Assembly: GCA_900319795.1 (NCBI GenBank)
Contig: ONPU01000016.1
Span: forward strand, 1-64,000
From: an uncultured Eubacteriales bacterium
GTDB lineage: Bacteria; Bacillota; Clostridia; Lachnospirales; Lachnospiraceae
DNA: 64,000 nt
Direction of reading: 5' to 3'
A model generated the notes under the pieces. That model searched no databases. It saw only the letters and a list, made by a program, of their open reading frames with translations, and was not told where the DNA came from. Position numbers and translations under genes: made by a program. Of the stretch, positions 1 through 64,000 are shown piece after piece. Positions within the stretch are counted from its first letter, which is position 1. Each line of letters starts with the position of its first letter.

Positions 1-87
1 ACCTGGATATACATCTTTTCATCACCGCGGACTGCCACAAAATCCACTTCTTTCTGATACAGCTTTCCAACGTAGACTTCCGAAATT
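1..87 (-). pseudogene. C-terminal fragment of a DUF4143-type ATPase, cut by window edge
   Basis: Read on the minus strand, this stretch encodes EVYVGKLYQKEVDFVAVRG followed by DEKMYIQV. I recognise this as the conserved end-region of AAA ATPases with a DUF4143 (PD-(D/E)XK-like) domain. Upstream of EVY the frame stays open, but the residues (LRAQVRNCKKFSIS) do not look like the family and no plausible start codon is seen, so the 5' part appears replaced or lost. The window edge removes the rest. A relic is more likely than an intact gene. The family assignment rests on one short motif. Confidence 0.45.
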
Positions 88-203
88 GAAAATTTTTTAC
101 AGTTTCGCACCTGTGCTCGCAGTTTCCTCTGAATTGCCCTGTTTGTCAATGTGAGAAGGCTTTTCAGCCTGGTTCTTTTTATTCTTCATACGAAAAATAT
201 TTT

Positions 204-233
204 TTACCGACCAACCATTGTAGTAGGTATAAT
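204..233 (+). promoter_or_regulatory. Candidate promoter for the 355-2215 gene group
   Basis: A perfect TATAAT lies at 228-233, with a weak TTACCG at 204-209 as the possible -35 element, spaced 18 bases. It is about 120 bases upstream of the first small gene, leaving a long leader. The -10 match is seen; use as a promoter is inferred. Confidence 0.4.
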
Positions 234-258
234 AAAGGGGACGAAGGTAAGAGGGACT

Positions 259-283
259 GATCTGCAATGAGAATATGCAGATC
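259..283 (+). other. Leader hairpin (8-bp perfect inverted repeat)
   Basis: GATCTGCA (259-266) and TGCAGATC (276-283) form a perfect 8-bp stem with a 9-base loop, followed by GAGGGATTTTT. It lies in the leader between the candidate promoter and the first gene, so it could be a weak terminator or attenuator. The rest of 1-354 outside the named features shows nothing else I can support. Confidence 0.4.
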
Positions 284-354
284 GAGGGATTTTTGCAGAG
301 GGTGGTGTGGATACGCCTGCGTGACGAATGATGTGTGAAAGGAAGGTAGACTAA

Positions 355-585
355 ATGAAAAGCTATCTGATTAAGGATACCACCAGAGAAGAACGAGAGC
401 AGATCGTTGCTGAATCACTTGGCAATATCAATGGTTCATGTGACGGATGTGCCGCGGGTCTTGCTGATATGTATCAGGATTACATTGATGGAAAACGTGA
501 GCTCCGGGAGATCAATATGTCATTTCGAACGGGATATGTATCCGGAGAAGGACGACAGGAAAGAGAAGGATGCAGTTTTTGGTGA
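355..585 (+). CDS. Conserved small protein of unknown function, 76 aa
   Basis: A GGAAGG ribosome binding site precedes the ATG. The product starts MKSYLIKDTTREEREQIVAE and contains a Cys-pair segment, NGSCDGCAAG, then YQDYIDGKRELREIN. I have the impression of similar 70-80 residue proteins in Lachnospiraceae but know no function. The pattern of one helix, a Ser/Gly segment and a helix with YxDGxxEL loosely recalls VbhA-type antitoxins of Fic enzymes, but no Fic gene is nearby, so this is only a speculation. It is the first gene of a tightly spaced set with the genes at 592, 1018, 1381 and 1934. Confidence 0.65.
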   Translation: MKSYLIKDTTREEREQIVAESLGNINGSCDGCAAGLADMYQDYIDGKRELREINMSFRTGYVSGEGRQEREGCSFW

Positions 586-591
586 ACACGA

Positions 592-996
592 ATGAGCAGA
601 ACAATCGAAGAATTACTGAATACACCATTTTGGATTATAGATATCCTTCCGAAGCAGGTTCCGCCGGACAGTACCGGGCAGTATTTTGCTGTCGAGCGGT
701 ACTTAAGGGAAACACAGCTTTCAGAAATCAAGCGGAAGCATGTGAATATGATTCTGAAGTTGAACTGCTACAGGGATATCTCACTGGACGAAGAGGGGAT
801 TATCAATCCGCCCCCGGATCAGATCAGGGATGTTATGTATAAGCGCTATGTCAATATCTTGGTTGACGATGCAATGATCATCTCGGAGCCGGAAGATACG
901 CATATGACGATCTTTAATCCGGATGATGAATTGCTTACACTTGTCAGGGAATTGGCCTTAAGTGAAGGTTTGTTTGTCTGGAATAATCTTAAGTAA
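592..996 (+). CDS. Conserved hypothetical protein, 134 aa
   Basis: Starts six bases after the preceding stop, so probably cotranscribed with it. The protein is acidic, soluble and without signal peptide or membrane segment. It begins MSRTIEELLNTPFWIIDILP and has the distinctive segments GQYFAVERY, LKLNCYRDISLDE and DDTMIISEPEDTHM-like acidic stretches near the C-terminus (DDAMIISEPEDTHMTIFNP). It looks like a compact alpha/beta domain conserved in related Clostridia. No catalytic motif is evident and I cannot name a function. Confidence 0.65.
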   Translation: MSRTIEELLNTPFWIIDILPKQVPPDSTGQYFAVERYLRETQLSEIKRKHVNMILKLNCYRDISLDEEGIINPPPDQIRDVMYKRYVNILVDDAMIISEPEDTHMTIFNPDDELLTLVRELALSEGLFVWNNLK

Positions 997-1017
997 GATT
1001 GCTTTTGGAGGGGACCA

Positions 1018-1302
1018 TTGAAAAGAGACCATTCTGTTGAGGATCTTTTTGAGATATATGGTAAGTTCTGCGGAGAGGCATGGGATGCAGTCAGCCGGTA
1101 TGTGTACACTGCTCTGCAGGGTGGCTCCATTATGAAAGGTTGGACCAATGATGACCGCATCATGATCGCCTGCTGTAATGATGGTACGAGGCCGGTCATT
1201 TTCAAGATCGAGAGGATCGATATCCCGGAAAATGATGAGGAACGGGAATGGCTGGCGAAGCAGAACTTCAGGAACACAGCTGAAGATGCCTATACGGGGT
1301 GA
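1018..1302 (+). CDS. Small hypothetical protein, TTG start, 94 aa
   Basis: The best start is TTG at 1018, placed seven bases after a clear GGAGG (about 1006-1010); no ATG in frame has comparable spacing. The product begins with KRDHSVEDLFEIYGKFCGE and ends with an acidic segment, IPENDEEREWLAKQ. It is soluble with no recognised domain. It lies 21 bases after the 592-996 gene in the same direction, so cotranscription is likely. A non-coding stretch of 78 bases separates it from the SGNH hydrolase gene. Confidence 0.55.
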   Translation: MKRDHSVEDLFEIYGKFCGEAWDAVSRYVYTALQGGSIMKGWTNDDRIMIACCNDGTRPVIFKIERIDIPENDEEREWLAKQNFRNTAEDAYTG

Positions 1303-1380
1303 ATTGCAACCTGGTGTCGAACTTCGGACTGCTGAAGGGAAAAACGGTTATTCGTTTGTGGAGCTTGGAGGGTACTACTG

Positions 1381-1944
1381 ATGGCACGAAAGAAGAAAGT
1401 TAAAATCCTGTTTATCGGGAACAGCCACACATATTACCATGACCTGCCTGCATGGGTCGCGCTTATGGCAAAGGAAGAAGGCTATGAATGTGACGTGATG
1501 ATGCTCGCCCATGGCGGCTGGTATCTGCATCAACATGTTGAGGAACCTGATGTCCGCTTCAATATTAAGTTCGGACACTATGATTATGTGGTGCTGCAGG
1601 AACATTCACATCCTTTTGATGATATTCCTGGATACTTTGAAGCAGCAACAACCCTTGCTTCTTGGATTCGTGAGGCCGGAAGTACGCCGGTGATCTACGG
1701 AACCTGGGCGATGAAGGCGGAGGAAGAAGTGCAGGCGACTATGAATCATATCAACAGGAAGCTTGCGGAAGACCTTAATGCTTTGTATGCACCGGTCGGA
1801 GAATCCTGGTGGCCATATAAAACCAGCTGGCCGGACATTGAGATGTATGATGAGGATGGAGCGCATGCGTCAGAACATGGTATTGAATTTGCCGCGAAGA
1901 TTATCTGGCGTACGATAGAAACGGACTTCAGCCATGGCAAATAA
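1381..1944 (+). CDS. SGNH/GDSL-type hydrolase
   Basis: The 187-residue product carries SGNH-family hallmarks: block I ILFIGNSHTYYHDLP near residue 10 with the candidate Ser nucleophile in GNSH, and block V EDGAHASEHG near residue 160 supplying the Asp-x-x-His pair (D..H). HYDYVVLQEHSHP fits a middle block of DUF4886-type relatives. There is no signal peptide, so it should act in the cytoplasm as an esterase or deacylase on an unknown substrate. A GGAGG lies about ten bases before the ATG. It overlaps the acylphosphatase gene by 11 bases, indicating translational coupling. Confidence 0.75.
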   Translation: MARKKKVKILFIGNSHTYYHDLPAWVALMAKEEGYECDVMMLAHGGWYLHQHVEEPDVRFNIKFGHYDYVVLQEHSHPFDDIPGYFEAATTLASWIREAGSTPVIYGTWAMKAEEEVQATMNHINRKLAEDLNALYAPVGESWWPYKTSWPDIEMYDEDGAHASEHGIEFAAKIIWRTIETDFSHGK

Positions 1945-2215
1945 CGGAATTGTGCGGAAGCACATCGTATTTTATGGCTATGTACAGGGAGTCGGCTTCC
2001 GGTATCGGGCCCGCCATGCAGCAGATCTCTATGGCTGCACTGGATGGGTAAGGAACGAATGGGATGGTTCTGTGTCCATGGAGATCCAGGGAGAAGAAGG
2101 GCAGATCGATCAAGTCATCCTTGCCATAGAGCGTGGCACCTATGTACGGATTGAGAATATGGAAGTAAAGTCGATTCCTGTTGTGGTGCACGATTACGGC
2201 TTCCGGACACGATAA
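1934..2215 (+). CDS. acyP: Acylphosphatase
   Basis: The 93-residue protein has the usual acylphosphatase length and signature: FYGYVQGVGFRYRARHAA with the phosphate-binding loop and catalytic Arg, then GCTGWVRNEWDGSV with the catalytic Asn. It hydrolyses carboxyl-phosphate bonds such as those of acyl phosphates, in the cytoplasm. The start overlaps the end of the SGNH hydrolase gene by 11 bases, so the two are probably coupled. Family assignment is secure; the physiological role is unknown here as in most bacteria. Confidence 0.92.
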   Translation: MANNGIVRKHIVFYGYVQGVGFRYRARHAADLYGCTGWVRNEWDGSVSMEIQGEEGQIDQVILAIERGTYVRIENMEVKSIPVVVHDYGFRTR

Positions 2216-2258
2216 AAGCCCGCCCATTGTCCCGTATTATTGAGGACCGCACTGAGAG

Positions 2259-2939
2259 TCATTCGATAGCTGCCAGTTTCTGATATATTCTTGCCGTGAC
2301 TTCAAGGTAATAGGCAGCATCCGCAGGGGACAGCTCATTCTGATTGACGGCATTGAGCTTCTTCATGACATCCGCATACTGCAAAAGGAATTCTGAGTAC
2401 TGCTGCATCATGGAAACCGGATCATCACTGGTTTCATAGTTTTGCATAAACTCGATGTAGTCATCAAACCAGGCTTCGTAGCTGTCCATCATTTCTTTGA
2501 ACTCCGGTGTTACGAGGCCAGAGTCCACTATTTCCTGCTCAGATTCCGAGTTGTCAGAAGTATCAGCACCCGAGGTCTCCTTTTCTTCAAGAGCCGGTTC
2601 TGCGCTAGGAGTCGGTTCTGCGCTAGGGGTTGGCTCTGCGCTTGGAGTTATCTCTATATTCGAAGCAGACCCGTTCTCTTTAATGATTTTATAGGTTTTC
2701 CCTATTCTTCCCACGCCAGGAATGAAAAGAATAACGATAAGAACAAGCCCTATGATTTTCCAAGGGCTTTTCTTCTTTTTAGGAGTTTTCCATTGCAGGT
2801 CGGAGAGCGTAACATCTCCGATCGCTTTTTTTGGTGCATTCTGTCTGTTTGTGTTCAGCGGTATATTTTGATTTGCTCCGCAATTCGGGCAGAACTTGGT
2901 TCCTTCCGGGATTTCATTTCCACAATTCGTGCAATACAT
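2259..2939 (-). CDS. Zinc-ribbon single-pass membrane protein
   Basis: The 226-residue product starts with MYCTNCGNEIPEGTKFCPNC, a CxxC...CxxC zinc ribbon. A Lys-rich stretch (PKKKKSPWK) follows, then a transmembrane segment (IIGLVLIVILFIPGVG, about residues 63-78). A short repeat PSAEPTPSAEPTPSAEP is encoded by an imperfect 18-bp tandem repeat near 2595-2650. The outer C-terminal domain is acidic and helical (EMMDSYEAWFDDYIEFMQNY). A CGGAGG site precedes the ATG. Such zinc-ribbon anchored proteins are common in Firmicutes and generally of unknown role. It is transcribed away from the XRE gene. Confidence 0.75.
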   Translation of the reverse strand: MYCTNCGNEIPEGTKFCPNCGANQNIPLNTNRQNAPKKAIGDVTLSDLQWKTPKKKKSPWKIIGLVLIVILFIPGVGRIGKTYKIIKENGSASNIEITPSAEPTPSAEPTPSAEPALEEKETSGADTSDNSESEQEIVDSGLVTPEFKEMMDSYEAWFDDYIEFMQNYETSDDPVSMMQQYSEFLLQYADVMKKLNAVNQNELSPADAAYYLEVTARIYQKLAAIE

Positions 2940-3061
2940 AGGCCACCTCCGTCATTTTCAAAAATGAATCCACTGTAGTTGCAGTAACTTAGCATAGCAT
3001 GAACAGAAACAGATTCTGTCTATCCTGCTAGACATTAGCGACCTTTTGTTCGCATAAAAAA

Positions 3062-3104
3062 CAGCTCCTGTAATAGAGCGACAAATTCTATGAGAAAGGA
3101 GCTG
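3062..3104 (+). promoter_or_regulatory. Inverted repeat that can sequester the ribosome binding site of the XRE gene
   Basis: CAGCTCCT at 3062-3069 is the exact complement of AGGAGCTG at 3097-3104, and the second arm contains the AGGAG of the downstream gene. The 27-base loop is long, so the structure may be weak, but pairing would hide the ribosome binding site. A similar role as an operator dyad is also possible. Confidence 0.35.
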
Positions 3105-3107
3105 AAA

Positions 3108-3344
3108 ATGATATATCATCATGAAGTAACTGGCAGGATAATACGAAAGCTACGAATAAAAAAGGGACTGTCTCAGGAGGTATTATCCGGACTGGCCGGA
3201 ATCTCCAGGAGTCATTTAGCTATGATCGAAGCAGGTACTATTAATGCGAGCGTAGATACGCTCTGGAGGATTGCTGAAGCGCTGGACATGAAGCTGAGCG
3301 AACTGATTAGTATGGTTGAGGAAGACACCGGCGGCTCTGCTTGA
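3108..3344 (+). CDS. XRE-family HTH transcriptional regulator, 78 aa
   Basis: A compact Cro/C1-type helix-turn-helix protein: GRIIRKLRIKKGLSQEVLSG, then GISRSHLAMIEAG (recognition helix) and TLWRIAEALDMKLSELISM. ATG 3108 is preferred because AAAGGAG lies seven bases upstream; an in-frame ATG at 3090 would put that site inside the gene. It consists of little beyond the HTH domain, so it probably binds DNA as a small dimer. Neighbours give no clear target. It may regulate itself or the divergent zinc-ribbon gene. Confidence 0.8.
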   Translation: MIYHHEVTGRIIRKLRIKKGLSQEVLSGLAGISRSHLAMIEAGTINASVDTLWRIAEALDMKLSELISMVEEDTGGSA

Positions 3345-3440
3345 CATCAAATAAGGTGACGAATAGACTAATTATGTAGGGTCATGCTATGGAGGCTGTG
3401 CTGCATAGCCGGTATTCTGAAAGAGGAAAGGAGCGCAAAT

Positions 3441-4109
3441 ATGAACGTACGTGGAACCTTACGGAGAATAGGAATTGTCTGCATCTTTATGGCTGTTTTG
3501 ATTGCATGCGCCATACCGGTTAGTGCAGATGTCCCAACCAGAAGATTTGATTACAAAAGCAAGATCTATGCATCCAGAATAAAAAACCTTGATTATGAAA
3601 TTTATATGGCAGAGAAATATCCCGGATGCACCGTTCTTTCCGCTAAAAGCAGTAACAATAAAGTGCTGAAAATTCAATCTGCGGGATATGTCAGCGTCTA
3701 TTTCAGACCGAAAAAAACAGGGACTGCTACAATAAAGATCAAGCTGATTACTGCAAATGGGAAGAAAAAGACAGTCAAAGCGAAGATAAAACTGTACAAA
3801 TTCAAAAAGCCGTTTAAAAGTCTGACTGTGGACGGGAAAAAGCTGTCGGTCAGAAAGGAAGACGGGGTCTATGTTGCCCAAATGACTACCGCGAACGAAT
3901 CTGTTAAAGCATCGGTGAAATTGGCAAAAGGCTGGAAAGTCAAGTCTGTGACGCGGTTTGAATACGCAAATGTGAATAACCAAAACTCAAAAAAATATAA
4001 CATCTCCAATCTTCCGGTGGACAGAAGATACTGTGATTATGTGATCCATTTGGTAGATAAGAAGACAAAAGTGGAAGAAACAATTTCACTGTCTATTAGT
4101 AAATGGTAA
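3441..4109 (+). CDS. Secreted protein with Ig-like (Big-type) repeats
   Basis: The start at ATG 3441 follows AAAGGAG and gives a good signal peptide (RRIGIVCIFMAVLIACAIPV, cleavage after SADV likely). The mature 190-residue part is very Lys-rich. It contains GCTVLSAKSSNNKVLKIQSAGYV and KTGTATIKIKLITANGKKK, typical of bacterial Ig-like Big_2-style modules found in Lachnospiraceae surface proteins. No anchor or catalytic domain follows, so it is probably released or loosely bound to the wall. A strong terminator follows at 4125. Confidence 0.6.
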   Translation: MNVRGTLRRIGIVCIFMAVLIACAIPVSADVPTRRFDYKSKIYASRIKNLDYEIYMAEKYPGCTVLSAKSSNNKVLKIQSAGYVSVYFRPKKTGTATIKIKLITANGKKKTVKAKIKLYKFKKPFKSLTVDGKKLSVRKEDGVYVAQMTTANESVKASVKLAKGWKVKSVTRFEYANVNNQNSKKYNISNLPVDRRYCDYVIHLVDKKTKVEETISLSISKW

Positions 4110-4124
4110 AAAATGGAATGATGA

Positions 4125-4150
4125 CAGGGCCTTCGGGCCCTGTTTTTTTA
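4125..4150 (+). terminator. Intrinsic terminator after the secreted Ig-like protein gene
   Basis: CAGGGCC-TTCG-GGCCCTG with a stable tetraloop is followed by TTTTTTTATTT. A textbook Rho-independent terminator 15 bases after the stop codon. Confidence 0.9.
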
Positions 4151-4282
4151 TTTCCCTATGTCCATGTCATTGGACGATGTGGGGATGGCTGGCCATTTCC
4201 CTTACAGAATACTACAAAATCAGCATGGATGGCACAGAGTTTTGCGTTGCTCGAAATGGAGCATTCTGATAGGATGGACTGT

Positions 4283-4335
4283 ATGTAAAAGTGTGTAATC
4301 TGCAAAGCCCCTCTTCGAAGGACACGATTGCAGAG
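4283..4335 (+). pseudogene. Decayed, internally deleted copy of the neighbouring DUF5714 gene
   Basis: From ATG 4283 the codons read atg TAA aag tgt gta atc tgc aaa gcc cct, matching the start of the intact gene at 5641 (atg gaa gag tgt tta att tgc aaa gcc cct), but with a stop as second codon. The sequence then jumps to TTCGAAGGACACGATTGC, which resembles TTCGAAGGATCCGATTGC at about 5823-5840 in the intact gene, so the middle has been deleted. It lies just upstream of sstT, and the intact copy just downstream. Nothing else is recognisable in 4151-4372. Confidence 0.6.
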
Positions 4336-4372
4336 GACACTTTTACAAATTCCATCTACGAGGAGAACAAAA

Positions 4373-5638
4373 ATGAAAACGGTAAAAAAGATCATTGACA
4401 GCTATAATTCCGTTAGCCTGATTCTTCGGATCATCTGCGGACTTGTATTAGGTACGGTACTCGCTCTTTTCTTTAAAAACCTGGGTATTGTTTCCCTGCT
4501 GGGAGACTTGTTTGTCGGGGCCCTGAAGGCAATTGCGCCGGTCCTTGTCCTTACGCTTGTTGTATCTGCACTGGCGCAAGGGGATGAGAAACTGGACAGC
4601 CGTTTCGGCCTGGTATTGATGCTCTATATGGTCAGTACATTTCTTGCGTCGGTTGTGGCGGTTTTGGGAAGCTATTTGTTTCCGCAGACGATTAAGCTCG
4701 TTGCGGAGATCGAGGCCGACAGCGTTCCAACCGGCCTGGGAGAGGTTCTGGGGAACCTGCTTAAAGGGATGGTCGCGAATCCTGTAGAGGCTGTGATGTC
4801 CGGCAGATATATCGGAATCCTGTTCTGGGCAGCGGTAATCGGAATGGGGGCAAAGAAACTTGCCTCACCGGCAACAAAAAAGGTATTCGCGGATCTGGCG
4901 GAGATCATTTCCCAGGTTGTACGCTGGATCATTAACCTGGCGCCGTTTGGGATTATGGGCCTTGTATATGCCAACGTGGCAACGAACGGACTGGCCATTT
5001 TCACCGATTACGGAAAACTCCTGGCCCTTCTGGTGGGCTGTATGCTCCTTGTAGCCCTGGTGGTGGACCCTCTGATCGCATTCCTGGTTTTGCGGGTTAA
5101 TCCTTATCCGCTTGTGTTCCGCTGCCTGCGGGAATCCGGGATCACAGCTTTCTTTACCAGAAGCTCTGCGGCAAATATCCCGGTCAATATGGAATTGTGT
5201 GAGAAGCTCGGAATGGATCGCGAAATGTATGCAGTATCTATTCCGCTGGGAGCAACGATCAACATGGACGGGGCTGCCGTAACGATTGCAGTCATGTCAT
5301 TAGCGGCGGCGAATACGGTCGGGATCCATGTCTCCCTCCCTGCAGCGCTGGCCCTTTCATTTGTTGCGACACTTGGTGCATGCGGTGCATCCGGCGTAGC
5401 AGGAGGTTCCCTCTTACTCATACCGATGGCCTGCTCTCTTTTCGGTGTGCCGGCTGATGTGGCGATGCAGGTGGTCGGTGTCGGCTTTATTATCGGTGTT
5501 GTGCAGGATTCCGTGGAGACAGCCTTGAATTCGTCAGGGGATGCGATGTTTGCGGCGACAGCGGAATACGCAAAGTGGAAAAAGGAAGGAAAATCTCTTC
5601 CCGTATTTCTTGGAGGAACGACAAAAACGGAGATTTGA
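4373..5638 (+). CDS. sstT: Sodium-coupled serine/threonine transporter SstT
   Basis: The 421-residue membrane protein belongs to the dicarboxylate/amino acid:cation symporter family. Key motifs are FFTRSSAANIPVNMELCE (HP1 Ser-rich loop), SIPLGATINMDGAA (unwound TM7 NMDG) and FVATLGACGASGVAGG (HP2), plus GVVQDSVETALNSSGDA in TM8. This combination is typical of SstT rather than GltP or DctA. It should import serine and threonine with sodium. The start at 4373 follows AGGAG; an upstream in-frame ATG (4328) lacks a site and lies in relic DNA. The stop is two bases before the DUF5714 gene, so the two are probably coupled. Confidence 0.9.
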   Translation: MKTVKKIIDSYNSVSLILRIICGLVLGTVLALFFKNLGIVSLLGDLFVGALKAIAPVLVLTLVVSALAQGDEKLDSRFGLVLMLYMVSTFLASVVAVLGSYLFPQTIKLVAEIEADSVPTGLGEVLGNLLKGMVANPVEAVMSGRYIGILFWAAVIGMGAKKLASPATKKVFADLAEIISQVVRWIINLAPFGIMGLVYANVATNGLAIFTDYGKLLALLVGCMLLVALVVDPLIAFLVLRVNPYPLVFRCLRESGITAFFTRSSAANIPVNMELCEKLGMDREMYAVSIPLGATINMDGAAVTIAVMSLAAANTVGIHVSLPAALALSFVATLGACGASGVAGGSLLLIPMACSLFGVPADVAMQVVGVGFIIGVVQDSVETALNSSGDAMFAATAEYAKWKKEGKSLPVFLGGTTKTEI

Positions 5639-5640
5639 GG

Positions 5641-6330
5641 ATGGAAGAGTGTTTAATTTGCAAAGCCCCTCTGGAATATCTTGAGACAGATGTTCTCATG
5701 GAGTGTGCTATTTGCCATAAAAAAGAAAACAGTAAAACGAGATGCGTCAACGGGCATTATGTATGTAATGACTGCCATACACGTGGATTGGATACGATTA
5801 TCGGGGTGTGCCTGAAGGAGACTTCGAAGGATCCGATTGCCATTATAGAAAGGATGATGGCGCTCCCCTTTTGTCATATGCATGGCCCGGAACATCATGT
5901 TATGGTTGGGGCGGCATTGCTTACTGCGTATAAAAATGCGGGAGGTGATATCGACCTGTCTGGTTCATTGAGCGAAATGATGAGCCGCGGCAGGAGCGTT
6001 CCCGGAGGTGCCTGCGGATTTTGGGGAGCCTGCGGAGCCGGAATCAGTTCGGGAATGTTTGTCTCGATTATCTCGAAATCCACGCCTTTGGCAGGGCAGC
6101 CGTTTGCTCTGTCGCACAAAATGACCGCTAAATCACTGGAAAGGATTGGGGAGATCGGAGGGCCTCGCTGCTGCAAGCGGGACTCCTTTTTGTCGATTCT
6201 TGCTGCTGTCGATTTTGTGAAGGAACAATTCGGCGTTGAGATGGAAAAGCGGGAAGTCGTGTGCGGGTATTCTGCGCAGAACAATCAGTGTATTGGGAAG
6301 CGGTGTCCATTTTCAAAGGTGAATCATTAA
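5641..6330 (+). CDS. DUF5714 domain protein, Cys/His rich
   Basis: The 229-residue protein has an N-terminal Cys cluster (ECLICKAPLEY, ECAICHKKENS, CVNGHYVCNDCH), then the family core LPFCHMHGPEHHVMVGAAL and GGACGFWGACGAGISSG, and a C-terminal Cys group (GGPRCCKRDSF, NNQCIGKRCPF). I recognise this as DUF5714, a family of anaerobes sometimes labelled methyltransferase-associated. The many conserved Cys and His suggest zinc or an iron-sulfur cluster. Biochemical function is unknown. It starts two bases after sstT. An eroded duplicate lies at 4283. Confidence 0.75.
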   Translation: MEECLICKAPLEYLETDVLMECAICHKKENSKTRCVNGHYVCNDCHTRGLDTIIGVCLKETSKDPIAIIERMMALPFCHMHGPEHHVMVGAALLTAYKNAGGDIDLSGSLSEMMSRGRSVPGGACGFWGACGAGISSGMFVSIISKSTPLAGQPFALSHKMTAKSLERIGEIGGPRCCKRDSFLSILAAVDFVKEQFGVEMEKREVVCGYSAQNNQCIGKRCPFSKVNH

Positions 6331-6357
6331 GCTGAATTGTGTTATGAGGATCATCAT

Positions 6358-6765
6358 ATGACAGAAGAAATCAAAATTACTTTGGAGGCACTTCAGCCTC
6401 GTTTTTCCGTCTGCAAAGTCACAGACTATTCCGGCATTGACCTGACGAAGCCGTTCTGCTTTACGGGAACAACAGATGAGGAGAACTCTCTGGTTTGTCC
6501 CGAGACCCTTGTCCCGGAGAATACAATTGTGCGGGACGACGGTTGGAAAGGCTTTCGCATTATTGGGCAGCTGGACTTTTCGCTGATCGGAATTCTGGCG
6601 CAGATATCGAAGGTCTTGGCATCAAATGAGATCGGTATCTTTGCAATATCGACGTTTAATACCGACTATATCCTCACAAAGGAGGAGAACTTTGAGAAGG
6701 CGCTGAAGGCGCTGAAGAATGCGGGATATGAGATAAGAGATTGTGGGGATGGTGCTTACAGATAA
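6358..6765 (+). CDS. ACT domain protein
   Basis: The 135-residue product contains a C-terminal ACT-type regulatory fold: GFRIIGQLDFSLIGILAQIS, ASNEIGIFAISTFNTDYIL and FEKALKALKNAGYEI. It matches the short ACT_7/CASTOR-like proteins seen alone in bacteria, which probably bind an amino acid. ATG 6358 follows a TGAGG; an in-frame ATG at 6337 is less well placed. It lies 27 bases after the DUF5714 gene and may be in the same transcript as sstT, which would fit a role in amino acid sensing, though this is inferred. Confidence 0.75.
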   Translation: MTEEIKITLEALQPRFSVCKVTDYSGIDLTKPFCFTGTTDEENSLVCPETLVPENTIVRDDGWKGFRIIGQLDFSLIGILAQISKVLASNEIGIFAISTFNTDYILTKEENFEKALKALKNAGYEIRDCGDGAYR

Positions 6766-6802
6766 ATTCGATTGTCGAAGAGACAAGGAAGCAGAGGGAT
6801 AA

Positions 6803-7684
6803 ATGCAAAAAAAGACAATCGCGATGTTCAGTCTTACAGCCGCACTTTTTCTGTCCGGTTGCGGCAGCGGGACAAAATCTGCGTTCCGATATGAACTGGC
6901 GGAAGTGCATCAGGTTGGCGGCAGACAGGGGATCTGCACGGAAAACGGAAATTACTGGGTAAGTGGGTCTGGAACACTGGAAAAATACGACAGCAGTTGG
7001 AACCTGATCGCAGAAAACACAGAGCCGTTTGAAGGTTACGCATTGGAAGTCAACCATATTGGCGACATTGATGTGTACAACAATGAGCTGTACCTGGGCG
7101 TGGAATACTTTATGGACGGCGAGGGGAAAAATATACAGGTTGCCGTCTATGACGGAGATACGCTGAGACTCAAGAGGGTTTTTCCCTTCCGTGCTGATAC
7201 CGATCAGCTGGAGTGCAGCGGGATTGCGGCAGACCCTGATTCCCGAACCGTATACATGACCTCTTGGATCGATGATAAATCCAGTGAGTATCTGTATATG
7301 TACGACCTTGATACGGGTGATTACAAGGGAAAGCTTAAGATGCAGCCGGCGCCCGGGTGGATACAGGGTATCGCATATTATAAAGGAAATCTGTATATCA
7401 CCAGTGATGACGGAGACGCCGATAAGGATGAGCCAGATCACATGTACAGGGTAGATGTTTCCGGGAATCAGGACACCGGACAGATCCATCTGGAAAAGAC
7501 GTTTGATGATGTGACCCGGCAAGGTGAGATCGAAGGGCTGACGTTTGATGAGGATCTCGGTCGGTTTTTCCTGTTGTACAACAGAGGCGCCAAAATCGTT
7601 GCCGGGATGCCGAGGGGTTTTTATGAGGGTTATACTGAGGAAATACATGAAGTGTTCGTGTATGATATGACGGAAGCGGATTAA
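6803..7684 (+). CDS. Putative lipoprotein with beta-propeller-like repeats
   Basis: A lipoprotein signal is clear: MQKKTIAMFSLTAALFLSGC with Cys 20 as the lipidated residue. The mature part has successive blade-like segments such as LEVNHIGDIDVYNNELYLG, IAADPDSRTVYMTSWID, PGWIQGIAYYKGNLYITS and GEIEGLTFDEDLGRFFLL. These resemble six-bladed propellers of the SdiA-regulated or NHL type. It should be anchored on the outer face of the membrane. The ligand is not evident. It starts 37 bases after the ACT gene in the same direction. Confidence 0.65.
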   Translation: MQKKTIAMFSLTAALFLSGCGSGTKSAFRYELAEVHQVGGRQGICTENGNYWVSGSGTLEKYDSSWNLIAENTEPFEGYALEVNHIGDIDVYNNELYLGVEYFMDGEGKNIQVAVYDGDTLRLKRVFPFRADTDQLECSGIAADPDSRTVYMTSWIDDKSSEYLYMYDLDTGDYKGKLKMQPAPGWIQGIAYYKGNLYITSDDGDADKDEPDHMYRVDVSGNQDTGQIHLEKTFDDVTRQGEIEGLTFDEDLGRFFLLYNRGAKIVAGMPRGFYEGYTEEIHEVFVYDMTEAD

Positions 7685-7810
7685 ATCCGGAAGTTTCCAT
7701 GCGGACTGCATTCGCTAGAGTGCAGTTGGCTGATGCAACATTTTCTTGATAATCTGTGTGGCCGTAGGGTGGTGCAGGACGATGGTATACAACAAAAGGA
7801 GTATATCATC

Positions 7811-7960
7811 ATGGAAGAAAAATTGGTCAACATCCTGAACGAAATGGCGGAGTATCTGAGTGTGCCTCAGATGAAGAAGCTGCAGGAGGTGTTATTAAAA
7901 AACTTATCCGGCACGATGGCTCAGAAAGAAAACATCGAGAATGCTGAATACCTGAGATAA
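7811..7960 (+). pseudogene. N-terminal remnant resembling a tyrosine recombinase
   Basis: With ATG 7811 after AAAAGGAG, the frame encodes only 49 residues: MEEKLVNILNEMAEYLSVPQ then MKKLQEVLLKNLSGTM. The pattern of an acidic helix followed by xxQMxxLxxVL resembles the first helices of Clostridial XerC/integrase proteins, after which the DNA-binding and catalytic domains would follow. Here the frame ends at TGAGATAA. It may be a truncated integrase or an unrelated small protein; the short length makes this uncertain. The 126 bases before it (7685-7810) contain nothing else recognisable. Confidence 0.4.
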
Positions 7961-7990
7961 TGTCAACTTCAAGTTGTCAGAGGAGAACAG

Positions 7991-8332
7991 ATGAACATTC
8001 AAATATTTGGAACAAAGAAAAGTTCCGATACACGTAAAGCAGAGCGCTTCTTCAAGGAGCGCGGCATCAAGTTCCAGTTCATTGATCTGAAGGAAAAAGG
8101 CTTAAGTAAGGGCGAGTTCTATTCCGTCATGCAGGCTGTCGGGGGAGTGGACGCAATGATCGATCCGGACTGCAAAGACAAAGACCTGCTGGCTCTTGTT
8201 ACTTATATCTCAGCGGATGAACGCGCGGAAAAAGTGATGGAAAACCAGAGTGTTATTCGGCAGCCTATCGTCCGGAATGGCCGGCAGGCAACTGTTGGTT
8301 ATGCGCCGGAAATCTGGAAGACATGGCAATAA
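7991..8332 (+). CDS. ArsC/YffB-family thioredoxin-fold protein lacking the catalytic Cys
   Basis: The 113-residue protein aligns with the ArsC/Spx/YffB family: MNIQIFGTKKSSDTRKAERF at the start, FIDLKEKGLSKGEF, and the cis-Pro segment VIRQPIVRNGRQATVGY. In the family the N-terminal loop is usually xxNCDTxxKA with a reactive Cys; here it is KKSSDTRKA, with Ser in place of Cys. The substrate-binding Arg region is kept. It is therefore unlikely to be a thiol reductase in the normal way and may be a binding or regulatory relative. AGAGGAG precedes the ATG. Confidence 0.75.
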   Translation: MNIQIFGTKKSSDTRKAERFFKERGIKFQFIDLKEKGLSKGEFYSVMQAVGGVDAMIDPDCKDKDLLALVTYISADERAEKVMENQSVIRQPIVRNGRQATVGYAPEIWKTWQ

Positions 8333-8366
8333 AGCAGGCGTGTCAGACGCCTGATTGGAGAGCAGA

Positions 8367-8672
8367 ATGACAGCGAATCAATTACAGTGGACCAGAACAA
8401 AAAATGAACTTGTGAGGTCGGTTGAACAGCTCGGATTTCCGGCGGAACTCGGAGAGGCTATAGCGATACATCTGGGGAGCCCGAAAGCAATGAACCGCAT
8501 GATTTCATACCTGGACTATGTGAAGCCCGGAAGTGAGGAACTGATTGTGGATGAGATGCTGGCGATCCGGAGCGAAGTGGACGCATGGAAAGAGAAGAAA
8601 GCCAGCGAAGAAGCAAATGCCCGGTACAATGAGATCCTGAACTATGGACTCGGTACGGAAGAAGAGGAATGA
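8367..8672 (+). CDS. Conserved hypothetical protein, 101 aa
   Basis: ATG 8367 is chosen because a GGAG lies about seven bases upstream; the TTG at 8355 would absorb that site. The protein is soluble and helical: WTRTKNELVRSVEQLGFP, IAIHLGSPKAMNRMISYL and EELIVDEMLAIRSEVDAW. I have the impression of similar proteins in other Lachnospiraceae but no known function. It lies 34 bases after the ArsC-like gene and 43 bases before the alpha/beta hydrolase gene, so the three may share a transcript. Confidence 0.6.
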   Translation: MTANQLQWTRTKNELVRSVEQLGFPAELGEAIAIHLGSPKAMNRMISYLDYVKPGSEELIVDEMLAIRSEVDAWKEKKASEEANARYNEILNYGLGTEEEE

Positions 8673-8715
8673 TCGGATTAGGCATGAAGAAGAAGTCTAC
8701 AGGTGGAGAATTATA

Positions 8716-9609
8716 ATGCGAATACTGATCATCCTCCTGGCTGTCGTGGCAGTTCTGGTGCTCCTTACAGCCTGGTTCCTTGCCGGTTTTACAATGACCG
8801 GAAAGCGGCAGACACTCGACGAAGCGATGCAATGGCAGTCTGACCACTATGACACTTCATTTTACCGGGATCTGGAGAAGACGGACTATACCGTGGCGGG
8901 AGAGGGCGGCTATGTCCTGCATGTGCAATTTTTAAAGAACCCGAGTCCGTCGGACAGATATATCGTTATTTCCCATGGCTATACAGATAATCACATCGGT
9001 TCCCTGAAATACGCCGGGATGTATCTGGAAATGGGATTCAACTGCATCCTCTACGATCTGCGCGGACATGGACAAAATGAAAGCACGGCGACGACGTACG
9101 GCATTCTGGAGGGGCAGGATCTGGCGAACCTGGTTCAGGATTCGCGGGAGCGCTATCCCGACATGAAAATACTCGGCCTTCACGGAGAATCCCTCGGTGC
9201 GGCGTCCACGATTTCTTCGCTTCGGTACAAGCCGGAGGTTGATTTTGTCGTTGCCGACTGCGGCTTTTCCGATATTGAAAATGTTCTCCGCGGCACATAC
9301 CGATACGCCCATGTTCCCGGTTTTATCTTTGACCTGGCAAATCTTGGAGCGGTTCTCAGATATCATCACGCGCTGTCGGACATGCGCCCCATTGATGCGC
9401 TTGACTCAAATACCATCCCCGTTCTGTTCATTCACGGAGAGGAAGATACATTTATTTTGCCGAAAAACTCACAGGATATGTATGAGAGAACCGGGGGTGA
9501 GCGGAGCATTTTCATAATGCCGGGAGCAGGTCATGCTGAGTCTGTTCTGACGGATCCGGCGAAATACCGGGAAGTGGTGGAGAGCTTTTTGAGGGATCTT
9601 GGGGAATAG
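8716..9609 (+). CDS. Membrane-anchored alpha/beta hydrolase
   Basis: An N-terminal membrane anchor (MRILIILLAVVAVLVLLTAW) is followed by an alpha/beta hydrolase core. Visible elements are the oxyanion segment YIVISHGYTDN, FNCILYDLRGHGQNE, the nucleophile elbow LGLHGESLGAAST (Ser in GESLG), the acid in FIHGEEDTF and His in PGAGHAES. This is the BAAT/serine aminopeptidase-like type common in Firmicutes, with the catalytic domain probably outside the cell. ATG 8716 follows AGGTGGAG; longer in-frame starts lack a site. It ends four bases before the NUDIX start. Substrate unknown. Confidence 0.75.
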   Translation: MRILIILLAVVAVLVLLTAWFLAGFTMTGKRQTLDEAMQWQSDHYDTSFYRDLEKTDYTVAGEGGYVLHVQFLKNPSPSDRYIVISHGYTDNHIGSLKYAGMYLEMGFNCILYDLRGHGQNESTATTYGILEGQDLANLVQDSRERYPDMKILGLHGESLGAASTISSLRYKPEVDFVVADCGFSDIENVLRGTYRYAHVPGFIFDLANLGAVLRYHHALSDMRPIDALDSNTIPVLFIHGEEDTFILPKNSQDMYERTGGERSIFIMPGAGHAESVLTDPAKYREVVESFLRDLGE

Positions 9610-9613
9610 AACC

Positions 9614-10165
9614 ATGGAATATTTTGATGTAGTTGACGAAAACGGGATGCCGGTTGGAGAGATCATTTCCAGAGAAAAGGCACACAGAGAAGGGATACAG
9701 CACAGGACGGCGCACGTCTGGATCGTCAGAAAGAAGGATTCAGGCTACGATGTGCTTCTCCAGAAGAGGAGCAGAAATAAGGATTCTTTCCCCGGAATGT
9801 ACGACACTTCGTCCGCGGGACATATCCCCGCGGGGGAAGAACCGCTCCCTTCTGCCCTTCGGGAACTCAAGGAAGAACTGGGCATAGAAGCCGGGCCGGA
9901 GGATCTCCGATACGCCGGGATGTTCCACGGCCAATACGAAAAAGAGTTTCACGGCCATGTGTTCCGTGATAATGAGATCGCCCGGGTATATGTTTACGAT
10001 CGCCCTGTGGCGGCGGAAGAGCTGACACTTCAGGAGAGCGAGGTGGAGGAGGTCCGCTGGTTTGATCTGGAAGAGGTATGGCAGGAGATTCAGACCAGCC
10101 GTGAAAGGATCTGCGTGCCAATGGGCGGGCTTGAGGTGCTGAGGGGGTTTCTGGGGACTGCATAG
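9614..10165 (+). CDS. NUDIX hydrolase, YfcD/IPP-isomerase-like
   Basis: The 183-residue protein starts MEYFDVVDENGMPVGEIISR, as in YfcD-type proteins. It carries a full Nudix box: GHIPAGEEPLPSALREL continuing with KEELGI, fitting GX5EX7REUXEEXGU. The HRTAHVWIV segment is typical of the IPP isomerase-like branch. It probably hydrolyses a nucleotide-linked or diphosphate compound; the substrate cannot be read. ATG 9614 is four bases after the hydrolase stop, indicating coupling, though only GGGGAATAG is available as ribosome binding site. Confidence 0.82.
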   Translation: MEYFDVVDENGMPVGEIISREKAHREGIQHRTAHVWIVRKKDSGYDVLLQKRSRNKDSFPGMYDTSSAGHIPAGEEPLPSALRELKEELGIEAGPEDLRYAGMFHGQYEKEFHGHVFRDNEIARVYVYDRPVAAEELTLQESEVEEVRWFDLEEVWQEIQTSRERICVPMGGLEVLRGFLGTA

Positions 10166-10192
10166 ATTTTTTGTGTTGGAGGGTCCTATTCA

Positions 10193-10222
10193 TTGTCAAC
10201 TCCTATCCTTTTGTGCTACTAT
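10193..10222 (+). promoter_or_regulatory. Promoter of the YeaQ-like membrane protein gene
   Basis: TTGTCA (10193-10198) and TACTAT (10217-10222) with an 18-base spacer form a good SigA-type promoter 35 bases upstream of the start codon. Confidence 0.55.
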
Positions 10223-10257
10223 CTACTCGAAATAATCAGGAAAGAGAGGATCACAAT

Positions 10258-10494
10258 ATGGGACTGATTATGAGTATAATTGTAGGCGCTCTTGCCGGTT
10301 TTCTCGGAAGCAGGATTATGAACGAGCCTTCCGGCGCGCTTAAAAATATTCTCTTAGGTATCGCGGGAGGATTTGTCGGCGGCCTGATCTTCAGATTCCT
10401 CGGCCTCAAGGCGACCGGAACGGTCGGAACGCTGATTATGTCAGTAGTGGGAGCCTGCGCCTGTATATGGCTGGGCAGGATGTTCTTGCATTAA
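10258..10494 (+). CDS. GlsB/YeaQ/YmgE-family stress membrane protein
   Basis: The 78-residue protein has three predicted membrane segments with the family pattern: MGLIMSIIVGALAGFLGSRI, NILLGIAGGFVGGLIFRFLG and GTLIMSVVGACACIWLGR. These transglycosylase-associated proteins are small inner-membrane proteins induced under stress in many bacteria, with unclear molecular function. ATG 10258 follows GAGAGGA; the longer frame from 10171 covers the promoter. It has its own promoter and a strong hairpin downstream, so it is a single-gene unit. Confidence 0.85.
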   Translation: MGLIMSIIVGALAGFLGSRIMNEPSGALKNILLGIAGGFVGGLIFRFLGLKATGTVGTLIMSVVGACACIWLGRMFLH

Positions 10495-10503
10495 CACGAA
10501 TCG

Positions 10504-10539
10504 TTGGGGGCAGGTACGGCTTCGAGTACCTGCCCCCAA
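10504..10539 (+). terminator. Strong hairpin after the YeaQ-like gene
   Basis: TTGGGGGCAGGTAC (10504-10517) pairs perfectly with GTACCTGCCCCCAA (10526-10539) over 14 bp. No T-run follows directly, so termination may be partial; it could also stabilise the short mRNA. Confidence 0.7.
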
Positions 10540-10636
10540 TGTTATGCAATGACTATATTTGAATTCGTTAAAAAGAGGTGTTTCAACATTCAATTTCCGT
10601 GAGTATTAAAGTCGCATTCAACAATCGAAGGACCCT

Positions 10637-11137
10637 ATGAAAACAATATACCTTGCCGGAGGATGCTTCTGGGGAGTACAGAGGTTTTTTGACCAGTTTA
10701 ACGGAGTTGTTTCTACCGAGGTCGGCTATGCCAATGGGCCTGCGGAAGCGCCTACCTATCAGGATGTATGTCAAAGCAGCGGGCATGCAGAAACGGTGAA
10801 GATTGTTTATGATGAGAACCAGATCATACTGACAGAACTTTTGGGATATTACTTTATGGTGATTGATCCGCTGTCGGTGAATAAGCAGGGAAATGATACG
10901 GGCATTCAGTATCGGACAGGGATTTACTATACCGACGAAGAACAATTGTCGGAAGCACAGCGGGTTTACGCGGCGGAAGAGGAGAAAGCCGGAGCGCCGC
11001 TTGCGGTAGAGCTGGAGCCACTTCAGAACTTTTTCACGGCGGAAGAATATCATCAGAAATATCTTGTGAAGAATCCGGGCGGTTACTGTCATATTCCACG
11101 TGCTATGTTTATGTTAAATGATTCAGCCAGGAAATAA
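10637..11137 (+). CDS. msrA: Peptide-methionine (S)-S-oxide reductase
   Basis: The 166-residue protein starts MKTIYLAGGCFWGVQRFF, with the MsrA catalytic Cys in GCFWG at residue 10, followed by VSTEVGYANGPAEAPTYQDV and SSGHAETVKIVYD. TEEYHQKY-like residues near the C-terminus (EEYHQKYLVKNPGGYC) complete the family pattern. It repairs the S-epimer of methionine sulfoxide in proteins and free methionine, in the cytoplasm. There is no fused MsrB domain. The next gene's longer in-frame start overlaps its end, but the preferred start does not. Confidence 0.95.
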   Translation: MKTIYLAGGCFWGVQRFFDQFNGVVSTEVGYANGPAEAPTYQDVCQSSGHAETVKIVYDENQIILTELLGYYFMVIDPLSVNKQGNDTGIQYRTGIYYTDEEQLSEAQRVYAAEEEKAGAPLAVELEPLQNFFTAEEYHQKYLVKNPGGYCHIPRAMFMLNDSARK

Positions 11138-11183
11138 CGGGCGCGGAACGACAGAAAAGAGAAGGGTAAAGGAAGAGAATAGG

Positions 11184-12242
11184 ATGCCGTTCAAGATCGT
11201 CAGAAATGACATCACAAAAATGCATACGGAAGCTATCGTCAACACAGCAAATGATCGCCCGACCGTCGGAACCGGGTGCGACTATGCTGTTTATACGACC
11301 GCAGGTTTTGAGGAACTGCTTGCGTACCGCAAGGAGAAGATCGGTTTTGTGAAAGAAGGCGACGCATTTGTCACGCCCGGTTTTCGTCTGCCGGCAAAGT
11401 ATATCATTCATGCAGTAAGCCCTCTGTATGTTGATGGGAGGCACAAAGAAGAAGAGCTGCTCAGATCCTGCTATCGGAAAAGTCTTGCCTTAGCGGTGGA
11501 ATACGGGATCCGCTCCATTGCCTTTCCGCTCATTTCGACCGGCGGGTTTGGCTATCCGAAAGAGGAAGGCATGCGGATTGCTGTTGATGAGATCCATGCG
11601 TTTCTTCTGAATTCGGATATGCAGATCTACCTTGTCGTTTTTGATGAGAAGGCGACAGAGATGGGAAGAAATCTGTACCCGGATCTGGAAGCCTACATCG
11701 ATCTGAACTATGTCCGTGAGAGGCATGAGGAGGAGTACGGAGATTTAGGGGAAGTCATCCTGCATGCCGATAGAGAAGCATCCTTTGCTGTCGGGATGCC
11801 CTTCCCTGCTATGGCTGCCATTGACAGGGAAGAAGAGCTCCTTTATGACGAAGCCGCCATAGAAGAGATGGAGCGAAAACTGGCAGAGCGAATGGAGCAC
11901 ATGTCAGATACGTTTCCGCAGTATCTGCTCTATCTGATTGAGCAGAAGGGAATGGAGAACGCGGAGGTATATAAAAGGGCCATTGTTGACAGGAAAGTGT
12001 TCTCCAAGATCAAGAACAATCCGGATTATCATCCGCAGAAGCTGACAGCTCTGTGCCTTTGCATCGGCGCGAAATTGAACATGGATGAATCCAGGGATTT
12101 GCTGGCGAGAGCGGGGTATGCGCTGTCGCCCTGTGATAAGACGGACATCATTTTCTCGTATTTTATAGAGAATGAGATCTATGACATGATTGAACTCGAT
12201 ATCCAGCTGGAAGAGCACGGATTGCCGTGTATCATTACCTGA
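11184..12242 (+). CDS. Macro domain protein with C-terminal helical module
   Basis: Residues 1-165 form a macro domain: FKIVRNDITKMHTEAIVNTA, GTGCDYAVYTTAGFEELL and the ligand loop FPLISTGGFGYPKEEG. These domains bind or hydrolyse ADP-ribose conjugates. An acidic linker follows. The last 110 residues form a module with RKVFSKIKNNPDYHPQKLTA, IGAKLNMDESRDLLARAGYA and KTDIIFSYFIENEIYDM, which I recognise as a recurring C-terminal unit in Firmicutes, HTH-like in pattern. ATG 11184 follows GGAAGAG. The architecture suggests ADP-ribose sensing joined to a nucleic-acid or protein partner. Confidence 0.8.
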   Translation: MPFKIVRNDITKMHTEAIVNTANDRPTVGTGCDYAVYTTAGFEELLAYRKEKIGFVKEGDAFVTPGFRLPAKYIIHAVSPLYVDGRHKEEELLRSCYRKSLALAVEYGIRSIAFPLISTGGFGYPKEEGMRIAVDEIHAFLLNSDMQIYLVVFDEKATEMGRNLYPDLEAYIDLNYVRERHEEEYGDLGEVILHADREASFAVGMPFPAMAAIDREEELLYDEAAIEEMERKLAERMEHMSDTFPQYLLYLIEQKGMENAEVYKRAIVDRKVFSKIKNNPDYHPQKLTALCLCIGAKLNMDESRDLLARAGYALSPCDKTDIIFSYFIENEIYDMIELDIQLEEHGLPCIIT

Positions 12243-12273
12243 AATTCTCTGCCTTTTCAGATGAAAATTACAG

Positions 12274-12758
12274 ATGTCATTTGTGATCAACAAAAAGATT
12301 ACCAGAGAGGAACTTCCGGTTTTTTTTATGTGTTGTGAGCCATGTAAGGACAATCCTACGGAGGACAGTAATACAGAGGAAGATAATACGAAGGATAACA
12401 CTTCAGAAGACAGTTCTTCGGAAAGCGATTCCGACAGTTCCTCGAAACATTCTTCGGGCACGAATCCGGACAGTCATTCGAGCAGTTCTTCGAATCGTAC
12501 TTCGAGCAGCTCTACGAACGGTATTTCAAACGGTACTTCGAGCAGCACTTCGAATAGTACTTCGAACCGTACTTCAAACAGCACTTCGGCCGGTTCTAAG
12601 ACTGACGGGGCGACGGGGCGAAAACCGGCGATCCGAGTTCGATTTGGCTCTGGATTATGATGATGTTTATCAGTATGATAGGAATGAGCGGCGCTGGTGC
12701 CGCATATAGCAGGAACCGGCGAAAAGAAGAGTATGCCGGAGAGAATGATCAGGAGTAA
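12274..12758 (+). pseudogene. Frameshifted surface-protein remnant with Ser/Thr/Asn repeats and sorting-signal-like end
   Basis: From ATG 12274 an open frame (to 12660) encodes low-complexity acidic then Ser/Thr/Asn-rich sequence (SSSTSNSTSNRTSNSTSAG) from imperfect short DNA repeats at about 12360-12600. In another frame, from about 12606 to TAA 12758, the DNA encodes AKTGDPSSIWLWIMMMFISM, then IGMSGAGAAYSRNRRKEE. This looks like a degenerate LPxTG-type sorting signal: TGD, hydrophobic helix, basic tail. That frame has no own start, so one frameshift near 12600-12640 seems to separate stalk and anchor. A sequencing error or programmed shift would be alternatives. Confidence 0.5.
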
Positions 12759-12764
12759 AGGTTT

Positions 12765-13586
12765 ATGGCAACATCATTTAAAGAGATTGTAAAAGGGCGC
12801 AGGAGTGTCCGTACATTTGACGGAAATGCAATCCGTCCGGAAGACAGGGAGAAACTGGAGGAATGCTTGAGAGAGGGCATTTCCAATCCGTTCGATATTC
12901 CGGTGGAGTTCGTTCTGCTGGACGCGGATCAGTATGGACTGTCCAGCCCGGTGATATCCGGTGAAAAGCTGTATGTTGCCGGGAAGGTCGCGAAGGGGCC
13001 CTATGCGGATGTGGCTTTTGGCTATTCTTTTGAGAAGCTGGTGCTTTTTGCCTGGTCGTTGGGGATCGGGACGACGTGGATTGGCGGGACCATGAAGCGG
13101 GAGCATTTTGAGAAAGCGGCCGGCCTTGCGGCCGGGGAAATGATGCCCTGCGTCAGCCCGCTGGGATATCCGGCAAAGAAATCCATCAAGGAAACGCTGA
13201 TGCGGAAGGGCGTGGGCGCCGACAACCGGATGCCGGCGGAGAAGCTGTTCTTCGATGGCGGATTTGACAAGCCGTTATCCGGGGCGGAGAAGCAGGAGAT
13301 CGCGGACCTGATCGAGGTGGTCCGGTGGGCTCCGTCCGCGGTGAATAAGCAGCCGTGGAGAGTTGTTCGCGGGGCGGACGGGGTGTATCATTTTTATGAA
13401 AAGAAGGATAAAGGATATGTCAGCGACGCGACCGGGGATCTGCAGAAGATCGACGTCGGCATTGCGATGTGTCATTTTGTGATGGAACTGGAGGAACAGG
13501 GGAAGAGCGCGGCGGTTGCTGTCAGCGATCCCGGGATCCGTGTTCCTGAAGGCACGGAATATATTGCGTCGGTGAGAGTCGGATAA
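12765..13586 (+). CDS. Nitroreductase-family protein
   Basis: The 273-residue protein starts with FKEIVKGRRSVRTFDGNAIR, the FMN-binding RRSVR signature of nitroreductases. It has the TM-nitroreductase (tandem) layout: SLGIGTTWIGGTMKREHF with LGYPAKKS, then a second part with VRWAPSAVNKQPWRVV. It is likely a FMN-dependent NAD(P)H oxidoreductase of unknown substrate. The TAA stop is fused directly to a family A repeat. It starts six bases after the surface-protein remnant. Confidence 0.85.
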   Translation: MATSFKEIVKGRRSVRTFDGNAIRPEDREKLEECLREGISNPFDIPVEFVLLDADQYGLSSPVISGEKLYVAGKVAKGPYADVAFGYSFEKLVLFAWSLGIGTTWIGGTMKREHFEKAAGLAAGEMMPCVSPLGYPAKKSIKETLMRKGVGADNRMPAEKLFFDGGFDKPLSGAEKQEIADLIEVVRWAPSAVNKQPWRVVRGADGVYHFYEKKDKGYVSDATGDLQKIDVGIAMCHFVMELEEQGKSAAVAVSDPGIRVPEGTEYIASVRVG

Positions 13587-13680
13587 GACAGTGGGGACAG
13601 TCCCCGGTGTCTGGTGCGAAAAGATGCCGAATTTTCAGCGTCTTTTGCGATAAGACACCAGGGACTGTCCCCACTGTCTG
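13587..13680. repeat. Family A palindromic repeat, long form (locus A1)
   Basis: Left arm GACAGTGGGGACAGTCCCC begins directly after the TAA of the nitroreductase gene. The centre is an imperfect hairpin AAGATGCCG...CAGCGTCTT followed by TTTT. The right arm AGACACCAGGGACTGTCCCC ends near 13679. The element probably serves as a terminator for the upstream gene. Confidence 0.85.
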
Positions 13681-13716
13681 GTTGATAAGACTTAAAAAGA
13701 AAGGCCAGGTGAAGGA

Positions 13717-14844
13717 ATGATCTACAGAGATTTTAGAGGAATGAAGCTTTCGGCGCTCGGATTTGGGGCAATGAGACTTCCGGTGATTGACGGGGATGAC
13801 AGCAGGATTGATGTGGAGGCTGCGCTTCGTATGGTAGACACCGCGATGGCGGCGGGGATCAACTATTATGATACGGCCTGGGGCTATCACGGTGAGAGCT
13901 CCGAAACAGTCATGGGAAAAGCGCTGAAAAAGTATCCACGGGAGCAGTTCTATGTTGCGACCAAGTTCCCCGGGTATGACCCGTCGAACTGGGGCAAGGT
14001 GGAGGAGATTTTCGAGAAGCAGCTTGAAAAGCTTGAAGTGGAATATTTTGATTTTTATCTTTTCCACAATGTCTGCGAGATGAACATCGACGCGTATCTC
14101 GATGATGAGAAATACGGCATTTACAGCTATTTGATGGAACAGAAGAAGAACGGGCGAATCCGTCACCTGGGCTTTTCCTGCCATGGAAACATGGACGTGC
14201 TGAAGCGTTTCCTCGATGCCTATGGCAAGGATATGGAATTTTGCCAGCTGCAACTCAATTATCTGGACTGGACTTTCCAGAGGGGCAGAGAAAAAGTGGC
14301 GCTTCTTGATGAGTGGAAGATTCCGGTATGGGTTATGGAACCGCTTCGCGGAGGAAAACTGGCTGGCCTTCAGCCGGAATATGAGGCTGAGCTGAAAGCG
14401 CTTCGTCCGGACGAGGAGATCCCGGCGTGGGCGTTCCGTTTCCTTCAGAGTATTCCGTCCGTTACGATGATTCTTTCCGGCATGTCCAATGAGGAGCAGT
14501 TGGAGAAAAATATCAAGACATTTGAAGCGGAAAAGAAACTGAACGATGCTGAGATGAAAACGCTTATGAGCATTGCTGACAGGATGCTGTCTGTGGGAAC
14601 GGTGCCTTGTACGTCGTGCCATTATTGCGTGAGCCATTGCCCGCAGGGGCTGGATATTCCGCATCTCATTTCTCTGTACAACGAACATGTTTACTCCGGC
14701 GGCGGATTCATCGCGCCGATGGCGCTTTCGGCCCTGCCGGAGGACAAAAAGCCGCAGGCATGTCTTCAGTGCCGCAGCTGTGAGCAGGTCTGTCCGCAGC
14801 AGATCAAAATCTCTGAGGTGCTTGCGGACTTCGCGGGGAGATAA
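13717..14844 (+). CDS. Aldo/keto reductase with C-terminal 2x[4Fe-4S] ferredoxin-like domain
   Basis: The 375-residue protein has the AKR barrel at residues 1-290: LSALGFGAMRLPV, INYYDTAWGYHGESSE with the catalytic Asp and Tyr, and QLQLNYLDWTFQRG. The C-terminal 80 residues hold two Cys clusters, CTSCHYCVSHCPQGLDIP and CLQCRSCEQVCPQQIKI, for two [4Fe-4S] clusters. This is the common anaerobe AKR-ferredoxin fusion, probably coupling carbonyl reduction to ferredoxin-type electron flow. Its TAA is fused to repeat A2. GAAAGGCCAGGTGAAGG precedes the ATG. Confidence 0.9.
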   Translation: MIYRDFRGMKLSALGFGAMRLPVIDGDDSRIDVEAALRMVDTAMAAGINYYDTAWGYHGESSETVMGKALKKYPREQFYVATKFPGYDPSNWGKVEEIFEKQLEKLEVEYFDFYLFHNVCEMNIDAYLDDEKYGIYSYLMEQKKNGRIRHLGFSCHGNMDVLKRFLDAYGKDMEFCQLQLNYLDWTFQRGREKVALLDEWKIPVWVMEPLRGGKLAGLQPEYEAELKALRPDEEIPAWAFRFLQSIPSVTMILSGMSNEEQLEKNIKTFEAEKKLNDAEMKTLMSIADRMLSVGTVPCTSCHYCVSHCPQGLDIPHLISLYNEHVYSGGGFIAPMALSALPEDKKPQACLQCRSCEQVCPQQIKISEVLADFAGR

Positions 14845-14938
14845 GACAGTGGGGACAGTCCCCGGTGTCTTATCGCAAAAGACGCCGAAAATTCGGCGTC
14901 TTTTCGAACCAGACACCAGGGACTGTCCCCACTGTCTG
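14845..14938. repeat. Family A palindromic repeat, long form (locus A2)
   Basis: Left arm GACAGTGGGGACAGTCCCC abuts the TAA of the AKR gene. The central stem AAAAGACGCCGAA/TTCGGCGTCTTTT is perfect, with flanking A and T runs, so it can terminate transcription in both directions. The right arm AGACACCAGGGACTGTCCCC follows. Confidence 0.88.
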
Positions 14939-14958
14939 GCTGATAAGGGTGAGATTTT

Positions 14959-15624
14959 ATGAAGATCGCGATAATTTCTGATACGCATAACCTTTTGCGG
15001 CCGGAGGTGACGGAGCGGATAAGGGGAGCGGATTGCATTTTGCATGGCGGTGATATCAGTTCTCAGGAGATTCTGGACAGGCTAGAGGCGATTGCTCCGG
15101 TCAGGGTCGTGCGCGGGAATAATGATAAGGAGTGGGCAGGACATTTGCCGGAATTTCTGGATTTTGAGCTGGCGGGAATTCATTTTTATATGACACACAA
15201 GAAGAAGGATCTGCCAAAAGATCTGAGTCCGTATGATCTTGTGGTGGTCGGACATTCGCACCAGTATTCGGAGACGTGGAAGGAGTGGCCGGATGGACGA
15301 AGGACGCTGATTCTCAATCCCGGAAGCTGCGGGCCGCGGCGGTTTTTTCAGGCAATTACGATGGCTCTTCTTGCTGTCGATGATGGCGGGTGGAGCGTGG
15401 AGCGCGTCGAGATTCCGCACGAGCAGGCGGAGGCGCGGATGCCTGCGCCTGATATGAGGACCGTGATTGAGGCTGTGGTCAGTGAGACGAAGAAGAGCAG
15501 GTCTGTGGAGGAGATTGCCCGGAAGCACCGGCTGGAGACGGCGCTTGTGGAGCAGATTGTCAGGCTGTATGTGACGCATCCGGGTGTTACGGTTGAGGGG
15601 ATAATGACGAAGATGGGGCTGTGA
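14959..15624 (+). CDS. YfcE/MJ0936-type metallophosphoesterase with C-terminal extension
   Basis: The N-terminal 160 residues are a calcineurin-like phosphoesterase: MKIAIISDTHNLLRPEV (DxH), ADCILHGGDIS (GD), VVRGNNDKEW (GNxD), and VVVGHSHQYSETW (GHxH), with LNPGSCGPRR. The last 60 residues (SRSVEEIARKHRLETALVEQ) resemble a winged-helix-like segment not needed for catalysis. It probably hydrolyses phosphodiesters or phosphomonoesters with a bimetal centre in the cytoplasm. No clear operon partner. Confidence 0.85.
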   Translation: MKIAIISDTHNLLRPEVTERIRGADCILHGGDISSQEILDRLEAIAPVRVVRGNNDKEWAGHLPEFLDFELAGIHFYMTHKKKDLPKDLSPYDLVVVGHSHQYSETWKEWPDGRRTLILNPGSCGPRRFFQAITMALLAVDDGGWSVERVEIPHEQAEARMPAPDMRTVIEAVVSETKKSRSVEEIARKHRLETALVEQIVRLYVTHPGVTVEGIMTKMGL

Positions 15625-15690
15625 GTGCGGGCTGGCGGTTGCTGGCTGGTGATCGCCGACTTGCGGGACTGGTCCCGGTTGGAGGGAATT

Positions 15691-16257
15691 ATGGAAATGA
15701 GGAAAACAGAGCGGGAGAAAATGACGAATGAGGAGCCATTTCTCACAAATGACCCGCAGCTCATGGAAGACAAGAAAAATGCGCGGATTCTCTGCGCGCG
15801 GCTCAATAATTCGCCGGAAGATGAGACGCTGAGGCGGTCCATTTTAAAAGAATTGTTGGGGCAGTGCGGGGAGAAAATCGCGGTCAAGCCGCCGTTCCAT
15901 TGCGATTACGGATATAATATCTTCGTGGGGGACGATTTTTTCATGAATTTCGACTGTGTGTTCCTGGACGCGGCGCCGATCCGGATCGGGGCACATTGTA
16001 TGATCGGGCCGAAGACCTGCATCTACGCGATCGGGCATCCGCTGGACGCGGAGTCGAGGAGAAAGAAGGTCGGCACGCCTAAAGCCGTCACGATCGGCGA
16101 CGATGTCTGGATCGGCGGAGGCGTCACGATTCTTCCGGGGGTTTCCATAGGGAATGGTACGGTTATTGCTGCCGGGGCCGTTGTGACCAAGTCCTTTCCG
16201 GATCATGTGGTGATCGGGGGGAATCCGGCGACAATTTTGAAACAAATTGAACAATAA
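15691..16257 (+). CDS. Maltose/galactoside O-acetyltransferase family enzyme
   Basis: The 188-residue hexapeptide-repeat protein has an N-terminal mac domain (FLTNDPQLMEDKKNARILCA), then PPFHCDYGYNIFVGDDFFMN, the His-containing IYAIGHPLDAESRR (catalytic His) and left-handed helix repeats IGDDVWIGGGVTILPGVSIG. It should transfer acetyl from acetyl-CoA to a sugar hydroxyl. ATG 15691 follows GGAGGGAATT; a GTG-extended frame from 15625 lacks support. The TAA is fused to repeat A3. Confidence 0.9.
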   Translation: MEMRKTEREKMTNEEPFLTNDPQLMEDKKNARILCARLNNSPEDETLRRSILKELLGQCGEKIAVKPPFHCDYGYNIFVGDDFFMNFDCVFLDAAPIRIGAHCMIGPKTCIYAIGHPLDAESRRKKVGTPKAVTIGDDVWIGGGVTILPGVSIGNGTVIAAGAVVTKSFPDHVVIGGNPATILKQIEQ

Positions 16258-16316
16258 GACAGTGGGGACAGTCCCTGGTGTCTGGCCAGACACCAGGGAC
16301 TGTCCCCACTGTCTGG
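16258..16316. repeat. Family A palindromic repeat, short form (locus A3)
   Basis: A nearly perfect palindrome: GACAGTGGGGACAGTCCCTG, GTGTCTGGCCAGACAC, then CAGGGACTGTCCCCACTGTC. It lies between two convergent genes: the left end abuts the TAA of the acetyltransferase and the right end abuts the TGA of the dehydrogenase on the other strand. It probably acts as a shared terminator-like structure. Confidence 0.88.
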
Positions 16317-17276
16317 TCAATAGCCCAGCCTTTTATCCACGAGGTGCTTAAGCGGCCTTCCTGCCGCGAAATTTCTCAAATCTTCGCAGAACATTTCCAC
16401 ATTTTTGTTTTTTGTATAGGTCAGCGTCAGATTTCCTGCGACATGCGGTGTGATCAGGAGATTTCTGGTTGTCCAAAGCGGGCTGTCCTTCGGGATCGGT
16501 TCCGTTCGGAAGACGTCAAGCGCCGCGCCGGCCAGGCGGCCGCTATTTAAAGCCGCCATCAGCGCGTCTTCGTCGATCGCCGACCCGCGGCCGACATTTA
16601 CAATATAGGAACCCTCCGGGAGCAGAGCCAGGCGGTCCTTCGAGAGCAGCCCGGCTGTTTCGGCTGTGCCCGGAAGGCTCATCGCCAGCAGGTCTGTTTC
16701 TTTAAGGACGGCATCCAGCTCCGTTACCGGCACGATTTTGTCATAGCAATTCTCTTCTGAGCGGCCGCTTCGGTTCACGCCAATAATTGCGGCAGGCTCA
16801 AACGCCCGGAGTCTTTTCGCGAAATGAGTCCCGATATCTCCCGTCCCAAGCACCGTCACTCTGCTGTCTTTCAGCGATTTCTGGGCTCTTGGGGCAAGCC
16901 ACTCGCGGTTCATTACGCCCGCCTGGAATTCGGGAATCCGCCGCATCATCATTATCGAAACCGCTATCATATGTTCGGAAATCGAGACGCCGTAGGAGCC
17001 GGCGGAGTTTGTCAGCAGGCAGTCTTTATTTGCAAAACTGTCCCCCCTCAGAAAGTCTACTCCGGCCGAGGGGACGCAGAGCCATTTCAGATTTTTGCTG
17101 GTCGCAGCGATGTTTAGGGCAGGACCGTAGATCACATCGGCGTCGGCGGCCGCGGGCATCGCTTCCTGTTCTGTCGGGAAGAACAGCAGTTCCGCGCCCA
17201 CTTCCGAGGCGGTCTGCTCGATGGTTTCCTTGTTCTCTTTGCTCAGCATGGTGCTGATTACAACTACTTTCATCAT
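16317..17276 (-). CDS. D-2-hydroxyacid dehydrogenase family protein
   Basis: The 319-residue protein has the family's NAD-binding motif VTVLGTGDIGTHFAKRL, then LLAMSLPGTAETAGLLSK, VNVGRGSAIDEDALMAAL with the catalytic Arg region, and the Asp/Glu-His relay seen in AALDVFRTEPIP and ITPHVAGN. It is related to phosphoglycerate dehydrogenase-like and glyoxylate/hydroxypyruvate reductases. Substrate not evident. AAAGGAT precedes MM; either Met could be the start. Its TGA is at the edge of repeat A3. Confidence 0.88.
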   Translation of the reverse strand: MMKVVVISTMLSKENKETIEQTASEVGAELLFFPTEQEAMPAAADADVIYGPALNIAATSKNLKWLCVPSAGVDFLRGDSFANKDCLLTNSAGSYGVSISEHMIAVSIMMMRRIPEFQAGVMNREWLAPRAQKSLKDSRVTVLGTGDIGTHFAKRLRAFEPAAIIGVNRSGRSEENCYDKIVPVTELDAVLKETDLLAMSLPGTAETAGLLSKDRLALLPEGSYIVNVGRGSAIDEDALMAALNSGRLAGAALDVFRTEPIPKDSPLWTTRNLLITPHVAGNLTLTYTKNKNVEMFCEDLRNFAAGRPLKHLVDKRLGY

Positions 17277-17366
17277 GCGTGGATCATCCTTTTTGTTAAA
17301 ATTGTTCTTATTGTAGCATAATCTAATGATCTTACTAGTATTTCGTAAGTGGATGTATATATAACA

Positions 17367-17426
17367 AGACAGTGGGGACAGTCCCCGGTGTCTGGCCAGA
17401 CACCAGGGACTGTCCCCACTGTCTTG
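17367..17426. repeat. Family A palindromic repeat, short form (locus A4)
   Basis: AGACAGTGGGGACAGTCCCC, GGTGTCTGGCCAGACACC, AGGGACTGTCCCCACTGTCT. It lies in the upstream region of both the divergent dehydrogenase gene and the 17505 gene. Unlike most copies it does not touch a stop codon. Confidence 0.85.
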
Positions 17427-17504
17427 TAAAAACAGCTTGCGCTTTCACTTTACGGCGATTTAAGATTTTATTAAGTATAGTTCCGGTCGAAGAGGGAGGT
17501 GGGC

Positions 17505-17861
17505 ATGACTGATCCCAGAGAAGATTTCCCTGATTTTTTGAAGGAAGAAACGGAGAGGTATATCCGCTCGCTGTTTCATCACTATGGCGTACATTTTGAC
17601 GGGATTGTAAATGGCAACCGCCACCTGCGCGAAGTCCAGCGCGACCGCGCGACGACGCTTCCGCAGAAGCTTCCGAGCGCTTACCGGATCTCGCTCCACA
17701 TCGACGACGAGGAAATCGTCTGCACAATGGGCAGGCAATACGGATATAACGTCTATCAGCTGAATGCGCAGGACGACGAGTGGGAGGAAAAAAACCTTGA
17801 AAGAGCAGAGGAAATCCGGCGCAATCAATTTGCGGGAAATGGATCCTCCGATACACAGTAG
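17505..17861 (+). CDS. Hypothetical protein, 118 aa, overlapping the nuclease-like gene
   Basis: ATG 17505 is well placed after GAGGGAGGTGGGC. The product (MTDPREDFPDFLKEETERYI...) has segments FHHYGVHFDGIVNGNRHL and AYRISLHIDDEEIVCTMGRQ, no membrane part and no domain I know. The last 65 bases overlap the start of the next gene in another frame, which suggests translational coupling and a functional link with the PD-(D/E)XK-like protein. Confidence 0.6.
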   Translation: MTDPREDFPDFLKEETERYIRSLFHHYGVHFDGIVNGNRHLREVQRDRATTLPQKLPSAYRISLHIDDEEIVCTMGRQYGYNVYQLNAQDDEWEEKNLERAEEIRRNQFAGNGSSDTQ

Positions 17862-19062
17862 AAAAAAGGAAATCCGGGATTTTGACCGGCTGAAAATGCT
17901 GTGGGAGAAATATCCTCAGTATCATGAACGGGCGACATTTGCCATTATGGAGGACCTCCTTTTAGAGCATGAGTCCTGGAACGCGGACTTTGAGGAGCTG
18001 CGGGAAGAATACATGGGGAACGGGTATGACCGGTTCCTGATCCAGCTTTCCTGGGCGGACCTTGCATACCGTTACGCCACGATGGAACGGATCCGGGAGG
18101 CGGGCGCGCTTGCTGAAAATCCGTATGTAGAGGCGTTCATGGATCAGTTTCGTGACCTCGATACGGATCATCAGGCATGTTTTCTTTTTCCGGAGACATA
18201 TATTCCGCAGTTTTTTGTGATCTGTGAGGTTTGCAAAAGGGCGGAGATTTTCCGGCCGGTTCGAAGCCTGTTTCCGGATGAGGAGAAACAGCATTTTCTG
18301 GCGGTATTTGACAAGCGGAACATGGAGGATGTTCTGTTGATGTTTCATTTGCTATATACAAATCCTTCGGAAGACCTGTACGGCGGGTATTCGCTGTATG
18401 ATTATTCGCTGCCGTGGTATCAGAACCATCTGTGGGAGGACGGGGTGCCTTTTCGGTCGCCCTATCTTCCGGACCGGCTTGCGAAATATCAGGGGAATCT
18501 GCCGTGGTATCACAATCCTTCGAAGACGGTTTATGTGCGGAGAAATATTTGCCATATGCTGGAGAGCGGGTATTTTGCTTCGGAGCTGGAGATTTTCAGG
18601 AATCTTACGGAGGTGATCATGCCGCATTTTCAATGGTGGTACGCGGATATCGCTCTTTATGAGGAGAAGGACGGCTACCGGACGGACTGGCGGCTGGAGA
18701 GGACGAAGATTCGGACGAGGCTGACGGCGGACGGGGTGATCCGGCCCAAGTGGAAGCACGAGGTGACGCTTTTTCAGCTGGTGCGGGCGAAGTATCCGGA
18801 TACGTTATACCAATACCGGCCGGAATGGCTCGGGAGGCAGAGCCTGGATCTGTATATTCCGTCGCTCAGGACGGGCGTTGAGTACCAGGGGGTGCAGCAT
18901 TATCTGCCGGTCGGGTTTTTCGGGGGCGAAGAGGCCCTTGCGCAGCGCAGGCTCCTGGATCAGCAGAAGAAGCAGCTTTGCGAGGAGAACGGCGTGCGGC
19001 TGGTCGAGTGGCCGTACGACGTTGAGCCGACAGCGGGGAATCTTCGGGAGATGATCGGATAA
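17797..19062 (+). CDS. Large protein with C-terminal PD-(D/E)XK nuclease-like domain, TTG start
   Basis: TTG 17797 is preferred because GGAGG (17783-17787) is nine bases upstream; an ATG at 17764 and one at 17841 lack such a site. The 421-residue product has an uncharacterised Tyr/Trp-rich N-terminal part (LPWYQNHLWEDG, LPWYHNPSKTVYVRRN). The C-terminus, SLDLYIPSLRTGVEYQGVQ, then RRLLDQQKKQLCEENGV, fits the D...E-x-Q pattern of restriction-endonuclease-like folds. DNA or RNA cleavage is inferred. The TAA is fused to repeat cluster A5. Confidence 0.65.
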   Translation: MKEQRKSGAINLREMDPPIHSRKKEIRDFDRLKMLWEKYPQYHERATFAIMEDLLLEHESWNADFEELREEYMGNGYDRFLIQLSWADLAYRYATMERIREAGALAENPYVEAFMDQFRDLDTDHQACFLFPETYIPQFFVICEVCKRAEIFRPVRSLFPDEEKQHFLAVFDKRNMEDVLLMFHLLYTNPSEDLYGGYSLYDYSLPWYQNHLWEDGVPFRSPYLPDRLAKYQGNLPWYHNPSKTVYVRRNICHMLESGYFASELEIFRNLTEVIMPHFQWWYADIALYEEKDGYRTDWRLERTKIRTRLTADGVIRPKWKHEVTLFQLVRAKYPDTLYQYRPEWLGRQSLDLYIPSLRTGVEYQGVQHYLPVGFFGGEEALAQRRLLDQQKKQLCEENGVRLVEWPYDVEPTAGNLREMIG

Positions 19063-19152
19063 GACAGTGGGGACAGTCCCTGGTGTCTGGCCAGACAGTG
19101 GGGACAGTCCCTGGTGTCTTATAAGACAAGGGGGACAGTTCCTGGTGTCTTA
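19063..19152. repeat. Family A repeat cluster: three half-elements in direct orientation (locus A5)
   Basis: Three copies of the half-unit GACAGTGGGGACAGTCCCTG + GTGTCT run head to tail, starting at 19063, 19093 and 19124; the third is degenerate (GACAAGGGGGACAGTTCCTG). This differs from the usual inverted pairs. The first copy is fused to the TAA of the upstream gene. Confidence 0.85.
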
Positions 19153-19170
19153 CAGAAGAGGTGATAGACC

Positions 19171-19776
19171 ATGTGTTGCAGATATTGGATGGAGGAGTCG
19201 GCCGAACTTCGTCCCATCGTCGAAGAAATGAATCGCTCGCCGCTCGTGAAGCGGTGGGAGAATAAGACAGAGATCGTGACGTCCGGTGAGATCCGGCCGA
19301 CCAATGTTGTGCCGGTGATTGCCCCGGACAAAAGCGGAAATCGCGCCGTTTATCCGATGAAGTGGGGATTCCGGGCGAAGTCTCTGCTTTTGAATGCCCG
19401 GACCGAGACGGCGGCGGTAAAGCCCATGTTCAAAGAGGCCTGGGCCAGACACCGGTGCGTCGTACCGGCGTCCTGGTATTTTGAGTGGGAGCATCTGCGC
19501 GGTAATGACGGCAAGGTCCGCAGCGGGGATAAATACAGGATCCGGCCAAAGGATTCCGCGATGACCTGGCTGTGCGGGCTGTACAGGATTGAAGAAGGTC
19601 TGCCGGTTTTTGTAGTGCTGACAAGGGAGCCGGGTGAGGAGATTCGGCGGCTCCACGACCGGATGCCGCTGATCATGCCGGAGCAGCTGGTAAATGAATG
19701 GATCCGGCCGGACATCAATCCTGAGAGATTGCTGACGGAGGCACTTACCGAAATGGAATTTGAGAAGGCGCTGTAA
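19171..19776 (+). CDS. yedK: SOS-response-associated peptidase family (YedK/HMCES) abasic-site shield protein
   Basis: The 201-residue protein starts MCCRYWMEE with the catalytic Cys2 that links covalently to abasic sites in single-stranded DNA. Other conserved residues: Asn in LLLNARTETAA, Glu in VPASWYFEWEH and His in RRLHDRMPLIM. In the family residue 3 is usually Gly; here it is Cys. Function is protection of AP sites during replication and self-reversal. GAAGAGGTG precedes the ATG. Its TAA is fused to repeat A6. Confidence 0.93.
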   Translation: MCCRYWMEESAELRPIVEEMNRSPLVKRWENKTEIVTSGEIRPTNVVPVIAPDKSGNRAVYPMKWGFRAKSLLLNARTETAAVKPMFKEAWARHRCVVPASWYFEWEHLRGNDGKVRSGDKYRIRPKDSAMTWLCGLYRIEEGLPVFVVLTREPGEEIRRLHDRMPLIMPEQLVNEWIRPDINPERLLTEALTEMEFEKAL

Positions 19777-19832
19777 GACAGTAGGGACAGTCCCCACTGT
19801 CTGGCCAGACATCAGGGACTGTCCCCGGTGTC
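19777..19832. repeat. Family A palindromic repeat, short form (locus A6)
   Basis: GACAGTAGGGACAGTCCCC, ACTGTCTGGCCAGACATC, AGGGACTGTCCCCGGTGTC between convergent yedK and the LysR gene. Both genes' TAA stop codons are fused to the element ends. The arms differ slightly from the consensus. Confidence 0.85.
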
Positions 19833-20708
19833 TTATTGGAAGGTCTCCTTCAGCTGCCGCAGAAAGCGTTCCGCGATCGGTGTGAATGCCTGGTAGCGGT
19901 TCCATGCGATGTAGAGCGTGGCCTCGCACGCCGGCGATAAAGGTCTGAAGGCAAGGCCGCTGTTTTCGGAAGTGTCGATCAGGTTGCGGAAGGTGAGAAG
20001 ATATCCGAGGCCTTCCCGCGTGAAGATGGAACCGTTGTAGGAGAGGCGGAATGAACCTTCCAGTTTCAGCTTTGAGAAGGAGCTGCCGGCCCAGGATTTG
20101 ATGTCGCCGTTCCAGGCCTGCTCGGAGCAGAATAAAGGAAGGCCGACCAGGTCGTCCGCCCGGATCGCATCTTTTTCCGCGAGCGGATCATTTTCCGGAA
20201 TGACCAGCCCCCAGACATCCTTTTCCGGAAAAGCCAGGTACTCGTACTTCCGGGCGTCCGGCAGTTCGGCGAGGACCAGAAAATCCAGAAGACCCTTATC
20301 CAGCTTGTCCGCGATCTGCTCCGTGTCGCCGCTGGTGATGTGGTAATACAGGTTCGGATAGCGGGTCTTGAAGTCCCTGATCACGCGCGCGAGGTACCGG
20401 ATCTGGTACGACTCCGCGAGCCCCAGGTAAAGCTCCCCTCCGCTGATATCGTCCAGGGAAATGAATTCCCGCTCAATCTTATCCGCCATACTGACGAGAT
20501 CCTCCGCCCGGTTCCTCAGCAGCACGCCCTCTTCCGTCAGCCGGATGCTGAAGCTGTGGCGGGTAAATAATTTCTTCCCGAGCTCGTCCTCCAATGATTT
20601 CAGCGCCTTCGAAAGAGTCGGCTGCGTGACATGCAGGGTTTCGGCGGCACGGGTCATATTTTCCTCCCTTGCAACAGCCAGAAAATAGCGTAAAGTCCGG
20701 ATCTCCAT
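19833..20708 (-). CDS. LysR-family transcriptional regulator
   Basis: The 291-residue protein begins MEIRTLRYFLAVAREENMTR with the winged HTH AETLHVTQPTLSKALKSLED, typical of LysR, followed by a substrate-binding domain (GELYLGLAESYQIRYLARVI). It is divergent from the 20877/21120 pair, its probable target, with a 168-base shared upstream region that is AT-rich. The ligand is unknown. Its TAA (CAA TAA GACACC) is fused to repeat A6. Confidence 0.88.
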   Translation of the reverse strand: MEIRTLRYFLAVAREENMTRAAETLHVTQPTLSKALKSLEDELGKKLFTRHSFSIRLTEEGVLLRNRAEDLVSMADKIEREFISLDDISGGELYLGLAESYQIRYLARVIRDFKTRYPNLYYHITSGDTEQIADKLDKGLLDFLVLAELPDARKYEYLAFPEKDVWGLVIPENDPLAEKDAIRADDLVGLPLFCSEQAWNGDIKSWAGSSFSKLKLEGSFRLSYNGSIFTREGLGYLLTFRNLIDTSENSGLAFRPLSPACEATLYIAWNRYQAFTPIAERFLRQLKETFQ

Positions 20709-20876
20709 TTGGCGGGGTTCCTTTCGGGTTTCATTTTCAAGATATTCAAAAATGGAATAACACGAAATAAATTATAACTATTAGCACATCCCTTTACAAG
20801 CGGTTATGATAGCATTGCCGGAAGGAAATGAGACAGCATTTTAAAAAGAACAGAACCTGGAAAGAGGCATGCGGAA

Positions 20877-21098
20877 ATGGGCGCGAAAGAACAACTGATT
20901 GAGGGACTTTCCGATGCGGGATGCAGTATGGAAGCGGCCGAACGGATCGGCAGACTCTACGAGGCGGGCAATTACCCGGAAATGCTTCACCAGATGAAAG
21001 CGCAGCGCTGCGAGCTGATCGACGAGATGCACCGAAGCCAGCGCAGGGTGGACCGCATGGATTTTCTGATCCGGAATCAGGAAAAGCAGATGAAATGA
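20877..21098 (+). CDS. Small helical protein, 73 aa, first gene opposite LysR
   Basis: MGAKEQLIEGLSDAGCSMEA, then AERIGRLYEAGNYPEMLHQM and IDEMHRSQRRVDRMDFLIRN. It is a short, charged helical protein of a type I have seen in Lachnospiraceae near MerR or LysR regulators and acetyltransferases, with no known function. It lies 21 bases before the hydrolase gene and probably shares its promoter, which is the LysR divergent region. Confidence 0.7.
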   Translation: MGAKEQLIEGLSDAGCSMEAAERIGRLYEAGNYPEMLHQMKAQRCELIDEMHRSQRRVDRMDFLIRNQEKQMK

Positions 21099-21119
21099 AA
21101 GAAAGCGAGGACGTGGATC

Positions 21120-22121
21120 ATGATGAAAATGGAACAGCTGAATCTGACGGAGAAATGGGACAAGACATTTCCGAAGAGCGATAAGGTCGATCACTCAAAG
21201 GTGACATTTGTGAATCGTTACGGCATTACACTTGCGGCGGATCTGTATGTGCCGAAGGGCGCGGAGGGGAAGCTGCCGGCGATTGCGGTGTGCGGGCCAT
21301 TTGGCGCCGTTAAGGAACAGTGTTCCGGTCTTTACGCGCAGACCATGGCGGAAAGAGGTTTCCTCACCATCGCGTTTGACCCGTCCTTCACCGGTGAAAG
21401 CGGCGGAAATGTCCGCTACATGGCTTCCCCGGATATCAATACGGAAGATTTTATGGCGGCGGTTGACTTCCTGTCCCTTTGCGACAAGGTCGATCCGGAG
21501 CGCATCGGGATCATCGGCATCTGCGGCTGGGGCGGCATGGCTCTGAACACGGCGGCGCTTGATACCCGCATCAAGGCAACGGTAGCTTCCACGATGTACG
21601 ACATGACCCGCGTCAACGCCAAAGGGTACTTCGACAGCGAGGACAGTGAGGAAGCGCGCTATCAGAAGAGAGCGGCCATGTGCGCGCAGAGGCTTGCGGA
21701 CCTTAAGGCGGGCGAATACACGCTCGGCGGCGGGGTAGTCGATCCGCTTCCGGAGGACGCGCCTTATTTTGTAAAAGATTACTATGATTACTACAAGACG
21801 GATCGCGGCTATCACGTCAGGTCGCTCAACTCCAACGGCGGGTGGAACGTCATTGGCTGCGAGTCTTTCATGAACCAGCCGATCCTGAAGTACTCGAACG
21901 AGATCCGTTCCGCGGTCCTTGTGATGCACGGGGAAAAGGCGCACTCCTGCTACTTCGGCAAGGACGCTTACGCGGATATGGTGAGGGACAGCAAGTATAC
22001 GGACAACAAGGAGCTGCTGATCATCCCCGGGGCTTCTCATACGGACCTGTATGACGGCGGGGAGAACAATGCGATTCCGTTTGATAAGCTTCAGAGCTTC
22101 TTTGAGGAGTATCTGAGGTAA
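21120..22121 (+). CDS. Alpha/beta hydrolase with Cys in the nucleophile elbow
   Basis: The 333-residue protein has the layout of YcjY/dienelactone-hydrolase-like enzymes: ITLAADLYVPKGAEGKLPAI, FLTIAFDPSFTGESGG, VDPERIGIIGICGWGGMALN (elbow GxCxG, where Ser is usual), VLVMHGEKAHSCYFG and His in IIPGASHTDLYD. A Cys nucleophile is known for dienelactone hydrolases. Divergent from LysR, thus likely its regulated target. Start ATG 21120 or 21123 after CGAGGACG. Confidence 0.8.
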   Translation: MMKMEQLNLTEKWDKTFPKSDKVDHSKVTFVNRYGITLAADLYVPKGAEGKLPAIAVCGPFGAVKEQCSGLYAQTMAERGFLTIAFDPSFTGESGGNVRYMASPDINTEDFMAAVDFLSLCDKVDPERIGIIGICGWGGMALNTAALDTRIKATVASTMYDMTRVNAKGYFDSEDSEEARYQKRAAMCAQRLADLKAGEYTLGGGVVDPLPEDAPYFVKDYYDYYKTDRGYHVRSLNSNGGWNVIGCESFMNQPILKYSNEIRSAVLVMHGEKAHSCYFGKDAYADMVRDSKYTDNKELLIIPGASHTDLYDGGENNAIPFDKLQSFFEEYLR

Positions 22122-22125
22122 AGAT

Positions 22126-22187
22126 AAGACAGTGGGGACAGTCCCTGGTGTCTGGCCAGACACCAGGGACTGTCCCCACTGTCTGGT
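22126..22187. repeat. Family A palindromic repeat, short form (locus A7)
   Basis: TAAGACAGTGGGGACAGTCC, CTGGTGTCTGGCCAGACACCAG, then GGACTGTCCCCACTGTCTGG. It starts five bases after the hydrolase stop. Its right end runs into a promoter-like TATAAT (22195-22200). Confidence 0.87.
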
Positions 22188-22200
22188 TTTGTGCTATAAT
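22172..22200 (+). promoter_or_regulatory. Extended -10 promoter fused to repeat A7
   Basis: TGCTATAAT at 22192-22200 is an extended -10 element for the PHP gene 34 bases downstream. The -35 position falls in the repeat arm (TGTCCCC). The flank GTCTGGTTTTGTGCTATAAT is almost the same as that at 41819-41838 on the minus strand (GTCTGGTTTCGTGGTATAAT). Confidence 0.6.
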
Positions 22201-22233
22201 GTGCAGCGGACATTCAGGAATCGGAGAAAACAG

Positions 22234-23001
22234 ATGTACGCGAATTACCATACACACACCTGGCGGTGCGGCCACGCGACGGGCACCGAACGTGAATATG
22301 TTGAAAATGCAATCCGGAGCGGCCTGAAGATTCTCGGCTTCTCGGATCATACACCGCAGCTGTACGACGGAGATTACTATCCGGAAAGGCAGAAAATGCG
22401 CCCCGAGCAGCTGGAGGATTACGTGGACACCGTTCTGGCCCTGAAGAAGGAATATGAGCGGGAGATCGAGATCCACCTGGGCCTCGAAGTCGAGTACTAC
22501 CCGAAGTATTTTGAACGCCTGCTTCGCTTCACGGAGCCGTATCCGATCGAATACATGCTTCTCGGCCAGCACGCCCTCGGCAACGGCGAGCCGGGCGATC
22601 TGTTCGCCTTCTCGCCGACAGACGCGCCGGAGGATCTGCTGCACTACATTTCTCAGTGCCTCGAAGCACTGGAGACCGGAAGATTTCTCTATTTCGCGCA
22701 TCCGGACGTGCTCCGGTTTACGGGAGATCCCGCGTTTTATCAGCGGGAAATGCGGCGCCTGTGCGTCAGAGCAAAAGAGCTCCGGATCCCGCTGGAAATC
22801 AACCTGCTCGGACTCGGCGACCATCGCAATTATCCGAATCCTCTTTTCTGGGAGGTCGCCGCGGAGGTCGGCAATCAGGTCGTTCTCGGCTGCGACGCGC
22901 ACAGGCCTGAAAATGTGTACCGCCCCGAAGTCATTTCCCAGGCAGAGGAAATGGCGGCCGGCCTGAACCTTACGGTGCTTGAGAGCCTGCCGCTGTCGTG
23001 A
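22234..23001 (+). CDS. PHP-domain phosphatase, histidinol-phosphatase (HisJ/HisK) type
   Basis: The 255-residue protein begins MYANYHTHTWRCGHATGTER with the metal-binding HxH of PHP domains. Further ligands appear in LKILGFSDHTPQLY, IHLGLEVEYYPKYFE, RFLYFAHPDVLRF and VVLGCDAHRPENV. This is the HisK-like histidinol-phosphatase family, though close relatives have other phosphoester substrates. ATG 22234 is used; the longer GTG frame from 22132 only translates the repeat. There are no other his genes nearby, so the role in histidine synthesis is unproven. Confidence 0.82.
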   Translation: MYANYHTHTWRCGHATGTEREYVENAIRSGLKILGFSDHTPQLYDGDYYPERQKMRPEQLEDYVDTVLALKKEYEREIEIHLGLEVEYYPKYFERLLRFTEPYPIEYMLLGQHALGNGEPGDLFAFSPTDAPEDLLHYISQCLEALETGRFLYFAHPDVLRFTGDPAFYQREMRRLCVRAKELRIPLEINLLGLGDHRNYPNPLFWEVAAEVGNQVVLGCDAHRPENVYRPEVISQAEEMAAGLNLTVLESLPLS

Positions 23002-23028
23002 TTTTTGAACCGGCATATCGTTCATATG

Positions 23029-23059
23029 GATCGCCTATTCTCATGGAGGATAGGCGATC
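23029..23059. terminator. Hairpin between convergent PHP and hydrolase genes
   Basis: GATCGCCTAT (23029-23038) pairs with ATAGGCGATC (23050-23059), a perfect 10-bp stem, between two convergent genes. There is no T-run, so it is a weak or Rho-assisted terminator at best. Confidence 0.5.
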
Positions 23060-23094
23060 TTCAGATTCCGGGGTCCGTTGGCTTTTATCCGGGG

Positions 23095-23901
23095 TCAGTC
23101 ATTTAGCAGAAAATCCAGGATACGCTGCTTGTAATCCGGCGCCATGTCGTAGGCGGCGTGCCCGTATCCATTATACATATGGAAAATGAAACCCGGGCGC
23201 CCCTCCAGCTTCTCCGCGATCTGGCGGGAGGCTTCGGCTCCGAGGACGCGGTCGTCTTCGGAGCCCATAAGGAGCACCGGGCAGGAGATTTTCGTAAGGT
23301 CGTCATGGACGTCGAAATGCTGCGTGCCATTTGCCAGAATCATAAAACGGCGCAGGTCTTCTTCGGTTACGGTTTTTGCTGTTTCGGTAAGCATTTCCCG
23401 GAACTGCTCATATGCTGCCTCCGGGAACAGGGCCTTGCCGAAGGCGTGGTACAGCTCGGTCGCCTTTCCTTCTTTGGCGAGGGCGGTCCATTGATCAAGG
23501 GAATGGAACTGCTCGTCCGTAATGCGGGCCGAGGTGGAGCCGAGCACCAGCTTTTTGACAAGCTGCGGGTGGTCGATCGCGATCTTCATCGCGATCATGC
23601 CGCCCTGGGACACGCCGAACAGGTTCACCCGGTCAAGACCGATGGCCTCGATCGCCTCGGCCGTGTCGCGCGCCATATCATACACCGAATATTCCGGCGG
23701 CAGATCCGCCCGCCGGTCAAAGAGACAGATCTTGTAGTGCCCGGCCAGCAGCCGGTACGCGCCCTTCACGCTCTGGGCCGACCCAAGCACACTCTGCACG
23801 CTGATACCGGGCAGGATCACAAGGGGCTCCGGGCCCTTGCCGAACTCAAGGTACTGCATAGTGAAATTGTTGGTTTTTACGGTTTTGATGGCAGTGTTCA
23901 T
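23095..23901 (-). CDS. Alpha/beta hydrolase
   Basis: The 268-residue protein shows LVILPGISVQSVLGSAQS (oxyanion region), KICLFDRRADLPPEYS, the nucleophile elbow VNLFGVSQGGMIAMKIAI (Ser in GVSQGG), acid in LLMGSEDDRVLG and His in NGYGHAAYDM. It is a soluble esterase-like enzyme. The ATG overlaps the TGA of the upstream isomerase gene (ATGA), and AAGGAGCC lies inside that gene's repeat-derived tail, so translation is coupled. It is the third gene of the mannoside operon; substrate could be an acyl sugar, which is inferred only from context. Confidence 0.8.
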   Translation of the reverse strand: MNTAIKTVKTNNFTMQYLEFGKGPEPLVILPGISVQSVLGSAQSVKGAYRLLAGHYKICLFDRRADLPPEYSVYDMARDTAEAIEAIGLDRVNLFGVSQGGMIAMKIAIDHPQLVKKLVLGSTSARITDEQFHSLDQWTALAKEGKATELYHAFGKALFPEAAYEQFREMLTETAKTVTEEDLRRFMILANGTQHFDVHDDLTKISCPVLLMGSEDDRVLGAEASRQIAEKLEGRPGFIFHMYNGYGHAAYDMAPDYKQRILDFLLND

Positions 23902-25193
23902 GTGAAGGCTCCTTTTAGATCAGACAGCGGGGACAGTCCCTGGTGTCTGGCCAGACACCAGGGACTGTCCCCACTGTCTGATCCGCGGACGGCCCTGGCG
24001 ATCGAGACGTCTACTTTGCTGTAAGGAATCAGCATTGCCTGGAAGGCGTGGTAGAGGTCCGACTTGCCCGGCCAGACGGTCTCTTTTAACTGGTTGTGTT
24101 CGTCGAGCTGGTGGAACCAGGAGCCGCAGCTCTTGTCCAGCACGACCTCGTCGAGGTACTCAAGGTACGCAGCGAAGTCGTCCGCATACTTCTCATTGCC
24201 TGTCACCCGGTAGAGGACCGCGGAAGTGTTAATTGCCTCGGCCAGCGTCCAGTGCATCCGGTCGTGGACGACCGGCTTGCCTTCCCAGTCGGTGGTGTAG
24301 ACGATGCCTCGTTCGCCGTCGGCGCACCAGGCGTCCTTTACGGCCCTGTCGTAGAGCGCGCAGGCGGCCTCGATGTATTCGGAAGCATCCACCGGACTGC
24401 TCTTGGCCCACTGAGTGATGAGGCGCGCCCATTCGATGCCGTGTCCGGGCGTCGCGCCGTAAGGCTTGAAGGGGTCGTCCGGCGTATCTTTATTTTTCTC
24501 GAGATCGGGCGTCCAGTCTTTTGTGAAATGTTCCGGGATCCGCCACGAATTGCCCTTTGCCCATTCAATTACATGAGAAATGATCCGCCCGGCCCGGACG
24601 CGGTACTTTTCATCCTCAAGAGCGTCCGCAGCTGCGAGAAATGCCTCGACCGTATGCATATTTGCATTGACGCCGCGGTAGTCGTCGAGCACCGTGAATT
24701 CCGTATTCCAGGTGTCTGAGGACAGCCCTTCCTCCTCATTCCAGAAATACTTGTCATAGATCTGAAGAGCTTCATCCAGAAGTTCCTTCGCTCCGTCGAT
24801 CCCGGCGAGATACGCGCTTGTCGATGCCAGGATTACAAAGGCATGGGCATAGCACTGTTTGTCCGGCACTACCTCGTTGTCCTTTGTAAGGCCGGCGTAC
24901 CAGCCGCCGTGTTCCCTGTCCTTCAGTTCGCCGCGAATGCCCTTGATGGCCGCCTCCGCGAGCTCCCGGCTGCCCGGATCGCCCTTCATGGCTCCCATGC
25001 TGTACACATGGGCCATACGGCAGGTGATCCAGGTTTCACGGTTCCGTTCCTTCCACGGCGTCCCGTCGTCGCCCAGATAGTAGCTCCCGCCGCCCGGCGA
25101 CGGAAACTGCCTGCCGAAATCGAGAAGCGCCTGCGCGTTCGCTTTGAGAAATGCCTTGTTTTCCTCAGTGTCGATCATGTATTTACGATCCAT
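23898..25193 (-). CDS. AGE-family aldose-ketose isomerase, YihS-like (mannose or sulfoquinovose isomerase)
   Basis: The (alpha/alpha)6-barrel enzyme closely matches the YihS branch of AGE proteins as I remember it: ETWITCRMAHVYSMGAMKGD, REHGGWYAGL, GVNANMHTVEAFLAAADAL, GATPGHGIEWARL, GIVYTTDWEGKPVVHDRMHW and SCGSWFHQLDEHNQ. These include the catalytic His residues. Next to a beta-mannosidase, mannose to fructose isomerisation is the best guess; sulfoquinovose isomerase is the alternative. The family core ends near residue 403. Residues 404-431 are encoded by repeat A8 and its flank. GGAAAGGAT precedes the ATG. Confidence 0.85.
   Translation of the reverse strand: MDRKYMIDTEENKAFLKANAQALLDFGRQFPSPGGGSYYLGDDGTPWKERNRETWITCRMAHVYSMGAMKGDPGSRELAEAAIKGIRGELKDREHGGWYAGLTKDNEVVPDKQCYAHAFVILASTSAYLAGIDGAKELLDEALQIYDKYFWNEEEGLSSDTWNTEFTVLDDYRGVNANMHTVEAFLAAADALEDEKYRVRAGRIISHVIEWAKGNSWRIPEHFTKDWTPDLEKNKDTPDDPFKPYGATPGHGIEWARLITQWAKSSPVDASEYIEAACALYDRAVKDAWCADGERGIVYTTDWEGKPVVHDRMHWTLAEAINTSAVLYRVTGNEKYADDFAAYLEYLDEVVLDKSCGSWFHQLDEHNQLKETVWPGKSDLYHAFQAMLIPYSKVDVSIARAVRGSDSGDSPWCLARHQGLSPLSDLKGAFT
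23922..23981. repeat. Family A repeat read as coding sequence of the isomerase C-terminus (locus A8)
   Basis: AGACAGCGGGGACAGTCCCT, GGTGTCTGGCCAGACACC, AGGGACTGTCCCCACTGTCT. On the minus strand it is translated as the last part of the upstream isomerase (SDSGDSPWCLARHQGLSPLS). It lies between the functional end of that gene and the start of the next. Confidence 0.88.
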
Positions 25194-25256
25194 AGTTTCC
25201 GTATCCTTTCCTTAATATTGGTTCAAGTATACGCCATATAGTTTTCCAAGTATATG

Positions 25257-27743
25257 TCAACGTATCGAATATACGCTCCTTACCTCAAGCTGCTCCGCAT
25301 GGCCCTTCAGCACTTTTACGCGCTTTTCGCCGCCGTTTAAATCGAAGAAATTGTCGCTTAAGAGGAGATCGTCATGTTCATTCCGGATTTCAATACTTTT
25401 TGCAAAATGTTTCGCGCTCACCACAATCTCATCGCCCTCGCATTTCACATCCAGTCCCGGATCCGTAAACCGGAAATGCTTCGGCGCGCAGAAGAGCACC
25501 GTTCCGCCCGAAATCTCTTCGCCATTTTCAAGAAGCTGGTAGCTTACGTAATTCTCATAGAGCTTTGCGTCTGCCATATCTTCCCTGTCAAGCCACACAG
25601 AAGTCAGAGGCTCCACCGTCAGCGTCTCACTCTTTTCCCGGATGACCGATGCGTAGCGGTCCCTGAGCTGCCATTTGACCGTCACCGTCCGCGCCTGCAT
25701 GGATTCGTTGGCCACATTGAGGCGGATCGACTTCTTCACCGGGAAGGGCTCGGCGTTCGTATTTATGGTCTGGCTGAGCAGCCCTTCCTCCTCGCACGAA
25801 ACCATCAGCGGAGCGAAGAATCTCTTCGCGTAGTAGTGCAGCGCCTTCCACCTTCCGTAGTAGTCGATGGACGCCCACGACGCGACCGGCCAGCAGTCAT
25901 TGAGCTGCCAGTAGACCGCTCCCATGCAGCGCCCCCTGTTTCTCCTGAAATGCTCGACGCCGTACCGGATCGCCTCTCCCTGCAGGAGCTGCGACGCGTA
26001 GATCAGCGTGTCGAGATCATTCGGATAGAGGAACGTCTGCTCCATGTAGTTCATGATCTTGCCGTTGGCCGACGCGTTTCTCTGATGCTTCTCCATTATA
26101 TAGGAAAATACGTTCCGGTCCTCCGGCAGCGTAAAGCTTTCGACCGTTTTGATCGACGGAAATGACTGGAAGCCGAATTCCGACAGATAACGGAAATGGA
26201 ATTTCCTGTATTCGGTAAATGGTTTATTTCCGTGCCACACATCCCAGTAATGCACGTCTCCCCTGTTTTCCGAATTCGGATCGTCAAATGCTCCGCCCGA
26301 AGAAGGCGACGCCGGCCAGTAGAAGCGGTCGGGATCCTCCGTCTCGAGGAGCCTCGGGAAGAGGTATTCGTACATCTTGACGTAGTCGCTCTGAATCTCG
26401 TTCTTCGCGCCCCATTCGCCTTTCTTCACGAACATTTCCATCTCATTATTGCCGCACCACAGGCCGAGGCTTGCGTGGTGGCGCAGCCGTCGGATATTGT
26501 CGCGGAGTTCAGCGAGGATATTGTCCTCAAACGCGCGTGTCAGCCTGTAGTTGGCGCAGGCGAACATGAAATCCTGCCAGACGACAAGTCCCATTTCGTC
26601 GCAGGCGTCGTAAAAATCATCGGAAGGGTAGAGACCGCCGCCCCAGACGCGGATGCAGTTGAAATTCGCGGCCACACACTGCCGGATGAGATCGTATGTC
26701 CGTTCCCTGTTTGTGCGGGGCAGGATATTGTCCTCCGGAATATAATCCGCACCCATGGCGAAGAATTTCACGCCGTTGACCATATGCGCGAACTCCGAGC
26801 CGAACTCGTCTTTTGCGGTGCTCATTTCCATCTTGCGGATGCCGATCCGCCTCGTCCAGTCGTCGATGAACGTTCCGTCCTCATCAAGGAGCTCCACCGC
26901 CACTTCGTAAAGCGGCTGACTGCCCAGTCCGTTCGGCCACCAAAGCTGAGGATTCTCGACTGTGATTGAGGCCTTTCCTTCTCCGTTTTCATTGAAAATG
27001 ACTTCTGCCGCGTCCGCGATTTTACTCTCGTCAGGCGCGGTAACGCTGACAGCCGCGGAGGGCCAAATGGCGCCGCCCCCGGCTCCCTTTACGGCTTCTG
27101 CTTTTATACTGATGTCCAAAGTGACAGACGTCAGATCCTCATTGAACTTTTCACTCACGTAGACACTGTCGAGTCTTGCTTTGCGGACGAGGAGGAGTTC
27201 CATTTCCCGCCAGATTCCCGCGTCAGGCAGTCTTGGGCCCCAGTCCCAGCCAAACATGTAATGCCCTTTGCGGATCTTGGGGAAGCCGCGCATCGCGTCC
27301 TCGGTGCCGAGGATCGCGGGATCGGCCTTATACTGCTCAGAAATATAATTCACAGGGGAATGAAAATAAACCTCAATCTCATTCCCTTCGGTTTTGAGCA
27401 GTTCCCGTACCGAGAAGTCCCATATACGGTGCATGTTGTTCACGCTGCCGAGACTCTGCCCGTTCAGCGTGATGTCCGCAATCGTATCAAGACCGCTAAA
27501 GCGGAGCAGGATTTCGTCTCCGTCTTTGACCTCATTAAGCGCGGCATCGAAGGTGCCGCTGTAGATAAAGTCATTTTTCATGAGCGCAAGAGCTGCGTCT
27601 TCATTGTCCCTGTAGTAGGGATTGTCGAGGCGGCCCGCAAGGATCAGGTCGTTATAGACGGATCCGGGGACATGCGCGTCATAGACAGCGTTCTCACCGG
27701 CGATCCTCATTTCCCAGCTCTGTGCGGAATTAATTCTTTTCAT
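25257..27743 (-). CDS. Beta-mannosidase, glycoside hydrolase family 2
   Basis: The 828-residue enzyme has the GH2 layout: N-terminal jelly roll (VPGSVYNDLILAGRLDNPYY), Ig-like domain and TIM barrel with IRVWGGGLYPSDDFYDACDE, the acid/base Glu in LWCGNNEMEMF (about residue 434) and the nucleophile Glu in RYLSEFGFQSFPS (about residue 519). YWQLNDCWPVASW is typical for beta-mannosidases. No signal peptide, so it cleaves imported manno-oligosaccharides in the cytoplasm. First gene of a minus-strand operon with the isomerase (63 bases downstream) and a hydrolase. Confidence 0.92.
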   Translation of the reverse strand: MKRINSAQSWEMRIAGENAVYDAHVPGSVYNDLILAGRLDNPYYRDNEDAALALMKNDFIYSGTFDAALNEVKDGDEILLRFSGLDTIADITLNGQSLGSVNNMHRIWDFSVRELLKTEGNEIEVYFHSPVNYISEQYKADPAILGTEDAMRGFPKIRKGHYMFGWDWGPRLPDAGIWREMELLLVRKARLDSVYVSEKFNEDLTSVTLDISIKAEAVKGAGGGAIWPSAAVSVTAPDESKIADAAEVIFNENGEGKASITVENPQLWWPNGLGSQPLYEVAVELLDEDGTFIDDWTRRIGIRKMEMSTAKDEFGSEFAHMVNGVKFFAMGADYIPEDNILPRTNRERTYDLIRQCVAANFNCIRVWGGGLYPSDDFYDACDEMGLVVWQDFMFACANYRLTRAFEDNILAELRDNIRRLRHHASLGLWCGNNEMEMFVKKGEWGAKNEIQSDYVKMYEYLFPRLLETEDPDRFYWPASPSSGGAFDDPNSENRGDVHYWDVWHGNKPFTEYRKFHFRYLSEFGFQSFPSIKTVESFTLPEDRNVFSYIMEKHQRNASANGKIMNYMEQTFLYPNDLDTLIYASQLLQGEAIRYGVEHFRRNRGRCMGAVYWQLNDCWPVASWASIDYYGRWKALHYYAKRFFAPLMVSCEEEGLLSQTINTNAEPFPVKKSIRLNVANESMQARTVTVKWQLRDRYASVIREKSETLTVEPLTSVWLDREDMADAKLYENYVSYQLLENGEEISGGTVLFCAPKHFRFTDPGLDVKCEGDEIVVSAKHFAKSIEIRNEHDDLLLSDNFFDLNGGEKRVKVLKGHAEQLEVRSVYSIR

Positions 27744-27860
27744 TTTAGGTCTCCCTGCTTCTGAAAATGTCTGTCAGGCGGCTTTCCAGACGCTCATTTT
27801 ACCATTAGTTCTCAAAATGTAAGTTTAGCATTGTCCGGGTACTCAATAGAAGAGTTTTTA

Positions 27861-27889
27861 TTGACAAACAATCCTTATGATAGGAGAAT
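27861..27889 (+). promoter_or_regulatory. Possible promoter of the CPBP protease gene
   Basis: A perfect TTGACA (27861-27866) with GAGAAT 17 bases downstream. The -10 match is poor. The rest of the divergent region 27744-27937 shows no other clear element. Confidence 0.35.
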
Positions 27890-27937
27890 AAAAAATGAAA
27901 TAGATAATAAAGCAAACATGACAGGAGAAGCAGCAAG

Positions 27938-29032
27938 ATGGAAGAATTTAAAAACAGATACCTGCGGCCCGGCCGCAAAGTCACCGACCAGTTTCTTCTT
28001 GCGGCGGTGATCACATTTGCTGTTTTGGCGATAGCGGAATTGTTTTTGCCGATAGGCTCCCTGCTGCTTGGCACGTTTGAGCGCCTCCTTGGCGGGGATC
28101 ACGACGCGGCGGTGTTTCTGGAGGCCTATTTTTCATTTATCAGCATCTGGATCGGGATGTTCCTTGTGGTCCTCATTTTCAAAATCAACAGACCGATGCT
28201 GCGTGCCGTGAAATACTGCAGCTCAAAGGACAGGGGACTCAACGGGAATCCTGCCGGAAATAATGGATGGGGACTCCTGATCGGCCTCGCACTGGGTTTC
28301 GGAACCAACGGACTCTGCATCATTCTGTCCGCTCTTCTGGGGGACATCCACCTTTCGTACAGCGGATTTAAACTGATTCCGTTCCTTGTGTTTTTCATCA
28401 GCGTATTTATCCAGTCGGCAGCCGAGGAACTGGCAAACCGCTGGTATCTGTATCAGAAGCTGCGCAGAAGATATAAGTCGCCGTGGTTCGCGATCATTGT
28501 CAATTCCCTGTTATTCATGGCGATGCATCTGGCAAATCCGGGGATTACGGTTACGAGCATTGTGCAGCTGATGCTTGTGGCAGTGCTCCTTTCTCTCCTT
28601 GTTTACTACTACAACGGTCTATGGATCGCCATGGCCTTCCACGCGGGATGGAACTTCACCCAGAGCATTTTCTTCGGCCTGCCGAACAGCGGGATTGTTT
28701 CAGCTTATTCCGTATTCAGGTTGGACGCGGCTTCGGCGACCAACGGGCTGTTCTACAACGTCAACTTCGGCGTAGAGGGTAGTGTGGGCGCGGGGGTGAT
28801 CCTTGCCGTGATCATCGTGATTGTGATCTTGCTCAACCGCGGGAAGACGGAGCATACGGATGTATGGACAGACGCGGACCGGGAAGCGGTCGAAAAAGCT
28901 GCCGCGAAGGAAGCGGCAGTGAAGGCCCGTATGGAAGAGATGAGGCAGACGAGAAATGTCGAAGACGAGAAAACTGAAGAACATCGGAGTGAAGTACAGC
29001 AGAGCGAAGTACTAAAGAGTGAAGAACAATGA
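27938..29032 (+). CDS. CPBP (Abi) family intramembrane metalloprotease
   Basis: The 364-residue multi-pass protein has the CPBP catalytic motifs: IQSAAEELANRWYLY (EExxxR, about residue 161), LLFMAMHLANPG (FxxxH) and AMAFHAGWNFTQ (HxxxN). These Rce1-like proteases process membrane or prenylated substrates, and some give bacteriocin immunity. After the last membrane segment there is a 60-residue charged tail (EAVEKAAAKEAAVKARMEEM) with repeat-like EVxxSEV units. It overlaps the next gene by ATGA, so the two are coupled. CAGGAG precedes the ATG. Confidence 0.85.
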   Translation: MEEFKNRYLRPGRKVTDQFLLAAVITFAVLAIAELFLPIGSLLLGTFERLLGGDHDAAVFLEAYFSFISIWIGMFLVVLIFKINRPMLRAVKYCSSKDRGLNGNPAGNNGWGLLIGLALGFGTNGLCIILSALLGDIHLSYSGFKLIPFLVFFISVFIQSAAEELANRWYLYQKLRRRYKSPWFAIIVNSLLFMAMHLANPGITVTSIVQLMLVAVLLSLLVYYYNGLWIAMAFHAGWNFTQSIFFGLPNSGIVSAYSVFRLDAASATNGLFYNVNFGVEGSVGAGVILAVIIVIVILLNRGKTEHTDVWTDADREAVEKAAAKEAAVKARMEEMRQTRNVEDEKTEEHRSEVQQSEVLKSEEQ

Positions 29033-29655
29033 AGATCTATGTGGATTTTGATGATTGCCTGTGTGAAACGGCAGGATTTTTCTCGGGTTTTGTAAAGGAT
29101 CTTTTCGGGATCGATGTGCCGTATGAGAACATTCACTATTTTGATTTGAAGAAGTCATTTTCCCTGACGGAAGAGCAGTATGAGGAAATGATGCTCAAAG
29201 CACACACCCCGGAGATTCTCCTTACGCTTGAGGAGACCCCGGGCGCGTCGGACGTCGTGAACCGCTGGCTCGACGAAGGGCATGAGGTCTCCGTCATTAC
29301 GGGACGTCCTTACAGCGCCTATGAAGCTTCGAGGGAGTGGCTCGACCGCCACGGCCTTTCCCGGATCGGCCTGTACTGTCTCAATAAATACGGAAGGGAC
29401 AGCTTTATCAAAAACAGTGACTTCAGTCTTGAACTTGAAGACTATTATAAAATGCATTTTGATGTTGCCGTGGAGGATTCGCCGTCGGCGTTCCGCTTCT
29501 TTGAGCATCTGCCGGAATTGCAGGTCATGGTCTATGACAGGCCGTGGAACCGGGAACATGCATTTCCAAACGGAAATTATACGCGCTGCGCGGACTGGAT
29601 GAGGATTGAGGAGCAGGTAAATCAGCGGATATGTCAGAAAAGAAAAGATCAATAG
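29029..29655 (+). CDS. HAD-superfamily phosphatase, 5'-nucleotidase (NT5C)-like
   Basis: The 208-residue protein has HAD motif I MKIYVDFDDCLCETAG (DxD), motif II in HEVSVITGRPYSAYE, a Lys in GRDSFIKNSDFSLE and motif IV in FDVAVEDSPSAFRF. Cap and spacing resemble short deoxyribonucleotidase-like proteins. It should dephosphorylate a small metabolite, not identifiable here. Start overlaps the CPBP gene by four bases and its end overlaps the phosphatase gene at 29631 by 25 bases: a tightly coupled three-gene unit. Confidence 0.8.
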   Translation: MKIYVDFDDCLCETAGFFSGFVKDLFGIDVPYENIHYFDLKKSFSLTEEQYEEMMLKAHTPEILLTLEETPGASDVVNRWLDEGHEVSVITGRPYSAYEASREWLDRHGLSRIGLYCLNKYGRDSFIKNSDFSLELEDYYKMHFDVAVEDSPSAFRFFEHLPELQVMVYDRPWNREHAFPNGNYTRCADWMRIEEQVNQRICQKRKDQ

Positions 29656-31367
29656 GAAAAAATATCATATTCCGGCTGGCCGTCCTCGGAGTCTTCCTGT
29701 TTGTCGGAACCGGACTTGCGGCAGGCATCGGGATGTACCAGCAGAATCTGAAGATCTACAGGAAAGCCGCGGCGTCCTATGTCAATATCCTCACCTATGA
29801 AGTCGATATGGTCAATATCAGTGAGATCATTCAGCATGAACAGGAACTCCATGAGATCGGCTCCAAATTGAAGGCTTATTATGAGGATTATGAGACCAAC
29901 GAGGAGGATTATCGAAAGCTCAAAGAGGAAACCGGAAAGGAACTGTCTGACCTCTACAGGGAGTGGGGAGAGATTGACACATTCATTGTCGGCTTCGGAA
30001 ATCTCTGCACGGATATCCGTTACGCGTATGTCGCCATTCCAAAGGAAGATGAGATGGTCTATATCTGGGATTCCGATCTTGAGGGTCTGACGATGACGAC
30101 TCCGTTTAATCATTTTCCTTACATCGGGAAGGAAAAAGAGCACTTTATGGCTGCGATGCGCGGTGAGGTGATGGAAGATTTCTTTACGGACTATTCGGGT
30201 GGGGAACTCTTCGGAACGGCGCTGAGCCCGATCTGGGATGAGAATGATCAGATCTGTGCCGTGGTCGCGGTTGATATTTCCGTCAGCAGCATCAGGCAGG
30301 CGCTATTGAAGCTGCTGGTCAATATTGCGCTGGCCATTCTCATGATCATGCTGGTTTCAATGACCGTTTATCACTATGTGGCTCAGAAGAAAATCGTCAA
30401 CCCGATTGTCAAGCTGACCCGGGCCGCGGACAACCTTGTGAACAACCTGCAGAGGGGGGACAGCGAGCCATTTACTGTGGACGTCCATACAGGGGACGAG
30501 ATCGACGTACTGGCCAGATCCTTTGAAAGCATGGACTTAAAGCTCCTGGACTATATCCGCGAAAACGCTGCGATTACTGCGGAAAAGGAGCGCATCGGGA
30601 CGGAACTCGATCTCGCCAAACGGATTCAGGCGGATATGCTGCCGCAGATCTTTCCGCCGTTCCCCGAAAGGCATGAGATCGATCTGTACGCGTCCATGGT
30701 TCCGGCCAGGGACGTCGGAGGGGATTTTTACGATTTCTTCATGCTTGATGAGAACCGGTTGGCACTGGTGATCGCGGACGTCTCCGGGAAAGGAATACCG
30801 GCCGCGCTCTTCATGATGATGTCCAAAAATATGGTCCAGAACTTCGCGCAGACGCTGGACAGCCCGGCAGCGGTGCTGAGAAGGGTGAACAACCGGATCT
30901 GCCGGAATACGCAGACGCAGATGTTCGTCACTATATGGCTCGGTGTACTGGATCTGAAAACAGGGCTTCTTACGGCTGCCAATGCCGGACATGAGTATCC
31001 GGTCTTTATGGAGCCGGGCGGGGATTACAGGATCGTCAAGGATAAGCACGGACTTGTAGCCGGTGGTGTGGAAGGCTACCCTTACACCGAGTATCAGATG
31101 CAGCTTGCACCCGGGACCCGCCTGTTCCTCTATACGGACGGCCTTCCGGAGGCAACCGATACCGGCGAAAAGATGTTCGGAACGGAGCGGATGCTGAAGG
31201 CCCTCAACGAAGTAAAGGACGGAACGCCAAAGGATGTCCTCGACCATGTCACGGAGTGCGTGACGGCTTTCGTCGGCGACGCGCCGCAGTTTGACGACAC
31301 GACGATGCTGTGCCTGAATTATTATGGAAATGAAACGCCTCCGGCACCTGCCGGAGTTGAGGTTTAA
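29631..31367 (+). CDS. Membrane-bound SpoIIE/RsbU-type PP2C serine phosphatase with HAMP domain
   Basis: The 578-residue protein has TM1 (about residues 12-34), an extracytoplasmic sensor region with coiled-coil (HEQELHEIGSKLKAYYEDYE), TM2 (LLVNIALAILMIMLVSMTVY, about 225-245), a HAMP linker, then a PP2C domain: ELDLAKRIQADMLPQIFPPF, VGGDFYDFF (about 362), ADVSGKGIPAALFMMM, NAGHEYPVFM and DDTTMLCL. Such enzymes dephosphorylate anti-anti-sigma factors in partner-switching cascades; no partner is in the window. It overlaps the HAD gene by 25 bases. Confidence 0.9.
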   Translation: MSEKKRSIGKNIIFRLAVLGVFLFVGTGLAAGIGMYQQNLKIYRKAAASYVNILTYEVDMVNISEIIQHEQELHEIGSKLKAYYEDYETNEEDYRKLKEETGKELSDLYREWGEIDTFIVGFGNLCTDIRYAYVAIPKEDEMVYIWDSDLEGLTMTTPFNHFPYIGKEKEHFMAAMRGEVMEDFFTDYSGGELFGTALSPIWDENDQICAVVAVDISVSSIRQALLKLLVNIALAILMIMLVSMTVYHYVAQKKIVNPIVKLTRAADNLVNNLQRGDSEPFTVDVHTGDEIDVLARSFESMDLKLLDYIRENAAITAEKERIGTELDLAKRIQADMLPQIFPPFPERHEIDLYASMVPARDVGGDFYDFFMLDENRLALVIADVSGKGIPAALFMMMSKNMVQNFAQTLDSPAAVLRRVNNRICRNTQTQMFVTIWLGVLDLKTGLLTAANAGHEYPVFMEPGGDYRIVKDKHGLVAGGVEGYPYTEYQMQLAPGTRLFLYTDGLPEATDTGEKMFGTERMLKALNEVKDGTPKDVLDHVTECVTAFVGDAPQFDDTTMLCLNYYGNETPPAPAGVEV

Positions 31368-31371
31368 GAAA

Positions 31372-31407
31372 AAAGGGGTATTGCACGAAACTGTGCAATA
31401 CCCTTTT
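31372..31407. terminator. Bidirectional terminator after the PP2C phosphatase gene
   Basis: AAAGGGGTATTGCAC (31372-31386) pairs with GTGCAATACCCTTTT (31393-31407), with A and T runs on the two sides. It serves both the phosphatase gene and the convergent SH3 peptide gene. Confidence 0.88.
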
Positions 31408-31425
31408 GAATTAGCCTTGTGGAGA

Positions 31426-31692
31426 TCAGTCGCCGATAATGCTCGATGCGATCCAGCCCTTCTGGCCGTTGACTCTGACTTCGCTGAAGTAACGATCATC
31501 GTCTTCATTGAAGATTCTTCTGCCGGTTGTGTTGACCTTTGTGCCGTTCTTCAGGGAATCGATCTGATCGAAGCCTGTGCCCGGGCCGTTTCTCAGAGCC
31601 GCGTGTTTGCTGGAACCTGTATCTACGTAACGGACTGCGCCGCCTACTACTTCATCAAGAGCTTCATCGTTAATTCTATTAAGATCTGACAT
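31426..31692 (-). CDS. Double-glycine-leader peptide fused to an SH3-like domain
   Basis: The ATG at 31692 follows GGAGG (plus positions 31702-31706) with nine-base spacing; a longer frame adds a basic stretch without a site. The 88-residue product starts MSDLNRINDEALDEVVGGAV, like bacteriocin/ComC double-glycine leaders that are cleaved after GG by peptidase-containing ABC transporters. The remaining 70 residues form a bacterial SH3-like domain (AALRNGPGTGFDQIDSLKNG, GWIASSIIG). No ABC exporter lies nearby. Likely a secreted wall-binding or signalling peptide; function inferred. Confidence 0.7.
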   Translation of the reverse strand: MSDLNRINDEALDEVVGGAVRYVDTGSSKHAALRNGPGTGFDQIDSLKNGTKVNTTGRRIFNEDDDRYFSEVRVNGQKGWIASSIIGD

Positions 31693-31761
31693 GATATTGT
31701 TCCTCCGTTTTTTAATTGCCGCTTTTTGCGGGCGTTTGTTTTTGTTTGACATGCACAGATT

Positions 31762-31791
31762 ATCATATCTTTTATCACACTTCTGTCACAA
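31762..31791 (-). promoter_or_regulatory. Promoter of the SH3 leader-peptide gene
   Basis: On the minus strand TTGTGA (plus 31786-31791) and TATGAT (plus 31762-31767) are 18 bases apart, about 70 bases upstream of the start codon. Confidence 0.45.
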
Positions 31792-31856
31792 AGAAGAAAA
31801 TAGAATATTTGAAAAGGAAGGCGCGTGGTTTTATGGAAATTTCACTCCTGTTTTAC

Positions 31857-31862
31857 TATAAT
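31857..31862 (+). promoter_or_regulatory. -10 element upstream of the threonine aldolase gene
   Basis: A perfect TATAAT about 35 bases before the start codon. No convincing -35 is seen. Confidence 0.4.
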
Positions 31863-31897
31863 AAACAAGTATATGAAAGTGTTTACGGAGGAATACG

Positions 31898-32941
31898 ATG
31901 ATTCACGGGAACGAGAGAATGCATTTCTCATCCGATTATATGGAGGGCGCCCATCCGCTGATCCTGAAGAGGCTCTTTGAAACCAATATGGAAAAGACCT
32001 CCGGATACGGGACGGACGAATTCTCGAAAGAGGCTGGAAATAAAATCCGTGCCGCCTGCAATGCGCCGGAAGCGGATGTGTTTTTCCTCACCGGAGGCAC
32101 GCAGACCAACGCCACCGTGATCGACGCGCTTCTCCATACCTATCAGGGGGTCGTTGCCGCGGATACCGGCCATATCAGCCTTCACGAAGCGGGGGCTATT
32201 GAGGCCGGCGGCCATAAAGTTCTCACCCTCCCGCACAGGGACGGGAAAATCGCGGCAGAGGATGTCAGCCGCTTTCTTCGGGACTTTTGGGAAGATGAAA
32301 ATCACGAGCATATGGTGATGCCCGGGATGGTTTACATTTCCCAGCCGACGGAGTACGGGACGCTGTATTCCCTGAAAGAGCTCAGTGAACTGAGCGAGAT
32401 CTGCAGGACGAACCATATACCGCTCTATCTTGACGGGGCGAGGCTGGCTTACGCGCTGGCAGCTCCCGAAAATGACGTGACGCTGCCCGACCTGGCCGCC
32501 CTGTGCGACGTCTTCTATATCGGCGGCACCAAATGCGGCGCCCTTTTCGGCGAAGCGGTTGTCATTCCGCGGCATGGTTTGATTCCGCATTTCATGACGA
32601 TTATCAAACAGCACGGCGCGCTGCTTGCAAAAGGCAGAATCGCCGGCGTTCAGTTCGATACCCTGTTCACAGACAGGCTTTACGAAGAGATCGGAAAGCC
32701 GGCGGTCGAAGCCGCCAATGCGGTCCGGAAGGCGCTTAAGGAGAAAGGGTACCGGCTTGTATTCCCGAATCCGACGAACCAGGTCTTTGTGCTCCTTGAG
32801 AAGGAGCAGGCGGCAAGGCTATCCGAACAGATTGAGATGGGATTCTGGGAATATACCGACGATACGCATATGATCATGCGCATCGCGCTCAGCTGGGCTG
32901 TCGAACCGGATGAGGTGAAGCGCCTCATCGAATGTCTGTAG
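31898..32941 (+). CDS. Low-specificity threonine aldolase / beta-eliminating lyase family
   Basis: The 347-residue PLP enzyme has HFSSDYMEGAHPLILKRLFE, GGTQTNATVIDALL (phosphate loop), PLYLDGARLAYAL (Asp to PLP nitrogen) and the Schiff-base Lys in FYIGGTKCGALFGEAVV. It belongs to the LtaE-like fold type I group that cleaves threonine or beta-hydroxy amino acids to glycine and an aldehyde. GGAGG lies seven bases before the ATG. It stands alone between the SH3 peptide and the kinase. Confidence 0.88.
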   Translation: MIHGNERMHFSSDYMEGAHPLILKRLFETNMEKTSGYGTDEFSKEAGNKIRAACNAPEADVFFLTGGTQTNATVIDALLHTYQGVVAADTGHISLHEAGAIEAGGHKVLTLPHRDGKIAAEDVSRFLRDFWEDENHEHMVMPGMVYISQPTEYGTLYSLKELSELSEICRTNHIPLYLDGARLAYALAAPENDVTLPDLAALCDVFYIGGTKCGALFGEAVVIPRHGLIPHFMTIIKQHGALLAKGRIAGVQFDTLFTDRLYEEIGKPAVEAANAVRKALKEKGYRLVFPNPTNQVFVLLEKEQAARLSEQIEMGFWEYTDDTHMIMRIALSWAVEPDEVKRLIECL

Positions 32942-32999
32942 AGCACGAGGGGAATTATCCGGGGCAGCTTAAATGCTGAAGGATGGAAGGAGTATCTCT

Positions 33000-35900
33000 A
33001 TGGATACGGAGAGAAAGAATAATTTAGTCGGTTTTGTCATCGCCGGCGGTCTGCTCGTGGCTGTCATCCTGGCGCTTGGCACCATGTGGATGGGCAACAG
33101 CGCGCGGAGGGACACCGTGAAGGCGGTAAGATCTGTCAGCCTTCTGTACATGGACGAGCTGGCCGGACGCCGGGAGCAGGTCGTGGAGTACAATCTGAAC
33201 GACAATATCCGCGTGATCAATATCGCGCTGGACATGATCAACGAGGATGCTTTAAGCGATCTGGAACATATGCGGATGTACCAGAGAAATGTCAAACAGC
33301 TGTTTGACCTGGAGCGCTTCGCGTTTGTAGATGACAGCGGACTCATCTATACGGCTGACGAAGGAATTGTGGACGAGATGGATCAGTATTCCTTCGATTA
33401 CAAGACGCTTTCCGAGCCTGAAATTTCCGTGAAAGACCTGGAAAACCCGGAAAAGAAGGTGATCATCGCTGTTCCGATCAGAGACCGGAACCTTTATATA
33501 GAGGGGAAACAGCTGACGGTCTGCTTCATGGAGATCGACATGGAAGTGATGCTTCAGGGTGTTTCCCTGAAGTCCCAGAGTTCGGGAGCGACATTCTGCA
33601 ACCTCTACACCAGCGATGGAACAGCGCTCAGCAATACGGTTCTCGGCGGACTTGCTGTGGAAGACAATCTTCTGGAAGCCCTGTCCCGCGCCGATTATGA
33701 GGAGGGCTACTCCTATGAGCAGGTTGCCAAAGACTTCAGCGAGGGCAATAGGGGCAACGTGTCCTTCAACTATGACGGTTTTCAGGAGACGCTCAGCTAT
33801 GTTCCCGTAAGCGGGACGGACTGGTTCCTGACCTATCTCATAAGGGAGAGCGTGATCAGCGACCGGATCAGCCCGGTTACTGAAGAAATCGTTTTGAAAA
33901 GTCTGGTTCAGTCGATTTTGACCGTGCTCGTGCTGGCGACGATCTTCTCGTTCCTGATCATCCAGCTTAGGAGAAACGCAAAGCTGACCCTTGAAAAGGA
34001 AACCGCGGAGACCGAGAACCGGATCAAACATCAGGAACTGGAGCAGAGGCTTGCCCTTCAGCAGCAGCTCCTTGAGCAGAAAGCGGAGCAGGAACAGCAG
34101 GAGAAGATGATTACAGCCCTGGCTTCGGATTACCGCAGTGTCTACTATATTGAACTGGACACCGATCAGGGGGTCTGCTATCAGGCGCGCGATGACCTTG
34201 ACGGGTTTAAAGTGGGTGAGAAATTTGCCTACATGGAATCGGTTACCGCTTATTGCAACAGGTACATACTGGAAGAATACAGGGAAGAGTTCCTCAGCTT
34301 TATTCAGCCGGACGCGATCCGCGAGAGTCTGAAGGAGAGCCGGGTCATTTCCTACGTCTACAAAATCAATGTGTGCGGGAAGGAATCGTATGAGGCGGTG
34401 CGTTTCGCGGGTGTCAGCCATCCGGGGGACAGCGACGACCGTCTTGTACACAATGTCGGCGCCTGCTTCATGGATGTGGACGCGGAGACGCGCAAATCCA
34501 TCGAACAAAGGCAGGCCCTCAGCGAAGCTCTTGCCGAAGCGGAGCAGGCCAGCAAGGCGAAAACCGTCTTCCTGTCCAACATGAGCCACGAGATCCGGAC
34601 TCCGATGAACGCGATCATCGGCCTTAACAATATCATGTTGAATGAACCGGATCTGCCGGACAAAGTGCGCTCGAATCTGCAGAAGACCAGCGATTCCGCC
34701 CACCATCTCCTCGGAATCATCAACGATATCCTGGATATGTCGCGTATCGAATCCGGGCGGATGGTCGTTAGGAACGAAGAGTTCTCATTTGCGAAAAACC
34801 TGGAACAGGTCAACGCGATCGTCAGCGGGCAGTGCCGTGACAAGGGACTTACATACGAATGCCGGACGATCGGAAACATCGACGACTCCTATGTGGGTGA
34901 CGGCGGAAAGCTGAAGCAGATCATGATCAATATTCTCGGCAATTCCGTGAAATTCACTCCGGAAGGCGGGACCGTAACCTTCCTCATCGAGGAGGGCCGG
35001 CGCTATGAGGGGAAAGCCGTATTGAAGATGATCTTCAAGGATACCGGTGTCGGCATCAGTCCGGAATTCATGCCGCACCTCTTCGACTCCTTTGCCCAGG
35101 AGGATTCATTTGCCGCCAATCAGTACGGCAGTACGGGCCTTGGCCTTGCGCTGACGAAGAACTTCGTGGAGCTCATGAACGGGCGGATCGAGGTGGAAAG
35201 TGAAAAAGGAGTCGGTACGACATTTACCGTAACGGTTCCGCTGGGCGAGTCCCAGAGAAAAGACGGGACCGAGAAGCGAATCGTGAACCTCGAAAATATG
35301 AGCGCGCTCGTGATCGACGACGATCCTATCGCTTTGGAGCATGCGCAGATCGTACTCGGACAGGTGGGAATGTCCTGCGACACGGCCTCTTCGGGACCGG
35401 AGAGCGTCGAAAAGGTGAAGTTGCACCATGCGCGGCGGGAGGATTACGATCTCATTCTTGTAGACTGGAAGATGCCGGAACAGGACGGAGTGGAGACGAC
35501 CAGACAGATCCGGGAGATTGTCGGCAAGGACACGCCGATCATCATCCTCACATCCTATAACTGGGACGATGTGTTCGATGAGGCGAAAGACGCGGGCGTG
35601 GATTCCTTTGTGCCGAAGCCTCTCTTTGCCGGAAATGTCATGGATGAGTTCCAGCACCAGTTCAAGAAGAAGACTGCCGCTCAGAATCAGGCAAAAGCGG
35701 ACCTTACCGGGCGCCACATACTTCTGGCAGAGGATATCGCGGTCAACGCGGAAATCATGAAAATGGTGCTCAGTATGAAGGAAATCGAAAGCGATACAGC
35801 CGAGAACGGACGGATCGCCGTTGACAAATATGTCGAACATCCGGAAGGATATTACGACGCGATTCTGATGGACATCCAGATGCCGGAGATGAACGGCCTT

Positions 35901-36131
35901 GAGGCGACGAGAGCGATCCGCGCGTCGGGCCATGGGGACGCGGAGACGATTCCGATCATCGCGCTTACCGCGAACGCCTTTGACGAGGACGTGCAGCGCA
36001 GCATGCAGGCCGGGATGAATGCCCATCTGAGCAAACCCGTGGATCCGGACATCCTGTTCAGTACGCTGGAGAGCCTGATCGGGCAGAGAGAAAGCTTAAA
36101 GGAAAGCAAAAAAGGAGATAACGATGAGTGA
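33000..36131 (+). CDS. Hybrid sensor histidine kinase with two receiver domains
   Basis: The 1043-residue protein has TM1 (about 11-32), a large extracellular Cache-like sensor domain, TM2 (LVQSILTVLVLATIFSFLII, about 305-325), a Gln-rich coiled coil (ELEQRLALQQQLLEQKAEQE), a PAS-like region, HisKA with the phospho-His in NMSHEIRTPMNAIIG (about 530), HATPase (ILGNSVKFTPEGGT; GSTGLGLALTKNF), REC1 (ALVIDDDPIALEH, acceptor Asp near 821 in ILVDWKMPEQDG) and REC2 (ILLAEDIAVN, acceptor in ILMDIQMPEMNG). AAGGAG precedes ATG 33000. It has no DNA-binding output, so a downstream partner is needed. It overlaps the DegV gene by eight bases. Confidence 0.92.
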   Translation: MDTERKNNLVGFVIAGGLLVAVILALGTMWMGNSARRDTVKAVRSVSLLYMDELAGRREQVVEYNLNDNIRVINIALDMINEDALSDLEHMRMYQRNVKQLFDLERFAFVDDSGLIYTADEGIVDEMDQYSFDYKTLSEPEISVKDLENPEKKVIIAVPIRDRNLYIEGKQLTVCFMEIDMEVMLQGVSLKSQSSGATFCNLYTSDGTALSNTVLGGLAVEDNLLEALSRADYEEGYSYEQVAKDFSEGNRGNVSFNYDGFQETLSYVPVSGTDWFLTYLIRESVISDRISPVTEEIVLKSLVQSILTVLVLATIFSFLIIQLRRNAKLTLEKETAETENRIKHQELEQRLALQQQLLEQKAEQEQQEKMITALASDYRSVYYIELDTDQGVCYQARDDLDGFKVGEKFAYMESVTAYCNRYILEEYREEFLSFIQPDAIRESLKESRVISYVYKINVCGKESYEAVRFAGVSHPGDSDDRLVHNVGACFMDVDAETRKSIEQRQALSEALAEAEQASKAKTVFLSNMSHEIRTPMNAIIGLNNIMLNEPDLPDKVRSNLQKTSDSAHHLLGIINDILDMSRIESGRMVVRNEEFSFAKNLEQVNAIVSGQCRDKGLTYECRTIGNIDDSYVGDGGKLKQIMINILGNSVKFTPEGGTVTFLIEEGRRYEGKAVLKMIFKDTGVGISPEFMPHLFDSFAQEDSFAANQYGSTGLGLALTKNFVELMNGRIEVESEKGVGTTFTVTVPLGESQRKDGTEKRIVNLENMSALVIDDDPIALEHAQIVLGQVGMSCDTASSGPESVEKVKLHHARREDYDLILVDWKMPEQDGVETTRQIREIVGKDTPIIILTSYNWDDVFDEAKDAGVDSFVPKPLFAGNVMDEFQHQFKKKTAAQNQAKADLTGRHILLAEDIAVNAEIMKMVLSMKEIESDTAENGRIAVDKYVEHPEGYYDAILMDIQMPEMNGLEATRAIRASGHGDAETIPIIALTANAFDEDVQRSMQAGMNAHLSKPVDPDILFSTLESLIGQRESLKESKKGDNDE

Positions 36132-37002
36132 AATAAAGAATTCCTTCGAGGTATTTGCGGACGGCAGCGCGAATATGCCGAAAGAAATGCTGGATGGAAT
36201 TACCCTTCTGCCGTGTGAATATACAGTGGACGGAAATCCCGTTATATACGAAGGCGATATAGACCGTTTCGACGGCCACGCGTATTACGAAGGACTGAAA
36301 AACGGAAAGAAGGTGAGCACAAGTCTTCTCAACGGACAGACATTCCTTACGCATTTTACACCGGTGCTTAAGGAGGGCCGCGATATTGTCTACGTGGCCA
36401 TGAGCTCCGGAATCAGCGGTACGTACAACGCCGCGGTGAGCGCCGCCTCCGAACTGATGGAACAGTTCCCGGAGCGCTTTATCCATATCGTGGATTCTCA
36501 CGGCTGCGGATTCGGCAACGCGCTTCTGGCAGTGAAAGCCGCGGAACTGAGCAAAGACGGCGTGGACGTGCGGGAAGCGGCGAGGATCCTCGACGAAGCG
36601 GTTCCCCATGCCTGCCAGTACTTTACGGTTGACGACCTGAACTTCCTGAAGAGAACCGGGCGCGTCAGCGGCGCGACCGCCATGATCGGAACCGTTCTGA
36701 ACATCAAGCCGATCCTCTACGGAGACAGTACGGGCCATATCGTATCCTGCATGAAAGTGAGGGGGCGCAAAAAAGCGATCGAGGCACTCGCGGAAAAATA
36801 CAGGGAAAAGAAGATGGACGGACCGGGGCAGAGGATCTGCATTTCCCATGGGGACTGCCTTGAGGACGCGGAAACGCTGGCGGGTCTCATCCGGGGGATT
36901 ACGCCGGGCATTTCCATTACGATCTGCCAGCATGAGCCGTTTTCGGGATCCCATGTGGGGCCGGGGATGCTCGGGCTGTTTTTCTGGGGAGTGGAACGGT
37001 AA
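36124..37002 (+). CDS. DegV-family fatty-acid-binding protein
   Basis: The 292-residue protein has the DegV pattern: FEVFADGSANMPKEML, KKVSTSLLNGQTFLTHF (TSxxN/P fatty-acid head-group loop), AMSSGISGTYNAAVSAA, VDDLNFLKRTGRVSGATAMI and HVGPGMLGLFFWG. DegV/FakB proteins bind acyl chains and, with FakA kinase, allow acyl-phosphate formation. No FakA is in the window. AAAGGAG lies in the end of the kinase gene, with which it overlaps, so translation is coupled. Confidence 0.92.
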   Translation: MSEIKNSFEVFADGSANMPKEMLDGITLLPCEYTVDGNPVIYEGDIDRFDGHAYYEGLKNGKKVSTSLLNGQTFLTHFTPVLKEGRDIVYVAMSSGISGTYNAAVSAASELMEQFPERFIHIVDSHGCGFGNALLAVKAAELSKDGVDVREAARILDEAVPHACQYFTVDDLNFLKRTGRVSGATAMIGTVLNIKPILYGDSTGHIVSCMKVRGRKKAIEALAEKYREKKMDGPGQRICISHGDCLEDAETLAGLIRGITPGISITICQHEPFSGSHVGPGMLGLFFWGVER

Positions 37003-37022
37003 GAAAGAGGAGTGACAGGAAG

Positions 37023-37817
37023 ATGCAGGCAAAGGAACAGGCTTTAAAAGATGTCAGGCTGTTTGTGCTGGATATGGACGGCACGATCTATCTGGGTGAC
37101 AGGCCGATCGAAGGCGCCCTGGAGTTCGTGCGCGACGTGGAAAACACGGCGGGACGGGACTATCTGTTTTTTACAAATAATGCCTCCAAAGTGCCGGCTT
37201 CCTATGTGGACAAATTGAGGAAAATGGGTTTTCACGCGACGAAGGACCGGATCATGACGGCGGGAGACGTGAGCGCGGAATATTTCCTCAGGAATTATCC
37301 GGGAGCGCGCGTCTATCTGAACGGGACGACCGTGCTCATGGAAAACTGGCGTGAAAAAGGGATCCTCCTTGTGGAAGAGGATCCCGATATCTGCGTCCAG
37401 AGCTTCGATACCGAACTGACCTATCACCGGCTGGAGCGGATCTGCCACTATGTGCGGAACGGCGTGCCGTTTTTCGCGACCCATATGGATACGAACTGCC
37501 CTACGGAGGACGGTTATATCCCGGACTGCGGCGCGATCTGCCGCCTGATTACCGAGTCCACCGGCGTCGAGCCGCGCTTTTTCGGAAAGCCCTTTAAGGA
37601 GACCGTGGATATGATTGCGGCGGTCACGGGCGTGGCAGCGGCGGAGATGGGGTTTGTCGGAGACCGGCTCTATACGGATGTGGCCGTGGGCGTCAACAAC
37701 GGTGCGAAAGGCTTCCTCGTGCTCACCGGCGAAGCCGATATGGAAACGGTCCGGAATTCCGATGTAGAGCCCACATGCATCTATGAATCGCTTGGCGAGA
37801 TGCGAAAATACCTTTAA
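37023..37817 (+). CDS. HAD-IIA family hydrolase (NagD-like)
   Basis: The 264-residue protein has motif I LFVLDMDGTIYLGDRPIEGA, motif II DYLFFTNNASKVPASYV, the Lys in GVEPRFFGKPFKETVDM and motif IV in EMGFVGDRLYTDVAVG. This layout is that of NagD/AraL-type sugar or nucleotide phosphatases. Substrate not evident. It starts 20 bases after degV, in the same direction, with GAGGAGTGACAGG upstream, and ends two bases before the convergent ABC ATPase gene. Confidence 0.9.
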   Translation: MQAKEQALKDVRLFVLDMDGTIYLGDRPIEGALEFVRDVENTAGRDYLFFTNNASKVPASYVDKLRKMGFHATKDRIMTAGDVSAEYFLRNYPGARVYLNGTTVLMENWREKGILLVEEDPDICVQSFDTELTYHRLERICHYVRNGVPFFATHMDTNCPTEDGYIPDCGAICRLITESTGVEPRFFGKPFKETVDMIAAVTGVAAAEMGFVGDRLYTDVAVGVNNGAKGFLVLTGEADMETVRNSDVEPTCIYESLGEMRKYL

Positions 37818-37818
37818 G

Positions 37819-38886
37819 TTACGTTAGAATTTTTGTATAGTCCTCGGCGCTTTCCGGGAATACCCGGAAGTCCGTGATCTCAAGCCCGACTTCACTGCCG
37901 GGCTCAAATTTTCCAAATGTATCGGCACCGGCGATGATCCGCAGATCTTTTTCCCCGGAGCGGACGCGGCAGTCGTCGAAATCTCCCATGAAGAATTCCC
38001 TAAGCATCACAGCCTTCAGATGAGCTTCGCCGGGCACGATCTGGATCTTTTCCGGGCGGATCATGACGTCTACGGGACCGGTCAGGGGACCGTCGTAGGG
38101 AAGGATGTCATTGACGCCCGTAAGGCGGATGGTGCCATTTTCCGAAACACCTTTCAAAAGATTGACTTTTCCGACGAAATCCGCGACGAACTGGTTGGCC
38201 GGGTGCTGGTAGATGTCGATCGGGGAGCCGCTCTGCTGGACGACTCCGGAATTGATGACAAATACCCTGTCGGACATCGTCATCGCTTCATTCTGGTCGT
38301 GCGTGACATAGACGACCGTGATGCCGAAGCGCTGCTGAATTTCCTTGATTTCAAAACACATCCGCTCGCGAAGCTTCGCGTCCAGATTCGAAAGGGGCTC
38401 GTCCAGAAGCAGGACCTTCGGCTGGGCGATCAGGGCACGCCCGAGGGCGACTCGCTGCTGCTGCCCGCCGGACAGTTCCGATGGCATGCGGGTAATATAC
38501 TGGCTCAGGTGCACTGCCTCGAGAACCCTCTCGGTGCGCTCCTTGATTTCCGCTTTGGATTTCTTCTGTATTTTCAAAGGATAGGCGACGTTGTCGAAAA
38601 CGTTCATATGCGGCCAGACCGCGTAGGACTGGAACACCATGCCGATGCCGCGCTTTTCGGGGGGCACGAAGGTGTCTGCGGAACTGACGACCCTGCCGTC
38701 CAGACGGATTTCGCCCGAAGTGGGTTTTTCGAAGCCGGCAAGCATCCGGAGCATCGTGGTTTTTCCGCAGCCGGAAGGGCCGAGGAGCGTGACGAATTCG
38801 CCGTCTTTGAATTCGTCGTGGAAATCCTCAAGAACCGTGACATTTCCATACTGTTTGCTGACGTGGTCTATTGTGATAACGGACAT
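37819..38886 (-). CDS. ABC transporter ATP-binding protein, ferric-iron/polyamine type
   Basis: The 355-residue ATPase starts MSVITIDHVSKQYGNVTVLE after GGAGG; a longer frame from 38919 has no site. Walker A is GPSGCGKTT, the signature is LSGGQQQRVALGRAL, Walker B is VLLLDEPLSNLDAK and the switch His is in VYVTHDQNEAMTM. A C-terminal TOBE-like domain follows. It powers the importer encoded just upstream (permease 38916, binding protein 40634). Confidence 0.92.
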   Translation of the reverse strand: MSVITIDHVSKQYGNVTVLEDFHDEFKDGEFVTLLGPSGCGKTTMLRMLAGFEKPTSGEIRLDGRVVSSADTFVPPEKRGIGMVFQSYAVWPHMNVFDNVAYPLKIQKKSKAEIKERTERVLEAVHLSQYITRMPSELSGGQQQRVALGRALIAQPKVLLLDEPLSNLDAKLRERMCFEIKEIQQRFGITVVYVTHDQNEAMTMSDRVFVINSGVVQQSGSPIDIYQHPANQFVADFVGKVNLLKGVSENGTIRLTGVNDILPYDGPLTGPVDVMIRPEKIQIVPGEAHLKAVMLREFFMGDFDDCRVRSGEKDLRIIAGADTFGKFEPGSEVGLEITDFRVFPESAEDYTKILT

Positions 38887-38915
38887 TTGATTTGCCTCCG
38901 TTGAGAATCCATTTT

Positions 38916-40601
38916 TCAAATGGAAAACTTGCCTTTTGAGAGTTTCCCCATCAGGAAATTGAACACCATGACGAGGATCAGGATCGCGCCGGCCATGGCC
39001 GAGGCGGTCTGCTGGCTGTGATAGGTCTGATACAGGTACAGTTCCACGCCCAGGGTTTCGGTGTTGCTCGAGTAGAGCAGGTTCGACATGGTCAGTTCAT
39101 AGAAGCTCGGCATGAAGATGAGGAACCAGCCCGCCACGATTGACGGAATAATGAGGGGGAACAGGACGTCGGTCAGGCGCCGGATCCAGCCCGCGCCGGA
39201 GATCTGCGCCGCTTCTTCGAGGGACGGGCTCACCTGCGAGTAGGCGGAGCCCACGGTCCGAAGGCCCATGAGCATGTATTTGATCATGTACGCGATGACC
39301 ATGATGAAAAGCGTGTTGTAAATGTTGATGCCGAACCTCCCGGACATGGTCATGATGAGCGCCAGCGCGATGACGACGCTCGGCGTGCCGCTTCCGACCG
39401 TGATGAGGAAGTTGGGAATGCTCTTGCCTTTCACGTTGGTCCGCTCCGACAGGTATGCCATAATGAGGCAGATGACCATGCCGAACGAGGCGGCCAGGGA
39501 GGCGTAGAGAAGCGAGTTGGCGGCCGATTTGAAAATGGAAGATCTGGAGAAAATCGTCTTCCAGTATTTGGTCGTCAGATTGCCCGCCGCGAATACGGAT
39601 TTGCCCATGTTCATCGTAAGGGACGTGGCGAAAACCGTTCCGAAGGGAATCAGGATTACGACCACGGCGAACAGGGCGACCAGAATCGTGATGGGAATGC
39701 GGAAGCGGCCGAGGTCCACAATGGCCGGGCGCATCGATTTTCCGGAAATGGTGATGTAGTTCTTCCGGGCGAGAACCCGCTCCGAAATATACAGGATGAT
39801 AAGCGCGAGGACCATCAGGAAAAATGCCAGCGACGTCGCGTCCGTAAGGCCTTCCGCCGAGCCGATCGAGACATATTCCGCGATACGGGTCGTCACGGTG
39901 TAGATCTTGCCGGGCGCGCCGATGATGGACGGGATGCCGTAGCAGGACATTGCGGCGACGAATACGAGAAGGCCCGCCGCGATAATGGACGGGAGCATCA
40001 GCGGAATCGTGACCGTGAAAAGGGTCTTAAGCGGTGAGGCACCGGAAATGCGGGAGGCTTCTTCCATCGTAGGGTCCATATTTTCCAAAGCACGGGAAAT
40101 GGTAATGAACGCGTAAGGGTAGTAGAACGTGGTCAGAACCCAGATGAGGCCGCCCCTCGTATAGATGTTGAAGGGGAGGGCGGACAGGTGAAAGAGGTTC
40201 TTCAGAAACACGTTGAGCGTCCCGACCGTCGGATTGAGGAGCCGCAGCCAGGCCATCGCGCCCACATACGGGGGAACCATATATGTCGTTACGAAGAGAG
40301 TGCGGAAGAATTTCCTGCCGTACAGATTCGTACGTCCGACGAGCCATGCCAGGGGAAATGAAATGAGAATCCCGAACACCATGGACATCGCGGAGACGAT
40401 GAGCGTGTTGACCAGGCAGGACCGGTTCAGCGCATAGGAATAGATCCTTTTCAGGCCTTCCATGGAGAAGCGGCCTTCGGGGAAGAAGGCGCGGATGGTC
40501 AGGTAGAGCAGCGGAAGGACCTGAAAAACCAGTAAAAAGGCTATGATCGCGAGGATCACGGCCCATTTTACATCAAAGCGAAAACGAGATTTTGACTTCA
40601 A
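38916..40601 (-). CDS. Fused two-domain ABC permease, FbpB-like, TTG start
   Basis: The 561-residue protein has about 12 membrane segments in two homologous halves, each ending with an EAA loop: MEEASRISGASPLKTLFTVT and LEEAAQISGAGWIRRLTDVL. Fused permeases of this type occur in ferric-iron and some phosphonate or sugar-phosphate importers. The start is a TTG (KSKSRFRFDVKWA follows) preceded by AAGGAG about 11 bases away; no ATG fits. It lies between the binding protein (32 bases) and ATPase genes (29 bases), in the usual order. Confidence 0.9.
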   Translation of the reverse strand: MKSKSRFRFDVKWAVILAIIAFLLVFQVLPLLYLTIRAFFPEGRFSMEGLKRIYSYALNRSCLVNTLIVSAMSMVFGILISFPLAWLVGRTNLYGRKFFRTLFVTTYMVPPYVGAMAWLRLLNPTVGTLNVFLKNLFHLSALPFNIYTRGGLIWVLTTFYYPYAFITISRALENMDPTMEEASRISGASPLKTLFTVTIPLMLPSIIAAGLLVFVAAMSCYGIPSIIGAPGKIYTVTTRIAEYVSIGSAEGLTDATSLAFFLMVLALIILYISERVLARKNYITISGKSMRPAIVDLGRFRIPITILVALFAVVVILIPFGTVFATSLTMNMGKSVFAAGNLTTKYWKTIFSRSSIFKSAANSLLYASLAASFGMVICLIMAYLSERTNVKGKSIPNFLITVGSGTPSVVIALALIMTMSGRFGINIYNTLFIMVIAYMIKYMLMGLRTVGSAYSQVSPSLEEAAQISGAGWIRRLTDVLFPLIIPSIVAGWFLIFMPSFYELTMSNLLYSSNTETLGVELYLYQTYHSQQTASAMAGAILILVMVFNFLMGKLSKGKFSI

Positions 40602-40633
40602 AGCAGATGTCTCCTTATCTTGGAAGGAGTCCT

Positions 40634-41776
40634 TTATTCCGCGGGAACAGTGACGTGATTCTGGAACATGCCGCGGATGGCGTCGCGTTCCTTATAGCAC
40701 TTTTCCCAGTCTACGGGGATGAATTTCGGAATCAGGTCGGTGACCGGGGATCCGTCGTAAGGATAGTCCTTGACGTCCGAACGGACTCCGTACATCCAGC
40801 CTTTGATGATCAGCTGCTGTCCGGCCGGGGAAAGGAAATAGTCTTCCACGGCTTCGCAGGCGGCGATGTTCGCGTTGGCGCTGACCTTTTCATCCACGAT
40901 CATGATCGGGGACGGGATGGCGATCGTGCCGTCCTCCGGATAGATGGCTTCAAGTGCGGAGCCTTCTTCCTCTCTCTTCTTGAGGATGGACTCTTCGAGG
41001 ACCATGATCTGCTTGCATTCGCCGGTCTCCAGCTTGGTCAGGGCGACCGAACCGGATTCGATCGCGACATTCTGCTGTCCCAGAGCCTTGAAATAGTCTT
41101 CGCCGTACAGGTCGTAAAGGGCCACGACGGACGAGTAGGCGGAACCGGAGGTCAGAGGGTTGCTCATGGAGATCATATCCTTGACGGAGCTGTCTTCGGC
41201 GAATTCCTTGAAGGTCTTCGGAAGCTCCTCCTTGTTGTAGAGGTCGGGATTGTAGCCGAGGACCATGTTGAGCACGCGCACCGGATACCAGTAGCCTTCT
41301 TCATCGTAGTCGAAGAGGAGCTTGTCCGTCTCGGCATATTTGTACGGGTGGAGCATGCCCTTTTCCTTCAGCTCGAGGGCGTAGGACGGCTCGGCGAGCA
41401 TGAGGATGTCGCAGCCCATCTTGCCGGAATCCATCTCGGCGGCAATCTTGGACTGAAGCGTTCCGGATCCGCCCTGGAAGAACTCGATCTCCAGGTTGGG
41501 GAATACGTCCTTCAGGTCTTTTTCCATATCTTCGATGATGTCTTCGTACATGGAGGTATAGATGACGACTTTGCCGCTGACGTCGGTGTTGGCGCTGGCG
41601 TCGGCGGTTTCTGCGCCTGCTTCTGCCGCGTCGGCTTCGGTGTTTTCGGCGCCGGCTTCAGCTGCCTCGGCGGGCTGATCAGATGCTGCGGACTGAGAAG
41701 ACGAGCTGCCGCCGCAGGCGCAAAGACCAAGGGCCATGCAAGCGGTCAGGATTAGAGAAAGTGCTTTCTTTTTCAT
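40634..41776 (-). CDS. ABC transporter substrate-binding lipoprotein, ferric-iron type
   Basis: The signal MKKKALSLILTACMALGLCA ends with the lipobox LCAC; Cys 21 is the lipid site. A low-complexity Ala/Glu linker follows, then the binding domain: KVVIYTSMYEDIIEDMEKDL, PNLEIEFFQGGSGTLQSKIA, DILMLAEPSYALELKE and WYPVRVLNMVLGYNPDL. This opening (VVIYTS..E) is typical of FbpA/AfuA-like and phosphonate-type proteins; the ligand, probably ferric iron, is inferred. The promoter next to repeat A9 likely drives all three genes. Confidence 0.88.
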   Translation of the reverse strand: MKKKALSLILTACMALGLCACGGSSSSQSAASDQPAEAAEAGAENTEADAAEAGAETADASANTDVSGKVVIYTSMYEDIIEDMEKDLKDVFPNLEIEFFQGGSGTLQSKIAAEMDSGKMGCDILMLAEPSYALELKEKGMLHPYKYAETDKLLFDYDEEGYWYPVRVLNMVLGYNPDLYNKEELPKTFKEFAEDSSVKDMISMSNPLTSGSAYSSVVALYDLYGEDYFKALGQQNVAIESGSVALTKLETGECKQIMVLEESILKKREEEGSALEAIYPEDGTIAIPSPIMIVDEKVSANANIAACEAVEDYFLSPAGQQLIIKGWMYGVRSDVKDYPYDGSPVTDLIPKFIPVDWEKCYKERDAIRGMFQNHVTVPAE

Positions 41777-41818
41777 ATAATTCTTTCCTTTCGAAATAAA
41801 TGACTCGACATCGAGGTG

Positions 41819-41847
41819 ATTATACCACGAAACCAGACACCGGGGAC
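41819..41847 (-). promoter_or_regulatory. Extended -10 promoter of the ABC importer, fused to repeat A9
   Basis: On the minus strand TGGTATAAT (TATAAT at plus 41819-41824) lies about 42 bases upstream of the binding-protein start. The -35 position falls in the repeat arm (GTCCCC, 17-base spacer). The flank closely matches the promoter at 22172-22200. Confidence 0.6.
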
Positions 41848-41896
41848 AGTCCCCACTGTCTTATTTTAAGACAGTGGGGACTGTCCCCGGTGTCTT
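41833..41896. repeat. Family A palindromic repeat (locus A9), partly coding
   Basis: AGACACCGGGGACAGTCCCC, ACTGTCTTATTTTAAGACAGT, GGGGACTGTCCCCGGTGTCT. The centre is TTATTTTAA instead of TGGCCA. The right half encodes the last residues of the Tet(M)-like protein (HRGQSPLS) and its stop. Confidence 0.87.
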
Positions 41897-44643
41897 ATCT
41901 CTTCCGCGAGCGCCGACGCCGGCATGCGCAGCGCGCCGAGGCTCATCGAGGTCAGCTGTTCCAGGCCGTCGGAGGTGGCGACCGTGATGCGGTATTTTGA
42001 AATGAGTTCGTGGACCTGCCGCTCGATGTAGGCGTCGGCCGTCATGCCGCGGCGCGTGAACACGACCTCGAGGTTGTCATAGCTCATGACGGCCTCCGGG
42101 GTCCGGTCCGTGCGGTAAGCGTCGAAGACGACCGTCATCTTAAGGCCGGTATAACCCTGGTAGTTGCTGAGAAGGTCCAGCAGTCTGCCGCGGGCGGCGT
42201 CGATGCTCTCCTTTGCGAGGGAGGACAGCTCCGGCCACTGGAAGATGATGTTGTAACCGTCGACGATCATGTATTCCGGGCGCTCGTCCTTTTTCGGGTA
42301 GATCGGATTGCCTTTCTTATCCTTCTTGACGCCGGACGAGCCCTCGTCGGTGCGCTTCCGGTATTTTATGCCGGCAGGTGCACCACCGGTGCCTGACCCC
42401 TCTGGTGCACCTGCACCACCGGTGCCTGGCACCTTTGGTGCAGCCTGTACCCGGCGGTTCCATCCGCGGCGGGCTGTTTCGACGGCGTCCTGGCGGATTC
42501 CGTCGGTGTTCATGCCGAACTCGCGGGCGTAGATGGCCTGCAGTTCGGGATCATTTTCGGGGAGAAGGTCCCCGCTGTCTTTCTTTTTATGAGCGGGAGC
42601 GCGCCAGACCTCCGCCGTTTCTCCATGTTCCAGGAAAATGTCTTCGTCGTCCGGCTCTCTATAGCCGCCCCCCGGAGTCTCCGTGTGGGCGTAGGACGGC
42701 ACCTCGTCCCACGGTACGAGAAAGCCCGCGCCATGGGCGCAGAAGACCGATGCCGACGGGTTGTCCGTGTCCGCGTCCGGGTCGTAGCCGATCTCTTCGA
42801 TGACTTCCTCGGCGCGGGAGCAGGGGCCGTAGCCGTCCGGGCTGAGAGACAGACTCCCCCGTCCCTTCGTGTACGCCGTCACGTCCTGCGAATAGCCGCC
42901 GAGCTCGAAGACGGGCGCGCGGCCGGTGATGACGGCTTCGGTTCCGTCGGGGGACATTTCGGGCGGGGCGAAGACGGCATTTTTCGCGGAAAGATCGGTC
43001 ATCGCGCGGCCGACGGTCTCGGCCGGGACGGTGAGGCGGAAGCTGTAAAATGGCTCAAGGAGGACATTTTCCGCACCCATGAGGGCCTGGCGGATCGCGC
43101 GGTACGTCGCCTGCCGGAAATCGCCGCCCTCCGTATGCTTGATGTGCGCGCGCCCGGTCAGGATCGTGACCTTCACGTCGGTCAGCGCGGAGCCGGTCAG
43201 CACGCCGACATGCTCCCGCTCGAGAATGTGCGTCGTGATCAGGCGCTGCCAGTTGAGAGCGAGCACGTCCTCGCTCACGGCGGAGTCCGCCGAAATCCCG
43301 CTTCCGCGCCCGCCCGGCACAAGAAGCAGCTGCACTTCGGCATAGTGGCGCAGCGGCTCAAAATGCCCGATTCCGAGCGCCGGCCGCGCGATTGTTTCCT
43401 TATAAATAATCTGCTCCGGCCCGAACCTCACGTTGACGCCGAAGCGTTCCGCGATGACGCGCGTGAGGACCTCGATCTGGACATTTCCCATGATCTGCGC
43501 GCGGATTTCACCCGCCTTCTCGTTCCAGACGAGGTGCAGCGCGGGGTCTTCTTCCTCCAGTTCTTTTATTTTTCTGTAAAATGGCGCGGCCGCCACATCC
43601 GGAGGCAGAATCAGAGCGCGCGTCATGACGGCGGCCAGCACGGGCTCCGTTTCACCGGCAAATGCCCCGAGTCCCATTCCCGGCCTCGTCGCCGACAGGC
43701 CCGTCACGACGGCAATGTCGCCGGACGCCGCGGAGGCGGCATTTTCAAAATGATCCCCTGCGCAAAGCCGGATCTGATCCGCTTTCTCCGCGAATTCCGT
43801 GCCGTCGGGGATCCGGTATTCGAGATTGTCCTTGGTGTGGAGGCTGCCCGACATGACCTTGAGAAAGCTTTGCCGTTCGCCGTTCCTGCCGCGGCCGATT
43901 TTGTAGACGCGGGCGCCGAAGACGGACGGATCCGCGTCCGGATAGCGGAGGCGGAAGAGGTCTTCGTAGGGGAGGGTCCATTTTTCAAGAATGTTGAGAA
44001 GTTCCGTGACACCGTCCGCTTTGAGCGCGGAGCCGAAAAGGACGGGAAAGAGCTTTCTTTGCGCGATCGCGCGGCAGACGCCGGGGCGGTTCAGGGCGCC
44101 GGACTCCAGATATTCCTCCAGAAGGGTTTCGTCCGAGGAGGCGCAGTCCTCTTCCCAGGCTTCCGACTCCTCCGTGAAATCCGTGCAGGCCGGGTCGAGC
44201 TGCTTTTTCAGCTCTTCCATAAGCGCCGGACGGCCGCGGAGGGCGATGTCCATTTTGTTGACGAAGAGAAGGGTCGGCACGTGATAGCGCTCGAGCAGCT
44301 TCCAGAGGGTGCGGGTGTGGCCCTGCACGCCGTCCGTGCCGCTGATGAGGAGCAGGGCGTAGTCGAGGACCTGCAGCGTCCGCTCGGTCTCCGCGGAAAA
44401 GTCGACGTGGCCGGGCGTGTCGAGGAGGGTGACGGAGAGGGACGGCGCATACGAAAACTGCGCCATGCTCGTGAAGATCGTGATCCCACGCTCGCGCTCG
44501 ATTTCATTTGTATCCAGATGTGTGTCGCCATGGTCCACGCGGCCCGCGCTCCGGATCGAGCCCGTCTTAAAGAGCAGGGCCTCCGAGAGTGTCGTCTTGC
44601 CCGCGTCCACATGTGCGAGTATTCCCAATGCTATTTTTTTCAT
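41866..44643 (-). CDS. Tet(M)-like ribosomal-protection GTPase fused to a NYN (YacP/Rae1-like) nuclease domain
   Basis: Residues 1-650 match the Tet(M)/EF-G family: MKKIALGILAHVDAGKTTLS (G1), ERERGITIF (G2), LLDTPGHVDFS (G3), LLFVNKMDIA (G4), and EF-G-like domains with GMGENVL-like MGAENVLLEPFYSFRLTVP. The C-terminal 140 residues form a NYN domain: PEYMIVDGYNIIFQWPEL, MTVVFDAYRTDRT, TADAYIERQVHELISKY, ITVATSDGLEQL. This resembles YacP/Rae1, which cleaves mRNA on the ribosome. Residues of about 734-757 derive from a family B repeat and the last nine from repeat A9. Met at 44652 is an alternative start. Drug resistance is not assured. Confidence 0.85.
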   Translation of the reverse strand: MKKIALGILAHVDAGKTTLSEALLFKTGSIRSAGRVDHGDTHLDTNEIERERGITIFTSMAQFSYAPSLSVTLLDTPGHVDFSAETERTLQVLDYALLLISGTDGVQGHTRTLWKLLERYHVPTLLFVNKMDIALRGRPALMEELKKQLDPACTDFTEESEAWEEDCASSDETLLEEYLESGALNRPGVCRAIAQRKLFPVLFGSALKADGVTELLNILEKWTLPYEDLFRLRYPDADPSVFGARVYKIGRGRNGERQSFLKVMSGSLHTKDNLEYRIPDGTEFAEKADQIRLCAGDHFENAASAASGDIAVVTGLSATRPGMGLGAFAGETEPVLAAVMTRALILPPDVAAAPFYRKIKELEEEDPALHLVWNEKAGEIRAQIMGNVQIEVLTRVIAERFGVNVRFGPEQIIYKETIARPALGIGHFEPLRHYAEVQLLLVPGGRGSGISADSAVSEDVLALNWQRLITTHILEREHVGVLTGSALTDVKVTILTGRAHIKHTEGGDFRQATYRAIRQALMGAENVLLEPFYSFRLTVPAETVGRAMTDLSAKNAVFAPPEMSPDGTEAVITGRAPVFELGGYSQDVTAYTKGRGSLSLSPDGYGPCSRAEEVIEEIGYDPDADTDNPSASVFCAHGAGFLVPWDEVPSYAHTETPGGGYREPDDEDIFLEHGETAEVWRAPAHKKKDSGDLLPENDPELQAIYAREFGMNTDGIRQDAVETARRGWNRRVQAAPKVPGTGGAGAPEGSGTGGAPAGIKYRKRTDEGSSGVKKDKKGNPIYPKKDERPEYMIVDGYNIIFQWPELSSLAKESIDAARGRLLDLLSNYQGYTGLKMTVVFDAYRTDRTPEAVMSYDNLEVVFTRRGMTADAYIERQVHELISKYRITVATSDGLEQLTSMSLGALRMPASALAEEIRHRGQSPLS
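42374..42442. repeat. Family B palindromic repeat inside the Tet(M)-NYN gene (locus B1)
   Basis: GGTGCACCACCGGTGCCTGA, CCCCTCTGGTGCACC, TGCACCACCGGTGCCTGGCA and CCTTTGGTGCA. On the minus strand it is in frame and encodes APKVPGTGGAGAPEGSGTGG, a flexible linker between the GTPase and NYN parts. Confidence 0.85.
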
Positions 44644-44650
44644 GTGTTTC

Positions 44651-44656
44651 ATTATA
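44651..44656 (-). promoter_or_regulatory. TATAAT immediately upstream of the Tet(M)-like start codon
   Basis: On the minus strand TATAAT is followed by seven bases (GAAACAC) and ATG. If it is a -10 element, the mRNA would start at or next to the start codon and be leaderless. No good -35 or ribosome binding site is seen. Confidence 0.3.
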
Positions 44657-44671
44657 CCCGAAAAACAAAAA

Positions 44672-44703
44672 AACTGCCGCACGGATCTCGTGCGACAGTT
44701 TAA
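44672..44703 (-). terminator. Terminator between the 54-aa protein gene and the Tet(M)-like gene
   Basis: On the minus strand AAACTGTCGCACGAGA, then TCCGTGCGGCAGTTTTTTTG: a 9-10 bp GC-rich stem with a long T-run. It can also act on the plus strand (TTTAATTTTT). Confidence 0.85.
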
Positions 44704-44733
44704 TTTTTACATTTCTTACATTTTATTCATTTC

Positions 44734-44898
44734 TTACATTGTGAAGAAAGAAGAGATCTTTCTCATGATCGCGAAGCCCATGCCCGAACGAATCTTGCCG
44801 GCGTCTTCGCAAAAATCATATCTCTCAGCCCGGAACCAGTCCGGTGTGCTTCTGTTTTCAGCAAAACGATCATAATATACTGCTCCGAAAATAGACAT
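44734..44898 (-). CDS. Small protein of unknown function, 54 aa
   Basis: A strong GGGGAGGT lies about five bases before the ATG at 44898. The product is MSIFGAVYYDRFAENRSTPD, WFRAERYDFCEDAGKIRSG, MGFAIMRKISSFFTM. The N-terminus is aromatic and charged, the C-terminus amphipathic and basic. A strong terminator follows at 44672. The combination of ribosome binding site, complete frame and terminator supports a real gene. It is divergent from the PucR-type regulator. No family is recognised. Confidence 0.6.
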   Translation of the reverse strand: MSIFGAVYYDRFAENRSTPDWFRAERYDFCEDAGKIRSGMGFAIMRKISSFFTM

Positions 44899-45004
44899 CC
44901 TGATACCTCCCCGTATATGTGAAAAATGGTGCTCCGTTTGTTATCTGTGACTATCATATCATTTTAAAAATAAAGTACCACGTGCCCGCGGACACTATTT
45001 TCCG

Positions 45005-45013
45005 TGTTATAAT
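45005..45013 (+). promoter_or_regulatory. Extended -10 promoter of the PucR-type regulator
   Basis: TGTTATAAT at 45005-45013 is an extended -10 element 40 bases before the start codon. Overlapping CCGTG...CACGG sequences (45003-45022) form a short inverted repeat that could be an operator. Confidence 0.5.
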
Positions 45014-45053
45014 TGTGCACGGAGCACAAATGCGGACAGAAGGAGGCGGAACC

Positions 45054-46256
45054 ATGGGTTTTACGATCGAAGATATGAGGCTTGTTTCCGAGGAACGCTA
45101 CAAAATGGAATTCGTCGCGGGGCGGAACGGCTGGTCGAATTCGATCAGCTGGCTGCTGATGCTGGAGGACCTGACGATCATACAGCATTTTACGGGTAAG
45201 GAGCTGGCGGTGACGACCGGGCTCGGCTTCCAGACCGAAGAGGAGATGCTGCGGCTGGTGGAGGAGCTGTCGAGGCACAGCGCGTCGGGGCTCATTTTCA
45301 ATACGGGTTTTTACGTGATGGAGATTCCTGCTTCCGTGCTCGCTTTTTGTGATGAAAATGACCTCCCGCTTCTTCTGGTTCCGTGGGAGATCTCCGTTTC
45401 GGACATGATCAAGGACCTTTCGATCCGCGTCTTTCTGCAGACGCAGACGGACGAGCAGATCTCGAACGCGCTCATTCACGCCATCGAGACGCCGGAGGGC
45501 GAGGACCTGTACATGCGGGATCTGCTGCCGCATTTTGACCTGGACGGGAGTTTTCAGGTCGCGCTCATCACGGCGGACGGCCTCGACAGCATGGATACGG
45601 TCGAGCGGAAGCGGCTTGCGTACCGTATCCAGCTGTATATTACGAATATTACGCACAACGGACATTTCTTTTATTACGCGTCCTGTTTCGTGCTCGTCAT
45701 GAACGCCATGACGGAAGAGGAGGCGGCGGAAATTATGGACTCGTTCGCGAAGCGCGCGGCGACGAAATTTACCGACGTCCGGATCAGTATCGGCGTCAGC
45801 GACGTTGTCCGGGACATCCGCTCGGTGCATACGGCGTACAAACGCGCGGAGGCGGCGTTGAACTGGTCGCGCGGGAAGGGCCTGCCGATCGTCTATTTCC
45901 GGGAAATGGGGCTTTTCCGCCTCATCAGCCGCGTCGAGGACGAGGACCTGCTTCGGCAGATGTCGGACGAGCCGCTCGCGCCGCTCCTTGCCTACGACCG
46001 GGAACACGGCACCGAATTCACCGAAACGCTGAAAATCTACCTCCAATGCGGCGGCAGCATCAAATCCGTCTCCGAGAAAATGTTCATCCACCGCAACACC
46101 ATCCTCTACCGGATGGGGCAGATCCGGGAGATCCTCGGGACCGACCTGGAAAGCCAGAGCGAGCGCATGAAATACCTGATCGCGTTCATGATCCGGGAAA
46201 TGCCTGCACCAGAGGGGTCAGACCCCTCTGGTGCAGCAGGCGCATCCATGGTATAA
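45054..46256 (+). CDS. PucR-family transcriptional regulator
   Basis: The 400-residue protein has an N-terminal PucR-like sensor domain (LMLEDLTIIQHFTGKELAVT, SASGLIFNTGFYVMEIP), a middle GGDEF-like domain (VRISIGVSDVVRDIRSVHTA) and the C-terminal HTH_30 domain (SVSEKMFIHRNTILYRMGQI). AAGGAGG lies before ATG 45054. Family members control purine, sugar-acid or amino-acid use. Residues 384-400 (PAPEGSDPSGAAGASMV) derive from a family B repeat, and the stop codon lies in the next gene's TATAAT. Target unknown. Confidence 0.85.
   Translation: MGFTIEDMRLVSEERYKMEFVAGRNGWSNSISWLLMLEDLTIIQHFTGKELAVTTGLGFQTEEEMLRLVEELSRHSASGLIFNTGFYVMEIPASVLAFCDENDLPLLLVPWEISVSDMIKDLSIRVFLQTQTDEQISNALIHAIETPEGEDLYMRDLLPHFDLDGSFQVALITADGLDSMDTVERKRLAYRIQLYITNITHNGHFFYYASCFVLVMNAMTEEEAAEIMDSFAKRAATKFTDVRISIGVSDVVRDIRSVHTAYKRAEAALNWSRGKGLPIVYFREMGLFRLISRVEDEDLLRQMSDEPLAPLLAYDREHGTEFTETLKIYLQCGGSIKSVSEKMFIHRNTILYRMGQIREILGTDLESQSERMKYLIAFMIREMPAPEGSDPSGAAGASMV
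46205..46235. repeat. Family B palindrome in the 3' end of the PucR-type gene (locus B2)
   Basis: TGCACCAGAGGGGTC and GACCCCTCTGGTGCA form a perfect 15-bp palindrome arm pair with almost no loop. It is in frame and encodes APEGSDPSGA. Confidence 0.85.
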
Positions 46257-46257
46257 T
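46249..46257 (+). promoter_or_regulatory. pgi: Extended -10 promoter of pgi overlapping the PucR stop codon
   Basis: TGGTATAAT at 46249-46257, 54 bases before the pgi start. The TAA of the regulator gene (46254-46256) lies inside the TATAAT. The -35 position falls at the end of repeat B2. Confidence 0.55.
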
Positions 46258-46310
46258 TCTGGCATCCGGCACGGAAGCCTAGACCGGATGGATAAGGAGG
46301 AAATGCAAAG

Positions 46311-47894
46311 ATGGCTGCATGGAAAAATCTCGATACTCTGGAAGCCTGGAAAAAGATCGCCGCGGATGAGAAGCGGGTGAATATCAAGGAAGCTCTGACC
46401 GGAGAAGCCGGCGCGGAGCGCATGAAATCTTACAAAGTCCCCATGGCTGCGGGAATGACGTATTATTACGGAGCCAAAGCCGTGGATGATGAGCTGCTCG
46501 AGAAGCTCTGCGCTCTGGCGAAGGAAGCCGAGCTTACCGAAAAATACAAGGAGCTGTATGAAGGCGCCGTCATCAACACCGGTGAAAAGCGCCTTGTCCT
46601 CCATCAGCTGACACGCGGACAGCTGGGAGCGGACGTCATCGCGGACGGCGTCAACAAGAGGGAATTCTACGTCAGGCAGCAGGAGCGGATCGCGGAATTC
46701 GCGAAGAAGGTCCACGCGGGTGAAATCACCAACGCGGCCGGCGAAAAGTTCACGACCGTCGTCCAGATCGGCATCGGCGGCAGCGACCTCGGCCCGCGCG
46801 CTCTGTACATGGCCCTTGAGAACTGGGCAAAGAGCAATCATACTCTGAAAATGAATGCCAGATTCATCAGCAACGTGGATCCGGACGACGCCCTTCAGGT
46901 GCTTTCGGAGATCGATGTGGCGCACAGCATTTTCGTCCTTGTTTCGAAGTCGGGCACAACGCTGGAGACGCTGACAAATGAATCATTTGTCAAAGATGCC
47001 ATTGAAAAGGCCGGTCTCAATCCCTCCGATCACATGATCGCGGTCACTTCGGAGACGAGCCCGCTGGCGAAGAACAGCGGCTATCTCGCTGCATTTTTCA
47101 TGGATGATTACATCGGCGGCCGCTATTCCTCCACATCCGCTGTCGGCGGAGCCGTGCTGTCGCTTGCTTTCGGTCCGGAGATTTTCGCGCGGATCCTCAA
47201 TGGCGCTGCTGAGGCGGACGCGCTTTCGAAAAATGAAAACCCGATGGAAAATGCCGCCATGCTTGACGCTCTGATCGGTGTTTATGAGAGAAATATTCTG
47301 GACATGAGAAGTACGGCGGTCCTGCCGTATTCGCAGGCGCTGTCCCGTTTCCCGGCGCACCTCCAGCAGCTCGATATGGAATCGAACGGCAAGAGCGTGA
47401 ACCGCTTCGGCGAGCCGGTCAGCTACCAGACGGGCCCGGTCATTTTCGGTGAACCCGGCACGAACGGACAGCACAGCTTCTATCAGCTTCTGCACCAGGG
47501 CACGACGATCGTCCCGCTGCAGTTCGTCGGTTTCGTCGAGAACCAGTTCGACCAGGACGTCGTCATCGAGGGCAGCACGAGCCAGAAGAAGCTGGCGGCC
47601 AATGTGGCGGCGCAGATCGTGGCATTTGCCTGCGGTAAGGATGACGAAAACCGCAACAAATATTTCGAGGGCGGAAGACCGTCCAGCATCATCATCGGCC
47701 GGAAACTGACTCCCGAGGCGCTCGGCGCGCTGCTCGCGCATTTTGAGAACAAAGTCATGTTCCAGGGCTTCCTCTGGAACCTCAACAGCTTCGACCAGGA
47801 GGGCGTACAGCTCGGCAAGCTGCTTGCGAAGAGGGTGCTTGCGCACAATACTGACGGGGCGCTGAAGGTTTTGAGTGATCTGTTTGAAATCTAA
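46311..47894 (+). CDS. pgi: Glucose-6-phosphate isomerase
   Basis: The 527-residue enzyme has the family signatures VVQIGIGGSDLGPRALYMAL, SIFVLVSKSGTTLETLTN (phosphate-binding SKSGTT), VGGRYSS-like IGGRYSSTSAVGGAVL, the catalytic Glu in GEPGTNGQHSFYQLLHQGT (with His) and Lys near the C-terminus. It interconverts glucose-6-phosphate and fructose-6-phosphate in glycolysis. AAGGAGG precedes the ATG. It has its own promoter and terminator. Confidence 0.96.
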   Translation: MAAWKNLDTLEAWKKIAADEKRVNIKEALTGEAGAERMKSYKVPMAAGMTYYYGAKAVDDELLEKLCALAKEAELTEKYKELYEGAVINTGEKRLVLHQLTRGQLGADVIADGVNKREFYVRQQERIAEFAKKVHAGEITNAAGEKFTTVVQIGIGGSDLGPRALYMALENWAKSNHTLKMNARFISNVDPDDALQVLSEIDVAHSIFVLVSKSGTTLETLTNESFVKDAIEKAGLNPSDHMIAVTSETSPLAKNSGYLAAFFMDDYIGGRYSSTSAVGGAVLSLAFGPEIFARILNGAAEADALSKNENPMENAAMLDALIGVYERNILDMRSTAVLPYSQALSRFPAHLQQLDMESNGKSVNRFGEPVSYQTGPVIFGEPGTNGQHSFYQLLHQGTTIVPLQFVGFVENQFDQDVVIEGSTSQKKLAANVAAQIVAFACGKDDENRNKYFEGGRPSSIIIGRKLTPEALGALLAHFENKVMFQGFLWNLNSFDQEGVQLGKLLAKRVLAHNTDGALKVLSDLFEI

Positions 47895-47925
47895 GTTGGA
47901 CTATAGGTTATAAAAGCATAAAAGG

Positions 47926-47958
47926 AAACTGCCGCACGGGGGTGCGGCAGTTTTTATA
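47926..47958 (+). terminator. Terminator of pgi
   Basis: AAACTGCCGCAC-GGGG-GTGCGGCAGTTT followed by TTATATAA, 31 bases after the stop. The stem CTGCCGCAC is the same as that at 44672. Confidence 0.9.
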
Positions 47959-48057
47959 TAAGACAGTGGGGACAGTCCCTGGTGTCTTATCGAAAAAGAC
48001 GCCGGAAATCCGGCGTCTTTTCGCGTAAGACAACGGGGACTGTCCCCGCTGTCTTAT
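47959..48057. repeat. Family A palindromic repeat, long form (locus A10)
   Basis: TAAGACAGTGGGGACAGTCC arm, centre AAAAAGACGCCGG/CCGGCGTCTTTT hairpin, then AAGACAACGGGGACTGTCCC arm. The right end supplies TAAGAC at the TAA stop of the minus-strand DUF362 gene. Confidence 0.88.
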
Positions 48058-49148
48058 TCTATATACGCCCGGAGCGCATGATATATAGCGTCTGCGTCCG
48101 GCGGGCAGCCCGGGACGCTGTGCTCGAAGGCGGCCGTGCACTGTCCGACACCGAGGACGCCGGTTTTTCCGCGCATGCCCTGGCCGATGCCGATGCGGGT
48201 GTTCAGTTTTCCGAGAAGACCCTCGTCTTCCAGCCTTCTTAAGGCGTCTGTCAGGTTCGCGTAGCAAGCGCTGCAGGAATCCGTCTCTTCCACGGCGTAG
48301 GAGACGTCCAGATATCGGTGTTCCGCGGGAAGTTCGCGGTCCAGACTGCCTTCGTTGAGGTTGAGGATTTCCGCCTTTGACAGGTCCGCGCTTCCGATGC
48401 CGAGTTCTTCGGCCAGCCGGATGTAAGGGACGTCGTCGGGCGTGTAGTTCATCAGATAGGAGACATAGCTGTCGAGGAGGACAGGGTCGACGGCGGCCAT
48501 GACGGCATTTCGCACGACGGGGCGGCCGCCCTCCTCAAAATCCAGGTCCCCGCAGATGTGGTCCGCGACGATGAAATCCTGCTGGATCGCGCGCTGCAGA
48601 TGGGCGATCGGCTTATGGAGCCCCATCCGGTGAAAGCGCCGTTTCTCCGAATCGGGAATGAGTCCTTTCATGTTCTTCAGCGCGCACGTCACTTTCGTCT
48701 GGCAGTGGCCCTTCATTACCGGAACGTTGATCAGAAAATCGATTCGTTTCACCACATCGCAGACGTTCAGCTGCATGCCCCCGCAGTCAACCGAATACGA
48801 ATGGTCTTTTTTTGTGTCTGCAAATGGCACACCATATTTCTCACACAAACTTCGGTACCCGCAGTATTCGTATGCGTCTGCGGTTCTGTCGCCGACCCAC
48901 GAACCTTCTGCGATGAGGATATCGCGGATGCCATTTTCCTGAAGATATTCCACGATTCCGGCGACGACCTCCGGATGTGTCGTTCCCCCGAACTCCGCGG
49001 GCGAAGGCGTCACGAGGTTCGGCTTGATGCCGACCCGTTTCGTCCGGTCGCCGATCAGCTCAGCAAGCCCTGCCGTCTGAAGGAGGCGCTTCGTCATTTC
49101 CTTATAATCTGTCCCGTAGATTTTCAGTATCTGATTCTCTTTGATCAT
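48054..49148 (-). CDS. DUF362 family protein
   Basis: The 364-residue protein has the DUF362 core: RVGIKPNLVTPSPAEFGGTT, RDILIAEGSWVGDRTADAYE, FLINVPVMKGHCQTKVTCAL and NMKGLIPDSEKRRFHRMGLH. Some family members also bear ferredoxin domains; here only scattered Cys (SCSACYANL; VGQCTAAFEHSVPGC) are seen near the C-terminus, which may hold a cluster. Function unknown. AAAGGAG precedes the ATG. TAA is fused to repeat A10. It lies 14 bases downstream of the PdxR-like gene and so may be cotranscribed. Confidence 0.85.
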   Translation of the reverse strand: MIKENQILKIYGTDYKEMTKRLLQTAGLAELIGDRTKRVGIKPNLVTPSPAEFGGTTHPEVVAGIVEYLQENGIRDILIAEGSWVGDRTADAYEYCGYRSLCEKYGVPFADTKKDHSYSVDCGGMQLNVCDVVKRIDFLINVPVMKGHCQTKVTCALKNMKGLIPDSEKRRFHRMGLHKPIAHLQRAIQQDFIVADHICGDLDFEEGGRPVVRNAVMAAVDPVLLDSYVSYLMNYTPDDVPYIRLAEELGIGSADLSKAEILNLNEGSLDRELPAEHRYLDVSYAVEETDSCSACYANLTDALRRLEDEGLLGKLNTRIGIGQGMRGKTGVLGVGQCTAAFEHSVPGCPPDADAIYHALRAYIE

Positions 49149-49162
49149 GTTCCATGCTCCTT

Positions 49163-50572
49163 TTATTCCGCGCAGAGCCGCCGGATCAGTTCGTCCAGTT
49201 CGCCGAGCGGCACCTGATTGTAGTAGAAAACCATCCTTTTTTCGGGGCCTGATGAAAATGCGCCATTTTCAGGCGGCAGAATTCTCAGCCCCAACTCTGC
49301 CCCGCGCCTGCAAAATGCCTCGACATCCAGCCCGTCCCCGGGCAGAAGCAGCAGGCTGATGCCCGAACGCGTGTCGAGCGGGCGGATGCGGTCGCCGCCA
49401 TATTTCCCAAAAGCACGCACGGCTTTCGTCAGTTTTCGCGCGTAAAGTGCCCGTTTTTTGCGGATGTTCGACTCGTACGTCCCGTCCGCCATGAAATACG
49501 CGAGCGCGAGCTGCTCCGTTTTCGAGCAGGTCTGGCTGTATTCCTCGCGGATGGAGGCGAAGAGCTCCGTCAGTTTTGCGGGCAGGACCATGTAACTGAT
49601 GCGGACCGCGGGGAAGAGGGTTGAGGAAAATGAACTGATATAGACCACCCGCCCGTCCTTGTCCAGGCCCTGCAGCGCCGGGATCGGCCGCCCGAAATAC
49701 CTCAGTTCGCTGTCGTAATCGTCCTCGATGATGACGCTTTCATTCTCCTTTGCCCACTCCAGAAGCTCGTAGCGCTTCGCGACAGGCATGACCGCGCCCG
49801 TCGGAAACTGGTTCGCAGGGCTCACATAGACGGCCGAAGGGATGTTCACGGGCAGCCGGTCGATCCGGAGCCCTTCGGGCCCGACCGGCACTTCCCTGAG
49901 GCTGAACCCTGCGTCGAGAAACATCCTCCGGACGGGCAGATAGCCCGGCTCCTCGACACTCACGTAAGCAATTCCAAGCTTCTTCAGAATTCTTCCCAGA
50001 TGCGCGGTCAGCTGCTGCGTGCCCGCCCCGACCACGATCTGCTCCTCGGACGCATACACGCCTCTCGCTTCATAGACATAGCGGGCGATTTCTCTCCTCA
50101 GCGCGAGCTCCCCCTGCACGTCGCCGCGCGTAAACAGCTGCTCTTCACAGTCATTATAGACTCTTGTGACGCATTTACGCCAGCTCCGGAAATCGAAGGC
50201 TTCCGGGTCGTGCCATAAGACAGTGGGGACAGTCCCCGCTGTCTTGTTCCCGGAAGGCCCGGATTTAGCGGCTTTCTGCGACAAGACACCGGGGACTGTC
50301 CCCACTGTCTTATCCATCGCCGGCAGATCCGCCACATAGAACCCCGACTGCGGTTTGCTGAAGATGTATCCCTCCGTCTCCAGCTGGCCGTAAGCCAGGC
50401 TGCAGGTTGTGATTGACAGCCCGGTCTGGCGGGCGGCCTCTCTTAAGGAAGGGAGCCTTTCACCTGCCGGGAGGCGGCCTCCGGAGATCTCGCCCTTTAT
50501 GAATCGATATAACTGTACATAGAGTGGCGTCGACTGATTGTGATCAATATTGGCAGAAAACAGCTGAATCAT
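49163..50572 (-). CDS. MocR/PdxR-type GntR regulator with aminotransferase-like domain
   Basis: Residues 1-80 are a GntR winged helix (PLYVQLYRFIKGEISGGRLP; GERLPSLREAARQTGLSITT). Residues 125-469 are a class I aminotransferase-like PLP domain: VVGAGTQQLTAHLGRIL, YVSPANQFPTGAVMPVAKR, IIEDDYDSELRYFGRP and SSFSSTLFPAVRISYMVL. In the last motif the PLP Lys of active MocR proteins (usually SxSKxLxP) is replaced by Thr. The linker (about 87-119) is translated repeat A11. It is divergent from an ECF S component, suggesting vitamin B6 control. DNA binding should be intact. Confidence 0.85.
   Translation of the reverse strand: MIQLFSANIDHNQSTPLYVQLYRFIKGEISGGRLPAGERLPSLREAARQTGLSITTCSLAYGQLETEGYIFSKPQSGFYVADLPAMDKTVGTVPGVLSQKAAKSGPSGNKTAGTVPTVLWHDPEAFDFRSWRKCVTRVYNDCEEQLFTRGDVQGELALRREIARYVYEARGVYASEEQIVVGAGTQQLTAHLGRILKKLGIAYVSVEEPGYLPVRRMFLDAGFSLREVPVGPEGLRIDRLPVNIPSAVYVSPANQFPTGAVMPVAKRYELLEWAKENESVIIEDDYDSELRYFGRPIPALQGLDKDGRVVYISSFSSTLFPAVRISYMVLPAKLTELFASIREEYSQTCSKTEQLALAYFMADGTYESNIRKKRALYARKLTKAVRAFGKYGGDRIRPLDTRSGISLLLLPGDGLDVEAFCRRGAELGLRILPPENGAFSSGPEKRMVFYYNQVPLGELDELIRRLCAE
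50216..50313. repeat. Family A repeat, long form, in frame inside the MocR/PdxR-type gene (locus A11)
   Basis: TAAGACAGTGGGGACAGTCC arm, GCTGTCTTG, a decayed centre (CCCGGAAGGCCCGGATTTAG) and ACAAGACACCGGGGACTGTC arm. On the minus strand it encodes DKTVGTVPGVLSQKAAKS, then GPSGNKTAGTVPTVLW between the HTH and aminotransferase domains. Confidence 0.9.
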
Positions 50573-50602
50573 TTTCTATTTCCTTAAACTGTATGTATCG
50601 AA

Positions 50603-50631
50603 TTAGACAAAATTGAATATTTTAATATATA
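50603..50631 (+). promoter_or_regulatory. Promoter of the ECF S-component gene in the divergent region
   Basis: TTAGAC (50603-50608) and TATATA (50626-50631) with a 17-base spacer. The 108-base region between the two divergent genes is the expected place for the MocR-type regulator to bind. Confidence 0.45.
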
Positions 50632-50680
50632 CAAAACAATGATAGGATATTTTCAGCCTTAAAGCAAGGAGGATCCGCAT

Positions 50681-51244
50681 ATGAAACACGAGCAGGTCTA
50701 CCAACTGAGTCTTGCCGGTCTTTTGACCGGACTTATACTGACATCGACGATGATGTTCCGCATTCCGATGCCCTTCACGAACGGCTACGTGCATCTGGGC
50801 GACACCATGATTTTTCTCGCGGTCATTGTTCTCGGCAAGAAATACGGGTGTCTCGCCGCAGGAGTCGGTTCCGCGCTCGCGGACCTTCTCGCGGGATATA
50901 CGCACTACGTGCCGTGGACATTTGTGATCAAGGCTGTGATGGCGCTTATGATCGGGATCGCGCTGGAACATTTTGCGGAAAATAAAACCTCGGGCAAGCA
51001 TTCCGCAAATGAGCACCCCATAAAAGTCCGCCTTCTGGAAGCAGTGGCCCTCATCCCTGCCGGCCTTGAAATGATCGCCGGCTATTACGCGGCCGCCTCC
51101 ATCATGCGCGGCAACTGGGTGACGCCGCTCTTTTCGGTGCCGGGAAATATTGCCCAGTACATCGTCTGCGCCGTCATTGCGGCTCTGCTCGCGGCGGCTC
51201 TCAAGCAGACATCCGCACGCAGATATTTCGCAATTCATATGTGA
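50681..51244 (+). CDS. ECF transporter S component, possibly vitamin B6 specific
   Basis: The 187-residue membrane protein has about six hydrophobic segments: LSLAGLLTGLILTSTMMFRI, GDTMIFLAVIVLGKKYG, SALADLLAGYTHYVPWTFVI and MIAGYYAAASIM. This matches S components of energy-coupling-factor importers that use shared EcfA/EcfT modules encoded elsewhere. The divergent MocR/PdxR-type regulator points to a pyridoxine-type substrate, which is inferred from context. AAGGAGG precedes the ATG. A TIGR01440 gene follows 20 bases downstream. Confidence 0.82.
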   Translation: MKHEQVYQLSLAGLLTGLILTSTMMFRIPMPFTNGYVHLGDTMIFLAVIVLGKKYGCLAAGVGSALADLLAGYTHYVPWTFVIKAVMALMIGIALEHFAENKTSGKHSANEHPIKVRLLEAVALIPAGLEMIAGYYAAASIMRGNWVTPLFSVPGNIAQYIVCAVIAALLAAALKQTSARRYFAIHM

Positions 51245-51264
51245 CACCATTCAAGGAGGACAAT

Positions 51265-51828
51265 ATGGATCTGAACAGGATCAAAGAAGAAGCAGCGTCT
51301 GCGGCGGCAGAACTCTGCGAAACCGCAAAACTTAAGGCGGGCGATATTTTCGTCGTCGGCTGTTCTTCCAGCGAAGTGCTGGGCGAGAAGATCGGGACTC
51401 ACACGAGCCTCGACGTGGCGGAAGCTATCTACGAAGGGATCAACGAGGTTCTGGCGCCGCGCGGAATATTCCTGGCCGGCCAGTGCTGTGAGCACCTCAA
51501 TCGCGCTCTGGTTATTGAAAATGAGGCGCTTCGCGCCTACCGGCTCCGCCAGGTCAACGCCATTCCTCAGCCGAACCACGCCGGCGGGGCGTTCGGGACG
51601 GTCTGCTATAAGCGCATGAAGGACGCCGTCCTCGCCGAAAGCCTGATGGCGGAAGCGAGAGCCGGAATCGACATCGGCGCGACGCTCATCGGCATGCACA
51701 TCCGCCCGGTTGTCGTCCCCGTCCGCCTTACGACCAGGAAAATCGGTGACGCGCCCGTCATAGCGGCGCGGTCCCGCATTCCTTATACGGGAGGGCAGCG
51801 CGCCGTCTATGACGAACGCTTCCTTTAA
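51265..51828 (+). CDS. TIGR01440 (DUF436, YwlG-like) protein
   Basis: The 187-residue protein contains DIFVVGCSSSEVLGEKIGTH, IFLAGQCCEHLNRALVIENE, PQPNHAGGAFGTVCYKRMKD and ATLIGMHIRPVVVPVRL. This is the Firmicute family TIGR01440/YwlG, whose function is unknown to me. Cotranscription with the ECF S component is likely (20 bases apart, AAGGAGG before the ATG). The TAA is followed directly by TAAGAC of repeat A12. Confidence 0.88.
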   Translation: MDLNRIKEEAASAAAELCETAKLKAGDIFVVGCSSSEVLGEKIGTHTSLDVAEAIYEGINEVLAPRGIFLAGQCCEHLNRALVIENEALRAYRLRQVNAIPQPNHAGGAFGTVCYKRMKDAVLAESLMAEARAGIDIGATLIGMHIRPVVVPVRLTTRKIGDAPVIAARSRIPYTGGQRAVYDERFL

Positions 51829-51926
51829 TAAGACAGTGGGGACAGTCCCCGTTGTCTTACGCGAAAAAACGCCGGATTTCCGGCGTTTTTTTCGATAAGA
51901 CACCAGGGACTGTCCCCACTGTCTTA
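51829..51926. repeat. Family A palindromic repeat, long form (locus A12)
   Basis: AAGACAGTGGGGACAGTCCC arm, centre AAAAAACGCCGG-ATT-CCGGCGTTTTTT (a strong two-way terminator; stem base pairs changed on both sides relative to A2), and ATAAGACACCAGGGACTGTC arm. Lies between convergent genes and provides the TAA of the AraC gene. Confidence 0.9.
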
Positions 51927-52769
51927 TGTCATGCGGTTCTCAGCGCGCCAGGCGCGCGGTGAGGAGTTGTAGTAGTTTTTGAAAGCGCGTGAGAAGTGGA
52001 GGGCGTTTTCGTAGCCGACGGCTTCCGCGACGGAGGAGACGGGGAGGTCGGTGAGCTTCAGGAGCTCGGCGGCCTTGATCATGCGGTAGCTGAGCAGGAA
52101 ATGCTGCGGCGACTTCCCGACCGTATCGCGGAAAATCCGGCCGAAATAGCTGCGGTTCAGACCGGAATTTTTGGCGATGTCTTCCACGGAGATGTTGTTT
52201 CTGTAATTTTTCTCTATATAGGACAGCGCCTCCTTGATATAGAAATCCCGGAGATTGCTGCCGGTTTCGAACTTCTTTCGCGTGGCGGAGCGGAGAAGGT
52301 AGTCGAAGAAGAGGTAGAGATGCCCGATGAGGTGCAGGGACGGCTCGGTGCCGTTTTCCGCAATGTATTTCATTTCTTCCGCCATTTTCTGGCTGAGTTC
52401 GCGGGAATGCGCGCGGTAAGCGGGAGAATTCCTGGAGAAACCGGCCATTTCCAGCTGCTGCTTGACCCGAAGGCCGTCGAATTCAATCCAGATATACTCC
52501 CAAGGCAGCCGCTGATCCGCGATATACGTGGTCACCTGCCCGGGAATCAGCAGAAAACCCTCGCCGCTTTTTACGGAAAGCTCCAGGTCATTTCCTTCGG
52601 CATCCGTCGAATACAGCTTTCCCGTTCCCGAAACAACATAGTGAAATACAAAATGATTCCGCGCCGCGGGCCCGAATGAGTGTCCCGGCGTGCATTGTTC
52701 ATGCCCGTACTGGTACATCACAAGGTCGATGAAGCTCGTCATCGGAAATATCCCAAAACTGTAAAGCAT
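51924..52769 (-). CDS. AraC-family regulator (paralogue 1)
   Basis: The 281-residue protein has an N-terminal cupin sensor (QYGHEQCTPGHSFGPAARNH; LLIPGQVTTYIADQRLPWEY) and C-terminal double HTH (VEDIAKNSGLNRSYFGRIFR; AEAVGYENALHFSRAFKNYY). The start at 52769 follows AGAGGGGGA; a longer frame has no site. It closely resembles the divergent paralogue at 52990 (shared PGHSFGP). Near an alpha-galactoside operon, so likely a sugar-use activator. TAA is fused to repeat A12. Confidence 0.87.
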   Translation of the reverse strand: MLYSFGIFPMTSFIDLVMYQYGHEQCTPGHSFGPAARNHFVFHYVVSGTGKLYSTDAEGNDLELSVKSGEGFLLIPGQVTTYIADQRLPWEYIWIEFDGLRVKQQLEMAGFSRNSPAYRAHSRELSQKMAEEMKYIAENGTEPSLHLIGHLYLFFDYLLRSATRKKFETGSNLRDFYIKEALSYIEKNYRNNISVEDIAKNSGLNRSYFGRIFRDTVGKSPQHFLLSYRMIKAAELLKLTDLPVSSVAEAVGYENALHFSRAFKNYYNSSPRAWRAENRMT

Positions 52770-52875
52770 ATCAGTCCCCCTCTTTTTTACTGAAAATGAT
52801 GTCCTCTCCCGGGCCTTCCTAAATAGAATATATAGCACAATGCGACTTCATTTGAATGGAAAAATGTCAAATACC

Positions 52876-52937
52876 GCAAAATGGTATATTTCCCGTTTCC
52901 CGCCGCCATTCTAAGCGGCAAAATGGCATTTTATAAT
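52876..52937 (+). promoter_or_regulatory. Direct repeats and -10 element between the two AraC genes
   Basis: GCAAAATGG occurs at 52876-52884 and 52918-52926, exactly 42 bases apart (four helical turns), followed by TATAAT at 52932-52937. This spacing is typical for AraC-type activator sites, so these may be binding sites controlling the 52990 gene. Inferred. Confidence 0.45.
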
Positions 52938-52989
52938 ATTTTCAGAAACCGATAAAAAAGGATCTGTTACAAAGAAAGGCCGGACCGGG

Positions 52990-53904
52990 ATGCAGGAAAA
53001 TATGTACATTTTTCATAAAGAAGAAGACAGTTCGTCACCGGACGGCCTGCACGTACCGAGAGATCTGTATACGATCACCGCACTTCAGTTCGATCACTGC
53101 GGCGTGGAGCAGTGTTTGCCGGGACACAGTTTCGGACCGAATACGAGGACGGAATTCGTCATTCATTTTGTACTTGACGGAACGGGAACCTTGACGAATC
53201 CGAAGGGCAGTTTCGAGGTGCACAGCGGACAGATGTTTATTCTGTTTCCCGGCGAAGCGCACATGTATACTGCCGATAAGGTGAATCCGTGGCACTACTG
53301 CTGGATCGGCTTTCGCGGTGAAAGGGCCGATCAGCTGATGCGGAGCGTCGGATTTTCCGAGCAGACGCCCGTGCTTCCCGTGAAAAATATCGCACTCATC
53401 CATGAGGAGATTGAGGCAATCCTGAAACTTCCGAACACTCGTCCCGAAGACTATTTCCGCCGCACAGCCCATACATACAATATTTTTGCGCTTCTTTTGG
53501 AAAATGCCGAAAAGCCTGCAGAATCAAACCTGCCTGAAGAGTCCCGGGATTTTTCTTACGCGACTTATGCAATTCGCTATATTCAGCGGAACTTCAACAA
53601 AAAAATCACGATTGCCGAGCTCGCAGACCACATCGGCATCTCCAGAAGCTATCTCACCCAGCTTGTCAAGGAACAGATCGGAATATCCCCGCAGGAGTAC
53701 CTGATCAATTACCGGCTGGAACATGCCGCTCACCATCTCAGGAACTCGACGGACCCCGTCCGCTATATCGCACAGGAGTGCGGATATGAGGATTCGATGG
53801 CATTTTCAAAGGCATTTCGCAGAAAATACGGGAAAAGCCCGAGTGAGTACCGGAGCGAATGGGGCAGACAGCGGGAGAAGGAAGATATTTCCAAAGAACC
53901 ATAA
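52990..53904 (+). CDS. AraC-family regulator (paralogue 2)
   Basis: The 304-residue protein has the cupin sensor (GVEQCLPGHSFGPNTRTEFV; MFILFPGEAHMYTADKVNPW) and double HTH (IAELADHIGISRSYLTQLVK; AQECGYEDSMAFSKAFRRKY). It is transcribed toward the binding-protein gene at 54038 and is the most likely activator of the alpha-galactoside operon, with the sugar sensed by the cupin domain. CGGACCGGG precedes the ATG, a poor site. Confidence 0.88.
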   Translation: MQENMYIFHKEEDSSSPDGLHVPRDLYTITALQFDHCGVEQCLPGHSFGPNTRTEFVIHFVLDGTGTLTNPKGSFEVHSGQMFILFPGEAHMYTADKVNPWHYCWIGFRGERADQLMRSVGFSEQTPVLPVKNIALIHEEIEAILKLPNTRPEDYFRRTAHTYNIFALLLENAEKPAESNLPEESRDFSYATYAIRYIQRNFNKKITIAELADHIGISRSYLTQLVKEQIGISPQEYLINYRLEHAAHHLRNSTDPVRYIAQECGYEDSMAFSKAFRRKYGKSPSEYRSEWGRQREKEDISKEP

Positions 53905-53909
53905 AAAAG

Positions 53910-53930
53910 ACATTCTGCCATAGAGAATGT
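53910..53930. terminator. Short hairpin after the AraC paralogue 2 gene
   Basis: ACATTCT (53910-53916) and AGAATGT (53924-53930) form a 7-bp stem just after the stop. Weak. The rest of 53931-54037 is AT-rich leader with no clear promoter match. Confidence 0.35.
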
Positions 53931-54037
53931 ACATGCGTCCATAGACCGCGATGTCGATTCTAACTAAACTCAATTTGTATTCCTGCGTAAAAACATCAAA
54001 ATACACAAAGTTTTTCATGCGAAAGGAGAACGAAAAC

Positions 54038-55456
54038 ATGAAGAAAAAGGTATTGTCAATGCTCCTTGCCTCGGCAATGGTCCTGTCACTTGCAGCCTGC
54101 GGAGGATCCGGAAGCGCAGCGCCGGCATCGGACGCCGGCGGGACAGACGCAGCGGCAGCGGAAGAAGCTCCGGCTGAAGAGGCAGCTGCCGAAGAAGCAC
54201 CGGCCGAAGAAGCTGCAGCGGATACTGCGGCACCGGCATCGGGCGGCGGAAGCATCACAATCAATATCTGGGACTCCAACCAGCAGCCGGGTCTGCAGCA
54301 GATCGTCGACGAGTGGAGCAAGGAAAGCGGCGTTTCAGCCAAGATCGAAGTCGTGGACTGGGACAACTACTGGACGCTTCTCGAAGCCGGCGCATCCGGC
54401 GGCACAATGCCGGACGTCTTCTGGATGCACTCCAATACCGTTCAGATGTATATGGAAAATGACATCCTCTTAAAGCTCAACGACTACATCGACAAAGACG
54501 ACACGATCGACATGAGCAAATATTACGAGGGCATCGTCAACCTCTACACCCGCAGCGACGGCAACATTTACGCCATCCCGAAGGACCATGACACCATCGC
54601 TCTTCTTTACAACAAGGCCATCTTCGATCAGTACGGCGTTGAATGTCCGACCGACGAATGGACATGGGAAGATGTCTATGAAGCGGCAGCGAAGATTACC
54701 GAAGCTTCCGGCGGCGAAGTTTACGGTTACGCGATGAACACTTCCAACAACCAGGACGGCTGGTACAACCTGGTCTATGACTACGGCGCACAGATCATCA
54801 ACGATACTCATGACGGCACAAGCATCGGCTCCGCCGAAGGCAAGGCCGGTATGGAAATGGTCAGAAAGATCCTTACCGTTGCGGCTCCTCAGTCCGTCGT
54901 TGCCGAAACAGGTACAGATTCCCTGTTCCAGTCCGGCAAGGTCGCTATGATCACACAGGGTTCCTGGATGATCAATTCCTTCTACACAGCCGAGAACCAC
55001 GCGGACTATTACTGGGCACTTCTGCCGTACGCTGATGTGAACGGAAACGGCACCTGCGATGACGGCGAACGTTATTCCGCATACAACGGCCTTGGCTGGG
55101 CGGCTTCTGCAGCGACAGCTAACCCGGATGCCTGCTACAGCCTCATTTCCTACCTCTGCTCCGAAGAAGGACAGAAGAAGCAGGCCGAACTCGGCATCAC
55201 AATGGCCGGTATGGAAGGCGTTTCTGATGCGTTCGCAAACGCATTTGACGGAATGGACGTATCCGCGTTCGTGAAGATCGAAGATTACAGGCTCTTCTTC
55301 CGTCCGTATACCAGAAAAACAACTGTTTGGGAAGATGCTCTTCAGCAGCAGGGCGGTTTCCTTGATCCGTGGCAGAATCCGGAAGATCCGGCTCTTATGG
55401 AGCAGGCCTGCGATAACGCCCAGAAGATCATCGAAGACGCGATTGCGGCAGAATAA
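54038..55456 (+). CDS. Sugar ABC transporter substrate-binding lipoprotein (family 1)
   Basis: ATG 54038 follows AAAGGAG. The signal MKKKVLSMLLASAMVLSLAA ends with lipobox LAAC. A low-complexity Ala/Glu linker (EEAPAEEAAAEEAPAEEAAA) follows. The binding domain has INIWDSNQQPGLQQIVDEWS, GTMPDVFWMHSNTVQMYM, AIPKDHDTIALLYNKAIFD and ALLPYADVNGNGTCDDG. It is a solute-binding family 1 protein for an oligosaccharide, probably an alpha-galactoside given the GH36 gene downstream. It is separated from the permease genes by a hairpin repeat. Confidence 0.9.
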   Translation: MKKKVLSMLLASAMVLSLAACGGSGSAAPASDAGGTDAAAAEEAPAEEAAAEEAPAEEAAADTAAPASGGGSITINIWDSNQQPGLQQIVDEWSKESGVSAKIEVVDWDNYWTLLEAGASGGTMPDVFWMHSNTVQMYMENDILLKLNDYIDKDDTIDMSKYYEGIVNLYTRSDGNIYAIPKDHDTIALLYNKAIFDQYGVECPTDEWTWEDVYEAAAKITEASGGEVYGYAMNTSNNQDGWYNLVYDYGAQIINDTHDGTSIGSAEGKAGMEMVRKILTVAAPQSVVAETGTDSLFQSGKVAMITQGSWMINSFYTAENHADYYWALLPYADVNGNGTCDDGERYSAYNGLGWAASAATANPDACYSLISYLCSEEGQKKQAELGITMAGMEGVSDAFANAFDGMDVSAFVKIEDYRLFFRPYTRKTTVWEDALQQQGGFLDPWQNPEDPALMEQACDNAQKIIEDAIAAE

Positions 55457-55469
55457 TTTCCACCCGGGG

Positions 55470-55556
55470 TGTGCCAAGGGTGTCAGGGACCTTTGGCACG
55501 CTCTTCATTTTCCGAAAAAATGTCTCGTGCCGGCGGTTCCTGACACTTAAGGCACG
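55470..55556. repeat. Family B-like hairpin pair between binding-protein and permease genes
   Basis: GTGTGCCAAGGGTGTC-AGG-GACCTTTGGCAC and GTGCCGGCGGTTCCTGACAC-TTAAGGCAC. The arms are diverged from family B but keep the GTGCC...GGCAC ends and the CCTGACAC core. Its place, between the binding-protein gene and the permease gene, is that of mRNA-stabilising REP hairpins in other sugar operons. Confidence 0.65.
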
Positions 55557-55570
55557 TCGGGAGGATTTAG

Positions 55571-56470
55571 ATGAGTGAAAAAAAGAAGAAAGGTATGACG
55601 GCTGCCGAGAAGCGGACGGCATACTGGGCGTGGGCATTCGTCGCGCCAACAATCATCGGCCTTATCGTGCTGAATTTCTATCCCGCGATCAATACGGTCT
55701 GGCAGTCACTGTGCAAAACGGGAGATTTCGGCAGGGGCAACACATTTGTCGGTTTTGCCAATTACGCGAAGGTTCTGAGCGCCGGAGAGACCTGGCAGTC
55801 ACTCTGGAATACGATCAAATACGCGTTGATTGAGGTTCCGTTCGGCGTTGTGATCGCGCTGATCCTCGCGGTGTTCCTCAACCAGAAACTGAAGGGAACA
55901 TCCGTGTTCCGTACCATTTTCTTCCTGCCGATGGTCTGCGCGCCCGCAGCTGTCGCGATGGTCTGGAAATGGCTCTACAACCAGCAGTTCGGTCTTTTGA
56001 ACAACATTTTCCATACAAATGTCGCCTGGATTTCGAATCCGAAGATCGCCTGGATTTCCATCGCTATCATCGGCGTCTGGTCCGTGATCGGCTACAACAT
56101 GGTTCTTTTCATCTCCGGTCTTCAGGAAATTCCGGGAGACTATTACGAAGCGGCTTCGATCGACGGCGCCAACGGCGTCCGCCAGTTCCTGAGCATTACC
56201 GTTCCGCTTCTTTCCCCGACAACCTTCTTCATTGTACAGACAAGGCTGATCGGCGCGCTGACCGTCTTCGACCTGATGTTCATGGTCATGGACAAGACAA
56301 ATCTGGCGCTGCAGAAAACGCAGTCCATCGTCTACCTCTTCTATACCTATGCGTTCACGAACGGCAATAAAGGCTATGGCGCTACGCTGGTCATGGTTCT
56401 TGTGGTCTTCATCATGATTGTCACGTTCATCATGCAGAAGGCAGAGAAGAAGTTCGTGTACTACAACTGA
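55571..56470 (+). CDS. Sugar ABC transporter permease 1 (MalF-type)
   Basis: The 299-residue protein has about six membrane segments (AYWAWAFVAPTIIGLIVLNF first) and the EAA loop YYEAASIDGANGVRQFLSIT. It is the larger, MalF/UgpA-like permease of a CUT1 importer. It pairs with the next gene. AGGATTTAG is the nearest upstream purine-rich site. No ATPase gene is in this operon, so a shared MsmK-type ATPase is probably used. Confidence 0.92.
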   Translation: MSEKKKKGMTAAEKRTAYWAWAFVAPTIIGLIVLNFYPAINTVWQSLCKTGDFGRGNTFVGFANYAKVLSAGETWQSLWNTIKYALIEVPFGVVIALILAVFLNQKLKGTSVFRTIFFLPMVCAPAAVAMVWKWLYNQQFGLLNNIFHTNVAWISNPKIAWISIAIIGVWSVIGYNMVLFISGLQEIPGDYYEAASIDGANGVRQFLSITVPLLSPTTFFIVQTRLIGALTVFDLMFMVMDKTNLALQKTQSIVYLFYTYAFTNGNKGYGATLVMVLVVFIMIVTFIMQKAEKKFVYYN

Positions 56471-56485
56471 CGGGAGGAACGGATT

Positions 56486-57325
56486 ATGTCAATTGAAGCA
56501 AGGAACCGTATGAATAAGATCATCATGTACGTCATTCTTGTGATTATGGCGTTCATCATGCTCGTCCCGTTTGCCTGGATGATTCTGACCGCGGTCAAGA
56601 CCAATCAGGAATCGATTTCGGTCGCCCCGTTCTACATTCTGCCGCACAACGGCTGGCACTGGGAGAACTTCGCGACGGTCTGGAAGAGCTATAATTTCGT
56701 TATTCTCTATAAAAATACCCTGCTTATGATTTTCTTCCGCGTCGTCTGCGCGTGCCTGACCGCAACCATGGCGGGCTATGCGTTCGGCCGGCTTGAGTTC
56801 CCGGGCAAGAAGTTTCTGTTCTCGCTGATCCTGATCCAGATGATGATTCCGGCGCAGATCTTCATTATTCCGCAGTACCTGATGGTTTCGTCTCTCGGAC
56901 TTCTGAACAGCGTGGCGGGCCTCGTATTTCCGGGTATCGTGACGGCGTTCGGCACCTACCTGCTGAAAACAGGGTACCAGGGCCTGCCAAAGGATCTTGA
57001 AGAGGCAGCGGGTATCGACGGCTGCAACATCGGCCAGAAATTCCTTCTGATCATGATGCCGCTGACCCGTTCCGCCATGATTTCTCTCGGCATCTTCACA
57101 GCCCTCTTCGCGTTCAAGGATCTGATGTGGCCGATGATCGTCTGCACGAATTCCGCGACGACAACGCTTTCGGCGGGTCTTGCCAAGATGCAGGGCCAGT
57201 ACGGCAGCGACTATCCGACGATGATGGCTTCCGCCGTGCTCGCAATTATTCCGATGATCGTGATATACGTCATTTTCCAGAAACAGTTCGTGGAAGGTAT
57301 TGCTACTTCCGGCGGCAAGCTGTAA
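56486..57325 (+). CDS. Sugar ABC transporter permease 2 (MalG-type)
   Basis: The 279-residue protein has six membrane segments (IIMYVILVIMAFIMLVPFAW first) and the EAA loop LEEAAGIDGCNIGQKFLLIM. It is the MalG/UgpE-like partner of permease 1. GGGAGGA lies about seven bases before the ATG, 15 bases after the stop of permease 1. A terminator-like hairpin follows at 57375. Confidence 0.92.
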   Translation: MSIEARNRMNKIIMYVILVIMAFIMLVPFAWMILTAVKTNQESISVAPFYILPHNGWHWENFATVWKSYNFVILYKNTLLMIFFRVVCACLTATMAGYAFGRLEFPGKKFLFSLILIQMMIPAQIFIIPQYLMVSSLGLLNSVAGLVFPGIVTAFGTYLLKTGYQGLPKDLEEAAGIDGCNIGQKFLLIMMPLTRSAMISLGIFTALFAFKDLMWPMIVCTNSATTTLSAGLAKMQGQYGSDYPTMMASAVLAIIPMIVIYVIFQKQFVEGIATSGGKL

Positions 57326-57374
57326 GAGATCAGTCAGCGATTATCGCATTCATATTTACCTTCCTTTTATGACG

Positions 57375-57413
57375 AGCCGGAAGCATCATTTTACAAAAAA
57401 TGCTTTCGGCTTC
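57375..57413 (+). terminator. Hairpin after the permease genes
   Basis: AGCCGGAAGCAT (57375-57386) pairs with ATGCTTTCGGCT (57400-57411), one G-U pair, then TCTCTTATG. It may terminate partly and lower expression of the following genes. Confidence 0.65.
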
Positions 57414-57423
57414 TCTTATGTAA

Positions 57424-58134
57424 ATGAACCTGATACGCATGAAAAACAGAATTGTCAAATGGTTTCAAAATGAGCGCAGAAAAACCGCCGCCATGACTCC
57501 GCGCGCCAAGGCGGCGTATGTCTGGGAGTACTATAAAGTCCCGATCGTCGCGTTTGTGAGCCTGGTCCTTGTTTCGATTTATCTTGCTTCGCATTTTGTA
57601 ACGGCGGTTCGCGATCACTGGGTGTATATCATGTTCGCGGATACCCGCGCGGAGGCCGGGAACGGGTCGGAGCTCTGGAAGGGTTACGTGGAGCTGACCG
57701 GCTTTGACCTTTCGGAGAAAGCCGTGGATTTCAACTCCGAAGCCTGGTTTGACTACGCGAAGGACGAGGGGCGCGGGAACCGCTATTTTGCGCTGTTCTG
57801 CGGTCTTACGGACGAAGGCGTTCTGGACGCCGTGACGATGGAGGCGGATTCGCTGGAAGGCGTCGGGCGGAGCGGAAGGCTGATGGACCTGCGCGACGAG
57901 CGCTGCCGGAAGATCTACGAACGATACAAGGACCGGCTGATCTATTCCGTTCCATACAACACCGAATACAGCACGGACCCGGTCCCGATCGGGATTGACA
58001 TCTCGGACAGCGCCCTCGTCACGAAATACCACCTGTACGAGGAAAGCTGCGCGATCGGAATCGGCGCGCAAAGCACCCACATCGAGGCGGTGGAGCAGTT
58101 CCTGGAGTACGTGATGTGCACCACGGGTGCCTGA
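57424..58134 (+). CDS. Single-pass membrane protein of unknown function, 236 aa
   Basis: The product has a basic N-terminus, YVWEYYKVPIVAFVSLVLVS as the membrane entry and segment (about residues 38-60), then an extracellular alpha/beta-like domain with FNSEAWFDYAKDEGRGNRYF and YKDRLIYSVPYNTEYSTDPV. I recognise the YxxxYYKVPI pattern as recurrent beside sugar ABC operons in Firmicutes; function unknown. The gene at 61769 appears related. The last residues (CTTGA) and the stop lie in repeat B4. ATG 57439 is an alternative start; neither has a good ribosome binding site. Confidence 0.65.
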   Translation: MNLIRMKNRIVKWFQNERRKTAAMTPRAKAAYVWEYYKVPIVAFVSLVLVSIYLASHFVTAVRDHWVYIMFADTRAEAGNGSELWKGYVELTGFDLSEKAVDFNSEAWFDYAKDEGRGNRYFALFCGLTDEGVLDAVTMEADSLEGVGRSGRLMDLRDERCRKIYERYKDRLIYSVPYNTEYSTDPVPIGIDISDSALVTKYHLYEESCAIGIGAQSTHIEAVEQFLEYVMCTTGA

Positions 58135-58216
58135 CCCCCGTGGTACGTTTTGCACCAGAGGTGCCTGACCCCCGTGGTACGTTTTGCACCAGAGGTGCCT
58201 GGCACCGGTGGTGCAC
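58118..58216. repeat. Family B tandem repeat array, three units of 34 bp (locus B4)
   Basis: Units start at 58118, 58152 and 58186: GCACCACGGGTGCCTGACCC, GCACCAGAGGTGCCTGACCC and GCACCAGAGGTGCCTGGCAC, with CCGTGGTACGTTTT completing the first two. The TGA in the first unit (58132-58134) is the stop codon of the upstream gene. The third unit ends 13 bases before the next start codon. Confidence 0.9.
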
Positions 58217-58229
58217 TCGGAGGATTACG

Positions 58230-58979
58230 ATGAACGAAATCATAAGCAGCTTCATAAGCAACGACAGCCGTTTCGGGCAGCTGATGACGCGCTGCGGCGT
58301 AATCATCGGGGCGAACCTGATGTTCGTCCTTTTCAGTATGCCGGTGTTTACGATCGGAGCGTCTTACACCGCGCTGCATTTCGTGATGCTGAAAGCCTTA
58401 AGGGGAGACGGCCAGGTCAATCCGTTCAAGCTGTTCTGGCAGGGCTTTAAGTCGAATTTCCGTCAGGCGACGCTGGCATTTTTGGCGGCAGTCGCGTTTT
58501 TCACTTTTCTCTACGCGGATTTCCGCCTGATTAAAGCTTCCGGAAGTACTTTGGAAATGCTTCGCTATCCGCTGATCGCCTTAGGCGTGATTGCCGCCGC
58601 GCTGATGCTCTACCTGGTGCCGACCATGGCTGCTTTTGAGGATACGATTCCTCATCTGCTCCGGAACGCGCTCTATTTTGCGGCAAAGAAAATATGGAAA
58701 GTTCCGGTTATTCTGTTCTTCAACATTTTTCCGCTGTACCTGACCTACACGGATCCCCAGATGATGCCGCTTTACGCATTTATCTGGACGTTCTTCGGCT
58801 TCGGTGCGGTGGCCATGCTGAACTCCTCACTGCTTCTTCCGGAGATGCGGCCGTTTCTGCCGCGGGTGGACGCTTTCGGGAATTTCCTTTCGGATGAGGA
58901 CGAAGAAGAGGGGACGAGTGAGATGAAGGAGCCTTCTCCCGAGCAGATCCTGAGCGAAATGGAGAAGCTGGGGATGTGA
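58230..58979 (+). CDS. YesL-type (DUF624) membrane protein
   Basis: ATG 58230 follows CGGAGGATT; the longer GTG frame only translates repeat B4. The 249-residue protein has five or six membrane segments (GVIIGANLMFVLFSMPVFTI; LEMLRYPLIALGVIAAALML) and the family's N-terminal pattern (LMTRCGVIIGANLMFVLFS). DUF624 proteins occur beside sugar ABC operons in Firmicutes; role unclear, possibly accessory to transport. Its TGA is followed directly by TAAGAC of repeat A13. Confidence 0.85.
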   Translation: MNEIISSFISNDSRFGQLMTRCGVIIGANLMFVLFSMPVFTIGASYTALHFVMLKALRGDGQVNPFKLFWQGFKSNFRQATLAFLAAVAFFTFLYADFRLIKASGSTLEMLRYPLIALGVIAAALMLYLVPTMAAFEDTIPHLLRNALYFAAKKIWKVPVILFFNIFPLYLTYTDPQMMPLYAFIWTFFGFGAVAMLNSSLLLPEMRPFLPRVDAFGNFLSDEDEEEGTSEMKEPSPEQILSEMEKLGM

Positions 58980-59042
58980 TAAGACAGTGGGGACTGTCCC
59001 CACTGTCTTATAAGACACCGGGGACAGTCCCCACTGTCTTAT
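58980..59042. repeat. Family A repeat pair (locus A13)
   Basis: TAAGACAGTGGGGACTGTCC, CCACTGTCTTATAAGACACC, GGGGACAGTCCCCACTGTCT. Two full palindromes in a row. Its right end touches a TATAAT at 59045. Confidence 0.87.
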
Positions 59043-59044
59043 GA

Positions 59045-59050
59045 TATAAT
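59045..59050 (+). promoter_or_regulatory. -10 element of the alpha-galactosidase gene next to repeat A13
   Basis: A perfect TATAAT three bases after the repeat. GGGACA (59021-59026), in the repeat arm, is an 18-base-spaced -35-like hexamer (four of six matches to TTGACA). It would let the GH36 gene be expressed apart from the operon. Confidence 0.5.
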
Positions 59051-59080
59051 AGTTGATATTTTTTCAGGAGGATCTCTGCC

Positions 59081-61288
59081 ATGCCTATTTGCATAGACGA
59101 GAAGCAAAAACTGTTTACACTTCACACCCTTCATACCACCTACCAGATGGCGGCTGACAAGTACAATCTGCTTCGCCATCTCTATTACGGCCCGAAGGCT
59201 GAGGGCTGCGCATTCTATCTGCACGTGCCCGCTGACCGCGGCTACGCCATGCAGATTCCCGACGCGAAGAATGACCGGCTCTACTCGCCGGACGTCATTC
59301 CGCAGGAGTATCCGAGCCAGGGGAGTGCCGACATGAGGAGCCCCGCGTTTGCCATTATCAACGCCGACGGCAGCTGCGTTTCGGACCTCCGGTACAAGAG
59401 CTGTCGCGTTCTGGATGGGAAATATACCCTCCCGCGCATGCCGCACGTCCACATTTCCGATGAGGAAATGAACAATCTTCCTGAAAATGAGCGCCCCGAG
59501 ACGCTCGCGATCACCCTTGAGGATCCGATTTCGCACGTCGAAGTGGAGCTTCTTTACGGAGTTTTCCCGGCGGAGGACGTCATTACCCGCGCGGCGGTGG
59601 TGAAAAATGTGGGAAATGAAACATTTACCATAAGAAAAGCACTCAGCGCGAACCTCGATTTTTCGTTCGGCCGCTTTGACGTGATCACCTTCTACGGCCG
59701 CCACGCGATGGAGAGGAACCTCCACAGGCTGGAGGTCGGGCACGGCATTTTCGAGATCGGCAGCCGCCGCGGCGCGTCATCGCACCAGTACAACCCGCTG
59801 ATGATTCTCGCGGACGAGACCGCGGACGAGATTTCGGGCAGCTGCTACGCGATGGAACTTGTCTGGAGCGGTGGCTTTACCGGCTGCCTCGAGAAGGATC
59901 AGTTCGACCAGACCAGATGGCAGATGGGGCATATGGACGGCCATTTCAGCTATCCGCTGAAGGCGGGCGAGACATTTACGGCGCCGGAAGTGATCCTTAC
60001 ATACAGTGAACATGGTTTCGAGCAGCTTTCGCTCAACCTGCACAATACGATCCGGAAACATGTCCTCACCGGCCCCTGGAAGGACCGCGTAAGGCCGCTG
60101 CTTCTGAACAGCTGGGAGGCGTGCTATTTCGATTTCGACGGGGACACGATCCGCTCGATCGCGCGCGAGGCGAAGGACCTCGGTTTTGAAATGATCGTCG
60201 TGGACGACGGCTGGTTCGGCAAGCGAGATGACGACACCACGAGCCTTGGCGACTGGTCCGTCAACGAGGAAAAGCTCGGCTGCACGCTGCCGCAGCTGAT
60301 CCGCGACATCCGCGCGATGGATATGAAATTCGGCATCTGGATCGAGCCGGAAATGATTTCCGAAGACAGCGAACTCTTCAAGGCGCATCCGGACTACGCG
60401 CTCAGCGTGCCGGGCCGCGCGCCGGTCATCGGGAGGAACCAGCTCGTGCTGGACTTTTCGAGGAAAGAGGTCGTGGACGCCATTTTCGATCAGTTTTGTG
60501 AAATATTTGCCGAAGAAGTTCCGGACTATATCAAATGGGACTTCAACAGAAGCCTTAGTGAATCATTTTCCAAAAATGCGGACGACCAGGGGCGTGTGTT
60601 CTACGATTTCATGCTCGGCACCTACGACCTGCTTTCGCGTTTCCGCGAAAAATGGCCGGACATCCTCATCGAGGGCTGCGCCGGCGGGGGCGGGCGTTTC
60701 GACGCCGGCATGCTGTACTACACGCCGCAGATCTGGTGCAGCGACAACACGGACGCCGTCGACAGGGTCCGCATCCAGTACGGCACTTCGTTCGGCTACC
60801 CGTCCTATTCCATGGGCGCGCACGTCTCCGTTTCGCCAAATGAGCAGAACGGGCGCGTGACGCCGCTCGCGACCCGCGCGGCGGTGGCGATGGCGGGGAC
60901 GTTCGGCTACGAGCTGGATCCGCGGAAAATGACCGACGAAGAGAAGGCGATGGTGCGCGAGCAGACAGACGCATACCGCAAATACGCGCCGCTGACGCTG
61001 TCCGGCGACTACCTGCGCCTGACGGACCCGTTCCGCGACCATGTCGGCGCATGGGAAATCTGCGCCGCCGACGGCAGCGAGGCGCTGGTCACAGCGGTCA
61101 CGCTCGAGATTCACGGCAACGCGCCGCAGAACTACATCCGCCTGCGCCGGCTTACGCCGGGCGCCGTCTACCGCGACGAAGAAAGCGGCCGGGAATACTC
61201 GGCTGACATGCTGATGTACGCCGGGCTGCCCGTGCCGCGGGAGATGTTCGAATACGCTTCACATGTGTGGCATTTCGTGAGAGTGTAA
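59081..61288 (+). CDS. Alpha-galactosidase, glycoside hydrolase family 36
   Basis: The 735-residue enzyme has the GH36 layout: N-terminal beta-sandwich, then a TIM barrel with MIVVDDGWFGKRDDDTTSLG, FGIWIEPEMISEDSELF, the nucleophile Asp in YIKWDFNRSLSE (about residue 485), EGCAGGGGRFDAGML and the acid/base Asp in WCSDNTDAVDRVRIQYGTS. No signal peptide, so it cleaves imported raffinose-type sugars inside the cell. AGGAGG lies eight or nine bases before the ATG. Its TAA is fused to repeat A14. It closes the alpha-galactoside operon. Confidence 0.95.
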   Translation: MPICIDEKQKLFTLHTLHTTYQMAADKYNLLRHLYYGPKAEGCAFYLHVPADRGYAMQIPDAKNDRLYSPDVIPQEYPSQGSADMRSPAFAIINADGSCVSDLRYKSCRVLDGKYTLPRMPHVHISDEEMNNLPENERPETLAITLEDPISHVEVELLYGVFPAEDVITRAAVVKNVGNETFTIRKALSANLDFSFGRFDVITFYGRHAMERNLHRLEVGHGIFEIGSRRGASSHQYNPLMILADETADEISGSCYAMELVWSGGFTGCLEKDQFDQTRWQMGHMDGHFSYPLKAGETFTAPEVILTYSEHGFEQLSLNLHNTIRKHVLTGPWKDRVRPLLLNSWEACYFDFDGDTIRSIAREAKDLGFEMIVVDDGWFGKRDDDTTSLGDWSVNEEKLGCTLPQLIRDIRAMDMKFGIWIEPEMISEDSELFKAHPDYALSVPGRAPVIGRNQLVLDFSRKEVVDAIFDQFCEIFAEEVPDYIKWDFNRSLSESFSKNADDQGRVFYDFMLGTYDLLSRFREKWPDILIEGCAGGGGRFDAGMLYYTPQIWCSDNTDAVDRVRIQYGTSFGYPSYSMGAHVSVSPNEQNGRVTPLATRAAVAMAGTFGYELDPRKMTDEEKAMVREQTDAYRKYAPLTLSGDYLRLTDPFRDHVGAWEICAADGSEALVTAVTLEIHGNAPQNYIRLRRLTPGAVYRDEESGREYSADMLMYAGLPVPREMFEYASHVWHFVRV

Positions 61289-61383
61289 GACAGTGGGGAC
61301 AGTCCCCGGTGTCTTACGCGAAAAGACGCCGAATTTTCGGCGTCTTTTTCGACAAGACACCAGGGACTGTCCCCACTGTCTTA
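61289..61383. repeat. Family A palindromic repeat, long form (locus A14)
   Basis: GACAGTGGGGACAGTCCCC arm after the GH36 TAA, centre AAAAGACGCCGAA/TTCGGCGTCTTTTT hairpin, ACAAGACACCAGGGACTGTC arm. The right end is fused to the TAA of the convergent XRE gene. Confidence 0.9.
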
Positions 61384-61719
61384 TTGTATCGAGAGTGCCT
61401 CGATATATCCGAGAAGCCGGTTCTTCTGAGCCGGCTTTAATTGACGGAATTCCTGTACGATTTCGTACTCGTCAGTGCCTTTTTCGACGACCAGGCGCTC
61501 CGGGAGCTCGTATTTTCCGCTTTCAGTGCCGCTGAGCAGTTCGTAGGGCGTGACGCCGAGTACGTCGCAGATGATCAGGATCTTGTCCGAAGAGGGGTTC
61601 AGCTTCTTGCTCTTCCAGTCGCTGATGGTGCTTTGCGGAATGCCGGTCCGTGAGGCGAACGTCTTCTGCGTCATGCCCTGCTCCGAAATGAGTTTAAAAA
61701 TTTTTTCACTGATCAGCAT
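61381..61719 (-). CDS. XRE-family HTH regulator, 112 aa
   Basis: The HTH is ISEQGMTQKTFASRTGIPQ with STISDWKSKKLNPSSDKILI, followed by CDVLGVTPYELLSG and a C-terminal tail with LKPAQKNRLLGYIEAL. The second ATG (61719) has better spacing to GGAGG than the first (61722). It is a stand-alone regulator; target unknown. Its TAA (CAA TAA GAC) is fused to repeat A14. Confidence 0.85.
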   Translation of the reverse strand: MLISEKIFKLISEQGMTQKTFASRTGIPQSTISDWKSKKLNPSSDKILIICDVLGVTPYELLSGTESGKYELPERLVVEKGTDEYEIVQEFRQLKPAQKNRLLGYIEALSIQ

Positions 61720-61743
61720 CATAAGACCTCCGAAAGAAAAAGA

Positions 61744-61762
61744 AGCGGGGCCGCGCCCCGCT
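61744..61762 (-). terminator. Terminator of the 61769 gene
   Basis: AGCGGGGC-GCG-GCCCCGCT followed on the minus strand by TCTTTTTCTTT. Confidence 0.85.
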
Positions 61763-61768
61763 GTCGGT

Positions 61769-62464
61769 TTAGTGCGTCGTCAATAAGTCAATCAATGCCG
61801 GCACATTTTCGGCTTTCAGGGCCCCGGCGGCGATTCCGATTACGAATTCCTCTTCGCCGTTGTACATGGCGTCGGCCCATTTTTCACTGTTTTTAAGGGA
61901 AATGCCGTACGGCAGCACCTCGCCTTTTCCGTAGTTTTCGTTCATTGTGGAAACACTGCCTTCCTTATTGTCGATCCCGGCAGCCTCGACGACGAGACCC
62001 TCGTCCGCAAGCGACTTCATTTCCTCATCCGAAAGATAATCCGTAAGCGGCTGGAAATAGCCGTACCCCGCAAACTCCTCGAACACTTTTTTCGGCGCCG
62101 CGATCGCGTCGATCTCCTGCGCCGTCGCCATGACGCCCAGGCGGGCCAGGTCGTTTGGATTGGTCGAGTTGTAATTGGTCTGGAACCGGATTTCGTCCAG
62201 TTCGTCATGCGCGTCCAGAACCGTTCGGAGCTCTTCCGTCAGCGCCGCGACGCCTTCCTCTTTTTCCACGTTGTCAAATACGGCCACGCGGAGCACCGGC
62301 ACAGGCTGCGGCCGGAGGTAGCTGTAAATCATGTAAATGACGACCGCCGCGATGCCAAGTCCCACAAGCACCTTCACGAGATAATAATCCCGGAAATAGC
62401 CCAGCTTTCCGGCGGCCCCCATTTCCTTCAAGTGTTCCTTATTGGATTCTGCAAATTCGTTCAT
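61769..62464 (-). CDS. Single-pass membrane protein, apparently related to the 57424 product
   Basis: The 231-residue protein has a soluble N-terminus (MNEFAESNKEHLKEMGAAGK), then YFRDYYLVKVLVGLGIAAVV and a membrane helix, followed by an extracellular alpha/beta domain (VLRVAVFDNVEKEEGVAALT; IDAIAAPKKVFEEFAGYGYF). Size, topology and the YxxxYYxVK pattern parallel the 57424 product, though sequence identity is low by eye. Function unknown. Terminator at 61744. Confidence 0.65.
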   Translation of the reverse strand: MNEFAESNKEHLKEMGAAGKLGYFRDYYLVKVLVGLGIAAVVIYMIYSYLRPQPVPVLRVAVFDNVEKEEGVAALTEELRTVLDAHDELDEIRFQTNYNSTNPNDLARLGVMATAQEIDAIAAPKKVFEEFAGYGYFQPLTDYLSDEEMKSLADEGLVVEAAGIDNKEGSVSTMNENYGKGEVLPYGISLKNSEKWADAMYNGEEEFVIGIAAGALKAENVPALIDLLTTH

Positions 62465-62506
62465 CAGTAGCTGTCCTTACTGCGTTATTTATTTTCAATC
62501 ATATAA

Positions 62507-62540
62507 AAGACCTGCCGCAGCAAAAGATACGGCAGGTCTT
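62507..62540 (-). terminator. Terminator of the L,D-transpeptidase gene
   Basis: AAGACCTGCCG (62507-62517) pairs with CGGCAGGTCTT (62530-62540), with TTTTATAT following on the minus strand. Confidence 0.88.
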
Positions 62541-62553
62541 ATGTGCGGAAAAA

Positions 62554-63327
62554 TCAGTTATAAATTACGACGCGGGTCCCTGTCGGGATGTTCTTGTAGA
62601 TCCATTTTGCATGGGAAAGGTACAGGCGGACGCATCCGTGCGAAACCGATACCCCCATCGAGCCGTCCACGATGTTCGTCATGGAGCCGGGCGAATAGAT
62701 CTGAGAGTGGAAGAGGTAATTGCTGTGGATTCTTGTGAAATACCAGCAGTAATTGCCGTGCTCCGTCTCGAAGGCCATCCCTTTGTCCTTCGTGGCGTAC
62801 ACGCCTCTCGGCGTTTCGGTGCCCGGCGCGCCGACGACGCAGGGGAACGTCTTGATCCGCTTCCAGACGCCTTTACTGTTCTTTTTGAAAATGTAAACCT
62901 TATGCTTCCCACGGTTCAGGAGAATCTTGTACTTCGTCGAGCTCTTGTAATTCATCGCTCTCTGGGCGATGGTCAGACTCTTCCTGGTAACTTTGAGGCG
63001 AACTTTCGCGCCGTATTTTCCGTCCTTCGTGAACACGCGGATGACGGTCTGGCCGGATTTCTTCGCCTTCACGATGCCCTTGGCGGAAACGGTCGCGACT
63101 TTGGTGTTGGAGGAGACATATTTCAGCTTCGTCCCTGAGTATTTCTTTTTGCCGACTTTCCCTTTGAGCTGGACCTTGGTCCCCTTTTTCAGATAATAGG
63201 GACGCGTGCCCGGCTTGGATTTCAGAGTCAGTACCACGCTGGCTGTTTTTGCCTGAGCGGGAACCGCTGCGAAAAGAGACATCATTACAAGTAAGCAAAT
63301 GAGGAAAAATCTGTTTTTGATCTTCAT
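62554..63327 (-). CDS. Secreted L,D-transpeptidase with Ig-like domain
   Basis: The signal peptide is FFLICLLVMMSLFAAVPAQA, after a basic start. Residues 30-115 form a Big_2-like module (KLKYVSSNTKVATVSAKGIV; KAKKSGQTVIRVFTKDGKYG). Residues 125-257 are a YkuD domain: KYKILLNRGKHKVYIFKKN, CVVGAPGTETPRGVYATKD, FHSQIYSPGSM and the catalytic HGCVRLY in GVSVSHGCVRLYLSHA. It should form 3-3 cross-links or anchor proteins in peptidoglycan. GGGAGGTG precedes the ATG. Confidence 0.93.
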   Translation of the reverse strand: MKIKNRFFLICLLVMMSLFAAVPAQAKTASVVLTLKSKPGTRPYYLKKGTKVQLKGKVGKKKYSGTKLKYVSSNTKVATVSAKGIVKAKKSGQTVIRVFTKDGKYGAKVRLKVTRKSLTIAQRAMNYKSSTKYKILLNRGKHKVYIFKKNSKGVWKRIKTFPCVVGAPGTETPRGVYATKDKGMAFETEHGNYCWYFTRIHSNYLFHSQIYSPGSMTNIVDGSMGVSVSHGCVRLYLSHAKWIYKNIPTGTRVVIYN

Positions 63328-63474
63328 GGCCGCACCTCCCGGACTGTAGAGTAGTTACTACTAATGTAATGGTTTTTTAATAAAATTGCAATCGCATAAA
63401 CGAAAACGTTATATCCGGTTTTTCGCCATTGTATTCAAAAAAGTCAGAATATATAATGGAATTACGTGAAATTT

Positions 63475-63575
63475 GCACCAAAGGGGTCAGGCACCTGTGG
63501 TGCAAAATGCACCAGAGGTGCCTGACCCCTCTGGTGCACGATGTACCACAAGTGCCTGGCACCCCTGGTGCACCA
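63475..63575. repeat. Family B repeat cluster (locus B5)
   Basis: Three palindromic units: TGCACCAAAGGGGTCAGGCA...TGTGGTGCA, TGCACCAGAGGTGCCTGACC...TCTGGTGCA, and GTACCACAAGTGCCTGGCAC...CTGGTGCAC. It fills the gap between the L,D-transpeptidase promoter region and the PPK2 gene. A TAAAAT (63579-63584) follows it closely and may be a -10 element. Confidence 0.87.
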
Positions 63576-63601
63576 GGGTAAAATTCAGGAAGGATGAGAT
63601 T

Positions 63602-64000
63602 ATGCTGAAGGATTATGTGAAGCCGGTGAAACCGGAAAAGGAAGAGCTGAAAGCGGCGCTGAAGGAGCAGCAGGCCCGCCTCAACGCATATCAGATGAAA
63701 CTGAAGGAAGCGAAGCTTCCGGTAATGGTGATCTTCGAAGGCTGGGGCGCCGCCGGCAAAGGCAGCGTGCTCGGCGAAGTGATCGAGAATATCGATCCGC
63801 GTTTCTTCCAGGTGTCGACGAAAGACGCGCCGCCCACGGAAGAGGAGAAGAGAAAACCGTTCCTTTACCGCTATTTCGTGGACATCCCCGAAGCCGGGAA
63901 ATTCCAGTTCTTCGACGCGTGCTGGATGCGCGGCGTGACCAGCGGCGTCCTTTCGGGCGAACTGGACGAAAAGGGCTACGCGGAGCGGATCCGCGAGATC
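63602..64000 (+). CDS. PPK2-family polyphosphate kinase / phosphotransferase, 3' part cut by window edge
   Basis: The visible 133 residues start MLKDYVKPVKPEKEELKAAL, a helical lead, then LPVMVIFEGWGAAGKGSVLG with the PPK2 Walker A-like loop (GxxAAGKG), FFQVSTKDAPPTEEEKRKPF and YRYFVDIPEAGKFQFFDACW. This is the PPK2 family that transfers phosphate between polyphosphate and nucleotides. The Walker B and lid modules lie beyond the window. AGGAAGGATGAG precedes the ATG. Confidence 0.85.
   Translation, partial: MLKDYVKPVKPEKEELKAALKEQQARLNAYQMKLKEAKLPVMVIFEGWGAAGKGSVLGEVIENIDPRFFQVSTKDAPPTEEEKRKPFLYRYFVDIPEAGKFQFFDACWMRGVTSGVLSGELDEKGYAERIREI

Follow-up and report, generated by a model that had tools for sequence, protein, structure and literature searches.

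REP/BIME-like palindromes in a Lachnospiraceae genome end in a TAA that can serve as the stop codon of adjoining genes

Palindromes that supply genes with stop codons are already known: in the available part of PMC3733652, Di Nocera et al. reported in 2013 that GTAG REPs provide TAG stops, and the elements analysed here are a variant in which the stop is TAA. As described in that part of the paper, GTAG REPs are short palindromes, often arranged as inverted pairs, located less than 20 bp from gene 3' ends in the genomes diagrammed there and in many cases associated with RAYTs, and the elements analysed here resemble them in these respects. The first-pass annotation's remark that the distance between ordinary REP elements and stops varies agrees poorly with this placement. 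The same text presents some TIR families as moderately abundant and occurring in dimers or clusters. The available descriptions of TIRYT (TnpAY1 subclass 2.1) and TIRtrons feature a Y1 HuH transposase with an HTH-like C-terminus and flanking inverted repeats of the consensus GGGGWSAS, and, according to the accessible sections of PMC6006769, no REP-like sequences were found in the vicinity of subclass 2.1 genes. The E. coli REP/BIME system with TnpAREP (PMC8266576, in its available portion) shares with the present elements a stem-mismatched hairpin, inverted pairing and a single transposase gene. Among literature titles and abstract openings, with subscription papers thinly covered, no stop-supplying palindromes in Clostridia were found.

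The palindromes form a REP/BIME-like population, with a unit inside the 20-40 bp range of such repeats, many dispersed and mostly extragenic copies, and inverted pairs. Genome-wide, the unit measures 31 bp and pairs predominate: the 2.0-Mb genome contains 117 exact cores, 43 of the 60 clusters consist of two units, and at the 53 junctions between units the orientation is inverted in 38 and direct in 15, with a spacing of exactly 31 bp in 35. The pair at 16255 folds into a single 27-bp stem. Units typically run from TAA to TTA, with CCA, CAA or TCA as rarer termini; the 116 outer ends (120 less four at contig-end half copies) begin with the hexamers TAAGAC (78), CCAGAC (20), CAAGAC (14), TCAGAC (3) and CATGTC (1). 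No GTAG was found at the palindrome foot among these hexamers, unlike in the GTAG REP super-family, and the elements differ from E. coli REP/BIME, as far as described, in lacking a GTAG guide at the foot and in palindrome sequence. Whereas GTAG REPs in the published excerpt supply TAG, the stop here is TAA at both ends, or TGA in the congener G023. A chance origin of the pattern was rejected on the basis of motif counts against shuffles and of frame and end-triplet statistics; TAAGACAGTGGGG, allowing up to two mismatches, had 39 matches versus 0.73 expected from shuffles, and TAAGACACC had ten versus 0.20. The exact 21-mer TAAGACAGTGGGGACAGTCCC was present in one of 42 genomes of the genus and absent from 41 congeners. 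Four of the 60 clusters were flagged within a called gene; one of them, the C14 cluster, probably matches coding sequence by chance, its frame being open for 388 codons, and was kept in the cluster, outer-end, orientation and frame counts.

Within the window, the whole 64-kb stretch of DNA analysed, TAAGAC(AGTGGGG|ACC) occurs 27 times on both strands. The first-pass annotation had placed this motif at 14 loci, which holds for 12 of the 14 clusters; those at 17365 and 23920 end in CAAGAC or TCAGAC instead. It had also listed ten stops fused to the element TAA (13586, 14844, 16257, 19062, 19776 and 61288 on the plus strand; 19833, 48054, 51924 and 61381 on the minus strand) and two abutting stops at 51828 and 58979, all of which coincide exactly with called gene ends. 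A 98-bp element at 13584..13681, in which a spacer separates two inverted 31-bp units, supplies the stop of a nitroreductase-like gene (12765-13586), and another at 14842..14939, with an inner hairpin and a predicted fold of -77.1 kcal/mol, that of an aldo/keto reductase gene (13717-14844). The 62-bp inverted pair at 16255..16316 ends an acetyltransferase gene (15691-16257) with its TAA and adjoins, at its other edge, the TGA of a minus-strand gene (16317-17276). Three direct 31-bp units lie at 19060..19152; gene 17764-19062 stops at the TAA of the first, and the third unit is degenerate and escaped the unit search. Between convergent genes, the 62-bp pair at 19774..19835 provides stops for an SRAP gene (19171-19776, plus strand) and a LysR gene (19833-20708, minus strand), and the 98-bp element at 61286..61383, with an inner hairpin, does so for a GH36/melibiase gene (59081-61288, plus) and gene 61381-61722 (minus). 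Two further 98-bp elements with inner hairpins stop a DUF362 gene (47959..48056; gene 48054-49148, minus) and an AraC-type gene (51829..51926; gene 51924-52838, minus), the latter element being abutted on its left by a native TAA at 51828. Native stops are likewise found beside the 62-bp element at 58980..59041, abutted by the TGA of a plus-strand gene at 58979, and the 62-bp pair at 22125..22186, which begins 3 nt past the native TAA of gene 21120-22121. The remaining copies comprise a 62-bp pair with CAA/TTG ends flanked by divergent genes (17365..17426), a two-unit element that the right-hand minus-strand gene enters by 32 nt, outside the TAA frame (41833..41897), and two elements read without a stop. 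One of these, a 62-bp pair with TCA/TGA ends and without TAA (23920..23981), is read through by gene 23898-25193 (minus), giving a C-terminal extension; the other, 97 bp long (50216..50312), lies within a GntR/aminotransferase-type gene (49163-50572, minus), where it forms a stop-free frame at residues 87-119, between the gene's two Pfam matches.

Across the genome, most copies occupy A^T junctions near gene ends. Of the 116 outer ends in the 60 clusters, 62 face a gene 3' end; there, the element TAA serves as the stop at 25, a native stop abuts at eight or lies 1-10 nt upstream at 16, seven are otherwise read into, and six are 15-638 nt from the stop. The 47 clusters that lie outside genes and have called genes on both sides are flanked by convergent (13), co-directional (30) or divergent (four) genes, so that 43 adjoin a gene 3' end side. 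Among the co-directional clusters, 28 of 30 have the upstream stop no more than 10 nt away (in two of them the gene reads 32-34 nt in), compared with a baseline of 17.4% (285/1642) for A^T sites located in gaps free of elements. The sole common flank base detected was an A preceding the element, at 98 of 116 ends.

The TAA itself is part of the 31-bp unit, because its frequency is much the same whether an end faces a gene start (33/47) or lies near a gene 3' end (39/57), and it is also present at unit ends inside elements (59/106). Of 28 gene read-ins into TAA-ended elements, 25 reach this TAA in frame (p = 1.2e-9 against one third, with ends treated as independent), while the four read-ins ended by CCA or TCA display no frame preference. 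Three copies, those at 50216 and 23920 and one on contig C5, are located in open reading frames and read without a stop. Together, the in-frame excess and these stop-free copies favour a stop carried by the element, combined with selection for frame, over the targeting of TAA stops; that the frame bias arises from selection is what we infer. Changes to host proteins were small in the genes compared: matching each of nine TAA-fused genes (9 of the 25 fused ends, from parts of C17 and C18) with one to seven orthologs reaching the C-terminus, median length differences were 0, 2, 3, 0.5, 1, 0, 0, 7 and 0.5 residues, against 3, 0, 0, 0, 0, -2, 0, -7 and 4 in nine control genes; the two sets are not clearly distinct, which weighs against the explanation preferred below. 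C-termini, whose possible alteration had been raised as a check, are thus near-native in the comparable genes.

The genome encodes one Y1 (RAYT-type) transposase gene with elements on both sides: one ends 165 nt before the assumed start, and another begins at the stop, the transposase's own stop being an element TAA. Its translation matches Pfam Y1_Tnp at 50 bits (cut-off 23) and contains HVH and YILQNP, corresponding to HuH and Y---NP motifs as defined in the available part of PMC6006769. At its C-terminus, HTH_50, HTH_38 and HTH_Tnp_ISL3 matched, each under the Pfam cut-off, and the match to REP_Tyr_transpos (NCBIfam NF047646) reached 52.5 bits, below the curated cut-off of 80. GGGGACAG, found in the elements on either side of the gene, fits GGGG[AT][CG]A[CG] and hence the TIRYT/TIRtron consensus. 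The palindromes, which are probably mobile, most likely belong to a TIRYT-like (RAYT subclass 2.1-like) Y1 HuH transposase, which may mobilise them. Compared with GTAG REPs as partially documented, the transposase has its relatives mostly in Clostridia-type genomes, and unlike subclass 2.1 in the accessible text of PMC6006769, a population with 117 exact cores is present and flanks the transposase gene.

A related arrangement was found in the congener G023, which carries a distinct palindrome family whose terminal TGA serves as stop codon at 9 of 50 3'-facing ends, with two out-of-frame read-ins; its ortholog of gene 17764-19062 ends in a TGA fused to G023's own palindrome. In relatives, REP-like hairpins were detected behind 3 of 40 orthologs of element-adjacent genes versus 2 of 72 orthologs of control genes, giving no clear hot spot. 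Own-stop fusion is not general among the sampled RAYT loci: in 47 loci scripted from 80 of 191 relatives, a core palindrome lay within 70 nt of the stop in 15 and the stop was inside an arm in two, and, judged by eye, three further loci (L054, L080 and L086) seem to show the latter arrangement.

These data are probably best explained by REP/BIME-like palindromes of a TIRYT-like Y1 transposase, each TAA end of which offers a stop codon and is selected for frame near gene ends. A TAA unit end would offer a stop to any gene pointing at the element; a copy that breaks into the final codons with its TAA in frame would thereby end a protein of nearly native length, wrong-frame copies near gene ends would be rare survivors, and copies in open reading frames would persist where reading meets no stop. 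The first-pass annotation had proposed that a mobile unit either targets TAA stops or brings along a terminal TAA, which then took the place of native gene ends, and the second proposal agrees with the triplet counts, the 31-bp junctions and the in-frame read-ins. A TAA retained on the left flank as the target, comparable to the IS200/IS605 cleavage tetranucleotide, with native TAA stops as tolerated targets, would accommodate the near-native C-termini and the enrichment of TAA among stops at elements (39/57, versus 126/295 elsewhere). However, such a target remnant is disfavoured by TAA having a similar frequency away from stops and being common internally, by its not being confined to insertion edges, by the 35 exactly spaced junctions and by CCA, CAA and TCA occupying the same end position, and the clusters between divergent genes and in stop-free frames are further at odds with targeting of TAA stops. 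Orthologs of gene 13717-14844 end in TGA in four of six relatives (at least 69% identity), which is weak evidence, TGA being the commoner stop. We regard this possibility as the least credible of those considered.

Tight proximity to stops, in turn, was upheld genome-wide where TAA as the target was not, and the finding that 28 of the 30 co-directional clusters are at most 10 nt from the upstream stop counts against our preferred explanation, since plain tolerance does not obviously account for it. Insertion might instead prefer the stop neighbourhood (A^T by TGA or TAA, or exposed single-stranded DNA), making fusion mechanistic rather than selected. The excess over the A^T baseline and the 25 of 28 in-frame read-ins are compatible with this, as are stop triplets at far-flank positions +0/+1, seen at 6 of 23 fused ends versus 2 of 57 (p = 0.006; omitting a site flanked by another unit), which could reflect insertion directly beside native stops. 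Yet there are four clusters between divergent genes and three within open reading frames, the distance to the stop is 15-638 nt at six 3'-facing ends, the preceding A is equally frequent near gene 3' ends (50/57) and at 5'-facing ends (41/47), and proximity is weaker in G023 (12/25 within 10 nt). A general preference for the stop neighbourhood is possible; as the full explanation we judge it unlikely. A candidate empty-site rule, in which the single base following the element is removed, would place TGA TAA next in frame at 13584 and 14842; other fused ends disobey it, and it was rejected. Retention near stops for function, as transcription terminators or 3'-end mRNA stabilisers with fusion as a by-product, would suit the predicted RNA fold of the 98-nt form (-77.1 kcal/mol, z -15.2, inner hairpin followed by UUUU), the perfect stems of at least 7 bp in 10 of 13 long spacers and the 43 of 47 clusters on a gene 3' end side. 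Long spacers, however, occur at only 13 of 53 junctions, leaving most clusters without one, and function requires neither zero distance nor the TAA frame; we consider this account very improbable.

Returning to element-borne, frame-selected stops, an own stop codon would let a mobile palindrome occupy the very end of a gene at little cost, and the frame signature of 25 in 28 is countable and separates element-borne stops from coincidence. A large REP-like population is here tied to a transposase resembling a group near whose genes the available part of PMC6006769 reports none. That a second species supplies a different stop codon allows the idea of element-borne stops to be tested in the clade as a whole. 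More speculatively, and with little probability in our view, a Clostridia-type TIRYT-like clade may have repeatedly evolved portable gene ends, with edge stops (TAA, or TGA in G023), often a terminator-like hairpin, and insertion aimed at the final nucleotides of a gene, so that the host protein is kept.

All ten stop codons that the first-pass annotation had described as fused to the palindromic element, and both that it had placed directly beside one, proved to be the exact ends of called genes, with gene calls taken from a custom script rather than a published gene finder. We examined 116 outer element ends, leaving out four half copies at contig ends, and 62 faced a gene 3′ end. The element's own TAA served as the stop at 25 of these, a native stop abutted the element at 8 and lay 1–10 nt upstream at 16, seven ends were read into otherwise and six lay 15–638 nt from the stop. 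Stop codons no more than 40 nt away from an element comprised 39 TAA, 16 TGA and 2 TAG, and the remaining stops in the same DNA 153 TGA, 126 TAA and 16 TAG. In 5 out of 13 convergent clusters, both stops were element-supplied or directly abutting (gaps of 0 or −3).

The window, bases 1–64000 of a contig of 74,891 bases (C17) in a 2.0-Mb assembly with 82% completeness, contains 14 clusters of the 31-bp unit, NNA-GACANNNGGGACWGTCCCNNNTGTC-TNN, which folds into a hairpin with one stem mismatch. Among 53 junctions of neighboring units, 38 were inverted and 15 direct, with spacings of exactly 31 bp (35), 34–38 bp (5) or 66–68 bp (13); ten of the 13 long spacers contained a perfect stem of at least 7 bp. 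Exact GGGACWGTCCC cores number 117 genome-wide. The DNA analyzed included 114 of them, 113 of which fell within the 60 clusters studied; one cluster, on contig C14, is probably a chance match inside a gene, and degenerate copies, for example at 19122–19152, escaped the unit search. The spread is uneven, with C17 and contig C18 (109 kb of 2.0 Mb) carrying 57 of the 114 cores. Five contigs terminate within 77–84 bases of one common sequence, each joined to a half element, GGGACWGTCCCTTCCTATCATGTCAAGCCC (C3:59–83, C4:34746–34770, C5:112772–112796, C10:74464–74488 and C18:34281–34305). A longer repeat present in several copies probably interrupted the assembly at these points.

The proposal that the element carries its own terminal TAA was supported. 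Ends close to a gene stop had this triplet in 39 of 57 cases, ends directed toward a gene start in 33 of 47, and internal unit ends in 59 of 106. A remnant of the target should occur at insertion edges only, so the TAA is part of the unit. An A preceded the element at 98 of 116 ends (50 of 57 near stops, 41 of 47 facing starts).

Of 28 gene read-ins at TAA-type ends, 25 met the TAA in frame; the four at CCA/TCA-type ends preferred no frame. Three copies lay inside open reading frames without a stop: a 97-bp element at 50216, stop-free and placed in one gene between its GntR and aminotransferase matches; a TCA-ended variant at 23920, read through as the C-terminal tail of gene 23898–25193; and a copy on contig C5, where the surrounding frame stays open over a long stretch. 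Together, frame bias and stop-free copies are the trace that selection on an element-borne stop would be expected to leave. The element at gene 23898–25193 has TCA/TGA ends, and a 4-nt overlap with the next gene (23095–23901) is retained; loss of the TAA may here have preserved translational coupling.

Nine TAA-fused genes could be compared with orthologs as far as the C-terminus (1–7 orthologs per gene). Their median length differences were 0, 2, 3, 0.5, 1, 0, 0, 7 and 0.5 residues, so native protein lengths were nearly retained. These values were not clearly distinct from those of nine control genes (3, 0, 0, 0, 0, −2, 0, −7 and 4). Orthologs of gene 13717–14844 end in TGA in four of six relatives.

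In 28 of 30 co-directional clusters, the element lay no more than 10 nt from the stop upstream of it, two being genes reading 32–34 nt into the element, and the stop was nearer than the next start for 29 of 30; in element-free gaps, only 285 of 1,642 A^T sites, the A/T junctions where copies mostly lie, were equally close. Selection, function or targeting could each cause this proximity. Fused ends more often have a stop triplet at position +0/+1 in the flank on the far side (6 of 23 versus 2 of 57), which is the clearest hint that copies may insert directly next to native stops. Some two-sided fusions may be products of rearrangement between copies, since gene order across 17764–20708 is unlike that in two congeners, G017 (C137) and G003 (C123), where the match of gene 17764–19062 has its start next to the 3′ end of the match of 19833–20708. 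Elements stand between these genes in the window and may mark rearrangement borders.

We infer that the element is mobilized by the single Y1 transposase, encoded on contig C18 (9315–10058). Elements occupy both flanks of its gene, the upstream one ending 165 nt before the assumed start and another supplying the TAA stop. The protein has HVH and Y---NP motifs; its helix-turn-helix matches were below cut-off, and it scored 52.5 against the NCBIfam REP-transposase model (cut-off 80). The unit's GGGGACAG agrees with GGGGWSAS, the motif described for TIRYT repeats. TIRYTs are suggested to correspond to subclass 2.1 in PMC6006769, which reports that no REP-like sequences were found near subclass 2.1 genes.

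The element's exact 21-mer was present in the host genome and in none of the other 41 genomes of the genus. A congener, G023, has a palindrome family with 131 core sites and, beside such palindromes, a transposase 45% identical to the Y1 protein. Within a sample of 44 clusters (58 of 131 cores), an element TGA formed the stop at 9 of 50 gene 3′ ends, and two read-ins were out of frame (p = 0.0014). Of 25 co-directional clusters in this sample, 12 lay within 10 nt of a stop, one being a gene reading 39 nt in. The 80 best of 191 transposase relatives came mostly from assemblies labeled Lachnospiraceae, Oscillospiraceae, Clostridiales or Clostridia, many from ruminants, and by tentative extension the window's own organism may be Lachnospiraceae-like. 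At five loci in other Clostridia-type genomes (L053, L054, L064, L080 and L086; three judged by eye only), the TGA stop of a RAYT gene is part of a GGGAC-core palindrome.

Palindrome-supplied stops are a published principle, as PMC3733652 states that GTAG REP termini often supply TAG stops, and also places REPs near 3′ ends. Within the literature searched, the TAA and TGA versions and the frame statistics are new, as is the finding, in Clostridia-type genomes, that a REP-like population lies next to a TIRYT-like transposase.
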